Shown: positions 1 to 64,000 of the stretch, in pieces
Position numbering within the stretch: position 1 is the first letter of the stretch
Layout of the letters: each line of letters begins with the position of its first letter
Source of the DNA: Allacma fusca
Taxonomy: Eukaryota; Arthropoda; Collembola; Symphypleona; Sminthuridae
Length of the DNA: 64,000 nucleotides
Assembly: GCA_947179485.1 (NCBI GenBank)
Contig: OX359245.1
Location: 9,343,001 to 9,407,000, forward strand
Reading direction: 5' to 3'
Notes under the pieces: model-generated
Seen by the model: only the letters and a program-made list of their open reading frames with translations
What the model was told of the DNA's origin: nothing
Database searches by the model: none
Position numbers and translations under genes: made by a program

Positions 1-1180
1 TTGATTGAACAGTGGATTTACTCGGATAATATTAATAATGACCATTTTATACCAACCTATACAAGAGGTCCAAGCCGGTTAGAACCTGATTTTAACCAAT
101 AATGACCACGCCAATTCTTGCCGCTTGCAACTCCTGTCAAACTTAAATAGGATATAAACACTCCATACTTTTGGGATGTAATATTTCGTGTGGCATCAAT
201 ACAGAAATTCTTTATAATATAAACTGAACAGTTCGTTTATTTTTCCCTCATAAATAAACTGGATTACAATTACGACGAATGCTACTTACACTTTATTGAA
301 ATTTGATGAAACCAAACAATTATTATCAATCTTTCCAAACTTTCGCTTGATTGTTTTAGTACTTCTTTGAAATTGTAGTTTTGGGAAACTCAAGTGGCAT
401 AAAAGCTTCGGATTTAAAAACATTTAAATTGAATATTAACTAATTTAATACTATTTCTCAAGAATTTCAGTTTCCTTGTCAGTTTTGATGGGATTTGAAA
501 ATGGAATTTGGGAAGGAAAGCATTAATTAATACTAAACCAGTCACAGTTGAAGTTCAATTCCGGTCGAAATTCATTTCATCTCTCTATCCCACGGAAGGA
601 GCGACTCATAACGTAATTGATCTCTTGAGTTGTGAGGAATTTTAGTTCTAGATTTTCTCAAATTAGCTTTATTCACCTAGCTCAAGATTTGATTTCCAAG
701 TTTTCAGGAACGAGAAGCAAAATCAAGTTTATAGTGTTGTATTTATTCTTACACAATTTGATCCAGCATTTTTTCGAACTGTTGGTTATATATATTTTTA
801 CTACAGTTTATGGGCTTTAAGGGGTTTGTTATACTGCGACGCCAATCATTTATTATTTATAATCTTTTTATTCCTAAACTATAATTTTCTATAATTGAAA
901 CATCTTAACAAAATCCCCCCTAGTACATCACTCGAAAAAGCAATAGCAAACAAATTGTAAACAAATAAGGTAATTCCCTAAAAAATTGGAAATTTAATAC
1001 TTTTTGTATGACGCCATTTGGATGGATAACTTACCTTGATTGATTTAATTATTTATTAAGTACTTCTTGGCGTATTTTCCATAGTACATCGAAATTACAT
1101 CCCAGTTTTTACATTATATGGTATAGTGATACAAGTGAGAGTCTTGTATGAACCGGACCTCATCCTTTAACATCTCCATG
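1..1180. other. AT-rich intergenic DNA with old repeat fragments
   Basis: No convincing gene is seen. The stretch around 300-720 resembles 9770-9925: both carry a variant of TTTCCAAACTTTCGCTT, then CACCTAGCTCAAGATTTG, then CAGGAACGAGAAGCAAAAT. It is therefore a diverged copy of a dispersed noncoding repeat. The short open frame at 632-820 lies inside this repeat and shows no protein family features. Confidence 0.5.
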
Positions 1181-1289
1181 TGACTGTGTGCAATTAGTGG
1201 GACAATATGTCCATCTCCTGTTTAGCACGTACGTGCACCTTTTACACACAGTCAAGTGTATAGAGAGACAGAAAATACCCAGGAAGTTA

Positions 1290-1372
1290 TGTGGGGTGAG
1301 CTGGAGTCGAAGCCGACTCCTCTGCAACCGAGCTGACACGCTACACCACCGAGGCGCCGGGACACCCCTGGA
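1290..1372 (-). repeat. tRNA-derived SINE-like head
   Basis: On the minus strand a GC-richer block carries an A-box-like TAGCGTGTCAGC (1332-1343) followed by a B-box-like GGCTTCGACTCC (1303-1314), with tRNA-like spacing. This is the layout of a pol III promoter in a tRNA-derived SINE. Its composition contrasts with the AT-rich surroundings. No clean tRNA cloverleaf was folded by eye, so it is called a SINE head and not a tRNA gene. The open frame across it (1188-1466) is considered spurious. Confidence 0.45.
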
Positions 1373-1584
1373 TAACTTACCTACCTATTTTAGAGTTAAG
1401 CTTGGCGTTAACGGAAAAAGTCCACAGAGGCGTCGAAGTCACTCGTTATTGGACAAACAAGTTTAACCAATGTACGAAAAAATTAACTATAAGGTCCTAC
1501 CAATTTATTGCCCATGATTCCATTTAATTTCTGCTGTGCAATTCCTTCAAGGTGTTTTCTTCAGAACCACAATGTCATAAACAC

Positions 1585-1850
1585 TAGTTTTTAAAACTTC
1601 TTATTTAGCGTTATGAATGTAAAAAAATGGAGTGACGGGGAAACTAAAATAATTTCTGATTTTGCTATATGTGCTAATTTTGCATTTTCGTATCCAATTT
1701 TAATGTCACAAATGTGAGTGTGTGGAAACCATTTGAAATTGAAGGTAATCAAAATACTCACCAATGTACCGCAAAATTGTATAAGGAATACCCAAAACAG
1801 GAAAATCACGTGTTTGGATTTGACATTTTAAAATACATTAGTAATTTTGA
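1585..1850 (+). repeat. Dispersed repeat, pair member 1
   Basis: About 265 bp aligns by eye with 29945-30220 in the same orientation. Shared landmarks are GGAAACTAAAATA, TTTTGCTRT, TTTTCRTATCCAATTTTA, TTTGAAATT and AAATCACGWGTTTGGA. Identity looks like roughly three quarters with small indels. There is no shared open frame, which suggests a noncoding element or a degraded internal piece of a transposon. Confidence 0.65.
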
Positions 1851-1859
1851 GGCATGCGA

Positions 1860-4440
1860 TAATATTAGTTGCCCATGAATATTGGTCCGTTGCTTTGAGA
1901 CATCATTGAAAATAAACTGTTACAGGAGAACGAAATGGGACCAGCAAAGTAACTTTTTTAATTATTTTAATCTACGGTAATAAATCAATCTGGATTTCTG
2001 AACTTGCTTCGTGTTCCCCAGCGCTAAAGATTATTTCCAATATTGAGGAACCCAGACTTGGTTTTGTTATACTACGAATATTGAAAAAAAGGTAAATTGA
2101 ATTTTAACTTACCATATTATAGTCTCAAGCAAATCTTCTGCTCTAACGTTCTCGGTCAGTTCAATAGAATGCCCCCATTAAATGTGCAGTTTACAAAACA
2201 AAAATGGAAGAAATTCTTGAATGGCCTAGAAGCTTAAAACGGTCTCCACATCGTATATGATTTTCACGAGCACAGTCGTCTACCACATGCACTGCAAATT
2301 AATAATTTGGTTGTCGAAAATAAAATGGATTTAGTATGACGATCCACTACTACCTACAGTCGACCGCAAATAATCATTATTATTAAAATTATTATTGACA
2401 TACAGTAAATCAATGCTCATTGTCCTGACAGCCGTTCTTAACATTTGCCATAAAATTTCTGCATAAACTCTAGTATTGGGGTTTTAGCAACTCTATCCCT
2501 TTTTTGACTAACCCTATTTTGTTACCTTAATTACTAGAATTATTACATTTGACTGACAATGAGTCATACATTGCTTCGTATTTAGTGTTGATTTTACACT
2601 TTGCCCCTTAAATCTCGGAAAGTAGATAACCATTATCACATAAAACAAATACAGTGGTGTTTAAACGTAACAATTTAATCAGTTCCTCTTACAATGTAAC
2701 TTTCATATAATAATTTATTATGATTGGTTTAAACCACATCTTTTGATATTTATTTTCTTGTATCAGTTAAACGAAATTGATTGGAATATTTTCCCATAAA
2801 ACTACAAAAGTTGGTAAAAGTTTCCCCCTTTGAGTAAATTTTGATATTTTAAAAATCAAATTCACATATAACACTCTCAATCCTTTACTTTAAAATTATG
2901 CACAAATTTAAAACTATCAAAAAATTCCACATTAGAAGAAAACTAAATTAAAATGACAAATTTAAAAATCGAGTTAAAGCAAAAGCAATTTTCTATTCAG
3001 GTAAAGAGTTGAAATTTCCCAACCCGGTAGGTGATTTAAGGTTCAATTTGAATTTGTAGTAATTTTCATTTTACTGTTCACTAGGTAAAAATAAATTTAG
3101 TTTAGAAGATAAATCCTGCAATTAATTCACATACTGGTAATGCGAATTCAGATTTCAAAATTGCGATTCATGAAAACCCCTGGAAGGGCTTAACAAAGCC
3201 GAAATTAAATAGTTATCATTCCATGTCAACGAATTACCTGACTACAAATAGCCAGAAAATGTTTGGAAAACATTTAAGCATACGTATACTGGTTAATTAT
3301 AGATCTAGTCTCCATTAACATTATAATCCGAAAATTACATTGTCCAAGGAAATAAATAGTTAAACTCCAACGCCCCGTTATCTATTTCGAGCGTTAAGAC
3401 AAGCCAGATTTCACAGTTTTAATCCTTAATGTAGCAGTATACAACATATTCGTTGTGAACAGTAGTGTCAATCCGGTTTAGAATTAGTTGCTGTTTAGTT
3501 TTTTAAATTTTCTATAAAGGGTCGTCAAAATATTTTCTCGAACAAATTTTGTGTACGAAAAATACATTAATACAAAATGCGATTTTGCACAAAATCCGAA
3601 ACTATAATGTATATAATACAAAATCGTATTCCTTTTTTACGAAATGGGCATTCAAGATTTAATTGGCCATATTCTGAAAGAACAGGTGTCAGATGTTTGT
3701 AAATCTCACTGGACGATCATTTCGGAAATCAAATGGTTTTACCTATAGAAAAATATTGTTGGACAGACGGCTGTTTATCTGCAATTTTAAATGAAAAACA
3801 TTTAAAACAAACCTTTCGGGCAGCGTATTTTCCAAAGAAGTATATTAAATACATTTTTAATATTTAAATTTTGAGTACAATTAGAATTTTCGGATTTTAG
3901 AAAAATAATCAAGGGTGAATAACAGCAGGGTATAAGCAATTATTTTTTGAAGAAAATTCGAAAATCGGGGTTTATAACAAAAGTTCATGTGTGTGCTCGG
4001 GACTCTGAACCAAATCGATTTTTGAGAAAGTAAATGTATTCATTTGTTTAATTCTCACAAAAGCTAACGATTAATATATTCATGTGACGATAAGTGTCTT
4101 TCATGCTCTATGTTGTAAATATTCTGTTTTTAATTGTTGTTAAAATAATAAAATATCGTTTGTAATTCGTTTGTGTATTACGTACAAGGAATGAGGGAAA
4201 AAACAAGCATTTGTCTACTGCTGTAACTGCAACTTGAAGTTCCAGAATGTTAAGATGTGGTGGTAGTTTATAATGCAGAAGACGAGGCTTTTATTTCAAC
4301 TGTGCTCATTTCTACAAACTTATTAAATTCAACCCTAGCCTTTCACGGATTATCAAGTGCTATTATCGTCAGATTTGTTTGATTGTCAACTATACATGAT
4401 CACGTCATTGTTTTGATGAAGGAGTAATTTGTTCTGGGAA
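1860..4440. other. Intergenic, old dispersed repeats only
   Basis: No gene is supported. The part near 1870-1960 (CCCATGAATATTG, then GCTTTGA and GGACCA) matches 10005-10085. The part at 2720-3060 is a copy of a repeat also found at 7580-7860 and 9175-9490, recognisable by TTGGAATATTTTCCCATA and AATTTTCTATTC. Nothing recognisable was found in the remaining AT-rich sequence. Confidence 0.5.
2720..3060 (+). repeat. Dispersed noncoding repeat R3, copy 1
   Basis: Aligns with 9175-9490 and more weakly with 7580-7860. Shared blocks include GATATTTATTT, TTGGAATATTTTCCCATA, ATCCTTTAYTTTAAAAT, ATGACAAATTTA and AATTTTCTATTC. The order of the blocks is conserved while the spacing varies, as expected for an old element. 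Confidence 0.55.
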
Positions 4441-6660
4441 CATGTGCAATGAATGTTTTATTGATGTATTTGTCATCTCAGAGCCTGCAATCGTATTTGA
4501 CATCATCTGATGTACACTGCAGTAGTCAGTCTATGCAAATAAGAATCAAGGAAAGCGGGATAAGTACAACAATCAATAATAATACTATTGACGGTCACCG
4601 AATTACTATTGGTCTTGACAATCTCAAACATGAATATGTTATGGTAACCTTGGCATAGCTTCACCGTAGCCATAATAAAAGTATAAAACCGAACACGTAC
4701 CTACGAACCGTGTCCAAGAACTTACAGACGGGGATTGTATTACTCAGTTTTCACAACTATGGGCAAAAAGTGTACTGCTGCAACCCTTACTACAAAGAAT
4801 GTCATCGAAACAAACCGGCGACAATAGTTTTGTCAAGTACCGTTGTTACAGAAACTAATACACGTTCACATGTCAACGTGTATCCAGATTGCCAGGTGTG
4901 TATTGGTTGCTGGAGTCAATTACGACAGCATACCGTAATTTCAGCTCCAGATGATTCTCTGTTAACAGTAGTATTGAAGGCCACCAGATTGAAGCGGGAC
5001 GTCATCTGAGAGCAAACAGTTGGCAAAAATTCGTCATCTTCCTGTTGCACCATCCATGAGTGTGTCCACAGTTCTAAAGTTGCCCAATCAAGTTGCTCTC
5101 CAAGGTTTGGCAAGTGCAAGTTCTTTCTTACATGCTACAGAAGCAGAACAACGAATGGTATCCACATCTGGAAAAAACATCAGTAACATTCCATTCAAGT
5201 TCTAGCGTGCCCTAATTTCCGTTTATATCTCCTGCAGGCCGAGGTACCTCTTTAGCGCTGAATCTACTGTCTCTAAGTTTTGGAGCTCGGGGAAAAAATA
5301 CGAGTGCCCAAGATGCCACTATCGCAACTTACACCACGACGTCAAGACGATGACCCTTTAGATTTAGATACAATTTCGTCTTTAACCTCAGCAACTTTCG
5401 CTGACACTAAATTTAATTTGGCGGACATCATCAGAACTCTAAAAACTCTGGGAGAAACACCTGTTCTGAAGACCCATACGTACCACCCGAAGACGATAAG
5501 AGGCAAATTAGCCAATTCTACACTTGTGCTGAAATCCAAATTGCAATCAGTGACTAAAGGTCGTGTTCCAACAGTTCCAATTTCTGAGGTCGTTAAACAA
5601 ATTTAGATGCACAGTACATGAGGCCAGATATGCTTCTAAAATCTAAAGTAAATTGAATTTTTTATTATAAACCACGGCAATTGTCTGGGAACCCAATATC
5701 TCTAGATATTGCAACAAACATGTGGCTTTCTACCTGCAGGACGGAAGTAGTCGAGCAATGCGTGGGTTAAGAGACGCTATTCGAATCCGGACAGCGGGTG
5801 GAACAAAGCAGGTAACACGTACAACATATCTCAAATGCAGAAACAAACTTTGCTTAAATAATTAAAATAACGTAAATGTATTTGCGGTGCGTTAAATATC
5901 ACAGACAACATGTTATGTACATATCGTTTTCTAACAGGTTGTTGGGAAGAGGCAAAATCCTTGTATCTTTACGTGACCTTCATGCCGAATTTTTGAAAAA
6001 AAATCCACGTTGTAATGTAAGTGTTACGAAGTTTTCACTTCTAAAACCATAGCAGGGCTCCTGGCCGGGCTCACGAGGTCATCACCGAATCTACTTTGTA
6101 ATGTGGTCCATGAAAGACGTCCGACTGAAGAAGATGCTGGTGCTAAAACAGAAGTAGAAGCTTTGACGGCAATCCTAGAAGAGAGATATAAAGTCTGTAA
6201 TAAAATCACAGGCTTCAAGCAATACCACTCTTGCATTCCTATTTCGAAGCATAAAGTTCAGACGAGACTTTGCAAACTCAGATGTCTATGAGGTTGTAAC
6301 AGTAATAAACGAGAAAGGCGTTCAAGCAAGTATATTTGCAGAACATTACATACTTGGTCGGTACATTGCAGTACTAGTTAATTCTCAGTTTCAGATTCGG
6401 GTTACTCTATGAGGTGAATATATAAAAGGCACTACTGAAGTTTTCGATGATGAAAAGGTCAAGGGGGAGGAACAACTTTATTTGTTCTGAAAGGCAAACA
6501 GAGCATCAGATACCATTTCAGTTCTTCATTAAGCACATCAAGGCTCCAGAGACCACTTCTAGCGGCCGCGTGTATCGAACGAATTCCGAAGAGTACAAAG
6601 AGGTAGAAAAGTTAGCTGCTAAAAAACTGCATCAACTTATATACCTTACCCCTTAATGAA
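4440..6660 (+). pseudogene. Unrecognised broken coding island
   Basis: Several neighbouring open stretches on the plus strand (4449-4658, 4710-5009, 5020-5205, 5280-5606, 6103-6291, about 6260-6411 and 6447-6656) have protein-like composition. They are less AT-rich than the flanks and lie in different frames. The 5280-5606 stretch reads as a polar, Thr/Leu/Lys-rich peptide of 108 residues. The stretch near 6260-6411 contains the hydrophobic-alternating run EVVTVINEKG followed by IFAEHYILGRYIAVLV. I do not recognise the family. It could be a decayed gene, a processed copy or the interior of a mobile element. No terminal repeats were found, and no function is assigned. Confidence 0.35.
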
Positions 6661-8535
6661 AAACATTAGTTGTGGAAGTTACATGAATTGCATAATGTCG
6701 TTATTACGTGAACATTTAAATATTGTACATCGATACAAAAGTGTGCCTTTTACAAATCAGTATGATTAGCTAATTGTAGTACACTTCATCACAACTATTC
6801 AGATAAAATCTACAGTGGCTTCAAAGTTCAAGTCACTTGTTATAAATCAAGCGAATTGAAAAAACGTTCGAACGAAATAAGGCTCTACTGCTCTATCACC
6901 TTTGAATGTTTTTCTGTCTGCCGTGTAATTCCTTAAACAGGTGTTTATAAACTCGAATAATAGACATATGGATTTTCCGATGAATTATTTGAAGTGGTGT
7001 GCAAATCTTTCGATTAGGTAAACATTTAGCTATGGTCTTCAGCATCCCGAGTTTTGTTTTTTCCTTCTTGATTTTTTATTATGGTAATAAAAATCACTTC
7101 TGCTAACCACTGTATGCTAAGTCACTAAGGGGCGAAATGTCACCTCAGGATGAAACAGCATAAGCTAGTAACTATACATTCACCTATAAATACACCAGTT
7201 AGGAGCTTTAGTCAGAAAAACATTCTTTTGCACTATTGGTATCATATTGATCTAATTAAATACAATTATCCCGAATAATCGTAATTTGTATGCGCAAACA
7301 AATTTTGGAGTAAATGTAGAGCTCAAATTCAAATCATGCATGAGGAAGTTTGCGTGACATCTGACGGTCAAGCAGATGACTCGATCTCCTTCAAAAATAA
7401 TAGGCTTCTTAAGTTTTACAAAATTTGTCTAATCACAATATTTGAACAATGGGATGCCATTGGTTCGGGAATTATCGTGATGTCAGTGATGACAGAGAAG
7501 CAGGCTTCCTCACAATTGCAATGGAACCTTTCAGCTTTGCTTCGCCCCTAAAATCTTTGACCCACATATATATTTGCAGATATAACAGTCCAAACATTTT
7601 TTAAATAATCAGTTTTTTATTAAAAAAATACTGAATTCCCGCAGTAATTTGCCCTAAGTTTTTAAAACAAACTATTAAGTTTACATGTAGTTACTATATC
7701 AATTTCAATCTTTTAAAATTGTCAAAAATAGTCAAAACTAAACGGAGAATTCTACAAGAGTTGATGAAAATGACAAATTTAGGCCATTTAAGTTAAGGCA
7801 AACTAAATTTTCAATTCAGGTTATAGATTTGCAGATTGAGTGCTTAAATTAATTTCAATAATCAAAGGAAACAGACCCTCACATTAAATTTGTATTTACC
7901 TCATAAATATAACTTTTAAAAAACAATTGTATGGTCAGAGTGAGCGTCCAAATATTAGTGAACGTGTTTCTCGAAGCATAAAATTAATATCTAGGAAGCT
8001 GGGACAAATTTGAAATTACGGCGAAAATTGTTTAAAATTTTTTGTTTTATTAAATTAAAAATTTACAAACAGTGTTTAAAAACTTTTAGGTTGATAATTT
8101 TAGCACACGATTAAAATTTTATTAAAAGAAAATTAAGGAGCATGAAAGCTTCAAATTTAAAATCAAGTCTATATAAATTTATAATTAAATTTGTTATAAT
8201 AAACGCATTAGCTAAATTAACATAGTATTTACGGTCCAAACTGTTTTTTTAAATAGGGTCCGTTGGTGCATACTTAAATGTGGTCAGGGATCTTATTTGA
8301 CTCGTGAAGGAAATAAAATTTTATTTAGCTCAAAAATAAAAGCAATCATAGAACCATTCCGGAAAAATATCTTGTCATGGAATTTAAACTCTATCTTAAT
8401 AATGTTTTTAAAGCTCTCTTAATCGATAATTTTTTTCTCAACTTTTGTACTTGCTGGCATTTACCCTTTCATTCATCTCCTTTTCTATCCATATTTTTTT
8501 CCTACACTAATAAAAACCTGGACCTATAAATAATT
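6660..8535. other. Intergenic, repeats, no gene seen
   Basis: The segment 7175-7335 (CCTATAAATACACCAGTT, then TTTAGTCAG, then CCCGAATAATCGTAATTTG) has a clear relative at 14585-14800. The segment 7580-7860 is an R3 copy. The short open frame at 7336-7551 lies in this repeat-rich stretch and has no recognisable features. Confidence 0.45.
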
Positions 8536-8641
8536 ATATCGTTGGCTAAATTCAAAAAAGTATAATTTTCATTTCCGAACCCATTTCAAAGCATGGGTTA
8601 TGAAATGAAAATGGTACTTTTTAGAATTTAGCCAAAGATAT
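8536..8641. repeat. 106-bp near-perfect fold-back hairpin
   Basis: The arm starting ATATCGTTGGCTAAATTC pairs with the reverse complement of the arm ending GAATTTAGCCAAAGATAT. After about 40 paired bases there is an inner stem AACCCAT/ATGGGTT around a short loop TTCAAAGC. Only a handful of mismatches are visible. This is the geometry of a small fold-back MITE or a long hairpin transcript. No target duplication was identified. Confidence 0.7.
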
Positions 8642-8689
8642 ATTGATTTATTTCAACCCGCAAAATTTCTAATACGAACTGAGGAAGTA

Positions 8690-9490
8690 ATTGTACAGGG
8701 ACTCCAATATAGATTTACCCCCTATAGTAAGGAAGGATAGTGGGAAATATCCAGTTCCCCCATGATTTAGCAAATGCTTTTCTAGATTTTCCTCCCTTGC
8801 TCGAAAATTATGGATCTATGAGTCAAGTTTGTTTTAGAAAAGGTCTTTAAAAGCGTTATCAATTGTTTACTCAAATCTTAAAAATTGTTTCAAAACACTT
8901 CTGACATTCGTTTATAGTAAGTGCCATTGTCGTTCGGAAGAGAGACTTTAGCGTTCCATACATACAATAAAAATTTGTTTGTAGCAGCTATTGGCGTTCA
9001 ATAATTCCCGCGGCGTTGAAGTCGTAATAAACAAATTTCTTCCTTCACTAGTTCATTTTATGTTGGTATTACTTCGTACTTTATTTGACACTTTATGAAA
9101 TTCATTTGGATTTTAAATTAGAATGTGCTCACCTGAGTGTCTAATTAAATGTTCTTAACAATTACTACAGGATGGCGAAATCCAATCTTTCGATATTTAT
9201 TTCTTGTCCCTATGCACCTGAAACTAATTGGAATATTTTCCCATACAAATTGCAAAACTTGTCCAAACGTTGATATCCTGCGTAAATTTTAGAATTTTAA
9301 AAATCGAATGTTTATTTATTAGACTTTGAATCCTTTATTTTAAAATCATATCAAAAATCTCAACAATAATAAAGATTTTCAAATTACCACAACATTTAAA
9401 TAAAACGACAAATTTAATAAATTTGTAATAAGACAAACTGAATTTTCTATTCCGGTTAAAGATTTGCAAATTTAAGGCCTAATACAGTAT
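8690..9490 (+). repeat. Dispersed noncoding repeat R1, copy A
   Basis: Collinear with 15060-15890 and 27300-28210. Shared anchors, in order, are AAATTATGGAT, a GTTTACT block, GTCGTTCGGAAGAGAG, the TACTTCGTACTTTATTTGACACTT-like block (8-12 bp pieces conserved), then GTGTCTAATTAAATGTT. No long open frame is shared among the copies. The 3' end merges with an R3 copy at 9175-9490. Confidence 0.6.
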
Positions 9491-9499
9491 TGCAAAAAA

Positions 9500-12130
9500 T
9501 AATCAAGCACAATCAACAGCAACTTGTATGTATCGTATGGTATCTAGATTATTGCATCTTCTAATACTTTTAAAGTCATATTAAACGCTTCAAACGTTTA
9601 CCTGAGTATTTTACTTCAATTTACTGGATGCAATGTCTTGTGGGGGGTCAATGAAGTAAATATTTAAAACAATAGCGGGACAATTTTTTTATTTTCCATT
9701 ATAAAAAACATTAACACACAATTAGGTGATATTTGAAATTTGTTTGGATTTGATTAAATTAAACAATTATTGTCAATGTTTCCAAACTTTCGCTTTATAC
9801 TTTTAGTACTTCATCAATTTTTGGTTGTAAGCAATTTTAGTTCTACATTTTCTTGAATTAGCTTCATTCACCTAGCTCAAGATTTGAAGTCACAGGGGTC
9901 AGGAACGAGAAGCAAAATTTATTTTAGAATGTTTTATTTATTCTTACAAAATTTTATCCGAAATTTGACAAACAAGGAATAATCTGTTTTGTTTTCCGGA
10001 TAGTTTCCCATGAATATTGACCAATTGCTTTGAAGTTTAATTAAAAATAAATTGTCACTAGAGGACAAAATAGGACCACTAAAAAAATAATTTTGAATTG
10101 CTCTAATGTAAGAAATAAATTCGGATTTCTGACCTTGCATCACATCTCAAAACCCTGAATATTCGTCCCAACAATGCACAATCCAGCGCGTAATAATTAA
10201 AATTAGAGTTGGGTTAATTTATTAGGAGGAAATCACTGGGTGAAACAAGTTTTGACCAATTTGAGTGACATATTTGAAAAGCACTGTAAGCAATCTTTTC
10301 CAAATAATTTAAAGTTTGCTTCACCCCTCTACCTTAAAAGGTCTGGAAACAGCTGGATTTGGAATGCAGCAAATTAAAACGTTTTTCGGAAATGTCCTTT
10401 ATTGATCTGGGTCAAGGTTTAAGAATACAGGTTTCAGCAGGGGAAACAAAAACCGGTTTTCCTTAAACTACTCAGCAGTTCTTAATGCTCTACCTTGAGA
10501 TACGTGGCTGCGTTCGTAAGAGCACTGAACAAAAATTTCAGACAACTTCAGTATGACCTTGGAATCTTGTTGGACTTATTCAGGTTAAATATTTCGTGAT
10601 TTGAGGCTTAAACTACAAAAAACAATCAAAGGGAACAGATGCGTGTATTGGATTTGTACTTAGCTTATATATAGTATACGGCTTACCGCATCTTCAAATA
10701 ATTTCGAAGTCATATCAGACAACTCGGAAGGAAGAACTTAACCCGTAAGAGAATTATTTGCGATAAAATATATTGTGTGGCGTCAGTGCTAAAATATTTT
10801 AAAAGTAAATAAATTTGTATTTACAGATTTCGTAAAACAAGTTTTTTACAATTAATTTTGCAAATCGAAAAGGTTGATCATAAATTAATTGAAGTCCTTA
10901 TTTTAAAAAACTGAATTGACTACTTTTGCTTCTTTTGTTGTCACTTAGTCAATATAAATTGGATTTACAATTAAAGTTTGCGATTCAATCTACCGTACAA
11001 ACCAGTAACTTTTATTTAAAATTGTGGAATTGATAATAACTTTTACAAAACATTTGTGTAGTCAGAATGAATGTTAACAAATTCGTAAAATTGTTTTGGA
11101 AGCAGAAAATGTATTTTTAGGAAGCTAGGGAGAAATTACGACAGCAATTATTCACCACTTATTTAAACTTTCGTGATACAAACTTTTCAGACCAACGTTT
11201 CCAAACTTTGGCTTGACAATTTTTGTGCTTCGATAAAATGTTAGGTAAAAGAAATGCCAGGAGTACGAAAGCTTAAAATTTTAAAGCAATCATTTTTTAA
11301 ATTTACTATTAACGTACATTCATATATCTAAATTAGCATAAGTACCTTAGATTCCAGCCCTTCCAGAAAATAACCTGTGTGCTAGGTTTTTGAGCAGTGT
11401 GTAGAACAATTGCCTCTCCTACCATATGTCCACTCGAGTGACACATTAAATTTAGATTTCCCTATCGTTTACGAGCTAGTCTTAGAATATCTGACCGAAA
11501 TATGAACGCAATTTATGATTACAGGCAAATCAGACATTTTGACCAAGTAAAATTATTCCGACCCTACCAATCTACATCTGTGAGACAAAATGGCAATACG
11601 AAGGACTTAAAGCTTGCTAAAGTAAAAATTGTAGCTCGTCACCGACCACAATTATTTTCGGGTAGTTTAAACCCACCGAAAAATCCAACTTCGGGATTAT
11701 CTTTCCTGGAGGTTATGTGACCCAAATCACAGATTAGATTTTTTCCTCGAAATGTTTTAAATATATAACTTCACATATAGGTAAGCATGTTATTTGTAGT
11801 ATAATAATATAGCTATGAATAAGAAACAGTCAAAAAAATTCGAACCAGAGAGATTTTGTTGTATGAGTCATTTTAGAGACTATTCAAATTTCAGCAACAA
11901 TTTCACGGTCAGACACGTTGGGGACTAATAGTTACCAGAACTGAGAATTCATGTCCCTTTCCTGTATATTCCTGGAGATTACTGCTTTACTATTGATTAT
12001 TAGTGAGCTTGGTGAGATTAATGAGATTAATTTTGAAATTATTTGTAAAAATAATTAGAAGCTGTGAGCACCCAGTCTTTTTCCTAAATTATGCTTAACA
12101 CTTAATTTCTAAATTACTAACTTAAAACTA
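9500..12130. other. Intergenic, old repeat fragments
   Basis: No gene is supported. The segment 9770-9925 is the relative of 300-720, and 10005-10085 of 1870-1960. The segment near 10755-10800 shares GTGTGGCGTCA and GCTAAAATATTTT with 26585-26625. The open frames at 9934-10143 and 11502-11720 are short, AT-biased and lack domain features. Confidence 0.45.
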
Positions 12131-12336
12131 TGGTGGGTTATGCTTCCCAAATAAATAAAGACACGTCCTCTTAGTTTGACGATTGGCAGGGTTTTTCTCT
12201 TTATTCCTACGCTTACTCTTGCCCACTCTCTCATCACAAATACACTTGCGCACTATCCAGTGCCGCCTCCTCACTCACAAACCCATACCCTAGACATACA
12301 ATAACATAATCAAAATATTCTTATATGCTCCTCTCA
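12131..12336 (-). mobile_element. Possible LTR of a retroelement (fossil)
   Basis: Read on the minus strand, a purine-rich tract (12337-12350, GGGGAGGGGAAAA-like) is followed by TGAGAGGAGC, a CATATAAG TATA-like box, a downstream AATAAAG signal and a final ACCCACCA. This TG...CA layout next to a polypurine tract is typical of a 3' LTR. It lies directly downstream of the gag-like segment on the same strand. No second LTR was found in the window, so the boundaries and family (Gypsy, BEL or Copia) are not settled. It is treated as a broken, partial element. Confidence 0.4.
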
Positions 12337-12700
12337 TTTTCCCCTCCCCACATTTTCAATCGTCCCGATTGATGCTGGGTCGTGGTTAAGGTTCTAAAGA
12401 GTCCACTATTAACAAAAAAATAAATGCCTCAGCAGCACCAGGGCTAAAAGCAAAAATACCTTTACAGAACAAAATACAAATTCACGGAATTCATTTTTAA
12501 CATATTTTAAATTCATCTCAGGCAGAAGTATCAGTACATACGCGAAACCATTAAATACCATTGTAATACTAGGGCTTACAAAATGTAATTGAGAGAAATA
12601 AAATTAAAAATTAATTCATAAAATTCAAACAATATTCTTGTTCCAGTCCAAACTAGATTTCCCCCCAAAAAAATAAATAATCCTAGAATACAAGTGTGTA

Positions 12701-13779
12701 TTATTTATTAATACTCTTCTCTCTCCCCTCTCTTCTTTGGGCTTGGGTACATACTGCAATAGTGGGTGCTCCTTCCGACGCTTGTAACCTGCGAGTTTTC
12801 ATTCTGCATCTTAAATAAAATAATCTTCTCGTTCCCCCGGGTAAAGAGGACAATCCAGGGCTACATGACCTCCTTCCTCCTTGCACTTGAAGCACCCAGG
12901 GTGATCCATCAGGAAATGACTGTCTTTGCACACCCGTCATCCACGATTCGTAAATCCACATATGCGCCTTGGAAAGTTGTAAACTACTCCTGGTAGTTCC
13001 CTGCCCTCGTGATCCCACGAATAAGCCACCTCTGTTCTCGAGATGTCATTTGGTTGGTACCATTCCGGTCTGAATGGCCTGCCATGAATGTGTCTCATTC
13101 GATCAAAGACCAAGGCTTGGAACCTCCTAATTGCGTTGGGGGTCCCCATGATCCGCAGCTGTCGGCACAGTACTACTGATTGTTTCGGGTCCAAAATTGC
13201 ACAGCACAGGTTTTCTCCCGAAATCCTATTTACGCGGGTCTGTCTCGGAATCGGGAAAATCTGATCTATTATAATGTAGTGAAATAGAATAGAAGTATAA
13301 ACTTCCCTGTGATACACAATCGTGGGACCTGGTATTGCAGGCACTTCTCCCCATATCACCTCCACTGGCATGAATCTGACTTTTTTCTGAAGTGGCTCCA
13401 ATCGTAGTTGAGTCAGCCATTCCCTCATCTCGTTGACCTGTTGGAGTAGCTTCCTAGCGTGTTTGAAGACCCAGGTGGTCTCACCGGATTTAGCCAGTAG
13501 CATAGATTCCTTGAAAATTATCTGGACGCCCTCGCCTACCAGTTTGGTCTGTCCAGGGTCGCAGTTCGGAGTTGGGATGTGTTTGTGCACCATGTCCTCC
13601 ATCTCACTCGACAACTCATTCACAGGTGCTTCCAGGTCCTTAGATGCTTTCACTGACTTATCCTCCCAGATTTCCGTGATCTTCAGGGCCAGCCGGTTTA
13701 TTTTGGACACTTGCACATGGTGCTTTGCCTCGACCACAGACATTTCCGGGAGAGCTGCCATTGCTGCTGTTTGATTCTC
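12701..13779 (-). mobile_element. Gag/ORF1-like retroelement fossil
   Basis: The longest protein-like stretch of the window lies on the minus strand (main open part 12937-13779, starting MAALPEMSVVEAKHHV). The N-terminal half is helical and charged, with runs such as NELSSEMEDMVHKH. The later part has RRFQALVFDRMRHIHGRPF. Towards its downstream end (about 12840-12910) there is a CCHC-like zinc knuckle (C-F-K-C, then H, then C). A helical protein followed by a zinc knuckle and then an LTR-like block suggests a gag remnant with pol absent. A LINE ORF1 is the alternative. The element looks broken and incomplete. Confidence 0.5.
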
Positions 13780-13791
13780 ACCAGTGCTCGG

Positions 13792-14020
13792 ACTGGGTAC
13801 AGGTAATACTCGGTTAAATGGGTACGGGTACATGTATGGGTACTACCCGGGTACAGAAGTTGCGTACTCGCAAGTACGCGGGTACTACCCGGGTACTCGT
13901 GGGTACAGGTACGGGTATGGGTACTCACTCAGTGACAATCGGGTAGTACCCAATAGATACGGGTATCACTATGTAAAATACCTGTACCCGTGGGTGCTGT
14001 ACCCGAGTATTTTTGGGTAT
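13792..14020. mobile_element. hAT-like end, GTACCC-word array
   Basis: Starts CAGTGCTCGGACTGGG and continues as about 220 bp of GGGTAC and GTACCC words in both orientations. The first 35 bp match the inverted right end of the element at 19960-20882 (GTGCTaggc..GGGTACrGGTAATACTCGG), so this is an end of the same family. No matching right terminus or target duplication was found. The element is truncated or its other end has diverged. It directly abuts the gag-like fossil. Confidence 0.6.
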
Positions 14021-14029
14021 TTCAAGGAT

Positions 14030-15055
14030 TTCTGCTGGGATGGATTACTAGGGCTAACAATAAAATCTTCCAAACGTGGAGATGCTTGTTTCTTTGTATA
14101 CAGATCTATGTATATCGATTCCAACCACTATTGTGCATGCAATTATTCAGGACCAACATATGGAAAGTGGTCATAGCTGTATATCAGAAATTCGTGGTTG
14201 GAATCGAATGAAATGTGATATGGCGATCTCTTAAGACATTTAAAGGAGGTCCATTACTACGAAATTGCAAAAATCCGAAAAAACCGAAAATACCAGGGAA
14301 ATATAAAATTCGGATTTCTGGATTTCCGAGAGCACGGACCCCTATTATAATTATATAAGGAAGCTGTATACCAAATTTCAACAAAGTCGGACCAACTGTT
14401 GCTGAGTTATGGCTATTACCACCATCAAACTTTGCGACTCCCCCAACCTGGGGTAGCGAATTCAGATTTTTTTCACTATTTTTCCGGGCATCCCCTAAGT
14501 ACCGCCTAATAAATTTAGTATGAATTTATATCAAATTCAGAGATGGTGAAATGTTCTGGTTGATTCTATTTGTAAGGTCTCCTATACATTCCCCTATAAA
14601 TACACCAGTTGAGACCTTTAGTCAGTTAAACTTTTATGTCCATCGGTACGTATGAAAACATGTGTCGATGAACTTATCGATGTATTTACAAGCATTGACA
14701 TCATTGGCACTATAGGTATCTTATTGATGTAATTAAATAAAATTTCCCCGAATAATCGTAATTTGTATGCGCACACAAATTTTGAAAACAGTCAAATCAC
14801 GCATGTGGAAGTTTGTGCGACATGTTTCAACCGATATGAGAGACAACTGAATGTGAGCAACAAACGCAATTATTATAGATTAACAACCCGGTTTCTATAA
14901 TTACTACATATGTATTTGGTGTGTTTATACTTGGAAAATTTAATTTTCTGAGGTTAAGGAGATGATTTGATGCCCTTCAAAAATAATAGACTTCTTAAGT
15001 ATTATCCAATTTGACCATGCACAAAATTTGAATTGGTGTATTGGTGATATCAATC
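14030..15055. other. Intergenic, old repeats
   Basis: No gene is supported. The part 14585-14800 is the relative of 7175-7335. The part at 14340-14420 contains ATACCAAATTTCAACAAAG and GAGTTATGGC, a motif style seen in decayed dispersed elements, but no frame is convincing. Confidence 0.4.
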
Positions 15056-15059
15056 ATTG

Positions 15060-15890
15060 TGATTCTCAGAAAATTTATTTCATCCCTAGCTCGAAAATTA
15101 TGGATGCAGGTTTTCAGGAAGTAGAGCTATAAGTCAATCTTCTGTTGGAGAAGGTCTCTTAAAACGTTATTAAATGTTTACTAAAATTTTAAAAATTGTT
15201 TCCACTTGTGACATTGCCTTGTATTGAGTGTAATTGTCGTTCGGAAGAGAGACTACATACAATGAAAATTGTCTACCCCCTCGAGAACTGAATTACAAAA
15301 TTCTGGCAATTCACCTGCTAATTCGTGGGTAGGCAACAGGCGTGGTGTAATTTCGACGCGTTAAAGTCCAACAAAAGGACTTCGTTCAATAATTCATTTT
15401 GTGCTGGTGTTACTTCGAACTTTATTTGACACTTCATGAATTTTATAAATAAGAGTGTCCAATTAAATGTTGAATGTCCCAATTTCTACTAAACGTTGTT
15501 TTAGATGTTCTTTATTATTCTAAAATACTTTGAAAAAATAATTTGAATAATTGTTGATTATGTTTAATAGCCAAATATTGATACCAGCAGGTGTGTAGGG
15601 ACATGAAAAATATCGAAAAGGTTCTGATGCTTCAAATTTTTAAAAACGGTAAATCCTATGAATAATTTTTCCAAAAATGTCAGTCTATCCTAGAATGTTT
15701 AATTGGAATCGACAGTCATATTTGAAGCTAAAAATTTATATATTAAACCTTCATTTTTTCAAAATGAATTGTCAAACGTTTGTGGTATGCCTAATTCCAG
15801 AATTTCTCAAATTTACTTCATTGACCTGGGTCAAGATTCCCGGTCACATGGTCCAGGAACGTGTAGCATGTGGTCATTAGAATGTTAATT
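15060..15890 (+). repeat. Dispersed noncoding repeat R1, copy B
   Basis: Collinear with 27300-28210 over its whole length and with 8690-9150 in its first half. Anchors are AAATTATGGATSCAG, TTGTCGTTCGGAAGAGAG, TTTATTTGACACTTC, AGCCAAATATTGATACCAGC, GGTGTGTAGGGACATGAAAA and CATTGACCTGGGTCAAGATT. The two overlapping open frames at 15677-15888 lie within the repeat and are not conserved as proteins in the other copies. Confidence 0.65.
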
Positions 15891-16143
15891 TCTTATCTCT
15901 ATACCACTGGCCTCCTGCTGGTGTGTGGTAATTTAAAACTGTTTTTGGCGAAACCTGTTTAGCATGTACTTACACAATGCACAGTAGATGGTAGCAGCAC
16001 AAGCACATGCAACCATGCAGAAGTTGAACTGTGCTAATTTAAAACTGCTCGAAACATGTTTTCCATGCCTCATACAATGTACAATATATATCATAAAAAG
16101 AACATGCAACTCATTGGAGAAGCTGGGATGTGTCAGTCCACGC

Positions 16144-17029
16144 TAGTACTCAGACCAGTTCAGTTCAAAACCGAAAAATTCCGATTCGGTTCAGTTCAGT
16201 TCAGTTTGATTCACTATAAATAGAGTTCAGTTCAGCTGTTGAACTGAACTGAACAGTTCAATTCTGTATTTGAATCGAACTGAACCATGTAATGCAAACT
16301 GCAGTTCAAACGGTTTGCAAACAGGCTCCTTGCTGGAAATGTCACCACCAACGTACAGTTTTATCTTTCATTCTCATATATAGTTATTTAACGAATAATG
16401 GACAGTTTATTAATTATTTTATTATTTAACAATTTTTCTTTTAATAATTCCATGGGGCATTGCTATGTTGCTGGACTAAGCTTGGGGCTAAAGAAGTTGC
16501 ATTTCGCATTACTTTCTTTAAAACTTCATCAGCTACTTAAAATTCTGGTTTTATTACGGAGCTGAAAAAATTTAAATTGATACGAATCCTAAGGAAAATG
16601 TAAATACTGAATTCGCCCAAAGCTGCAATGCTAAATGGAAGCAATGGATTACTAAAAGTAGATTCTGAAACAGGGCCATTCCAGAGTACATAACCGTCAT
16701 CATAATTTGTGCATTCTCCAGTGCACTGATTGCTATGGTGAATGCAATTAGGAACAGGTTAAAAGGAAAAAGAAATCAGTTTTTTCTGAAGTTGACTCAA
16801 ATAACTAAATTCGGAGCTCTATATGTGTACATCCGCAATTGTTCTTGTTTACCAAACACTGCGACTGAACTGTTTGATTCACCGATTCAGTTCAGTTCAT
16901 CGGGTGAAACTGAACTGAACTGAACTGTTTTTACTTGAACTGAACCGAAACCGAATTTTCGTTTTGGTTCACTGCTCAAACTGAACTGAACTGCAAATTT
17001 TGAATCGAACTGAACTGTTCCGAGTACTA
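16144..17029. mobile_element. hAT-like element with GTTCA-word ends
   Basis: 886 bp flanked by perfect 8-bp duplications GTCCACGC (16136-16143 and 17030-17037). The termini are inverted: TAGTACTCAGACCAGTTCAG on the left and, reverse-complemented, TAGTACTCGGAACAGTTCAG on the right. Each end continues as an array of GTTCA/TGAAC words (about 16164-16320 and 16880-17020), with both orientations within each end. An 8-bp duplication is the hAT hallmark. The central part is AT-rich and shows no transposase, so the element is non-autonomous. Confidence 0.9.
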
Positions 17030-17039
17030 GTCCACGCTT

Positions 17040-17945
17040 CCCATACAGAAGGTATAATGCAAAAGGAAGTTCGAATCAAAATAATTCACATTTTCAAAAA
17101 TTTCCGTCCAAAAATTTGAATACCCGTACATTAATAAGAAGATTTGAGTGGAAGTCACCGCGAAAGCGCAAACCAGGAATCACGGAAGGGGTCCGAAATA
17201 GGTAATAAACCGAAATTGACGGTTTCTTCAAACATTCCAGGGCAAAATTTTGAAAACAAGAGAAATCAGAAATTAAGAAATCAAATCATACTTTGTATAT
17301 AGAAAAACAACTGTGGGCATCAGGAGGTTTATCAGAAACTCAAATGAAAAACATTCACTAAAGTATTTTTAGGCAGCGTTTTTTCTTGCAATGTACTTCA
17401 AATTTGCATGTTTCAGTATTTTATTCAGTATGTTAACATTTTATAACTTGGCATTAAAATATGTTCAATTTCTCCTAAATAATTTTTCAAGTGCAGTATA
17501 CTGGCAATCACGAACTCAATCTTCGCCTTAATCTTCCATTTTTTGTTACAATATTAAAAACCGACCTGTTAATATATACAGATGTAAATCAGCTCACTCA
17601 AACTAAAACCTATTCAGGGTTTATTGCAATGATTCTAACGTATTTCCGGATTATACGACAAATTAAACCCCAGAAAAGGAAATTACACATTTAAATGTGG
17701 CACTGTTCAGTGCGTCATGGAGTATAATCGTCTTGTATGTTACATTGCTCTCTCGCCTTCAAATATTAAGTAAATTAATCTAATTGGTTGTTAAACAAAA
17801 ATGTCTGGAAAGGTATGGATGATATGGGCTCAGTCCAAAAAATAAGCCTAAAAAAAGGACTTAAACTTAATTATTTATATTTTTTACCAGCAAGAATAGC
17901 AAATTAGATCGATTTGCTCAGTGATTTAGCAAACTTTCTTCCGGA
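17040..17945. other. Intergenic, nothing recognised
   Basis: AT-rich. The open frame at 17491-17694 is short and has no features that I recognise. No terminal repeats or arrays were noticed. Confidence 0.4.
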
Positions 17946-17949
17946 TTTC

Positions 17950-18310
17950 AGAAATTAGAACTACACACAAAAATACACCATATCTGCTTACACGCGAAAA
18001 TGACCCTTACAAAACATATTTCAATTGCTGTCGAACTCTACCTGTTTTCATAAATTGCGGTTACTTAAATTATTCATCCCAATTGTTTGTCTCTACAACC
18101 ATTTTGCACGGGTGCTAAACAAATTTGGTAAATTAGAATTGCACACAAGAACGCATCATGTTTGATTTCAAACGCAGTTGGTTCTCACAAAATATATTTC
18201 AAATGGTGTCGAACTCTATTTATTTTCATAAATTGTGGTTACTTAAAATATTCATCATAATTTTTTGCTTCTGCAAACATTTCGAACAGGTGCTAAACAA
18301 ATTTGGTATG
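17950..18310. repeat. Two-copy tandem duplication, about 179 bp
   Basis: TTAGAACTACACAC (near 17954) recurs as TTAGAATTGCACAC (near 18133). The blocks following both are CAAAAYATATTTCAAWTG, GTCGAACTCTA, TTTTCATAAATTG, GGTTACTTAAA and GGGTGCTAAACAAATTTGGT-like, in the same order. The two copies differ at many positions, so the duplication is not recent. Confidence 0.7.
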
Positions 18311-18866
18311 GCTCCCCTTGTAAATGCGTAATTTGAATTTGATTTGTTTTTCATTATCTGTATGAGGAGGCCATACGTAGATGCTTTTATATACAAAAGT
18401 TTTAATAACGCACCAGCTCCGACACTCATGCAAACAATATTTGTACACTAAGTAGATAGGTGTTAGAAATTGCCTTGTTAATTTCCATATAATTTCAACA
18501 TTTAAATTTACTGCACAAACGAAATCTGTGGCGTGTTATTAAAAAGTATAATAATATAAAATTTAAAATGTTTGTTTAACAATTTAAATATTTTTATTAC
18601 ATTTTGACTATTCTTATAATTTCCCAGAACTGTTGAATTTTATTGACTCACTTGAATCACTGGTAATGGAATTTTCAGGATTTCATTTGAATCTAACATG
18701 ATCACTTAAAGTGTGAAAAATATTGTGACACAAGGTTATTTATATTTCGAATAGTTTACACATAAAGCGATAGTACTTTCTAAAACGTTTCTGAAAACGA
18801 CATCCCACTCTTTCCTTCTAAATATACACCAATTACTATCTATAAGTGTTAGAAATATGGGACCTG
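18310..18866. other. Intergenic, nothing recognised
   Basis: AT-rich DNA with no array, inverted terminal repeat or convincing frame. The minus-strand open frame at 18226-18429 straddles the tandem duplication and is judged spurious. Confidence 0.35.
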
Positions 18867-19887
18867 GGGCCTATTTCACCAAGCGCTCTTCACTCCTCAA
18901 TTTTCACTTTTCATTTGGTTTTGAAAAGTTTTTGTTCCACCATTGCACTTTGCATTTGTCAATTGCAAAATGCAAAGTAGTAACTTTTCACACCGGATTT
19001 TGCAATTTACGTTTCACAATACTCGCCGGGAAAATGCAAAAGTGCAGAGTTTTGCAAATTTCCATGAAATAAATGCAAAGGGTCTCCACGTTTTGCACTT
19101 GGTACATGTAGCATTAAATATAATGTAGTTTCTCAACTTACCCGTACACACATAAACATAAATTGGTTTACTTATTTAAAATTCCAATCTAAACTCCAAC
19201 TAAGTTGACTTTGTGCTCTGAAATTGTGTCATAATAATAAGGTACGTATCATACTACCATTTGTTATTATTGTCGTTATGAATCAAAATGAATCTGCTGT
19301 TTGATAGCAGTGACGAAGTAGATGATGACACTGCGTATACCCTCGGAGTTTACCGAACCCGCATTAACTTTACCATCGAAAAGTTCCGAATGAGATCCTC
19401 CGAAATAGAACATATCCTAGAAAGAGTAGGACCGTTTTAGGGCCAAAACAAATATGAATAATGCAATATCTCCGGAGGAGCAGTTACTAATAGCGTTGCA
19501 CTAGCTGGGTAATGGGGGACAGTATCATGCCGTTGCTGACATGCATGGTATCAGCAAATCAACTGTTTGTCGTGCTGTCAAAAAAAACTACTAAACTACA
19601 ATAGTTTAAACTACTCACCAACCATGATCCAGGATAAAACGAATGATGATAACGAGATCTTCTGGGACTTAGTGAGGCAATATGATATGAGCTTAAATAT
19701 TTCATTGGGTGCTCACCATTGTATGTTTACATTTGATGTTTACCGTTCAAAAATTTGCACTTCTCTATTTTAAATGCAAAGTTGGTGAGTTTGCTTTGAG
19801 ATTTGCTCCGCACTTTTCACTTTGCGTTTATCGCAAAGTGAAAAATGAAAAATGAAAAGTGAAGAGTTGAATTGGTGAAATAGGCGC
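18867..19887. mobile_element. PIF/Harbinger element, internally deleted
   Basis: The left end GGGCCTATTTCACCAA is inverted at the right end as TTGGTGAAATAGGCGC. CTG flanks both sides (18864-18866 and 19888-19890), consistent with the 3-bp duplications of PIF/Harbinger elements. Inside each end there are dense short words of the type TTTTCACTTT and TGCAAA/TTTGCA (18890-19070 and 19770-19870), which can be transposase-binding subterminal repeats. The interior holds a fragment of a HARBI1-like transposase. At 1,021 bp it is far shorter than an autonomous element. Confidence 0.85.
19288..19595 (+). pseudogene. HARBI1-like transposase N-terminal remnant
   Basis: An open segment from ATG 19288 to a stop at 19438-19440 (51 codons) reads into EKFRMRSSEIEHILERVGP. 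A second segment in another frame from 19460 reads ISPEEQLLIAL, then, past an in-frame stop, VADMHGISKSTVCRAV. The motifs ISPEEQLLIAL and HGISKSTV(C/S)R belong to the N-terminal helix-turn-helix part of PIF/Harbinger transposases. The DDE catalytic domain is absent, the reading frame is shifted between the segments, and the protein cannot be functional. It sits inside the Harbinger ends, which fits an internal-deletion derivative. Confidence 0.8.
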
Positions 19888-19959
19888 CTGGTAAAAAATT
19901 ATTAAATGGTGTTAACGCTTACATAATTTAAAAACAGACTTTGAACCTGTTGAGTCCTA

Positions 19960-20882
19960 TCGGCACGGGTACGAAAAATCGGTATCCGTCACGAAGTGCG
20001 GGTATTGCAATATCTGGTATCTATACCCGTACCCATACCCGAGTATCCGGGTACAAATTTTTCATACCCGTACCCGCAATGTAATCTCAAACCTATACCT
20101 GTACCCGCATTGTACCCGAAAATTACTCGAAAGTTCTACCCATACTTGGGTATCACAATGTCCTACCCGTACTCGTACTCGGGTACTTTATATCCAGGTT
20201 TATCTAAATGCAGCGCATAGTACGTTATGTACTATAATATATGACACCTTAGTGTGTAATTTTGACTAGCTAGAGCGTAGTTTGATATTGCATATTTTCA
20301 TTGAAGAGTAGAAAAACTAGAAGCGTATTTGTTTAGAAATAAAGTAAAATTTCATATTTGCAGATTCATCAAAACATTACCAACCGTACATAATTCCGCT
20401 GAATCGTATTCTCCACTTCTATTTTGTTATTATTCTTCGTTTGTGTTTATTAATTTATACTTACTAAAGCATGTTTTCCTAAAAGCATATATTTTAACTA
20501 CACAGTCTAAAATACATTTACTGTATGTTAAGGTTAAAAGAGTATTAAGACTAAGTTATATGTATTCAGAAACACTAAAAATACGGACAAAAGTTCCCAA
20601 CTTTGGCATAAAATTCATCAAAATGTCTCAACTCTCAACGTATCTTCGGGTACGATGGTCGTGGGTACGAGTTAATGACTCGTACCCGTACCCGGTGGGT
20701 ATACACCCATTTTGAAATCCTTGTACCCGTAACCATACCCCTATCCGTACCCGAAATTTTAAGCCGACCAAAGTGTACTCGGGTAGTACCCGAAATTGAT
20801 CGAGTGCACAAACTCGGTACCCGGGTAGTACCCATACCCGTACCCGTTTACCCGAGTATTACCCGTACCCGTGCCTAGCACG
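19960..20882. mobile_element. hAT-like element with GTACCC-word ends
   Basis: 923 bp flanked by perfect 8-bp duplications GAGTCCTA (19952-19959 and 20883-20890). The right terminus, reverse-complemented, is CGTGCTAGGCACGGGTACGG. The left terminus TCGGCACGGGTACG matches it from the fifth base, so the left end seems to have lost about 4-5 bp. Arrays of GTACCC/GGGTAC words fill 19965-20210 and 20640-20875. The middle is AT-rich and noncoding. Same family as 13792-14020 and probably 21363-21598. Confidence 0.9.
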
Positions 20883-20889
20883 GAGTCCT

Positions 20890-21360
20890 ATTCACTCACT
20901 TAAAATAATAAAAACAATTTATGTTTTTATGTGATTCTGACAGGAGCATTCAAAGTACGAAACATGTATTGAGGCGCAATTTTTATTTATTATTTCCAAT
21001 GGTTTACATCCGAAACAATAATAATTTCCTATTAGGCCAATTCCTGAAAACAAACTCCATAACTTCCTTTAATCACTCCTTAACAGTTCGATAAAAGAAG
21101 CCTGGCAGTTTATCTATACGCATCTGCACTCGCGAATCTTGCAAAAAATTGTTGAATGGCATCGACGCTTTGGTAGTTTAAGCACAAATTTTTGAAATTG
21201 TTGAGTGTACATATGAAATGTCGATTTGAAAATGCCCTAACGGGCTAGAACGGCACGCATATTGTAAAATGGCATTTTGGGTATAATATATTTGTGTCAC
21301 TGTGTTATCGAGCTTAATTCAAAGTTCAGTGAAATGCGCTTGGGATTCGGAACTCATTGT
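20890..21360. other. Intergenic, nothing recognised
   Basis: AT-rich flank between two GTACCC-word elements. No frame or array is visible. Confidence 0.35.
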
Positions 21361-21362
21361 GG

Positions 21363-21598
21363 ACCAGTGGGTACAGATACCGTGTACCCGTACCCATACC
21401 CGTACCGATACCCGTACCCGAATATCGGGTACGACAAAATGCTGTATCTATACCCGTACCCATACCTGAATACCCGGGTAAAACATTTAAGTACCCGTAC
21501 CCATACATGAAACAAATTTTCCCGTCCCCGTAATGTACCCAAAACCTGTACCCATACCCGAGTACCTACTGTTTGTACCCGGGTATTACTCGCGTACT
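21363..21598. mobile_element. Small GTACCC-word MITE-like element
   Basis: About 236 bp made almost wholly of GTACCC, CCCGTA and GGGTAC words. The left edge is CCAGTGGGTACAGATACC. The right edge, reverse-complemented, is CCAGTACGCGAGTAATACCC. An 8-bp flanking duplication was not found, so the ends are approximate or mutated. The open frames across it (21277-21542, both strands) are translation of the array. Confidence 0.6.
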
Positions 21599-21599
21599 G

Positions 21600-22400
21600 G
21601 AAGTTTAGCCGTTTGAAGATTCCCAGTCATTTGCCTTCCCAGCTGAAAATGTCCAATTTGTCAATTTTTTGATCTCTTATTTCTATTATTATGTCGAATC
21701 TCGGTAAGTTTATCAACATAAAGTATAATTAATTGCTTTAAAACCTAAAACCATTCCGACATTGTTGCAGAAATTTGGAAGGGGTAGTAAAATTACCCTA
21801 TTTATTTTTAGTAAAATATCCTCTTTTCTGTCGAGACGAAATAATTGGAGAGATGAATAAATAAAAATAGCTCCGAGAATAATATTTACGGAACCTAGCT
21901 TGCCAAACAACGCATCTTTCAGTTATTAATTTCTGGTGGGTACACTTCGTGAATTCTGATTTTATTTTAACTTAAAATGCGTCCACCAGAGTGTCCAATT
22001 AAAATTTGAATGACCCAATTTCTACAAATTGCTATTTACAAGTTCCTTATTATTCTACATGAGCTTTTAATTTTAATTTTTGCTTATATTCGATTGTCAA
22101 ATCTTCAAAACCAAAAAGAGGCTGTGGGAAAACAATTTTTATAAGAAGTGTTGATTTTTATTTTCTACATATTTCTGTGATTTCCTGAATGTTCAATCGA
22201 TTTCTTAAATGAGATTTTTCAATATTAAAATTCTAATTAATTAGCAAACCGCCAATTTCCAATTTATATTCCATTTATTAATTTCTTATTATGTAGCAGG
22301 CATTTTGTTTAATTTGAATGTACAGGATAACCATCATCATTTGCCCCCTAGCCAGCATAAGGGAGTGAAAAATAATTCGTTACCAAATCTTGTTGGAAAT
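21600..22400. other. Intergenic with R1-related fragment
   Basis: The segment 21930-22060 (ACACTTCGTGAATT, then AGAGTGTCCAATTAAA, then CCCAATTTCTAC) matches the central block of R1 copy B near 15430-15500. Nothing else is recognised. Confidence 0.45.
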
Positions 22401-22439
22401 TTTATGGGATATCTGGGGAGGTGTGCATAAGCAGAAAAT

Positions 22440-22990
22440 TTTGGTTCTACATTTTATTGAAATAGCAAATACCCATTGGTAATAGGTAATACCCCCGTAA
22501 TTTTCAGAGGAATTTGTTTTGAAAACTATGGTAAACAAGATAAAAGCAAGGGTTAAATGGTCAAATCCAATTGTAATGTATGACATGATGATTTTCTTCC
22601 AGCCAACCAATATTAGCATCAGATTACAAACAAATATATTCTATTAACTTGGATTTTTCCACCGAAAGTTTGATTGAGTATTTTCTTTCCGGTAAATTAT
22701 ATATGATCTATAGTCATAAATATTTACTCTTGTAATATTCATGCGATGGGATCAGGCTGACAATTTGGATTCTAAATAATCATGCAAATTATATGAAGCG
22801 GCGTCGAAGCTTCGTTTTAAATTGAGTTTTTTGTGCTGTGTAAATTCGTTGTATTGTTCCTATTTATTCTCATTATGCATCACAATGGGAAATCATTTTT
22901 CTGTCATAGTCGGATGGGATCCTTGCGCTTCTTACCCGACAAATTTATTTTGCAGTTTCTCTTTTTAACTCGCGTCTTAAAATGTTAAAA
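22440..22990 (+). repeat. Dispersed noncoding repeat R2, 5' portion
   Basis: Collinear with 53340-53700. Shared blocks are CAAATACCCATWGG, TTTGTTTTGAAAAC, AAATGGTCAAAT, TCTTCCAGCCAMCCAATA, TACAAAYAAATAT, TGGGAAATYATTTT and CTTACCC. R2 continues at 53690 into a part that also occurs inside the triplicated unit (34190-34790). Confidence 0.6.
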
Positions 22991-23787
22991 TTGCACCTTT
23001 CGAAGTCAATTGTGCTTGGCATTAAAGTGCCCAAGGGGCGAAGTGATTGTTGCCTTCTGTTCGACAAGATCTCTATTTGCTGAAATAATGATTCCCACTT
23101 TGCACAACGTTACAATTTGTAAACGCAGTGATTTAAATTTTGTCGCCAAGTTATTCTACTGTATTAGCTGTAGACCTGAGACATGTCTAACAATATCATT
23201 TGACATGTTTTGTATGAATGTCAATTGTAGATGAGTGCTTTACTGCTGATTTTGCTCGCGTGGTGGAAATAATTAACAAACATTTCAATAAATATTGAAA
23301 ACAATTGACGTGGCAACAACACTAATAACGTAATTATTTAAAATTTCGGGTTTGAAAACACGCGCAGCAAATCCTGTTGAAATATTTTCATATTTTTCGA
23401 AAACAGCTGGAGCCGAAATCAATAGTTGAAATTATCGAACTAAAACTTTGTCAATGACTTTTAGCAGGCGATTCGTATTTAAGGGTGGGGAATAAGCTGG
23501 GGTTGGATATTGTTCCCGTCTCAATTTTTCCCAGTCCAGGAACTGACTATTTGGATTTTTTTGACAAAATTTTTTTGACAAAATTTTTTTGACAAAATGT
23601 CATCGTTTTTAAAGTCATACAATACAACGACAAAACAATGCACTAGCATACCTCTTGCTATCATCAAAATTCATTCATAAACTAGATAGGGAAACGGTTC
23701 CACCGAATCCTAACAATGCAGACGAATTATACAGGGGAATGCTATTTAATCTTTAGATAAGTATTACACCAACATTCCAAAAAGATA
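22990..23787. other. Intergenic with a short tandem repeat
   Basis: At 23560-23600 the 15-bp word TTTTTGACAAAATTT is repeated about three times without interruption. No gene is supported. The open frame at 23010-23234 is cysteine-rich but matches no family that I know. Confidence 0.45.
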
Positions 23788-26165
23788 CAGGAGAACCTCG
23801 ATGCAACGGATTTCCAGGAGACCGATAAAATTTGTCCACTATAAAAAATGCCCGTTGTATGCATATAACGGATAAAATCCATTATATAATTTTTAAAATT
23901 ACAAACAAGGCTGATTATTCATACTGACTTAATTTCTTCAAATTAGAACATGACTAATAAACTAACTACTACATGAAAACACCAGACTAATATTATAATT
24001 GTTCAAGTAGAAACGTCGAATTGACTAAATATAGAAGTACAATACAGTAAATTTCCCATATAGTGGTTTCCTCTTAGATGGCATTTCCTCTTTAGTGGCA
24101 TCAAAAAACCCTCCCTAGAGGTTGGCAATGTTAAAGGTATACTATATACTGGCACCCGCTATAATGGTATTCCCTCTATAATGGCACCATTATGTGTTTC
24201 GGTGGCTCGGCCATGCAAAATTATAATAGCAGTTGGCATAAAATTAGCTAGTTAATGGTATAACACGGTGTTATAAAACGTGCGGGAGGTAAATAATGTT
24301 TGTGTCGATTGGTTCAATTTTAATTCTAAATGTTACTGCATACCATGAAATTCTTATTGTGGTATACTGAAGCTCTAGTATTATTAGCTGAAGTTACGTA
24401 ATAGTATCATTGACTTAAAAGGTAAAACGAACAGTCACACAACAAAGCATTGGAATTTTTACCTTGGCCCACTTCTAATAAGTTTCAATATGTTATTTAT
24501 TTTTTAAAGTAATTTAAACGTTTTCCATAATCTGAAGCCAAAATTCGGTGTCTGGAAGGACGCTGTATTATTTTGATGATGTTTTGGAAAGTGTACATGC
24601 CATAAAAATGTGGATTTCTTCGCAAGTAGCTCCGACCAATCGGTCTGGAATGGTGACCTTGCAGTTGAAAAGTTTGCTACTACTTACAATATTACCAGTG
24701 TGAGGGTATCTATGTATATTTACTGAATATTTTAAACTTACTGACCTTTGCATACCTCATAGTTTCACGCATTCTGTACAAATAAGTTATTTTATAAATA
24801 TATTTAGCCAGTTATTAGTTATAAACATTAATAGTATAGAGTTAGCCATTAATACCATATAGTGGCATCTCTATATAGTGGCAGGAATTTGCCACTCCCT
24901 TGGAAACCACTATATAGGAAATTCACTGTACAGCTGGATTTTAAGTCTCAATCGAATCAAAAAACCGATTTGCGATTCAATTTGCCGCAAAGCAAATTAT
25001 TTCGATTCGGTTCACTCAGTGAATCTACTTGAACCATCAATCAAACTGTTCAAGTTCAAGCTGTAAAATACAAAACTTTCCTGATGTTACTTTAATGTCA
25101 TTATGTATAACCATACATATTATAAAGAGTATAGTAAAACCTACGAAAAAATAACAAACGTTGTGGTATACTTACATAGTATTTATACTTTGAATATGCA
25201 AGGAAAATGTACCGGTTGTCAGCAAGAAATAATTTTGAAGGTTAATAAAATTTAATTGAGCAAGATTTCACTCATAATTAGAAGACAAGGATTCTAAAAT
25301 CCATGCTTGCCGACGGCTGCTAAATACCATAAAAATATAATTGAGAGATCTTCAACATGTACTACAAGTACGAAAATTTAGGGACCAACAAAAGCGGGGT
25401 TTTTTGAAGATTTTCAATTACAGGAAAAACTTGATATAACGGATGGCTCTACTATTTACTATTTAGTTACATCGAACACATATGTTTATCCCAGCAAGGC
25501 TCCCCGCATGCATACAGCAGACATTTTTATACCTATTAGTTATAACGGACACACTTTGGAGACCTTCGCAAACATTTTTCATGCACATAACGGATTTTAA
25601 CCGGCAAAAATAGTCTATTGGCTAGTTTAGATTAGTTTAGATTTATATGTTGCAATTTGTTCTTAGTGATAAAACTTTCGAAATATCAAACTGAAAGTGT
25701 TTAAAATTCAGAGACAAATTATATACTAGTTTTTAATATTCAAAGTGAGAGCTCTCAAACCCCATTACATATGCAAAGATCTTCATTCACAGTAAATGAT
25801 ATTTGAAAGAAAGTTTTAAAATTATGACCTACAAATTCATCCAAATGCTAAAACAGTACGGTCATGTGAATTTCCGCTGAACTTTCTGGATTGCATCAGC
25901 AAACAATCACTAAGATTCAGAAATTGTCGAATTGTAATTGTTGTGCTTCTATATTTAATCAATTCGATGCTTCTACAGTTGCTTAATTATTAATTATTAG
26001 TCAGGCGTTTACAAGTTTTATTTCGATTAAATTAAATTGATGCATAACCAGGCTTGGTTGTCATTTTGGAAATAAAATAAGGGACTTTATCCGTTATATG
26101 CATACAACGGCCACTTTTTGTAGCTGACAGATTTTACCGGTCCCCTAAGAATCGAGTTTTTCCTG
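23788..26165. mobile_element. pogo/Tigger-like element, non-autonomous
   Basis: 2,378 bp between TA dinucleotides (23786-23787 and 26166-26167). About 90 bp of inverted terminal repeat is seen: CAGGAGAACCTCGATGCAAC on the left against CAGGAAAAACTCGATTCTTA on the right (reverse-complemented), then GGACCGRTAAAATYTGTC and GTTGTATGCATATAACGG in both. TA duplications and CAGG..ACCTCG..AACGG ends are typical of the pogo/Tigger branch of Tc1/mariner. No transposase frame remains. A second element (24045-24928) is inserted inside. Confidence 0.85.
24045..24928. mobile_element. TA-flanked CAGTGAATTTCC element, nested
   Basis: 884 bp between TA dinucleotides (24043-24044 and 24929-24930). Its left end CAGTAAATTTCCCATATAGT is inverted on the right as ACTATATAGGAAATTCACTG. 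Internal short motifs TATAATGGTATTCCCTCTAT and ATAGTGGCAGGAATTTGCCA are further terminal-like repeats. It is the same family as 32321-33585 and its two paralogues, but lacks the solo LTR those contain. Pogo-like, non-autonomous, younger than the element at 23788-26165 that it interrupts. Confidence 0.85.
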
Positions 26166-26169
26166 TACT

Positions 26170-27295
26170 ATATGAAAGCTAGACGATTAATTTATTGAGT
26201 AATTGAAAACTCAAAGTTCGAATGCCCCCTAAAAACTTCAACATTGAAGTGTACACCCAAGTACTCACATTCGAGTGTGCATACGAAAACTCGAAGTTCA
26301 ATGTGCAAATTGGAGCTCAGTATAGAGTTATAGCTCCAATGCTCAAAGTATTAATATAAATTTGTAACTTCGTTTTATCGCCCTGAAAAAATATTAATTC
26401 AGTTACTCATACAAATAAAATATTCTACGCACTATCTGTCCAAACTATAGACGACTTAAAATGAATTATATAGGTCTGGCGTGTGCATACGTCTATAAAT
26501 GTGCTGATAACAATGACTGACATTATCCTTTCGAAATGACTCTTTCCACGCCTTTAGATGCAAAGCTAGGTTTAGCTGGTGTATTGTCTTGGGTGGCGTC
26601 AATGCTAAAATATTTTTAAAATCATAGCCAGCCTTTGTTTTACATTCCAAAAATCTATTTTTTCCCTGTTTTTATTTACCATAATTTTACAAAAAGACAG
26701 ACCCAAAATTAATTTGCCCGAAAGTCATAATTTTATAAAAGTGGAATTTCCACTTTGGATATTCTTTGTTTGTCACTTCGTCACTGATGGTTTAATTTTA
26801 AATTAATGTTTACCCTCAAAGATTGAGTGCAGACCAATAATTTGTAAATTAAAATTGGGGAGTTGATGGTAACTTTTATAAAACATGGAATGTTTGTAGA
26901 TTTAAAATGAGCGTCCCAAAAGCAGCGAACATGTTTCTCCAGGCTGCAAATATTTTTTTCGACATTCCAATTTACGAAGAAATTACTTAAGTTTTCTTAA
27001 AACAAAATTTTACGACAATTGCTTCCAAGCTTCGCACGATAGTTTTGGAACTCAATTAAAATTTTAGGTAAATGAAATTCAAGGAGCCGGGGGAAACAGA
27101 GATTTATTCCCTTCCAGGAAATATTCCACATGCTACGCTTTTGTACAGCCTGTGGATCAGCTCTCCAGCCTTATGTCCGCTGATGTAACCTACTAAATTT
27201 AGAGAGCCTCATATTCGTTGGAATATCTGTCCGAACTCGGAAATATTTGGTAAAAATTTAGGATTAATTTATGCCTTTTTCTTGTAAATTTTTTG
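26170..27295. other. Intergenic, old repeat fragments
   Basis: Near 26225-26310 there are loosely repeated AACTTCAA/TTCGAAGT and CTCGAAGTTC words that may be a decayed word array. The part near 26585-27000 resembles 10760-11150 (GTGTGGCGTCA-like, GCTAAAATATTTT, TAAAACAT, GAGCGTCC). No gene is supported. Confidence 0.4.
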
Positions 27296-27299
27296 TTAG

Positions 27300-28210
27300 T
27301 TATAAAAACACACCCCTTCTAGTTCATGTAAAGAATGGTAACGGAGATTATCCAGCTCCCCCATTACAGTATTCTGCAAATCCTTTTCCAGATTTTTGGA
27401 AAATGTATCCAAAAGTTATGGATCCAGTGGATCAGGAAGCAGAGCCGTAAATCCGGGTTATTTTTGGAAAACAACGTCAAACAATTTATGAAATGTTTAC
27501 TCAAATTTTGACATTTGCTTCAAAACAATTCGTTGTATGACACTCGTTTGTAGGATGTATCATTGTAGTTCGGAAGAAAGATTTTAGAGTTTCGTACGTA
27601 CGTTCAGGACTTTGGCCGTGGTCTGTTAGCAGAATACAGTTGGTTTGTGGCAGTTAGTCCGCACCCAAATTAAATGAAATATTGGATTGAATATCTCTGC
27701 CGGCGTGAAAGTCGTAACAAAAAATTTTCTTCACAAATTCATTTGTTGCTAGGTTTACCTCGTACTTTATTTGGCACTTCGTAATTTCGTTTGAATAATT
27801 TAGGGTGTTCATTTAAACGTTGAAAATTCCAACTACTACTAAATGTTATTTATTTTCCTGCATAAATTATTAATTTGGATTCTTGATTGTCCTTTATAGC
27901 CAAATCTTGACACCAGCAGGTGTGTGGGGATATGAAAAATCTCAAAATGGTCTGAGAGCTCAAATTTTTAAAACCGTCAAATTCATTAAATTATTATTTC
28001 AGAAATTTCAATATATCCCAGAAACAACAATCTGCATTTATTCATCTGGAAACAATTTTTAAATCAGCCGACAAATTTTCCAAATGAATTGCCAAACACT
28101 GTGGTAGTTTTAATTCCAGATGTTCTCAAATTTATTTCATTGACCTGGGTCAAGATTCCAGGGTACAGGGGTAAAGAACGGGAAGCAAAGTCAGTTGGTT
28201 TTTAGATTGT
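27300..28210 (+). repeat. Dispersed noncoding repeat R1, copy C
   Basis: Collinear with 15060-15890: CAAATCCTTTTCCAGATTTT, AAGTTATGGATCCAG, GTAGTTCGGAAGAAAG, CTCGTACTTTATTTGGCACT, AGCCAAATCTTGACACCAGC, GGTGTGTGGGGATATGAAAA and CATTGACCTGGGTCAAGATT. It has no shared open frame. Confidence 0.65.
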
Positions 28211-28214
28211 AAAC

Positions 28215-29046
28215 CTTTGTACTAATAACTTCTTTATAACTGGGTATCTAATCCAGGTCTGTGTGATTTAAGCAAGAATACATTTATACTAATAAATCAT
28301 ATATTATTTAAGATTTTACCCACATAAAATCTACTTCTTTTTTTAATATCACACAAAAATTGTTTAAAAATATTTGGTGTAAAATAATATTATGAAATAT
28401 TATGAATGTATAGAAATGTCAGCAATATACATCTATGATGCTAAAATTCCTCATGAATTTCTGGCTTGGTTTTCAGGCTGAAATAAGGTACCGGAAAAAT
28501 AATCGGACGGAAGCCAACAACAAATAACTTCACAATAGTAATCTTTGTGAGTAAATGCTTCGCTAAAATTTGTACGTGGTTGGAAAATCCCGAATTTTAT
28601 GTTCTTTCTATTGATCGAACTATTCCGCACTCATTATTATCTTGAGTCTCTAAATCCCGAATTTTATGTTGTTTCTATTGACAGAACTATTCCGCACTCA
28701 TTATTATTTTGAGTCTCTAATATATTTGCAATTGTTCTTAACGTGAGTCTGTAATATATATGCAATTATTGTTGTATTATTGGTCTCTAATATCTACCTA
28801 ATTGTAAGTTTGTAAGTATGTGAGTCATAGACATAAACGCTTAACGTTTTCTAATGAATTAGAAACGGAGCAACTAAAACAATACTTCTACCAAAGAAGC
28901 TTATACATGTTGGATGTATCCGAACTGCAGGATAGATTTAAATGAAAAACGGGAAATATTATAAAACAAAAATGCTTTTAAATTAGTTTAGTTAGTCAAG
29001 GGAATCATTACAGCTAACAATCAGTATGTTTACATACAAAAATTCT
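28215..29046. other. Intergenic with a two-copy tandem repeat
   Basis: At about 28587-28720 a unit of roughly 68 bp is duplicated (AATCCCGAATTTTATGTT, then GAACTATTCCGCACTCATTA, then TTGAGTCTCTAA), with a decayed third unit to about 28790 (GAGTCTGTAATATAT). No gene is supported. Confidence 0.6.
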
Positions 29047-29054
29047 CTTCACAG

Positions 29055-29493
29055 TATGTCTTCTACAAGGGGCAATTTTTTGTCCCGTCCACAATTCCGC
29101 GGAGAAATCCGCGGGACAAAAACATTTCCTGATTCAGTCCCGAAATTACATGGGGACAAACATTTTGTCCCGAAACTGTCCCATCCCGGTTATAATACCA
29201 GTCTTATAAAATGCTCCAAATTTCTTGATTTCTTTAAGAATACCTCCAATAATAGCGAAATATTACTTAAAAAAATATTTACATATAAAACGATTCCCAC
29301 AAATATTCATTTTTAAAACAAAATTATACTGCACAGGTATTGGTTTCTGTCCCGATCTATTGTTCCGTCCCGTCCCGAAATCTTGTGGACGAAAAAATTC
29401 GTCCCGATTCAGTCCCGAAATAACATGGGGACAAAACGTTTGTCCCGAAACTGTCCCGATCCCGTCCCGGTCCCGTCCCGAGTAGAAGCCCTA
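29055..29493. mobile_element. hAT-like MITE with GTCCCG-word ends
   Basis: 439 bp flanked by perfect 8-bp duplications CTTCACAG (29047-29054 and 29494-29501). The left terminus TATGTCTTCTACAAGGGG pairs with the reverse-complemented right terminus TAGGGCTTCTACTCGGGACG. Arrays of GTCCCG/CGGGAC words occupy 29085-29200 and 29345-29480. Two of the array segments share the longer block GATTCAGTCCCGAAAT, then ACATGGGGACAAA, then TTTGTCCCGAAACTGTCCC. No transposase is present. The overlapping open frames are translated array. Confidence 0.9.
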
Positions 29494-29659
29494 CTTCACA
29501 GAAATATTTAATTCCACTGTGGGTTGCCAAGTTGGTTAACATTCCAGAATTTCATTGCGTTTTTCTATGCACTATGTTCTATGTAATGAATAATTTACAA
29601 CGAACGTTGTATTTAAAGAAGTTTTAAATCCATGAATAACTTTATCTTCCGATATGCGG

Positions 29660-29745
29660 GACTAACTCCTAGCCGCGATCTACGGATCGAACATGGGGCA
29701 TGGGCAGGGCGTCGGTGGGTAGTTTCCAAGTGCGCTCAACCATGA
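29660..29745 (-). repeat. tRNA-like SINE fragment
   Basis: Minus strand: an A-box-like TGGTTGAGCGCACTTGG (29726-29742) followed downstream by a B-box TGTTCGATCC (29683-29692). The local sequence is much more GC-rich than its flanks. It is probably a SINE head, perhaps carried by the Helitron-like element that ends just to the right. Confidence 0.4.
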
Positions 29746-29820
29746 TAATTACAACTTTGTGATGTGCTAATGTTCTAATTTAGCTTCAATCTCACTGTTT
29801 TATGCCTGAACACGAAGCAA

Positions 29821-29850
29821 TTACTCCTGCGAAGCAGGGCTTTTTACTAG
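29821..29850 (+). mobile_element. Helitron-like 3' terminus
   Basis: A CCTGC-GAA-GCAGG hairpin (29826-29838) is followed 8-9 bases later by TTACTAG and then T. Helitrons end with a short GC-rich hairpin, about 10 nt, then CTRR, inserted before T. The 5' end was not located; the element may begin near 29645. Confidence is limited because only one terminus is seen. Confidence 0.45.
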
Positions 29851-29944
29851 TGTATACTTATATGACATTGGAGTAACATAAGGTTAATTTTGTATTTTCC
29901 TGCTTGAATCGTTTGATTTATGGTTCAATTCGATTCACAGAACT

Positions 29945-30220
29945 ACTATGTCATGAACATTAGTTTTGTAAAATCTTTACTAAACATATAAGCTAAATCA
30001 AAAAATACACAGAGTGGCGTGGAAACTAAAATATTTGCTAGTTTTGCTGTAAGCGCTTATTTCTCATTTTCATATCCAATTTTAGTGTTACAAATGTTAG
30101 TGAATGGAAGCCCTTTGAAATTAAAGGTGATCAAAAGACTCAATATACCGTAACATTGTCTTATGAACACACAAGAGAGGGAAATCACGAGTTTGGAATT
30201 TACAATTAAAATATTTTAAT
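29945..30220 (+). repeat. Dispersed repeat, pair member 2
   Basis: Counterpart of 1585-1850 in the same orientation, with the same block order. It shows no coding potential. Confidence 0.65.
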
Positions 30221-30224
30221 AATT

Positions 30225-31365
30225 TATATCCGGCCCCGTTCCTCATTCCATTCAAATCGATATTGATTACGGTTTTGAATATGGAATCCATACATACAGA
30301 TTCCGTAATTTTGAATGTTCGTACTATTCAATATGTAATTACTTCAACTTGTAATCATTACTTATATTTCATAATGAGCGCAAAAGCGTAGGCATTTAGA
30401 TTTGGGTTTTAAGTTTGGTAAATTCAACTGTGAATAATATTAGAAAATCCGAGGCAAAATATTTAGACAACCATGTGACCATAGATTCGAATCTGAAAAC
30501 AAATAGGCAGTGTAGTAATCCAGCAACCGTCGCGCAATTATTAAAGTAGTATTCTGTTCTACAAATTTCTCCCGAATAAAACTGAATTGAAAAGGCCAAA
30601 TTAATGCTGCATAATTAAAAAGATTACAAATTAGAACTAATTATTTTCTATCATACACTATAAGGGAATTTGTCTCTTATATGCATATAAGGGAAAGTTT
30701 TTATAAGGGACAAAATATCCCAGTCCCCAGAGATTCCCTTATAACGAGAGATGACTGTAAAAATATGCACATTCTGTATAACAGTCCATAAAAAAATTCC
30801 TGTACCGGTTTTATTGAACTGTAGTAAAACTTTTTTCACGGAATCCCCATAGAGGAAAGTCACAAGTTTACATTTCACATTTAAAATACATTCGTAATTT
30901 TGACGTACGGTGTAAGTTGACCGGAAATATTGACCAATTGTTTTCCAATTTTGGAAACCTCGAAGAACAAAATACTGGATGAAATAGGAATATTAAAATT
31001 ATCGTTTAGATCCGAAATCAGTTTGAATTTCTCACTCTGTTGCACGTTCAGCAATCCTGCAGATTAGTTCCAACAATCCAGATCTGAAAATCTTGCAAAA
31101 TTCAAATAGATTTCTAATTAGCCATAAGGTTATTTCATTCCAATTCATTAGTAACTCATAAGATTATAAAGGATGTCAATTCTGTGTGTGAGAAATTTAC
31201 ACGAGAAAATTGAAAAGTTTGGCGGGAATTCATATTTTCTGAATGAATCAGATTAAGGATTTTTCTGGAACTGTTGAAAGAAGAATTTATATATATACGT
31301 AATTTACGTGTCATCATAAGTATTTAGATAACATCTACAGTGGCGAAAAAATACAAGTCACTCAG
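30225..31365. other. Intergenic with a pogo-like relic
   Basis: At 30655-30757 a short relic has a pogo-like right end before TA (reverse-complement CAGTCATCTCTCGTTATAAG) and inner TTATATGCATATAAG. Its left end (CACTATAAGGGAATTTG) is only partly matching. The part at 30905-31000 resembles 10010-10085 and 56285-56370. No gene is supported. Confidence 0.5.
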
Positions 31366-32308
31366 TAAGGTTCTCAACGGATCGGATATATCCGAACGGA
31401 TACGGATCGGATACGGATACGGATAGGATAAAACTGAAGATTATCCGATCCGATATTTATCCGAACGGATCGGTTTTGTCATTCGCATCCGAAAAAAATC
31501 CCGGATAGGATCGGATACTACTACATAAAATATCCGAATGGATCGGATAGCGACCTTTTGTTTTTCGGATAATCCGACGGATATCCTCGGATATCCGCGG
31601 ATAAACGAATTTTTGAAAACATGACGACCACTCTAATAATTTCTATCTGCTGCAATCACCGACAGGACATTAGTTCGACAATTTCTCAAAACGTTTATAC
31701 TTTTTTCACTTCATGTAGCTTTTGTAGCAAACCTGAAACCGAACCTTACGAATATATTAAGCATGCCGTCTAGTATTTATGTTATGACCAGAAATTCAGT
31801 CATATTTTGAATTTCAGCTGCTTGTTCTAGATACCTGTTCTTATAGGCTTCAAATTGTTAAAGGTTACTAATAAGTCAATATTTCAGAATACCTGATAAG
31901 CGAAAAAAACTCAATTCTTAAATTATTTATGTTAAATGTTTTGCCAAGCAAACATATGCATATGCACGGCTTCTTCCGTCATTAGAATACGTTATAAACT
32001 GACAGAATATTGTATTTAAAACTAAAAGGCAAACTCTAGGATCAATTTTAGCTTCTACAATTGATTCGTGTATCCGCAGATAGGATCGGATATCCGCGGA
32101 TAGGATCGGATAGCTCCTTTTTCGTATCCGACGGCTTCGGATAGGATAAATACGTCATCCGAAAATTTACGGATAAGCTTCGGATAAGATTATTTTTAAT
32201 CCGGAAGAAACGGATAGGATCGGATACGCTTCAGTTTTATCGGTAAAAATTCGGATCGGATAGGATACGGATAGGATAAGGGAATTATCCTATCCGTTGA
32301 GAACCTTA
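31366..32308. mobile_element. hAT-like element with GGATCGGATA words, copy 1
   Basis: 943 bp with inverted termini TAAGGTTCTCAACGGAT at both ends. The outer 230-250 bp on each side are arrays of GGATCGGATA/TATCCGATCC words (31380-31620 and 32070-32300), with AT-rich noncoding DNA between. TACCAAGT follows the right end. In the sister copies TACCAAGT also precedes the left end, giving an 8-bp duplication, while here the left flank is TCACTCAG. No transposase is present. Confidence 0.88.
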
Positions 32309-32320
32309 TACCAAGTCATA

Positions 32321-33585
32321 CAGTGAATTTACCATATAGTGGTTTCCTCTTAGATGGCATTCCCTCTTTAATGGCATCAAAAAACCCTGCTTGGAGGTTT
32401 GTAATGTTAAAGGTATGCAGTATAGTTTCACCCACTATAATGGTATTCCCTCTATAATGTCACTATTATGTGTTACGGTGGCTCAGACAATGCGAAATTA
32501 TAATGGCAGTTGGCATAAAATTAGCTAGATAATGGCTACAAAAGTATAACATGATGTTATAAAACATGCGGGCGGTTAAAAATGCTTGTGTCGGTTGGTT
32601 CAATTTTAATTTCAAATGGTAATACGGTTTGATTATTATTGAGATTTACTGAAGCACGGGAATGATTAGCTGGATTTACGTCATATGATCCGTGACTTAA
32701 GTTAAAGCGAACAGTTATAACACAAATCATTGCCATTTTTGCCTTGGCTAACTTCTAATAAGTTTCAATTCATCTTGATTTTTTAAAATAAATCCAATTA
32801 TTAAATTGAACATTTAAAATGACATTAAACAGACTGTCAAACAAAACCTCATAGTACAAAACCGCAAAGTACTCAGTGGAAGTAATTCCCATTTCCATAA
32901 TCCGAGTAATTTGAAGACGGTAATTTGGTTTCTGGAATGGTGACCTTGCAGTCGAAAAGCTTGTTGCGACTAACATTATTAATAGTATGAGGAAACCAAA
33001 AGTTACTAAATATATTAAACTCAATGAGGCTTAGCATACCTTATAATTTTGAGTATTCTGTAAAAATAAATAAATTTATAAATATATTTAGTTACAGTTA
33101 TCCTCTATAAACATTAATATATAGTATATAGTTAACCATTAGTAACATACAGTGGCATCCCCATATAGTGGCAGGAATTTGTCACTCCCTTGGAGACCAC
33201 TGTATTAATATCTTGTATGGTAGCGTGAATGAAATGAACGTAGATATTAACAACTGGAAAATAGGATAGGAAAGAGTATTTATTCCAAGAAAGGCCGAAT
33301 GTGTAAAAGAGGGAGAGAAGAGATATTCAGGTGTGTAAAGTGTGAGAGTCGGAGGAAGAGTTCCGTGGGCATGAGAGTGTGTAATCTCAGGCCCTGCAAT
33401 GGTAAGGATTGTGAGTTCAGGTTGAGACAGGATTATTCCTGTTGAGACAAGAATAGACAGGAACGGGCGAGGTAGGACGTGTGGGCAAATGACACGTGCC
33501 AATGTACATACATACATACATGAGTGCTCATAATGACACATAGTATATGCAATCTTCGCACAACCACTATATAGGAAATTCACTG
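32321..33585. mobile_element. TA-flanked CAGTGAATTT element with inserted LTR, copy 1
   Basis: Ends CAGTGAATTTACCATATAGT and, inverted, CAGTGAATTTCCTATATAGT, between TA dinucleotides. It matches 24045-24928 along its length (TTCCTCTTAGATGGCAT, CCCTCTATAATG, GCAGGAATTTG, CACTCCCTTGGA). It is longer because a 362-bp solo LTR sits about 18 bp inside its right end. Non-autonomous, pogo-like. Confidence 0.88.
33201..33562 (-). mobile_element. Solo LTR (fossil), copy 1
   Basis: 362 bp that begins TGTGCGAAGATT and ends ATATTAATACA on the minus strand, with the TG...CA layout and an AATAAATA signal near the 3' side. It is flanked by 5-bp duplications ACCAC (33196-33200 and 33563-33567). Comparison with the uninterrupted relative at 24045-24928 confirms that it is an insertion. 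The family (BEL, Gypsy or Copia) cannot be set from the LTR alone. The 150-residue open frame over it is incidental. Confidence 0.85.
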
Positions 33586-33591
33586 TATCTT

Positions 33592-36500
33592 GCAAGTAAT
33601 CTTTTCTTAACCCGAACTTGAATGTCGTGTCCATAAATCTTGAGAACCGAACTTGGAATTGACTTGAACCTGAACTTGGATTTCAGGTCCTTGAACCTTG
33701 CAACTTTGTATTATGAAGTCGCAAAACTATTCCAACGGGTGGAGCTAAGATTTTCAATTTCTGTCGTCTTTATAAAATGCAGATTCGGGTTCACTCATTG
33801 AATTTTCCTAGTGTTGCTGTCTCACCGCACAATTTACTTGAGCAGTTTTTCAAAAATGATGAAAAATTACAAGAATAGTTTTAACCATGACGCTTTACAG
33901 AATACACAACAGTCTCTTCAAATGAAAGTGAGCTCCAGCTTCTGTGCATATCTCTGCAGGCATGGTTTCTAGTAGGGATGCCAATGGTCTGGTCCGGAAC
34001 ATTTATAATGGCCCGTTATTGCTCTGGTCCCAGATTTGTATGGTCTGGTGCGGTCGGATTCAACATTTGGACCACACAAGATACAATTGGTCCAGATTTA
34101 GGACTATAGCTCCTCACGGGTCGAGTAGTTATCTTACCGTACTCGTACTTGGAACCGTACTCGAATTGTCGGCCCCAATTCCCCCTTGACCGCTTATCTT
34201 ATCCAACTAATGTATTTTACAGTTTCACTTCTTAACTTATCATGCAAAAAATCTATAGAACAATCAAATGTGCTAAGTAGGGAACCCTCACAAAATTGTA
34301 ACAAATTTCCTCAAAGTAATCTTGCTAAATTTCGTAATTACCTCAAGAATGTAGTAGACATTATGAATCAAGTGAAGATGATCCTGAATTGATATTATAG
34401 TCATTCATGTGTAATATTTCAAGTGGCGTTGAAATTATGCTTAAATGTACCTTCATTTTCAGTTTTAGGTCAACGTTTTTATTATGTTTTAAGTATTAAG
34501 TAATTTTTTATGTATCAAGTTTTCATTTTTATTAAGGAGTTTATAAAAATTTGACTCAGAATTTCGGGTAAAATATAAAACGTTGACGAGGATTTTGACA
34601 TGACATGTTTTTTAGCCGGAAGGAATCATTTGACACATATGACTAGAACTAATTATCTAATGATGGGATGATTATATAATTTTGGCATTTTTTAATTCAT
34701 TTAGATTGGTTTTCATAATTTCCAAAGTACTAATTTTGAATGCTGGATGTATTTTCCAAAAACTTCAATTACATTGGTCTGGAAACCGTAGTGGGAACTC
34801 GAGTGGAGAAAATCATTTACTATTTGTTTTTTGACACTACATTTTTTTGCCTAGAAGGAATCTCAGATTTGTCCAAGAGAATTCATAAAAACTAAACTAA
34901 GAGGGGAAGCCCCTCTTGGGTTGTGTTTTTTAGTTTTGAAAGTTGCTTATATGCCAAAAATAATGTAAACGGTATTTAATATAGCTCCTCACGGGTCGAG
35001 TAGTTATCATACCGTACTCGTACTTGGAACCGTACTCGAATCGTCGTCCCAAATTCCCCCTTGATCCGGACTTGTATCTTCAAGTACGAGTAAAAAATCC
35101 TGTACTCGGAGGAAGGTATTATATTTCTTAATTTTTTACCGAACTCAGACCGTACTTACGAGTATAAAACTTTTATACCGACCGACCCGTACTTGAACTC
35201 CTACTCGAACCGTACTCGAGTATCAAGTACACGAAAACAACATTTTAGACGTTAGTTTTTGTTAAAGAGAGATTGACATAGAAAACAAATAGTAGATTCA
35301 TCTAACAAGATTTTGTAACTGCAACTTACGAACGGTGTTCGCAATGAAAATTTTCTGCATCGAGATTAAAATGCCGATGAACAATAGATCAAGATTTGAT
35401 TCTGCCAGTCATATCGACTGGATTCTCTTCAGTCATGTCAATCTCATTCTAACCTCCATTAATTCTCCCGTATTCTTCTGTTCCATTATATTTTACGGCA
35501 ATAGGTAAATACTACAATTAGTAACTACGGTAGTACTCAATTCGGAGCTGTAACAATAACTTACGCTGTAGGTGTAAGGTTCATGCTATTCGTAGTAATT
35601 TTGAATTTAACCGGTTTTCCTTTTTTGCTTCGGAATAATAGCAACTTTTTTGTAATCAAGGAAATATGGATGTGGACTTTGTGCTGGAGGAAATTACTCG
35701 AGTATCAATGTAAATCCAAGTACGGGTTCAAGTACTTTTGAATTTATGTCCGGAACCTCGTATTCATGCTTTCATTTAAGTACTTTGAAGGTACTCGTAC
35801 TCGCTCTGAAACGTTTGAACCTATTAAAACTGGGATAGTTCATCCTATTCAAGCGTTCTTCCAGTTTTTCACAATGGTATCCAAAATCATGCTCCTAAAG
35901 TAAAAAATACATTTTTCATCTTAGAGCCAGCTTTCAAATTGTGGGAATAATTGTTGGTAAAAACAAATCGATGAATTTACAGCCTCCAAATTCCCACTAG
36001 GATTTAGAAATTTTGAATATCTACAACCATCAGTCGATTTGTAAAATTTATTCAACAGCTTCAGTAAAAAATAAGTTGTTCCAGAGGGGGCGGGGGAGTG
36101 CGAAGTCTCACATAATTCCTTGTTGACGAAAACCAGTGCTAAAATGTTGGCCGAAAATTTGAATATTCTTCCACAAATTTGACCTTTTTCGTAGAAAGGG
36201 ACCTCCCGCATTAAGTATTTGATACGTTATAAACACTCACTTTCCTTTCGTCTCACCAACAGCAAGTTATACATACATGTGAAGAAAATATTTGCCCATA
36301 TCACGGAGTAAATTATCGGTTGGCGTAATTACAAACATTTGTAGGGAAATTTAGCCAAGTCCTGCCGGAAAATGTTTTTTGTAGCAATTCAAAAAAGAAG
36401 TAACACGAAATCGGAACATTTTAAACGATTCAATTTTTATTTAAAAATATTTCAAAGTTGAGACACTTGAACCTGGAGAAAATTCAAAATCCTAGCTTAG

Positions 36501-37139
36501 CATGCGTTTGCAGTGCCAGCTGCTGCTTGTGCCATTCAATGAAATGGAATTTAACATTACAGTAAATAAGATTGTCCAAATAGTTTTAACCAAGTCATTA
36601 TTAGTGAACATTTTACAAAATTAAAAGGGTGTTTGTAACTGTTTAACTCTGGCTCTGTTCTATGTTGAGAGAATTTTTCCTTCAGCTATGTTATTTTCTC
36701 ATGTTTCAATGCGAGTCATCGAAAACAATTACATTTTAGATTGAATGCCTGAGTTTCCATGCACGATGGGGTAAAGAAACCAGAGGTGTTATAATAAACC
36801 AAAAAAATATATAATGCAGCAAGTCTCGCGACGACACATTGATTGGGGCACATTCCTGATGACGGCAAAGCGCCCCGCATTCATGTTTTAACGTAGAGCC
36901 AAAATTCAGATATACTGCGGATATATTTGTCGAGATGTCCATGGTTTTGATTATCCTGCCACAATCCAGGTCAAAATTGTTCTGCGGTTTTTCGAATTTC
37001 AAAACCGCTCACCAAATCAGACCTGCGTTCGGGTCAAATATTTTGAGGATCCGAACTTGAACTTGACCTGTACTTGAACTTTCTAGTACATAATTGTCAG
37101 TACCCGAACTTGGCGTTTCGGGTCCCAGGAATTACTTGT
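33592..37139. mobile_element. Candidate composite element with GAACTTG-word ends
   Basis: Word arrays of the type GAACTTG/CAAGTTC lie at 33605-33710 and 37030-37130. The outer edges are weakly inverted: TTGCAAGTAAT on the left against TTACAAGTAATT reverse-complemented on the right. Between them are a TGGTCTGGTCC array (33980-34090), GTACTCG arrays (34110-34175, 34985-35225 and 35690-35800, the first two sharing about 85 bp directly repeated), an R2 copy (34190-34790) and a perfect hairpin AAGAGGGG-AAG-CCCCTCTT (34900-34918). No flanking duplication was confirmed, so the outer limits are tentative. Equivalent stretches lie in copy 2 (from 39370) and copy 3 (from 46172). Confidence 0.45.
34190..34790 (+). 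repeat. Dispersed noncoding repeat R2 inside the unit
   Basis: Aligns with 53690-54090 (AATGTGCTRAGTAG, CCTCAMAAAATT, CAAGAAYGTAG, TTCAAGTGGCGT) and with 62385-62660 (GGCGTYGAAATT, GGAATCATYTGACAC, AACTAATTAYCTGATGATGG-like, TTTCRTAATTTC). The motif TTTCAAGTGGCGT recurs in every copy. Also present in copies 2 and 3 of the triplication. Confidence 0.6.
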
Positions 37140-37149
37140 AATACCAAGT

Positions 37150-38086
37150 TAAGGTTCTCAACGGATCGGATATATCCGAACGGATACGGATCGGATACGG
37201 ATACGATAAAACTGAAGATTATCCGATCCGATATTTATCCGAACGGATCGGTTTTGTCATTCGCATCCGAAAAAAATCCCGGATAGGATCGGATACTACT
37301 ACATAAAATATCAGAATGGATCGGATAGCGACCTTTTGTTTTTCGGATAATCCGACGGATATCCTCGGATATCCGCGGATAAACGAATTTTTGAAAACAT
37401 GACGACCACTCTAATAATTTCTATCTGCTGCAATCACCGACAGGACATTAGTTCGACAATTTCTCAAAACGTTTATACTTTTTTCACTTCATGTAGCTTT
37501 TGTAGCAAACCTGAAACCGAACCTTACGAATATATTAAGCATGCCGTCTAGTATTTATGTTATGACCAGAAATTCAGTCATATTTTGAATTTCAGCTGCT
37601 TGTTCTAGATACCTGTTCTTATAGGCTTCAAATTGTTAAAGGTTACTAATAAGTCAATATTTCAGAATACCTGATAAGCGAAAAAAACTCAATTCTTAAA
37701 TTATTTATGTTAAATGTTTTGCCAAGCAAACATATGCATATGCACGGCTTCTTCCGTCATTAGAATACGTTATAAACTGACAGAATATTGTATTTAAAAC
37801 TAAAAGGCAAACTCTAGGATCAATTTTAGCTTCTACAATTGATTCGTGTATCCGCAGATAGGATCGGATATCCGCGGATAGGATCGGATAGCTCCTTTTT
37901 CGTATCCGACGGCTTCGGATAGGATAAATACGTCATCCGAAAATTTACGGATAAGCTTCGGATAAGATTATTTTTAATCCGGAAGAAACGGATAGGATCG
38001 GATACGCTTCAGTTTTATCGGTAAAAATTCGGATCGGATAGGATACGGATAGGATAAGGGAATTATCCTATCCGTTGAGAACCTTA
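37150..38086. mobile_element. hAT-like element with GGATCGGATA words, copy 2
   Basis: 937 bp. Termini TAAGGTTCTCAACGGAT are inverted, and 8-bp TACCAAGT lies on both sides. It is 6 bp shorter than copy 1, within the GGATAC part of the left array. Noncoding interior. Confidence 0.9.
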
Positions 38087-38098
38087 TACCAAGTCATA

Positions 38099-39363
38099 CA
38101 GTGAATTTACCATATAGTGGTTTCCTCTTAGATGGCATTCCCTCTTTAATGGCATCAAAAAACCCTGCTTGGAGGTTTGTAATGTTAAAGGTATGCAGTA
38201 TAGTTTCACCCACTATAATGGTATTCCCTCTATAATGTCACTATTATGTGTTACGGTGGCTCAGACAATGCGAAATTATAATGGCAGTTGGCATAAAATT
38301 AGCTAGATAATGGCTACAAAAGTATAACATGATGTTATAAAACATGCGGGCGGTTAAAAATGCTTGTGTCGGTTGGTTCAATTTTAATTTCAAATGGTAA
38401 TACGGTTTGATTATTATTGAGATTTACTGAAGCACGGGAATGATTAGCTGGATTTACGTCATATGATCCGTGACTTAAGTTAAAGCGAACAGTTATAACA
38501 CAAATCATTGCCATTTTTGCCTTGGCTAACTTCTAATAAGTTTCAATTCATCTTGATTTTTTAAAATAAATCCAATTATTAAATTGAACATTTAAAATGA
38601 CATTAAACAGACTGTCAAACAAAACCTCATAGTACAAAACCGCAAAGTACTCAGTGGAAGTAATTCCCATTTCCATAATCCGAGTAATTTGAAGACGGTA
38701 ATTTGGTTTCTGGAATGGTGACCTTGCAGTCGAAAAGCTTGTTGCGACTAACATTATTAATAGTATGAGGAAACCAAAAGTTACTAAATATATTAAACTC
38801 AATGAGGCTTAGCATACCTTATAATTTTGAGTATTCTGTAAAAATAAATAAATTTATAAATATATTTAGTTACAGTTATCCTCTATAAACATTAATATAT
38901 AGTATATAGTTAACCATTAGTAACATACAGTGGCATCCCCATATAGTGGCAGGAATTTGTCACTCCCTTGGAGACCACTGTATTAATATCTTGTATGGTA
39001 GCGTGAATGAAATGAACGTAGATATTAACAACTGGAAAATAGGATAGGAAAGAGTATTTATTCCAAGAAAGGCCGAATGTGTAAAAGAGGGAGAGAAGAG
39101 ATAGTCAGGTGTGTAAAGTGTGAGAGTCGGAGGAAGAGTTCCGTGGGCATGAGAGTGGGTAATCTCAGGCCCTGCAATGGTAAGGATTGTGAGTTCAGGT
39201 TGAGACAGGATTATTCCTGTTGAGACAAGAATAGACAGGAACGGGCGAGGTAGGACGTGTGGGCAAATGACACGTGCCAATGTACATACATACATACATG
39301 AGTGCTCATAATGACACATAGTATATGTAATCTTCGCACAACCACTATATAGGAAATTCACTG
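38099..39363. mobile_element. TA-flanked CAGTGAATTT element, copy 2
   Basis: Paralogue of 32321-33585 by triplication, including the solo LTR fossil at 38979-39340 with its ACCAC duplications. The structure is unchanged. Confidence 0.88.
38979..39340 (-). mobile_element. Solo LTR (fossil), copy 2
   Basis: Triplication paralogue of the LTR at 33201-33562. The same ACCAC flanks show that it was copied with the unit and is not an independent insertion. Confidence 0.85.
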
Positions 39364-42300
39364 TATCTTGCAAGTAATCTTTTCTAAACCCGAACTTGAA
39401 TGTCGTGTCCATAAATCTTGAGAACCGAACTTGGAATTGACTTGAACCTGAACTTGGATTTCAGGTCCTTGAACCTTGCAACTTTGTATTATGAAGTCGC
39501 AAAACTATTCCAACGGGTGGAGCTAAGATTTTCAATTTTTGTCGTCTTTATAAAATGCAGATTCGGGTTCACTCATTGAATTTTCCTAGTGTTGCTGTCT
39601 CACCGCACAATTTACTTGAGCAGTTTTTCAAAAATGATGAAAAATTACAAGAATAGTTTTAACCATGACGCTTTACAGAATACACAACAGTCTCTTCAAA
39701 TGAAAGTGAGCTCCAGCTTCTGTGCTTATCTCTGCAGGCATGGTTTCTAGTAGGGATGCCAATGGTCTGGTCCGGAACATTTATAATGGCCCGTTATTGG
39801 TCTGGTCCCAGATTTGTATGGTCTGGTGCGGTCGGATTCAACATTTGGACCACACAAGATACAATTGGTCCAGATTTAGGACTATAGCTCCTCACGGGTC
39901 GAGTAGTTATCTTACCGTACTCGTACTTGGAACCGTACTCGAATTGTCGGCCCCAATTCCCCCTTGACCGCTTATCTTATCCAACTAATGTATTTTACAG
40001 TTTCACTTCTTAACTTATCATGCAAAAAATCTATAGAACAATCAAATGTGCTAAGTAGGGAACCCTCACAAAATTGTAACAAATTTCCTCAAAGTAATCT
40101 TGCTAAATTTCGTAATTACCTCAAGAATGTAGTAGACATTATGAATCAAGTGAAGATGATCCTGAATTGATATTATAGTCATTCATGTGTAATATTTCAA
40201 GTGGCGTTGAAATTATGCTTAAATGTACCTTCATTTTCAGTTTTAGGTCAACGTTTTTATTATGTTTTAAGTATTAAGTAATTTTTTATGTATCAAGTTT
40301 TCATTTTTATTAAGGAGTTTATAAAAATTTGACTCAGAATTTCGGGTAAAATATAAAACGTTGACGAGGATTTTGACATGACATGTTTTTTAGCCGGAAG
40401 GAATCATTTGACACATATGACTAGAACTAATTATCTAATGATGGGATGATTATATAATTTTGGCATTTTTTAATTCATTTAGATTGGTTTTCATAATTTC
40501 CAAAGTACTAATTTTGAATGCTGGATGTATTTTCCAAAAACTTCAATTACATTGGTCTGGAAACCGTCGTGGGAACTCGAGTGGAGAAAATCATTTACTA
40601 TTTGTTTTTTGACACTACATTTTTTTGCCTAGAAGGAATCTCAGATTTGTCCAAGAGAATTCATAAAAACTAAACTAAGAGGGGAAGCCCCTCTTGGGTT
40701 GTGTTTTTTAGTTTTGAAAGTTGCTTATATGCCAAAAATAATGTAAACGGTATTTAATATAGCTCCTCACGGGTCGAGTAGTTATCATACCGTACTCGTA
40801 CTTGGAACCGTACTCGAATCGTCGTCCCAAATTCCCCCTTGATCCGGACTTGTATCTTCAAGTACGAGTAAAAAATCCTGTACTCGGAGGAAGGTATTAT
40901 ATTTCTTAATTTTTTACCGAACTCAGACCGTACTTACGAGTATAAAACTTTTATACCGACCGACCCGTACTTGAACTCCTACTCGAACCGTACTCGAGTA
41001 TCAAGTACACGAAAACAACATTTTAGACGTTAGTTTTTGTTAAAGAGAGATTGACATAGAAAACAAATAGTAGATTCATCTAACAAGATTTTGTAACTGC
41101 AACTTACGAACGGTGTTCGCAATGAAAATTTTCTGCATCGAGATTAAAATGCCGATGAACAATAGATCAAGATTTGATTCTGCCAGTCATATCGACTGGA
41201 TTCTCTTCAGTCATGTCAATCTCATTCTAACCTCCATTAATTCTCCCGTATTCTTCTGTTCCATTATATTTTACGGCAATAGGTAAATACTACAATTAGT
41301 AACTACGGTAGTACTCAATTCGGAGCTGTAACAATAACTTACGCTGTAGGTGTAAGGTTCATGCTATTCGTAGTAATTTTGAATTTAACCGGTTTTCCTT
41401 TTTTGCTTCGGAATAATAGCAACTTTTTTGTAATCAAGGAAATATGGATGTGGACTTTGTGCTGGAGGAAATTACTCGAGTATCAATGTAAATCCAAGTA
41501 CGGGTTCAAGTACTTTTGAATTTATGTCCGGAACCTCGTATTCATGCTTTCATTTAAGTACTTTGAAGGTACTCGTACTCGCTCTGAAACGTTTGAACCT
41601 ATTAAAACTGGGATAGTTCATCCTATTCAAGCGTTCTTCCAGTTTTTCACAATGGTATCCAAAATCATGCTCCTAAAGTAAAAAATACATTTTTCATCTT
41701 AGAGCCAGCTTTCAAATTGTGGGAATAATTGTTGGTAAAAACAAATCGATGAATTTACAGCCTCCAAATTCCCACTAGGATTTAGAAATTTTGAATATCT
41801 ACAACCATCAGTCGATTTGTAAAATTTATTCAACAGCTTCAGTAAAAAATAAGTTGTTCCAGAGGGGGCGGGGGAGTGCGAAGTCTCACATAATTCCTTG
41901 TTGACGAAAACCAGTGCTAAAATGTTGGCCGAAAATTTGAATATTCTTCCACAAATTTGACCTTTTTCGTAGAAAGGGACCTCCCGCATTAAGTATTTGA
42001 TACGTTATAAACACTCACTTTCCTTTCGTCTCACCAACAGCAAGTTATACATACATGTGAAGAAAATATTTGCCCATATCACGGAGTAAATTATCGGTTG
42101 GCGTAATTACAAACATTTGTAGGGAAATTTAGCCAAGTCCTGCCGGAAAATGTTTTTTGTAGCAATTCAAAAAAGAAGTAACACGAAATCGGAACATTTT
42201 AAACGATTCAATTTTTATTTAAAAATATTTCAAAGTTGAGACACTTGAACCTGGAGAAAATTCAAAATCCTAGCTTAGCATGCGTTTGCAGTGCCAGCTG

Positions 42301-42927
42301 CTGCTTGTGCCATTCAATGAAATGGAATTTAACATTACAGTAAATAAGATTGTCCAAATAGTTTTAACCAAGTCATTATTAGTGAACATTTTACAAAATT
42401 AAAAGGGTGTTTGTAACTGTTTAACTCTGGCTCTGTTCTATGTTGAGAGAATTTTTCCTTCAGCTATGTTATTTTCTCATGTTTCAATGCGAGTCATCGA
42501 AAACAATTACATTTTAGATTGAATGCCTGAGTTTCCATGCACGATGGGGTAAAGAAACCAGAGGTGTTATAATAAACCAAAAAAATATATAATGCAGCAA
42601 GTCTCGCGACGACACATTGATTGGGGCACATTCCTGATGACGGCAAAGCGCCCCGCATTCATGTTTTAACGTAGAGCCAAAATTCAGATATACTGCGGAT
42701 ATATTTGTCGAGATGTCCATGGTTTTGATTATCCTGCCACAATCCAGGTCAAAATTGTTCTGCGGTTTTTCGAATTTCAAAACCGCTCACCAAATCAGAC
42801 CTGCGTTCGGGTCAAATATTTTGAGGATCCGAACTTGAACTTGACCTGTACTTGAACTTTCTAGTACATAATTGTCAGTACCCGAACTTGGCGTTTCGGG
42901 TCCCAGGAATTACTTGTAATACCAAGT

Positions 42928-43864
42928 TAAGGTTCTCAACGGATCGGATATATCCGAACGGATACGGATCGGATACGGATACGATAAAACTGAAGATTAT
43001 CCGATCCGATATTTATCCGAACGGATCGGTTTTGTCATTCGCATCCGAAAAAAATCCCGGATAGGATCGGATACTACTACATAAAATATCAGAATGGATC
43101 GGATAGCGACCTTTTGTTTTTCGGATAATCCGACGGATATCCTCGGATATCCGCGGATAAACGAATTTTTGAAAACATGACGACCACTCTAATAATTTCT
43201 ATCTGCTGCAATCACCGACAGGACATTAGTTCGACAATTTCTCAAAACGTTTATACTTTTTTCACTTCATGTAGCTTTTGTAGCAAACCTGAAACCGAAC
43301 CTTACGAATATATTAAGCATGCCGTCTAGTATTTATGTTATGACCAGAAATTCAGTCATATTTTGAATTTCAGCTGCTTGTTCTAGATACCTGTTCTTAT
43401 AGGCTTCAAATTGTTAAAGGTTACTAATAAGTCAATATTTCAGAATACCTGATAAGCGAAAAAAACTCAATTCTTAAATTATTTATGTTAAATGTTTTGC
43501 CAAGCAAACATATGCATATGCACGGCTTCTTCCGTCATTAGAATACGTTATAAACTGACAGAATATTGTATTTAAAACTAAAAGGCAAACTCTAGGATCA
43601 ATTTTAGCTTCTACAATTGATTCGTGTATCCGCAGATAGGATCGGATATCCGCGGATAGGATCGGATAGCTCCTTTTTCGTATCCGACGGCTTCGGATAG
43701 GATAAATACGTCATCCGAAAATTTACGGATAAGCTTCGGATAAGATTATTTTTAATCCGGAAGAAACGGATAGGATCGGATACGCTTCAGTTTTATCGGT
43801 AAAAATTCGGATCGGATAGGATACGGATAGGATAAGGGAATTATCCTATCCGTTGAGAACCTTA
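42928..43864. mobile_element. hAT-like element with GGATCGGATA words, copy 3
   Basis: 937 bp, same as copy 2, with TACCAAGT at 42920-42927 and 43865-43872. Noncoding interior. Confidence 0.9.
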
Positions 43865-43953
43865 TACCAAGTCATACAGTGAATTTACCATATAGTGGTT
43901 TCCTCTTAGATGGCATTCCCTCTTTAATGGCATCAAAAAACCCTGCTTGGAGG

Positions 43954-44969
43954 CAGAGCTGCGCACAAGTACAAGTAGTACACGAGTATTTCAAGTCAAG
44001 TTCGCGTTCGGGTCGTGGTCAAGTAAATAAATTTAAAACCATGAACGGTTCGGGTCGTGTTCAGGTATTTCATCGACTTGACCATGATTTCTTACCTCAA
44101 GTCAAGTTCGTGGTCAAGTATAATTATTTTACTTGAACCATAGTACCTGGTCATGTTCAAGTAAATATTAAAAAGTACTTGACCACGAACTTGAGTTTTT
44201 CGTGTACAAGTTCAAGTAATTTTGTTTGTGCAATTCTTCATGGCTGAGGGAGTTTTCAATTCACTTACGATTCACTGTACTAAATGAAACTTAAAACGGC
44301 ATTTAATACATCACTTTAAGCGGCATTTGTTAATTTGTTCGTGTACACAAATACAAAAGAAAGCTCAACATTCATATGGCTCCGTGGAAATTGATTTAAA
44401 AATGTTAGCACCCATGTTTATAATAGTATAGTATGTATATAGTATGTGACAACAAAACCTAAAAGGAGTTCTGTGTCCCCGAAAATGTCAACTGAGTCAC
44501 CAGACCCACCCGGTACACGAAATCAGAGTAGATCTGCAGTGTACAATCGTTCTACATTCATTGAAAGGAACCAAAAATACAACTATTATTTTTAGAGGCG
44601 GTTGCTAGCAAAATGCTGGGTGAAACCTAGTGTGTTAGAAACCCAGGTTCGCTTTCATTAGAAATATAAATTCAATAAAACTTAAGTATTTTGATGTCCA
44701 ATGGATTACTTGAAAGTACTTGAAAGTTCAAGTTCATGGTCAAGTTCGGGTCATGGTCAAGTCAAGTTGAAGTTGGACCCGAAACGCGCGTATAAAATCA
44801 TGGTCAAGTAATATGAGAATTACTTGAAAACCCGAACTTGTTTCATTCAAGTATTACTTGAACTGAAAATGTCAAGTTCGGGTAATCTTGAAATACGTAC
44901 TTGAGAAGTCGGGGTCAAGTCAAGTTCGTGGTCGGATCTTTATAAATACTTGACCCGAGCGCAGCACTA
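43954..44969. mobile_element. hAT-like element with CAAGT words, recent insertion
   Basis: 1,016 bp flanked by CTTGGAGG (43946-43953 and 44970-44977). Copies 1 and 2 contain a single CTTGGAGG at this site, so the 8-bp target duplication is directly proven. The left end CAGAGCTGCGCACAAGTA is matched by the reverse-complemented right end TAGTGCTGCGCTCGGGTCAA. Arrays of CAAGT/ACTTG, TTCGGGTC and TCATGGTCAAGT words fill 43965-44220 and 44705-44960. No transposase. Same family as 57372-60412. Confidence 0.95.
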
Positions 44970-45780
44970 CTTGGAGGTTTGTAATGTTAAAGGTATGCAG
45001 TATAGTTTCACCCACTATAATGGTATTCCCTCTATAATGTCACTATTATGTGTTACGGTGGCTCAGACAATGCGAAATTATAATGGCAGTTGGCATAAAA
45101 TTAGCTAGATAATGGCTACAAAAGTATAACATGATGTTATAAAACATGCGGGCGGTTAAAAATGCTTGTGTCGGTTGGTTCAATTTTAATTTCAAATGGT
45201 AATACGGTTTGATTATTATTGAGATTTACTGAAGCACGGGAATGATTAGCTGGATTTACGTCATATGATCCGTGACTTAAGTTAAAGCGAACAGTTATAA
45301 CACAAATCATTGCCATTTTTGCCTTGGCTAACTTCTAATAAGTTTCAATTCATCTTGATTTTTTAAAATAAATCCAATTATTAAATTGAACATTTAAAAT
45401 GACATTAAACAGACTGTCAAACAAAACCTCATAGTACAAAACCGCAAAGTACTCAGTGGAAGTAATTCCCATTTCCATAATCCGAGTAATTTGAAGACGG
45501 TAATTTGGTTTCTGGAATGGTGACCTTGCAGTCGAAAAGCTTGTTGCGACTAACATTATTAATAGTATGAGGAAACCAAAAGTTACTAAATATATTAAAC
45601 TCAATGAGGCTTAGCATACCTTATAATTTTGAGTATTCTGTAAAAATAAATAAATTTATAAATATATTTAGTTACAGTTATCCTCTATAAACATTAATAT
45701 ATAGTATATAGTTAACCATTAGTAACATACAGTGGCATCCCCATATAGTGGCAGGAATTTGTCACTCCCTTGGAGACCAC

Positions 45781-46142
45781 TGTATTAATATCTTGTATGG
45801 TAGCGTGAATGAAATGAACGTAGATATTAACAACTGGAAAATAGGATAGGAAAGAGTATTTATTCCAAGAAAGGCCGAATGTGTAAAAGAGGGAGAGAAG
45901 AGATAGTCAGGTGTGTAAAGTGTGAGAGTCGGAGGAAGAGTTCCGTGGGCATGAGAGTGGGTAATCTCAGGCCCTGCAATGGTAAGGATTGTGAGTTCAG
46001 GTTGAGACAGGATTATTCCTGTTGAGACAAGAATAGACAGGAACGGGCGAGGTAGGACGTGTGGGCAAATGACACGTGCCAATGTACATACATACATACA
46101 TGAGTGCTCATAATGACACATAGTATATGTAATCTTCGCACA
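45781..46142 (-). mobile_element. Solo LTR (fossil), copy 3
   Basis: Triplication paralogue of 33201-33562 and 38979-39340, with the same 5-bp ACCAC flanks. Confidence 0.85.
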
Positions 46143-48514
46143 ACCACTATATAGGAAATTCACTGTATCTTGCAAGTAATCTTTTCTAAACCCGAACTTG
46201 AATGTCGTGTCCATAAATCTTGAGAACCGAACTTGGAATTGACTTGAACCTGAACTTGGATTTCAGGTCCTTGAACCTTGCAACTTTGTATTATGAAGTC
46301 GCAAAACTATTCCAACGGGTGGAGCTAAGATTTTCAATTTTTGTCGTCTTTATAAAATGCAGATTCGGGTTCACTCATTGAATTTTCCTAGTGTTGCTGT
46401 CTCACCGCACAATTTACTTGAGCAGTTTTTCAAAAATGATGAAAAATTACAAGAATAGTTTTAACCATGACGCTTTACAGAATACACAACAGTCTCTTCA
46501 AATGAAAGTGAGCTCCAGCTTCTGTGCTTATCTCTGCAGGCATGGTTTCTAGTAGGGATGCCAATGGTCTGGTCCGGAACATTTATAATGGCCCGTTATT
46601 GGTCTGGTCCCAGATTTGTATGGTCTGGTGCGGTCGGATTCAACATTTGGACCACACAAGATACAATTGGTCCAGATTTAGGACTATAGCTCCTCACGGG
46701 TCGAGTAGTTATCTTACCGTACTCGTACTTGGAACCGTACTCGAATTGTCGGCCCCAATTCCCCCTTGACCGCTTATCTTATCCAACTAATGTATTTTAC
46801 AGTTTCACTTCTTAACTTATCATGCAAAAAATCTATAGAACAATCAAATGTGCTAAGTAGGGAACCCTCACAAAATTGTAACAAATTTCCTCAAAGTAAT
46901 CTTGCTAAATTTCGTAATTACCTCAAGAATGTAGTAGACATTATGAATCAAGTGAAGATGATCCTGAATTGATATTATAGTCATTCATGTGTAATATTTC
47001 AAGTGGCGTTGAAATTATGCTTAAATGTACCTTCATTTTCAGTTTTAGGTCAACGTTTTTATTATGTTTTAAGTATTAAGTAATTTTTTATGTATCAAGT
47101 TTTCATTTTTATTAAGGAGTTTATAAAAATTTGACTCAGAATTTCGGGTAAAATATAAAACGTTGACGAGGATTTTGACATGACATGTTTTTTAGCCGGA
47201 AGGAATCATTTGACACATATGACTAGAACTAATTATCTAATGATGGGATGATTATATAATTTTGGCATTTTTTAATTCATTTAGATTGGTTTTCATAATT
47301 TCCAAAGTACTAATTTTGAATGCTGGATGTATTTTCCAAAAACTTCAATTACATTGGTCTGGAAACCGTCGTGGGAACTCGAGTGGAGAAAATCATTTAC
47401 TATTTGTTTTTTGACACTACATTTTTTTGCCTAGAAGGAATCTCAGATTTGTCCAAGAGAATTCATAAAAACTAAACTAAGAGGGGAAGCCCCTCTTGGG
47501 TTGTGTTTTTTAGTTTTGAAAGTTGCTTATATGCCAAAAATAATGTAAACGGTATTTAATATAGCTCCTCACGGGTCGAGTAGTTATCATACCGTACTCG
47601 TACTTGGAACCGTACTCGAATCGTCGTCCCAAATTCCCCCTTGATCCGGACTTGTATCTTCAAGTACGAGTAAAAAATCCTGTACTCGGAGGAAGGTATT
47701 ATATTTCTTAATTTTTTACCGAACTCAGACCGTACTTACGAGTATAAAACTTTTATACCGACCGACCCGTACTTGAACTCCTACTCGAACCGTACTCGAG
47801 TATCAAGTACACGAAAACAACATTTTAGACGTTAGTTTTTGTTAAAGAGAGATTGACATAGAAAACAAATAGTAGATTCATCTAACAAGATTTTGTAACT
47901 GCAACTTACGAACGGTGTTCGCAATGAAAATTTTCTGCATCGAGATTAAAATGCCGATGAACAATAGATCAAGATTTGATTCTGCCAGTCATATCGACTG
48001 GATTCTCTTCAGTCATGTCAATCTCATTCTAACCTCCATTAATTCTCCCGTATTCTTCTGTTCCATTATATTTTACGGCAATAGGTAAATACTACAATTA
48101 GTAACTACGGTAGTACTCAATTCGGAGCTGTAACAATAACTTACGCTGTAGGTGTAAGGTTCATGCTATTCGTAGTAATTTTGAATTTAACCGGTTTTCC
48201 TTTTTTGCTTCGGAATAATAGCAACTTTTTTGTAATCAAGGAAATATGGATGTGGACTTTGTGCTGGAGGAAATTACTCGAGTATCAATGTAAATCCAAG
48301 TACGGGTTCAAGTACTTTTGAATTTATGTCCGGAACCTCGTATTCATGCTTTCATTTAAGTACTTTGAAGGTACTCGTACTCGCTCTGAAACGTTTGAAC
48401 CTATTAAAACTGGGATAGTTCATCCTATTCAAGCGTTCTTCCAGTTTTTCACAATGGTATCCAAAATCATGCTCCTAAAGTAAAAAATACATTTTTCATC
48501 TTAGAGCCAGCTTT

Positions 48515-50543
48515 AATAAGCACTTGGAAGAATATTCTTGAGAATAATTGGTGAAATAAATGTCCAGATACGCCACTCGCTAGACTTCCAATGCTTTCGT
48601 TCGTCCAATCCTCTGACTGTTCTGTCTGAAGTAAAAGGCATCCTCCAGCTCATAATACGGTTATTCAGAATTCTAATCTTGTTTCCAATATAAAATGGCT
48701 TGTCATGATTTTGTGGGTCCAGCCAGGCATTTGTAAAGGTTCGACAAACTCCTAGTTCCATTGTGTGCATGTAGTCAAAAACAAATCCTGAAACAATGTC
48801 AAATTGGTTAAGTAGTAATAGCGAACTTCCACCTTGAATGCCATTATAAATTTTTATCGACGGGGTTTGTTTTAGTTTGTCCCTAAATATTTTGAGATCA
48901 CTAAAAAATTGGGGTTGGTTTCGGAGTTCTTCGGAATTAAATTTATAAATCCATTTGTGGGACGTTTCACTTTCCCAAAGAGTCTCTCCCTTTTCCATGC
49001 ACCAGGGACAGCCGAATGCGCCGTTGAATTGGTTAATTCCCTGCCGTGAACACCGAGCAACTGAGTCTGCAGCAAGCATAGGAAACAATACATGACTTCT
49101 AATGAGTTGCTGTTTACGTGTCCACGTAATTACTTCAGTTGTAAATTTATTCAGCATTCTCACAATCGGTGGTAGGAACGCACACATGCTTGGTTTTTCC
49201 TTCCCAGACCATAAAGCTGCTATGAAAGTGTGTTTTCTTCTCAAGGGATAACTGAGTTCATTAATAGACAATAAAAATGGGGATACCGAGAACGTTGAGG
49301 ACCTAAAACATGAAACTCATTGTCATTGTTCATCGTAACAGTGAAGTCATACGGCTGCAATGTAAGGTCCCGATATTTTTGACCATGGAAAATATCTTCG
49401 TAGTACGACAAGTCTGAATTCGCACTTTCATTTCTCGATTTTAAATTCTGTAATAAATTGGACGAGACATCTTCTTGCTGCAAAATTATTTCCATTGATT
49501 TTTGAACATCAAATGTGATGAAAAATTTAATCGGTGCTTGGTGCGCTTCATTTTGGGCATATCTGATTTTCTTGCTTTAACATCTGTTTACAGGCTTCAC
49601 AGTAATAGTGATTGGTGATTGAATCATACTTTATATTAAGTTGCCTGTGCAGTAGAAATTTTGATCCTGGAAATTTTGATCCTGGGCAGAATAGCCGTAT
49701 TAAATCCAAAAGGTGTTGAACACCCTCATTTGTTAATCGATGTCTGAGTATGAAGGCGAAGACTAATAACGAACCTTCTTTAACTGATAGATTCGGATGG
49801 ATCAGGTATTCCTATATAACCGAACAAACATACAAATTACACTTAAGAATAATAAACACACGTGAAAGTAATAATTATTATATAATTACGCAATAATAGC
49901 GACCTCATTAAGGCACTCATTTTCAGTAGATCGTCTTTCATCGCTGCCAATTTCTATCCCTTCTACCGATTCTCCATCACTGAATTCATCCAATGAATAC
50001 ATACTCGCGTCATCTCCCTATATTTAAAGTTTTCAAGAATTACACAATAATTTTATTATAGGGAGAATTAGACTCTTTTTGGAATTTAATGAGTATTAGA
50101 ACTTACGGACGCAGCGTCGCTAAAATGATCTGTAGAATCATCATTACTGTATTCATGCGAGGCCTCTATACAGAAAGTAGGATCCTGCATTCAAAATAAA
50201 TATTGTTTGCTAAATTTTCGACAGATAGTCTCAAAATTCATTCAACATGTTAGGATTAGTTAGTAAAACTTACTGGCGATTCACACCGCTCGTTGTGTGT
50301 TGAATCAGATTCAGAAATCAATTCCTTATTTTGATTTTCAAACTTCCGCTTCTGAAAATTTTAAATGCAATAAGTTACATAATTTGAACGCCGAGTAAAC
50401 TCTACACATAGTCACAGTAATTAATTATACGTGTACGTATACGACTGAACTACCTTAAAATTGAATTTTGTTTGTCTCGGGACAATTTTGGTAATTCCAA
50501 ACTGGGAAGATTTCAGGTACGATTTGTAGTTTCGTCGAACCAT
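48515..50543 (-). pseudogene. CACTA (Tnp_2-like) transposase, five exons, 3' truncated
   Basis: Exon 1 (50543-50454) starts MVRRNYKSYLKSS and ends at a GT donor. Exons 2 (50351-50274), 3 (50184-50107) and 4 (50017-49904) are acidic and Ser-rich, with AG/GT borders and matching phase. Exon 5 starts at 49811 (EYLIHPNLSVKEGSLLVFAF) and runs on through a zinc-binding-like YCEAC and the motifs LRRKHTFIAALWSGKEKPSM, DSVARC, FNGAFGCPWC, FDYMHTMELGV and RGLDERKHWKSSEWR. The GCPWC, D-x-MH and KxWKxSEWR signatures are those of CACTA/EnSpm-type transposases in animals. At least two frame shifts are seen (near 49540 and near 49260). The C-terminus is cut at 48514 by the triplication. Confidence 0.85.
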
Positions 50544-50940
50544 TATTCACAGTGCTGGATTAACGAATGTATTTTTGACGAAGTTATTAACCGATATTTA
50601 GTGTTCTTACTATTAGTTGTCGATTGTAAGAGCGATTTGTGAAATGTTACAATAGCGTTGGCCACATTAATAACGATTCGCGGGAATTTTATAAGTATTG
50701 GCATAATTGTCTGGGTGTATTTTCAAGCTCGTTTTACTGTAAGTTACGTTCCAGCAACTGCCAATTTCATTGGTTGGGCCAAAAACACTGGCAAACTGGG
50801 AAGTTTTGAGCTGACAAGCATGCTTTGGAGGAGCCCATTATATTGAGCGCCATTCAAGTTTTAACGGCTCAGCTCTTATGTGAAGATCCACAATGAGCTT
50901 TAAATCACACCCAATCATTAACTGTATTTGTTGATTTTAA
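50544..50940. promoter_or_regulatory. Divergent spacer between transposase and BEN gene
   Basis: About 400 bp separate the transposase start codon on the minus strand from the first supported BEN-gene exon on the plus strand. It probably holds both promoters and perhaps an upstream non-coding exon. No TATA box or initiator was securely identified. This is an inference from gene orientation only. Confidence 0.35.
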
Positions 50941-52462
50941 TTGACTGGAAAATCTACAAAAATCGCCTTTTCTCAATACTTTCTCGTGTTATGGCAAAAA
51001 AAGTACTCTTGTGTCGGTCGTGCTTGCATCGTTGATGAAAATTTGAGAAAAGAAAACGATGAAAACCTTATTGAAAGGGGCGAAATGAAAATCACGTTTA
51101 ATCGCAAGGTTTACACTGGAAAAATTATCTTTGGTGGTAAGTAAATATTTGTATTTCGCTATAATTTTATATGACTTGCGTTAACGTATGTTTACCTCAG
51201 AACCAGAACTATTTAGGTATTGGGTTTATAATAAATTAACTAGCAGTTTGAGTTCGTAAAGTATCTAACATCGTAATTTGCTATACACGTATGGTAATTC
51301 AGGTTCTACCCCCAAAGCTGTAAATAAGTACCAAACGAAATTCGACCGGAATGAAGCACCATTGAATAATCCGATTGAGCCTGCGTTGGAACCTCAATCA
51401 GTGAGTTGAATGAAGTATTGTATCAAAATAATTTTTAAACAAGACTTATTTTATGTAATTGTTAATTTAATCATTTGTAATTTAGAAAAATCGTAAGATG
51501 AAGTGTAATGACATTGAAGCAACCATTTCTGAGGTCATTGAAACAGTTGAGATGAGGAATCTTTCCGAAAATGTGAACATCTCACGAAACACTGACGAAC
51601 GTGTCGATTCGAACAATTTGGAAAATAATGTCAAGAAATTGGAGAAAAAATTGAAAAAGGCGAACGCAAACATTGCAAATCTGAAGCTGGAGCTTGAACA
51701 AGAAAAGGCTCTTCGAGAAAAATACAAATGTAAGTATATTATTGATACTTAAATGTATATTACGTAAATTGCCAATTTTAAAATATGTGCCTCAATATAT
51801 TTGTATGCAAATAAACTGTAATACTTTATGAAATATTATTACTACAGCTAAATGCAAACATTTACGGAAGAAACTAGACTTTCCAGCAAGATGAAACAGT
51901 AAGCTCTTGTTTTCTCAAAACGTTAATAGGTATTTAGTGTTATCAACGTGTACGTTTTTTAGTAAACATTTTATGCACAGGTCATGGTAGACATTGGGAA
52001 TGGAGTGAAGCTGAATGCGGCTTTACTTGATCGGGCAAAGATTTTTTCTTCGTCACCAGCTGTTTTGGGTCGAAATGTATTCCGACTTGCCTTCACAGAG
52101 TCCGAGATTGTTGGCAGATCTTTGTTTGGTCGCATATGTAACGCGAATAAGCATCTTCCAGCTAAACCTTCTGTCGACTCTTCGAAGCGCGATGCTGTTA
52201 TTCGTGAATTAAAGCTTTATATTATTAAACAGAAACAAGCATTGTTTGGAACCCGCCAGCTAATTTCTAAAATATGTAATATGAGTAAATGTTTGTTGCA
52301 GGATATTGCATTTCTGTCGTTGAAGAAGAATGTGTGCATTCTGGCTTAAAATTCGACAAAGTTTCAGTTCGAAGTAAAATATCCAAATCTCTTGGAGAGT
52401 ACATCCGGGAAATATCTCACAAATGTCATCAACTGGAGCATGATTCAGAGGCCGATGCCTAG
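50941..52462 (+). pseudogene. Coiled-coil/BEN-domain protein gene in CACTA element
   Basis: Exons inferred from GT-AG borders and phase: from about 50941 (upstream start unclear) to 51136, reading YFLVLWQ, then KVYTGKIIFGG; 51303-51400; 51486-51729, a strong coiled coil (NNVKKLEKKLKKANANIANL, KLELEQEKALREKYKC); 51848-51898; and 51981 onward. The last holds a BEN-like domain (VMVDIGNGVKLNAALLDRAK, FRLAFTESEIVGRSLFGR, KPSVDSSKRDAVIRE). The end 52302-52462 reads SKISKSLGEYIREISHKCHQ to a TAG, with AATAAA at 52511. A one-base shift in the 51848-51898 exon and an unresolved frame change before 52302 make the gene look non-functional. BEN domains bind DNA, so a transposon-end-binding helper role is plausible but inferred. 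Confidence 0.75.
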
Positions 52463-52664
52463 AATAACTTTGTATTACTTATACTATTGTTCTACAAATT
52501 GCAAAAAAATAATAAACTAAAATTAATACTATATATTTTTCTGTTCAAACCGATTATTATTTAGTGTTTTACAATTTATTTACAGATTATATGATAAATT
52601 TGCAACAATTAGGAAATATTTAATTATTAATAATGTGAATCCAATCGTTTATACGTAACCTTGC

Positions 52665-52760
52665 ATAATTAATTATGCATAATTGAATCATAAACTTTTC
52701 TGCATACGAAAGCGTCCCAAAATTATGCATAAAAAGTTTGGCAAATTATGCAGACTTCGT
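52665..52760. repeat. TGCATAATT subterminal word cluster
   Basis: The words TTGCATAATTAATTATGCAT, AATTATGCATAA and AAATTATGCAGAC, and a variant CTGCATACG, are clustered in both orientations just beyond the BEN gene. CACTA elements carry such subterminal repeats as binding sites for their DNA-binding helper protein. Assignment to this element is by position. Confidence 0.5.
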
Positions 52761-52779
52761 TGTACATAACTATGTAGCG

Positions 52780-53335
52780 AGATTTTGGACCGGGAATTGT
52801 GTTTCCTTCCTAACCAAACCGCTATAAATTAAACATACAATGCCGTCGTTACAAAAATATTTATTTTAAATGAAAAATACAGTTACAAGATTGACTGGTT
52901 TCTTCCTGAGATTCAATTTCAAACACTAACCCCACATTGCCATCTGAAGGTGTATAAGAACATGTTTATTTATTCTTTTTCGTCGGGAAAACTTGACATT
53001 AAATGTTTTGTTGCAATTTTTACATTTTACTCTTGCCTAATCGTTCACTAGTATTTATTTTAAAGTTTAACCGCAAAACATCTCGTTTTCTTTGATTTCT
53101 TCAATTCTGACATTTTGTTTAGGTAATGCGGTAAGTAAATAAGCTTACGACAAGACCAAATAAAAACTATGCCTGATTACAATGTTAATTTAATTAATTT
53201 TTCTATTCTCTTACAATCTTAAAATGGAATTTTAAATTCTAAACCGATTATAATTGAGATGGCAAGTATATAATTCATTTTGTTTGTCATGGAATTTTTT
53301 TTATCAAGTTGCGTGTAAATGCATCTTACATAAAC
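52780..53335. other. Intergenic, nothing recognised
   Basis: AT-rich flank of the CACTA element. No gene, array or terminal repeat is seen. Confidence 0.35.
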
Positions 53336-53339
53336 TTCT

Positions 53340-54090
53340 AAATTAACAAATACCCATAGGACACATTATTGGGTGTTCAAGTTTGCTACGAAAGCTGCAC
53401 TTAGAAACTATTTGTTTTGAAAACAAAGGGAAAGTGGTGAAATCAAGGACTAAATGGTCAAATTAAATAAGCACAATCTGATTGTCTTCTTCCAGCCACC
53501 CAATAAGATGAAAACATTACAAATAAATATTGTTTATTGACTTTGATTTTCCACGGCTTGTTCGATAGTTCTTTCAAATTGTGTTTCAACCAGAACCCAA
53601 AATCATCAATGGGAAATTATTTTACTTTCAACCCTGGATGTGATCATTACATTTCTTACCCAACTACTGTGTTTACCTGTTTCACTTTTTAATTTATTCG
53701 GCATAAAAATCCATAAATCAAGCAAATGTGCTGAGTAGTGAATTCCTCAAAAAATTATAATTTTCCTGTAACCTACTGTTCTCTAATTAGTATTTGCAAG
53801 AACGTAGGAGACTATTTGAGACTATTGTCCGAAAAATATTAAATCGCAGTGTCCTCATCCCAAATATTAATTCAAGTGGCGTCTAAATTTACCTAAAGTG
53901 TATCTCAACTTTCAGTTCATTTTCAATGTGTTCCGAAAACGAAATTATGTTTTTATTTAGGGTTTTGTTTAAATTTCACTTAGTGAGAACTTTTGAAAAA
54001 TTTTGAATGAATTTTTTTGAATGATCTACAATATCCACTTATAATTACTTATAATATTTGGTCAGTCTGATTAATATCTAATGTTAAAGT
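53340..54090 (+). repeat. Dispersed noncoding repeat R2, long copy
   Basis: Links the two partial alignments: 53340-53700 matches 22440-22980, and 53690-54090 matches 34190-34790 in the triplicated unit. Contains TTCAAGTGGCGT at about 53872. No shared open frame. Confidence 0.65.
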
Positions 54091-54523
54091 ATCATCATGG
54101 TACTCCATTCCACTGAATGAACGAAGTCTCAGTTGACACTCCTATCACATGGCAACCTAAGATTTAGACTTATTATTATTTATATATTTATTTAGAAATC
54201 TAAATATGTCTATGTTGGGTTATTATAAGTAATTGGTAGTTGAAGATTCCATCTGTAAAAAAGAAACTTCAGCTCGTTTAAATTGCCCAGATATTGCATT
54301 TGTTTTTTATACTGCTACACAAATATTTGTAGTCGGCTCTTTGGCTAAATGTTTAAAAAATATTTACAGTAATTACGCCAGTAGATAATAAAATATACTT
54401 TGCAGAATGAAAAACTTGTTTAAGTAAGATCTTAATATTGTCCCCTTCACCACACGAAAGCAACGGAAGTAGTTGCAACTTTACAAACATTTAGTGCTGG
54501 ATATTCGTAAATACGAAAGGTAC

Positions 54524-54811
54524 TGTTAAGGGAATAAGGATGGTTATGGGGAGAGATGGGTTTAGGAGATACTTGTGCACAATGCTATCGGGATGGGGAA
54601 TTCGCTAGGTGTAAGATAGCCCGGGACGAATAGTAAATAAATGGAAATGTATAATTTAAAGAATACTTGGATTTTACTAATAGTGAGTCAAATAAGGATC
54701 AATACAAGACTTAAGGATTGAACGGCTACTCAATCATTTTTATACGTACTAATGTTTACATATACATACATATACCTCCCATAATAATGACATATTAATA
54801 TGTTGTTAACA
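54524..54811 (-). mobile_element. Solo LTR-like fossil, Copia-type layout
   Basis: 288 bp whose minus strand begins TGTTAACAACATATT and ends TTCCCTTAACA, giving a TGTTAA/TTAACA inverted tip. A TATA box (GTATAAAAATGATTG) lies about 70 bp in. No convincing 5-bp flanking duplication was found and no internal domain is present, so the call rests on LTR-like ends and promoter layout. Confidence 0.5.
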
Positions 54812-54814
54812 GTA

Positions 54815-55540
54815 TGTGTCACATTCCTTAAGCATTCCATACTAAGTTAAGTATCTGCACTCGTCCTTTCTCACACAAGGCAAACATTGTGACGACAGGT
54901 TATTTATAATTCCCGATGGTTTTCATCTGAAACAATTTTTTTCTCTTGAAACAATTTCTGAAAACAAATGCCCCCACTTCCTTTACTCCTGCAGTAATAT
55001 TTTTTGAAATACCAAGCTGAAACAATTTTCTAAAACTTTTGATGATAAATTCCTTCAAAATTAGTCATTTTTACCATGGTAATAATTTAAAAATAAATAA
55101 TAAAAAAAAAATGAACACATCGTTTAACTATTTCGACATAAACCAAAACAATGAAAATTCCTTCCAAAGCAATTTCAAACGTTTCTCCTCAAAAATTACC
55201 AAGACATTTTCAAATCGACTGCCAAATTGTATCAGTTATTGCAACTAACTCCACGATTATGATCATTTTAAGCTCCAACAAACATAATATACATTTCAAC
55301 TCAACTATTCAAGATGGGACAGTCTTTCCATTAGTAATATTTCAAGTGGCGTCAATATTTATTATTTACTCCAATCTTTAGTTATTGGTGTCCAACACCT
55401 CAATCTTCTTTTTTTTCTTCCATATTTTTGTTTTCAGCATTACAAACATGGACAAATATATTACGTGCATATAATTTATCAACCCAGGCATATTTTAAAA
55501 ATCGGGTTTTTAAATCGAAATTTACAACAGATACTTGGAC
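54815..55540. other. Intergenic, old repeats
   Basis: At 55150-55250 there are blocks similar to R1 (CAAAGCAATTTCAAAC, GACTGCCAAATTGT). At 55340-55360 the motif TTTCAAGTGGCGTCAAT recurs. The plus-strand open frames are short and AT-biased. Confidence 0.4.
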
Positions 55541-55541
55541 A

Positions 55542-55910
55542 CAGGGGTCGGATTTTTGTAAATCTCCCTGGAAGATTATTTCTGAATTTCCCTGCTGACT
55601 ATTATCTCCCTGCTGGTAGATCCTCAACGATTTCAAAAATCCCTGCTGAGAAAAAGGTCAACGATTTTCAAAATCCCTGTTGGCAAAAAAAATCCCTTAC
55701 AAGACGTGAAATCCCTGCCAAATTTGGCCAATCAAGCCAAAAATCCCTGAAACCCGTCAACAAATTTGAAAATCCCTGCCAAGAAAAGGTCAACGATTTT
55801 AAAAATCCCTGTTCATAAAAATATATCCCTTCCGGTTGAGATTTTCCCTGCCAGAAATATTTTTTCCCTGGGAAGATTCTTCCCGTCTTCCTACAAAAAT
55901 CCGACCCCTG
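55542..55910. mobile_element. hAT-like MITE with AATCCCTG words, copy 1
   Basis: 369 bp flanked by perfect 8-bp duplications CTTGGACA (55534-55541 and 55911-55918). The 19-bp terminal repeat CAGGGGTCGGATTTTTGTA is perfect in inverted orientation. The interior is about ten words of AATCCCTG-type (AAAATCCCTGCTGA, AAAATCCCTGTTGG, AAATCCCTGCCAA and similar) joined by GGTCAACGATTTT. No coding content beyond translated array. Confidence 0.92.
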
Positions 55911-55919
55911 CTTGGACAA

Positions 55920-57370
55920 TTTGGCGAGAATATCCTATCCTTACTAGAGATAATTATTCAGAATTTAAAAAAATATTTAATCAAAAACAAAGGCAGCATT
56001 TAATGTGATGCACAAATGACTCAACTCCACTTATAAAAAACGTAATTCTAAAAAATCATATTGCAAATGATTTATCTTACAGCATTAAAATCATGGACAG
56101 ATCAACGTGCATATAATATAGTAACACAGATATTTTCAATACTCAGGTTTTTATTGGAAAGCTCAAATTTTGATTTTGGAGATATGGTAAAAACAATTTG
56201 AAGGAATCCTCAAGAGAGGAGATTCTCATGATGAGACTAGATATTTAAAATATATTCGTAATTCGGAAGAACCACATTGCGTAACTTATCACTTGGACTT
56301 AATGACTAATCTCTTTCCAACTTTGAAAACCTCAAAAACCTCAAAGAAATAAATTAAAAGGAATAATAAAAGTAATTATCTGTAGGTCAGGAAATCAGTT
56401 CGGGATCGTGAATATGCTACACATCCCGCAATTCTGCAGAGTTGGGCGGTCCAGAATTGAAGAATGCAAATTTCCAAACTCATGCCTCTAATTAATAATT
56501 ATCTAATTACAGTGCCTCAGTAACTCATAGCAATACTTAGGAGGACAATTCTGTGTGAGAAATTTACAGGAAAAATTTAAAACGTCTGACGGAGATTTTA
56601 AACTTCTCAGATTTCGTATTTTATTTTGTTCGAATTTGACGGGTCTAATTTTTGGAAAGCAATCCTCAGTTTATTATGGGAGCCCAGAGTGATTATATTA
56701 TTTTCATCAATAAACCTCCCAGCAACCTGTTGTACTATTGTAATTTAAGTTTCAACTGGCGTTCAACTATACCATTAATTTTACCTTTCAGTTACTAGCA
56801 TTCATCATCTCATTCTTAACTTTTTTTCTTCCATGTTTTTGTTAAAATATTCAAAATAAACGTCTAGAAATATATGTACATATGAATGCACAAATTGAAA
56901 ACAAATCTGTTTTTATTATCAAACTTCCATTCGTTTTCCGGTTTATTTAAAAAAAATATATGTAAGGAATATACAAGCATCGGAAATTTCATGGGAATGT
57001 CTCACAGAAAGGGGTAAGTTAAGATTTGAGATTTAAAATAAATTTGTAATGTTGACCCACCGGAAAATAATAATTCTCCGTTTTGGATTTACTTCCGCAC
57101 TTTGGTGAGGAATTGGCATCCATTGGAATTCGACACCTACAAAAATGATTGGGATTGTGTGACATAAGTTAATGTTTAGCTGTAAACTGTTTGAATAATT
57201 TGGTTAAATGGGCTCGAGCGTTATTTTGAGGATGTACAAGAACACACACGCAGACATGAATATGATTACAGTATGAAACTTCGTTCCACTTCACCCCTTA
57301 AAAAAGCTGGACTCATAAAAATAGATTTTGCTTCTTTTAGGGGCGCAATCACAGTAATGGTACATTGTAA
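55920..57370. other. Intergenic, old repeats
   Basis: The part at 56250-56640 resembles 30870-31260 (GAAATTTACA-GAAAA, TTTGACGG, CTTAGGAGG-like blocks). TTTCAACTGGCGTTCAACT at about 56749 is another R2 signature. No gene is supported. Confidence 0.4.
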
Positions 57371-58047
57371 TCAGTGCTGCGGACAAGTTCAAGGAATACT
57401 TGAGTTTTCAAGTCAAGTTCAAGTCCAGGTCAAGTTCAAGTAGGTCATATTTTGTACTTGAATCATTCATGTCAAGTTCAAGTACGTACTAAGCTTGACC
57501 ATGACATTCTAAGACAAGTCAGGTTCAAGTACAAGTAGGACAAATTTACTTGAACCTCAAGTCAAGTTCAGGGTCAAGTAATGGAAAGAAAAAACTTGAC
57601 CATGAACTTGAGATTTCATGGTCAAGTTCAAGTATCTTTAGATGGCACATGCGATAAAGAACGGAAGCAATTTAAAAATCCCAATCCAACTTCATGTTAT
57701 GTTCAGGGTATTTTGTTTCAGAAATTAAGTCCATTTGATGAAGGATTTGTTTGCCTGACGTTGCTCATTGTTAGTTTTTGCAGCGGCCTATCCATGAAAT
57801 GAAAGAATTAACTCGATAATTCATGTTGTTGCTTATAATTATGAGTTTCAACTTCAACTTGTTTAAAGAACTTCCAGTATAAAATGAGCTTGGATGGTCC
57901 TTTACAAAAAGCATTTAATAAACAAGTAAATACTAGTTTACTTTATTATTAAGTTAAGAGTACTGGTAATGCTCAAATAGGTATATGTATATATACATAT
58001 ATGAACATTAAATAAAACTTGACACCATGTAATGCTCGTCAGATATA

Positions 58048-58204
58048 CAGTGAAAGTCCGTTATAAGAGTTCAGCTTATAAGGAATGTATCGATATCAGA
58101 AATGAATTCGTTTGACCCCAACTTTCATTTACACAAAGCTTTAGACGTCCTTATAAGGGAAATCCCTTTATAAATTGTACAGTCCCTTATATCGGACTTT
58201 TACA
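58048..58204. mobile_element. Small pogo-like MITE
   Basis: About 157 bp after TA. Its left end CAGTGAAAGTCCGTTATAAG is mirrored on the right as CTTATATCGGACTTTTACA, with inner CCTTATAAGGGAAATCCCTT. The right tip is degraded. It is inserted in the hAT-like element. Confidence 0.65.
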
Positions 58205-59207
58205 TTATTCGGAATACGCACAAGGATGTCCTCAAAGGGTTTTAAATAAAAATAGCAATTAGTCAAAGTGTTTTCTGAATAGGTTTGGTTTTCAGTCTGA
58301 CAGAAATGATTTGCGGATGCAAGTTCAACAAACTATTGTAGGTATATTTCATTTCTTGTGATACTTAACTTGAATTATCAAGTTCAAGTCAGGTTCAAGT
58401 CATGGTCAACTCACGTTTGGAACTGTGACTACTTGATCAAGTTCGGATCTTAGAAAATTTACTTGATTACTTGAACTTGGTAATTGTAATTGTTTGGTAA
58501 TTGTTTTTATTTGGGGTCCTCTAGGCTTTCCCCCATGACCCGATAATAATTCAAACAAAATTTTTACAATTCGTTATATGATTCTCATATAAGTTAATAT
58601 GTGTAATTGTCAGTACTAATTGTAGATTATACATGATGTATGTATATGATTTTATAGTTAACAATAGTTTCTAAGGAATTCGCTCCTTCCAAGGAAGTTC
58701 ACAGATATACATAGATAGGTTTAGATATTTTCTCTCTATTTGCTTGGTAAGGCCACTCTGTACGAAGTGTGTGCGTTTAATCCAATCATTTTGTTTGAAT
58801 GCATGAGGCAGTGTAGAGTCATGTTCTAAAGTATTTAACTGTCGGGTTTTGTATATGCACTTTGGGAATGTTGCCACCAAATTCTTGCCTGCTTATTTCA
58901 CTTGCTTGTACAAAGGCCCAATATGCACATTTCGGATATCTGGAATTTTCCGTTTCACGAATTTGAGTTATGTATAGCAGTCATAGCCCAGCGATACCCA
59001 ATTGGTATGCAGTTGACCAGTCTCTAGTCTCACAATGTATTCGGGAGTTCGTGCACACATACGCAGAATTACTTTGAGGTAGAGCTGTAGAATGTTTTCA
59101 ATCTCTCTGTAAACTATTTATTAATCTAGTTATTTTGGCATATTAGATTTGCATGATTGGATATTCATATTCTCACAAATGCAAGTACACGCCAACAACA
59201 ATGCATA

Positions 59208-59540
59208 TCATATGTTATTTATAAAACATTGCATTTTATGGGAAGCTTCTATGCACATTTTCAAAACTTTATTGCTGGTTTCATATTTTACATTGGCATA
59301 GTGTGCCAGCTCAACTAAATTCACAAGGTGGGATTTAGACAAATTTGTCTCACTTTTGAACCGAAGGCAGATCCAGAAACCATGACTACAGCAGTTATGT
59401 TTTGCATTTAAATTGGTGACCTGCCTGGTGGTTCCTCTGATGGTAATAGGTTTCCAGTCGATGTCCTTGAAGTCTAATGTGTATGTGAGTTGAGCCCCAC
59501 TTTCGTGCGTAATGTACATTTTCTCAAAACGTATCTTCAT
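59208..59540 (-). CDS. Hypothetical protein beside ORF1-like frame
   Basis: A 110-residue open frame whose ATG immediately follows the stop codon of the upstream ORF1-like frame (59541-60122), as in a compact bicistronic arrangement. It reads MKIRFEKMYITHESGAQLTY and has two Cys in CCSHGFW. I recognise no domain. It may be the downstream part of the same decayed transcript unit. An isolated chance frame is possible. Confidence 0.3.
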   Translation of the reverse strand: MKIRFEKMYITHESGAQLTYTLDFKDIDWKPITIRGTTRQVTNLNAKHNCCSHGFWICLRFKSETNLSKSHLVNLVELAHYANVKYETSNKVLKMCIEASHKMQCFINNI

Positions 59541-60122
59541 CTACACCAATGGGTCAATAAGTTTTAATTCTCTTGCCTTTTCTGCTAATTTGCGTTGCAC
59601 TTTAATTTCGCGAGGAGTCTTTTCAGCATTTATATAAATGCCTTTCAGAGTCGGGTTGTCTTTGTGAGTAAATTTCGCAGTAAGAATAGCAACTTTTCCC
59701 CTAGCATAGGCACGGGTGACACTGATTGGTCTCGATTTTCCGATAAATTTCCTTCCAATTCGCCTAACAGTATCAATATTCACTCCTGGAAGTTCAAGCT
59801 CACTAAAGATATTTACCACATTTTTCTCAAGGTTTTTAAAGGGCTTTTGAATATCTTCAGGTACTCCAAAAATAACTATAGATTTTTCATTTGCCTTTCT
59901 TTGCATGAATTCCAGGCGGGTCTCCAATGCGTCAATTTTTTGTTGGTGATCTGACAGTTTCTGGCTTATCACGGTATCCAGTTTATGAGACAGTCCTTCA
60001 ATCAAAAATTTGAGATCGTCTAATGTGACAGTCATGTTTCTTGATTTTTTACTCGGATTTGTCGAATTGGGCTGATTAATTGATTTTTCAGGCGTTAAAC
60101 TCAACTCTCTTTTATTTGTCAT
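59541..60122 (-). CDS. L1 ORF1p-like coiled-coil/RRM protein
   Basis: 193 residues starting MTNKRELSLTPEKSINQPNS. A basic, disordered N-terminus is followed by a coiled coil at about residues 35-78 (LIEGLSHKLDTVISQKL, then ALETRLEFMQRKA). Next comes an RRM-like part with SIVIFGVPEDIQKPF, DTVRRIGRKFIGKSRPISV, KVAIL and GIYINAEKTPREIKVQRKL. This order and the RRIG..RP(I/V), KVAIL and GI.IN..TP.EI signatures are those of L1-type ORF1 RNA-binding proteins common in LINEs. No endonuclease or reverse transcriptase follows. The frame is intact, yet it lies inside a hAT-like element, as captured cargo or a LINE fragment inserted there. Confidence 0.65.
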   Translation of the reverse strand: MTNKRELSLTPEKSINQPNSTNPSKKSRNMTVTLDDLKFLIEGLSHKLDTVISQKLSDHQQKIDALETRLEFMQRKANEKSIVIFGVPEDIQKPFKNLEKNVVNIFSELELPGVNIDTVRRIGRKFIGKSRPISVTRAYARGKVAILTAKFTHKDNPTLKGIYINAEKTPREIKVQRKLAEKARELKLIDPLV

Positions 60123-60419
60123 TTAAATGAACTACAGACCACTATGTTGTACTGCTTATACTGCAAGCATAATTATTAAAGCTACACAAATGCACGGTTG
60201 AGGAAATGTGTCGAAGGAGCAGCTTTCAATGCGACTATCCGCGTCAATGGTCAGTGGGAAAAACAAATCGATTACTTGAACTTGACAAGTCAAGTAATTA
60301 CATGAACGCCAGTTATCAAGTTTAGGTTGCGTCTTGAAAATTACTTGAAGTTTCGTGGTCAAGTCAAGTTCATGGTCAAGCTTTCAAATTACTTGACCCG
60401 ATCGCAGCACTGATTGTAA

Positions 60420-62330
60420 TTTGCAATATTTTCATCTACTTATTGCATTCTGCTTATTTTGTATGGTCACACGTAATGAATCTGTCTGTAAAACCTCCTT
60501 TTGCGAATGAATGAGTTAATTATGCGGAAATAAGCCGTCACTGGATATAATTTAAACCTTTAGATGATCAACCTTACAATTGCTTTGCATTTATTTTGCA
60601 AATTTTGTTGATTTAGGTTCAAATTTTAAACATATTTCAAGTTCAAATTTTGTTCCAGTTAATGCTTGAATCGGAAACCATGCTCAGATTTGTAAGCAGT
60701 AAGTGCCTTCAATTACTCAATCTTTATTTTCCTTCGAAAATTGACCATGTATTGAGAAGATCTTAAATTGTTAGTTATAAGACCGTCCACAAAAATATAT
60801 TAAGTTTCTTTCAATCTTTATTTTCTGGTATTCAGTCACTCAATCTTCGTCATTTTGGTTCAAATATTTTTGATACAGTAAAAAACATGATCCTGTTAAT
60901 ATTGACAACCAATAACAAATATATCTGGATATATATCAACCCCCACAATTTATAATACGAATTTATTAACCAATTGCACAGGGACTAAAGAATAGAAGAA
61001 TTCAAATGTAAATCGGAATTCAAGTGTGATTCGGAACTTTAACTTTCGGTTTTGTTTTTACTTACTATACTCGATATTTTTCATACAAATTTGATGGTCA
61101 GAATCAGAAGAATAAAAAAATCAGTGACCCGTCCTTTTGAAGGAGGGAGAAATTTCAAATTGAGAATGAAATTATTTACGTTCTATTTAAGTTTGCGTAA
61201 AGCAAAAAGCCAGTTTCCCAACTCTGGTTTCACAATTTTAATAAAAATAGTGTTGGTACAAAAATGAATAAAACCATGAAATTGCATTCGATCTTTAATG
61301 TAATTAATTTACCCGAGGGTCCATAAACAGTTTTACAAGGACATTTTAAATGCTAAACAGACGTTTTTCAGTTAAATGCAATTATTATATAATTCGTCGT
61401 TTGATTTGATTGTAATCCGTTTCCATTTGAACCGACATATTTGGCTATTTGTTAATATCTACCAACAGTTTTATGCCACCTACATCGGGAATAATATTTC
61501 AAGTTGCGTGCAAATTCGCCATTGATATAGTAATAAAAACATAAATTTATATACTCAGCACTGCGTGCTAAGACACCAAATTAGTTCAGTTCAGTAACTT
61601 AGTGAGTTCAAAAATACATAAGTTTAGTATAATGTATTAAGACAATAATAATTATTATAATAAAGTAATCATTGTAAAACAAGATTTAAAAATTTGCATT
61701 TCAATTTTGAAAGCGTAATCCAATTACGCAGAGTTTTATGAGCAAATGTAATCAAATTGTTTCGGGTAAAATATATAAAGTTAAGTACAAGCTGTATTTT
61801 TAAATAAATAATAATAACAAATAAACCTTTTGGTGCATCGGGGGTTTATTTACAAAAAATATAATTTTGTTCCCGGAATATAGTAGATCAAATAATTTTA
61901 TGTGGATATGCACGATATGAAAGCTAACAACTACCGGATGTACGGGAAGGTTGACTTACTTTGTTAGGAATGTATTTCAAGCTGGTACAATGTATAAGTG
62001 AGCACTGGAAAATATATTGATTCGCTCAATATTGTACTACTGTAATGGTAAGACGACTGCTACACACTGGAGTGTGTGTTAAAAAATGCTGCACTGGTAT
62101 CAAAGGTGAACTCTAATTTATCGAGTGAATATATCGATTGAAGGTGTTGTGCAGATGTTGAAACGTTTTTTGGGATTTTTTATTTAAAAAACTTATATTA
62201 AAACATGTTCACAAATTTTCATAGCTTCATGTTTTGAGAGCAACCCAACTTAAGGATCTTCCAAAATATAGGGCAAAATGTATGAAGTGCCGTCAAAATA
62301 AGTACGCTTTAATAACCCTGACAATAGAAT
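60420..62330. other. Intergenic, nothing firm
   Basis: AT-rich. ATATTTCAAGTTGCGTGCAAA at about 61494 is a weak R2 signature. Short open frames at 61052-61267 and 62234-62419 have no recognisable features. Confidence 0.35.
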
Positions 62331-62334
62331 ATGA

Positions 62335-62670
62335 TCGAAATAAACCTTTCCAAAATGAGATTCTATCATCCAAAATGATATTCCAGCTGGCGTCGAAATT
62401 TACTGTAAACGTATCTTAACTTTTGACTTTATTTAAAGAATTTTTGTAAAATCTTGACAGAGAATTTAAAAGAAAATGAAATTGAGAAACTTGTTGCAAG
62501 AAATATTTTTTAAGGAATCATCTGACACCTACAAACTATCTCAGAACTAATTACCTGATGATGGAATTATTAAATAATTTTAGATTTTTTTACTTCACTC
62601 AGAATGGTCTTCGTAATTTCGAAAATATTGATTTTGAAGTACTTTTAAAAACTGGAATTACTCCGGTCCA
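62335..62670 (+). repeat. Dispersed noncoding repeat R2, 3' portion
   Basis: Matches 34420-34790: CTGGCGTCGAAATTTAC, GGAATCATCTGACAC, GAACTAATTACCTGATGATG, TTCGTAATTTCGAAA. It is cut at 62672 by the start of a word-array element. Confidence 0.6.
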
Positions 62671-62671
62671 G

Positions 62672-62930
62672 AGCTGCTTTCAGGTATCAAAAAATCAGTG
62701 TCCGCACCTGAACCCGACCCGTACCTGAAATTTCAGGTAAACATTTTCTTTGACAGTCGGATCCGGGCAAATACTTTACTTGTCAGGTATTTTTCGTCGG
62801 GTAAAACTAGAATACCCGTACCTGAAAAATTACCTGAAGTTCGGATCTGATGTAAACCCGACCTGAACCTGACCCAAACCTGAACCCGCACTTGACTTTC
62901 AGGTATTTCAAGCGACTGAATGCTAATATT
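62672..62930. mobile_element. hAT-like end with CAGGT/ACCTGA words
   Basis: Starts CAGAGCTGCTTTCAGGTA and continues as ACCTGA, CCCGACC and TCAGGT words in both orientations. The start resembles the CAGAGCTGCG tip of the CAAGT-word family. The right limit (about CAAGCGACTG at 62925) and a target duplication were not confirmed. The minus-strand frames are translated array. Confidence 0.55.
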
Positions 62931-63264
62931 ATTGATAGCTCTAAAAGTTTGAGCAAACGGACTAAAAATACAGGTGAATTTATCAGTCTCACCACAGTAA
63001 GTGAAATGGCTGCACGCTGCTGATTTCTTCATTGTCTTATGGCCTTGCCTTCAGTCATCTTGACTTTGATTTAATTCTTTAATGTCTTCGGCTAATTCTT
63101 CACTCATGTTGAAAACTTAGTTTCTTTTTAAACACTTAAAGTTCATGATAATTACATCTAAATTATTACTTACTTCTAAACAACCAATAAGAAACCGTTG
63201 AAATCTCATCGATAATTACCGATGGTTGACGCTTTGCTAAACACTTCGGTATTTGACCTCACTG

Positions 63265-63633
63265 CAGGGATTGGATTTTCGTAAACCTTCCTAGGAGATC
63301 CTTTCTGAACTTTCCTGCTGAATCTTATGTCACTGCAGGAACGTCCTCAACGATTTAAAAAATCGCTGTTGGTAAAAATAATATCCCTACAAGACTTGAC
63401 GTCTTGTAGGGATATTATTCATATCAAATAAGTTTAACCAAATCTAAAAATCCGTTTTTACAACAAATTTTCCTGAAACAAGCCAACGAATTAGAAAATC
63501 CCTGCCAAAATAAGGTCAACGAATTTTAAAATCCCTGTTCTCAAAACAATCCTTTCCTTTTAAAATTTTTGCTGTCAGAAATATTTTTTCCTGTGAAGAA
63601 AATTCCCATCTTCCCACAAAAATCCGACCCTTA
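63265..63633. mobile_element. hAT-like MITE with AATCCCTG words, copy 2
   Basis: 369 bp, the same length as copy 1 (55542-55910). Termini are CAGGGATTGGATTTTCGTA on the left and, reverse-complemented, TAAGGGTCGGATTTTTGTG. The flanks CCTCACTG and CCACCCTG agree at six of eight positions, consistent with an aged 8-bp duplication. It contains a 15-bp perfect inverted repeat (ATATCCCTACAAGAC and its complement around TTGAC, near 63385-63420) that copy 1 lacks. Confidence 0.85.
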
Positions 63634-63739
63634 CCACCCTGTTCTTCCCAACTAATTTTAAGTGCCCTTAGAAATATTGCATGCAGAATGAAAGGCTTCA
63701 TTCACGTGAAGTTAGAATTTTATTCGCGGAAATAAACAC

Positions 63740-63910
63740 CTGCAAGTTACCTGAAATGTCAAGTTCGGGTTCAGGTATTTCATATACTGAGACCCGAACT
63801 TGTACCTGATAAAGTGTTCAGGTATTTTGTTTTTACCCGAACTTGACGGTAACCCGACCTGAATTGTCAGGTGCGGACCTTGCAACTACCCGCACTCGAC
63901 CCGAGAATTG
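63740..63910. repeat. CAGGT/GAACTTG word array
   Basis: Words TTACCTGAAATGTCAAGTTC, CCCGAACTTG, TCAGGTATTT and TCAGGTGCGGACC in both orientations. The outer edges TGCAAGTTACCTGAAATGTC and, reverse-complemented, TGCAAGGTCCGCACCTGAC look loosely inverted. It may be the partner end of 62672-62930 or a separate small element. Confidence 0.5.
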
Positions 63911-63922
63911 GGTACTTTATTT

Positions 63923-64000
63923 TAACCAGGGTCGGGAATTCGAATTCGAATCGGAATTAGAATCGGAATTATATTCAAACAATTCGGGTATCCGAATCCA
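63923..64000. mobile_element. hAT-like end with GAATTCG words, cut by window edge
   Basis: CAGGGTCGGGAATTCGAATT followed by GAATTCG/CGAATC/GGAATTA words up to the last base. The tip resembles the CAGGGGTCGG tip of the AATCCCTG family, but the word is new. Only the left end lies in the window. Confidence 0.5.

Follow-up and report, generated by a model that had tools for sequence, protein, structure and literature searches.

How does a hAT transposase find the element that belongs to it? These enzymes must pick their own ends out among many relatives, and to our knowledge it is little understood how the specificity of their BED fingers changes. The locus analysed here, a window of 64,000 nucleotides from Allacma fusca (contig OX359245.1), puts the question in a concrete form. 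A preliminary description saw in it a set of hAT-like families, each with its own short-word array behind a similar tip, and took the word for an address; the observation was confirmed in part, and its interpretation is partly supported. We consider it likely that the elements (Table 1) are nonautonomous hAT DNA transposons, Ds- or MITE-like, with family words that serve as transposase binding sites and have drifted stepwise. The nonautonomous hAT reading is based on the hAT-type ends together with the fact that no transposase was seen. The families number at least five, and probably eight or more.

Table 1. Elements, arrays and fragments in the window, in order of position.
Feature	Coordinates	Strand	Characteristics
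GTACCC-family end fragment	13784–14030	-	79% identity over 116 bp to E2 right end, reverse strand
E1	16144–17029		word CAGTTC/GAACTG; exact TSD GTCCACGC; tip TAGTACTCRGA
E2	19960–20882		word CGGGTA/TACCCG; TSD GAGTCCTA, 9-bp match with next T
E3	21367–21605		GTACCC words from end to end; no TSD found
E4	29055–29493		word CGGGAC/GTCCCG; exact TSD CTTCACAG; tip TAKGKCTTCTAC
E5 copy A	31366–32308		word CGGATA/TATCCG; tip TAAGGTTCTCAACGGAT; TSD on the right side only
E13	33590–37149		AACTTG/ACCCGAAC words at both ends (33590–33720, 37010–37149); no TSD
E9	33970–34110	+	weak TGGTCTGG cluster, one end only; no tip TSD
E10	34980–35815		left word CGAGTA/TACTCG (GTACTCG); right array led by AAGTAC/GTACTT; no TSD
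E5 copy B	37150–38086		GGATCGGATA element; exact TSD TACCAAGT both sides
E5 copy C	42928–43864		GGATCGGATA element; exact TSD TACCAAGT both sides
E6	43954–44969		word ACTTGA/TCAAGT; exact TSD CTTGGAGG; tip YAGNGCTGCG
E8	55542–55910		word TCCCTG/CAGGGA (AATCCCTG); exact TSD CTTGGACA; perfect tip CAGGGGTCGGATTTTTGTA
E7	57372–60412		word ACTTGA/TCAAGT; exact TSD ATTGTAAT; tip CAGTGCTGCG
E11	62697–63875		both ends with ACCTGA/TCAGGT arrays; tips CARKGTCCGCACC; no tip TSD
Decayed E8 copy	63265–63632		79–83% identity; nested in E11
E12	63930–64000		GAATTCG cluster, cut by window end

Exact 8-bp duplications beside inverted YA tips (TIR matches at least 10/14) were found at eight sites, against a mean of 0.6 in 20 Markov simulations. 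With these tip criteria, exact duplications of 6, 7, 8, 9 and 10 bp numbered 17, 3, 8, 0 and 0, respectively, and without them 146, 55, 28, 8 and 10; since the excess is unclear without the tip condition, the 8-bp excess is apparent with hAT-type tips only. Seven of the eight sites are word-array elements, carrying five words. Two sites are copies in one tandem array and one (23866) has no word array, so that six are independent. The match at 23866–26096 was set aside; it lies within a longer inverted repeat (23816–23935 / 26029–26146). The claim of at least five families with 8-bp duplications is borne out by E1, E4, E5, E6/E7 and E8, in which the duplications are exact and the tips inverted. 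GTACCC (E2) is a sixth word with an exact duplication, GAGTCCTA(T) being present on both sides; the duplication described for this element is real, but its tips are unequal, the left one (TCGGCACGGG) being shorter than the right one (CGTGCTAGGCACGGG). The E5 copy at 31366, also described as duplicated, lacks the left duplication, other sequence adjoining its left tip, and the copies at 37150 and 42928 are those that have both. E6 interrupts one unit of the tandem array, and the empty site of this insertion is kept in two others (copies A and B).

The 12 tips of the six TSD-confirmed elements, not fully independent because these elements come from five families, have Y1, A2 and T7 in 12/12 and G3 and G5 in 9/12 each. 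The hAT tip pattern is Y-A-G-N-G, and the duplication pattern of Ac-type hATs is nTnnnnAn; here T stands at position 2 in 5/6 duplications and A at position 7 in 2/6.

A scan without a word list detected 32 word arrays in the window. The described elements or their relatives hold 28, eight of which are E5 and E10 repeats in tandem copies B and C; about 20 remain when the tandem copies are counted once. The other four belong to non-hAT transposon-like sequence: one Harbinger-like element, two MITEs of the TA type, and a place near another possible transposon. The words are based on k-mer counts, an EM motif finder applied to the ends having been abandoned because its motifs came out diffuse. 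Every TSD-confirmed element has the same word at both ends or, in the case of E8, throughout. As a rule about 6–21 copies per end are present within 150–300 bp, in either orientation. The first scored word is 7–42 bp from the tip (12–28 bp at 11/14 ends), and the inner limit of the words is 150–300 bp from the tips in five of the seven elements measured (E1, E2, E4, E5 and E6). The 2-kb flanks contain 0–4 words in six of the seven; the 13 words beside E2 are due to the GTACCC arrays in its neighbourhood. The described plan of tip, array and core is found in most elements, except that in E8 words run from end to end without a separate core and that E7, which carries internal ORFs without family assignment, has an additional internal CAAGT array (about 58301–58540). 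E6 and E7 have tip and word in common and differ in the core. Overall, the distances between words of the same orientation have a period near 10.5 bp, a value chosen for testing after inspection of the spectrum, whose strongest peak is 6.0; the helical phasing is partial, being found in 4/8 families against random placement and in 2/8 against spacing shuffles.

What is the relation among the words? In a word-by-family matrix each of eight words is most frequent in its own family, which rules out a single word common to all families; the one strong overlap is TACTCG, with 12 occurrences in GTACCC arrays versus 13 in its own. The families had been called unrelated-looking. For the words such a view has to be given up, as they are mutually more alike than matched random words (0/2000 random sets were as alike), and some arrays are mixtures of words. 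Given the kinship of the words and the mixtures in some arrays, a word that drifted is a better fit than a word that was exchanged; the hAT-like identity and the constant plan with a changing word are themselves upheld by the duplications, the tips, the blind-scan arrays and the matrix. Chance as the source of duplications, arrays and word likeness was ruled out by the simulation, the blind scan and the random-word test. A natural, evolving address code, in which the words of sister hAT families within one genome make up a ladder with small rungs, arrays that mix neighbouring words are intermediates and BED fingers change to match, is possible, though we would put its chances somewhat below even. 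Within it, the ladder might tentatively run GTACCCG – GTACTCG – GTACTTGA – GAACTTGA – ACCTGA, with TATCCG and GTCCCG nearby.

Several arrays have no confirmed duplication. GTACTCG, TGGTCTGG and CAGGT, previously listed as probable duplicated families, show no 8-bp tip duplication within one mismatch, and neither does the GTACCC array at 21367; a few one-mismatch 8-bp matches around these four lie away from the tips. A search for TSDs at the tips of E3, E9, E10, E11 and E13 found none. The GTACCC-family end fragment has no partner end, its 8-bp matches being one-mismatch only and without inverted tips, and the decayed E8 copy has no TSD within one mismatch. The array of the latter is under the blind-scan threshold, as are the clusters of E9 (TGGTCTGG) and E12 (GAATTCG). 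The word of E13 is a relative of CAAGT; E13 is repeated in the array copies and was not flagged separately by the blind scan. The segment 34105–34192 is a 94% copy of part of the E10 left end.

Neither a hAT transposase nor a BED domain came up when the translated stretches were scanned with Pfam, and the superfamily assignment is accordingly drawn from the ends. The scans covered nine ORFs and, with X in place of every stop, translations in six frames for 48400–53290, 57372–60412 and 32309–37149, in plus frames for 16144–21610 and minus frames for 16844–20887, in plus frames only for 18860–19900, 3900–6800 and 43954–44969, and in minus frames only for 12000–14100; the rest of the window, including E4, E5 and E8, lies outside this coverage apart from the nine ORFs. 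Missing transposase domains are expected in nonautonomous copies. Two matches under the curated cut-offs, EzrA (coiled coil, 0.0032) on ORF 59544–60122 and Flu_M2 (0.013) at 48.5 kb, were taken as chance, and two ORFs compared with the PDB gave a best match of only E 0.19. In viral contigs, the tip patterns of E5, E6/E7, E1 and E4 and a CAAGT run had no match. The E8 tip had three there, apparently in one same gene and with 0–1 TCCCTG in 700 bp. A GTACCC tetramer occurred in 87 viral stretches; the 80 listed have the word in nearly a single orientation (the rarer one at most twice), and the stretches are probably viral coding repeats. Two patterns had no match in bacterial and archaeal genome contigs.

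In the mechanism that we favour, the short hAT-type tip (near YAGNGYT) would be the place where the transposase cuts and joins, and the family-specific word of 5–7 bp is a candidate site for the BED finger of the matching transposase. Many sites close to each tip may collect the multimeric enzyme; the word would determine which enzyme mobilises which element, and the core would be dispensable filler. During the separation of families the words would have diverged in small steps, rather than being swapped as blocks.

The arrays might instead have arisen neutrally at the ends of transposons, through replication slippage and unequal exchange, with words that are simple-sequence expansions and have no protein partner. 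Short tandem units do occur in several arrays, as do internal tandem duplications of 6–41 bp, and arrays are present in other transposon types too. However, both orientations and a similar stop distance from the tip are found in most elements (each half of E8 has a single orientation), an element has matching words at its two ends, E6 and E7 match each other in their words, and words of different families resemble one another; we regard this explanation as unlikely.

Very unlikely, in our estimate, is that the words are read not by transposases but by proteins of the host, be they silencers, transcription factors, chromatin factors or parts of a system directed at CpG, while the elements persist by recruitment or escape. 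Observed/expected CpG is raised in the ends of four of seven elements (E5 2.32, E2 1.46, E4 1.35, E6 1.34; window 0.95), and hAT-derived host proteins with diverse motifs are described in the cited part of PMC8097297. Yet the ends of E1 (0.97), E7 (0.67) and E8 (0.69) have no such enrichment, and the position of the words beside the cutting tips and their difference by family would be left unexplained. Duplications of about 8 bp are also made by P-like and KDZ/Zisupton elements, and one could imagine such another superfamily with THAP or other fingers as readers, to which we give hardly any credence. The lack of a visible transposase in the translated stretches would suit it, but the tips match the hAT pattern Y-A-G-N-G with A2 and T7 invariant. 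Multiple transposase sites in the ends are also reported for Galileo of the P superfamily (PMC3688188, cited part), whereas word arrays close to the tips suit Ac-type hATs (PMC3260210, cited part).

We thus read the words as putative transposase binding sites that have drifted stepwise. The plan of tips and subterminal words is already known; the kinship of the words could show how the enzymes change the DNA that they read. In a genome with many sister families and dense, readable words, words could be paired with proteins and a recognition code tested; such a genome could also account for the escape of new hAT families from cross-mobilisation and for the way in which hAT-derived transcription factors came by different motifs. 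Were the address code true, the code of BED fingers would be readable straight from a genome.

The address idea is plausible and in principle not new, because published hATs read different subterminal words; the comparisons below refer to the cited portions of the respective papers. That subterminal repeats are known in hATs such as Ac/Ds was correctly stated in the preliminary description: maize Ac has subterminal AAACGG repeats and needs ends of ~200 bp (PMC3260210). The present elements resemble Ac/Ds in their 8-bp duplications, short tips, multi-word ends of ~200 bp and filler cores like those of Ds (PMC3260210). They differ in that Ac/Ds has one family word, whereas at least five duplicated words occur here in one locus, with no autonomous element seen. 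Among CGGBP-type hATs, mainly hAT-19, the DNA-binding domains of one group read many motifs, most with CGG, and for the four hAT proteins the motifs have matches in the subterminal parts of the respective transposons (PMC8097297). Distinct motifs within one group are thus a common trait, and CGG is contained in three of our eight words; in contrast, five of the eight are without CGG, although words of the CGGBP/hAT-19 group would be expected to have CGG or CGC in most cases, and protein specificities were measured there while the evidence here is on the DNA side. Herves, a hAT of Anopheles gambiae, has the motif CG/AATTCAT, and its study states that hAT binding sites vary from element to element (PMC3143072). 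A short motif near both ends, bound by the element's own transposase, is the likeness (PMC3143072); binding was demonstrated in vitro for Herves, whereas our words are known from DNA ends, and the large set of sister families described here is without counterpart in the cited part of the Herves report (PMC3143072). Hermes has 17 and 14 BED-finger sites AAG(T/C) in its two ends, densest near the tips, with BED bound at bp 11–27 and ~220 bp of each end required (PMC10368747). Its word is shorter and its two ends are arranged asymmetrically (PMC10368747). Hermes kept about 70% of its activity when two of the deeper BED sites in its left end were mutated (PMC10368747), so that some words may be dispensable. 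The first words here, 12–28 bp from the tip at 11/14 ends, may be set beside the BED at bp 11–27 in Hermes, and the inner limit of the arrays, at 150–300 bp, is comparable to the ~200 bp of Ac and the ~220 bp of Hermes.

The word arrays of these hAT-like elements (Table) are family-specific. When 160-bp windows were scanned blind for enriched 6-mers (log10 p < -7; the best of 10 simulated windows reached -6.75), 32 arrays emerged, 28 of which lie within the described elements or their relatives; eight of the 28 are the E5 and E10 arrays repeated in tandem copies B and C. The other four, at 18901, 24761, 52581 and 58041, belong to transposon-like sequence other than these elements. The same word stands at both ends of the elements with confirmed target duplications, in two registers in E4 and as a single continuous array in E8. 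Measured to the nearest tip, the inner limit of the words is 150 bp in E4, 200 bp in E1, 250 bp in E2 and E5, and 300 bp in E6; words run along the entire 369 bp of E8, and 13 of the 43 in E7 lie more than 300 bp from the tips (11 of them more than 600 bp), their source being an extra internal array. The first scored word begins 7-42 bp from the tip, and 12-28 bp from it at 11 of 14 ends. The 2-kb flanks hold 1 (E1), 13 (E2), 1 (E4), 4 (E5), 1 (E6), 3 (E7) and 0 (E8) words, the 13 of E2 being due to neighbouring GTACCC arrays, and the background of the eight main words outside arrays is 0.16-0.84 per kb. In a word-by-family count that is descriptive, since the element ends were set after the sequence was read, every main word peaks in the family it belongs to; the peak counts range from 11 (TCCCTG) to 53 copies (ACTTGA). 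TACTCG overlaps most clearly, since GTACCC arrays hold 12 copies against 13 in the arrays of its own family; ACTTGA, ACCTGA, CGGGTA and CGGATA show lesser counts (2-5) in other families. In four of seven elements (E2, E4, E5 copy B and E6) the word-array ends have an elevated CpG observed/expected ratio, the highest value being 2.32 in E5 ends versus 0.95 for the window.

Table. Positions of word-array elements and other transposon-like features in the window.
Feature	Position	Strand	Remark
E1, GTTCA element	16144-17029
E2, GTACCC element	19960-20882
E4, GTCCCG element	29055-29493
E5, CGGATA element, copies A/B/C	31366-32308 / 37150-38086 / 42928-43864
E10, GTACTCG element	34980-35815
E6, CAAGT element	43954-44969		within array copy C
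E8, CCCTG element	55542-55910
E7, CAAGT element	57372-60412
E11, CAGGT element	62697-63875
Harbinger-like element	18868-19890		TGCAAA words
Two related TA-flanked MITEs	24035-24935, 32313-33205		ends like CAGTRAATTTCC; ~80% identical
ORFs	48516-49316, 49244-49576	-	within 48516-52820
ORF	51966-52346	+	within 48516-52820
TATGCA words	52581-52820
ORFs	59544-60122, 59211-59540	-	in E7; no family assigned
MITE-like stretch, CTTATA words	~58041-58220		in E7
Extra internal CAAGT array	58301-58540		in E7

Exact duplications flanking inverted tips were searched for independently of the preliminary description, which had claimed 8-bp target duplications. With YA tips, at least 10/14 TIR matches and a span of 150-4000 bp, the window gave 145, 50, 17, 3, 8, 0 and 0 duplications of length 4 to 10, respectively. 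Over lengths 4 to 7 the counts fall as chance predicts, and length 8 stands out, with 8 matches versus a mean of 0.6 in Markov-simulated sequence (20 runs). After dropping the YA condition, lengths 5 to 10 gave 488, 146, 55, 28, 8 and 10, and hence no clear excess at 8. Seven of the eight matches are word-array elements (E1, E4, E5 copies B and C, E6, E7 and E8), copies B and C belonging to a single tandem array; the eighth, at 23866, lies within a longer inverted repeat. This repeat (23816-26146) consists of two arms of ~120 bp with 81% identity that enclose 2.2 kb; both arms contain TATGCATA, and the repeat is not a word-array element. In the GTACCC family, GAGTCCTA(T) flanks both sides of E2, but the left tip is shorter than the right. 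A search allowing one mismatch found no duplication at the GTACTCG, CAGGT or TGGTCTGG tips, nor at those of the GTACCC array at 21367, the 33590-37140 pair or the decayed E8 copy at 63265.

The families had been described as unrelated-looking, which does not apply to their words. The eight words of the blind scan (CAGTTC, CGGGTA, CGGGAC, CGGATA, ACTTGA, CAGGGA, CGAGTA and ACCTGA) have a mean best-aligned mismatch of 0.364, versus 0.492 for letter-permuted words (1 of 2000 as low) and 0.489 for random window 6-mers matched in GC and CpG (0 of 2000). The nearest-neighbour version is weaker (0.179 versus 0.290, p 0.0175), and p stays at or below 0.006 whichever word is omitted (500 draws); from the words of the four non-hAT arrays the eight lie at a mean distance of 0.554. 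How did the words come to be alike? Their likeness and the mixing of neighbouring words in some arrays both favour a stepwise drift away from shared ancestors. Such likeness could also come from binding domains or host constraints that are related, or from common ancestry of the ends.

Distances between words of the same orientation peak at about 6 bp, which is the word unit, and again at about 10.5 bp. The total score at period 10.5 was reached by none of 1000 random placements (p 0.004 versus shuffled spacings), a test in which the weight of the GTACCC arrays is inflated because they are partly mutual copies. The period holds against random placement for GTACCC, GTCCCG, CGGATA and CCCTG, holds against shuffled spacings for GTACCC and GTCCCG only, and fails in the GTTCA, CAAGT, GTACTCG and CAGGT families. 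This is a hint that some arrays are phased on one helix face.

In region 31366-48514 a 5.78-kb unit is repeated in tandem; copies A, B and the partial C are 99.3-100% identical. The empty site of E6 is kept in copies A and B, with a single CTTGGAGG in each (within 32386-32397 and 38164-38175). Since B and C are 99.97-100% identical when E6 is excluded, the array most likely already existed when E6 inserted. The left edge of the array is the exact first base of E5, a hAT-like tip, and copy A of E5 lacks the left duplication, with both present in copies B and C. The 8 bases left of this tip (TCACTCAG) occur three more times in the window, never at an E5 end. For maize Ac, tandem duplications as well as reciprocal deletions are reported in which a transposon tip forms one of the breakpoints; in the dhAT duplications of that study, one flank of the second element has no matching duplication (PMC3744419). 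Here, in contrast, it is the outermost element that lacks one, so that a tip-adjacent deletion seems to explain the array edge better than a reversed-ends duplication. The array overall looks like the product of such a deletion or of another aberrant hAT transposition.

The window, on which the analysis draws together with the literature, is AT-rich, contains no N and holds other transposon-like sequence. Its transposons suggest a eukaryotic, animal-like source. Pfam gave HTH_23 (5e-4) and HTH_Tnp_4 (0.012) in the Harbinger-like element, both below curated cut-offs. In region 48516-52820 the array edge near 48514 may have truncated a different transposon; Pfam returned nothing convincing there, and a resemblance to Tnp2-like transposases is tentative. 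Pfam found no hAT, BED or related domain in the ORFs and masked translations scanned, which cover parts of the window, and the word-array elements are therefore called nonautonomous; their ends point to the hAT superfamily.

By analogy, these elements most likely work like known hATs, whose transposases read subterminal repeats with a BED finger. That of Hermes recognises AAG(T/C) and, at the left end, was bound to bp 11-27 (PMC10368747). CG/AATTCAT is the motif that Herves binds at its two ends, and the authors of that study point out site differences among hATs (PMC3143072); Ac requires ~200 bp with AAACGG repeats at each end (PMC3260210). The motifs of CGGBP-type hAT domains are diverse, and all four hAT proteins yielding motifs have matches in subterminal regions (PMC8097297). 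We infer that the words here have a protein partner whose specificity has drifted: they would gather a multimeric transposase beside the cutting tip and set specificity. Among the matches listed in a literature search thin on subscription papers and without Repbase, none described a single locus with numerous sister hAT families whose words are related. The kind of element is already known; the window adds further members of it, and the ladder of words is a novel reading.
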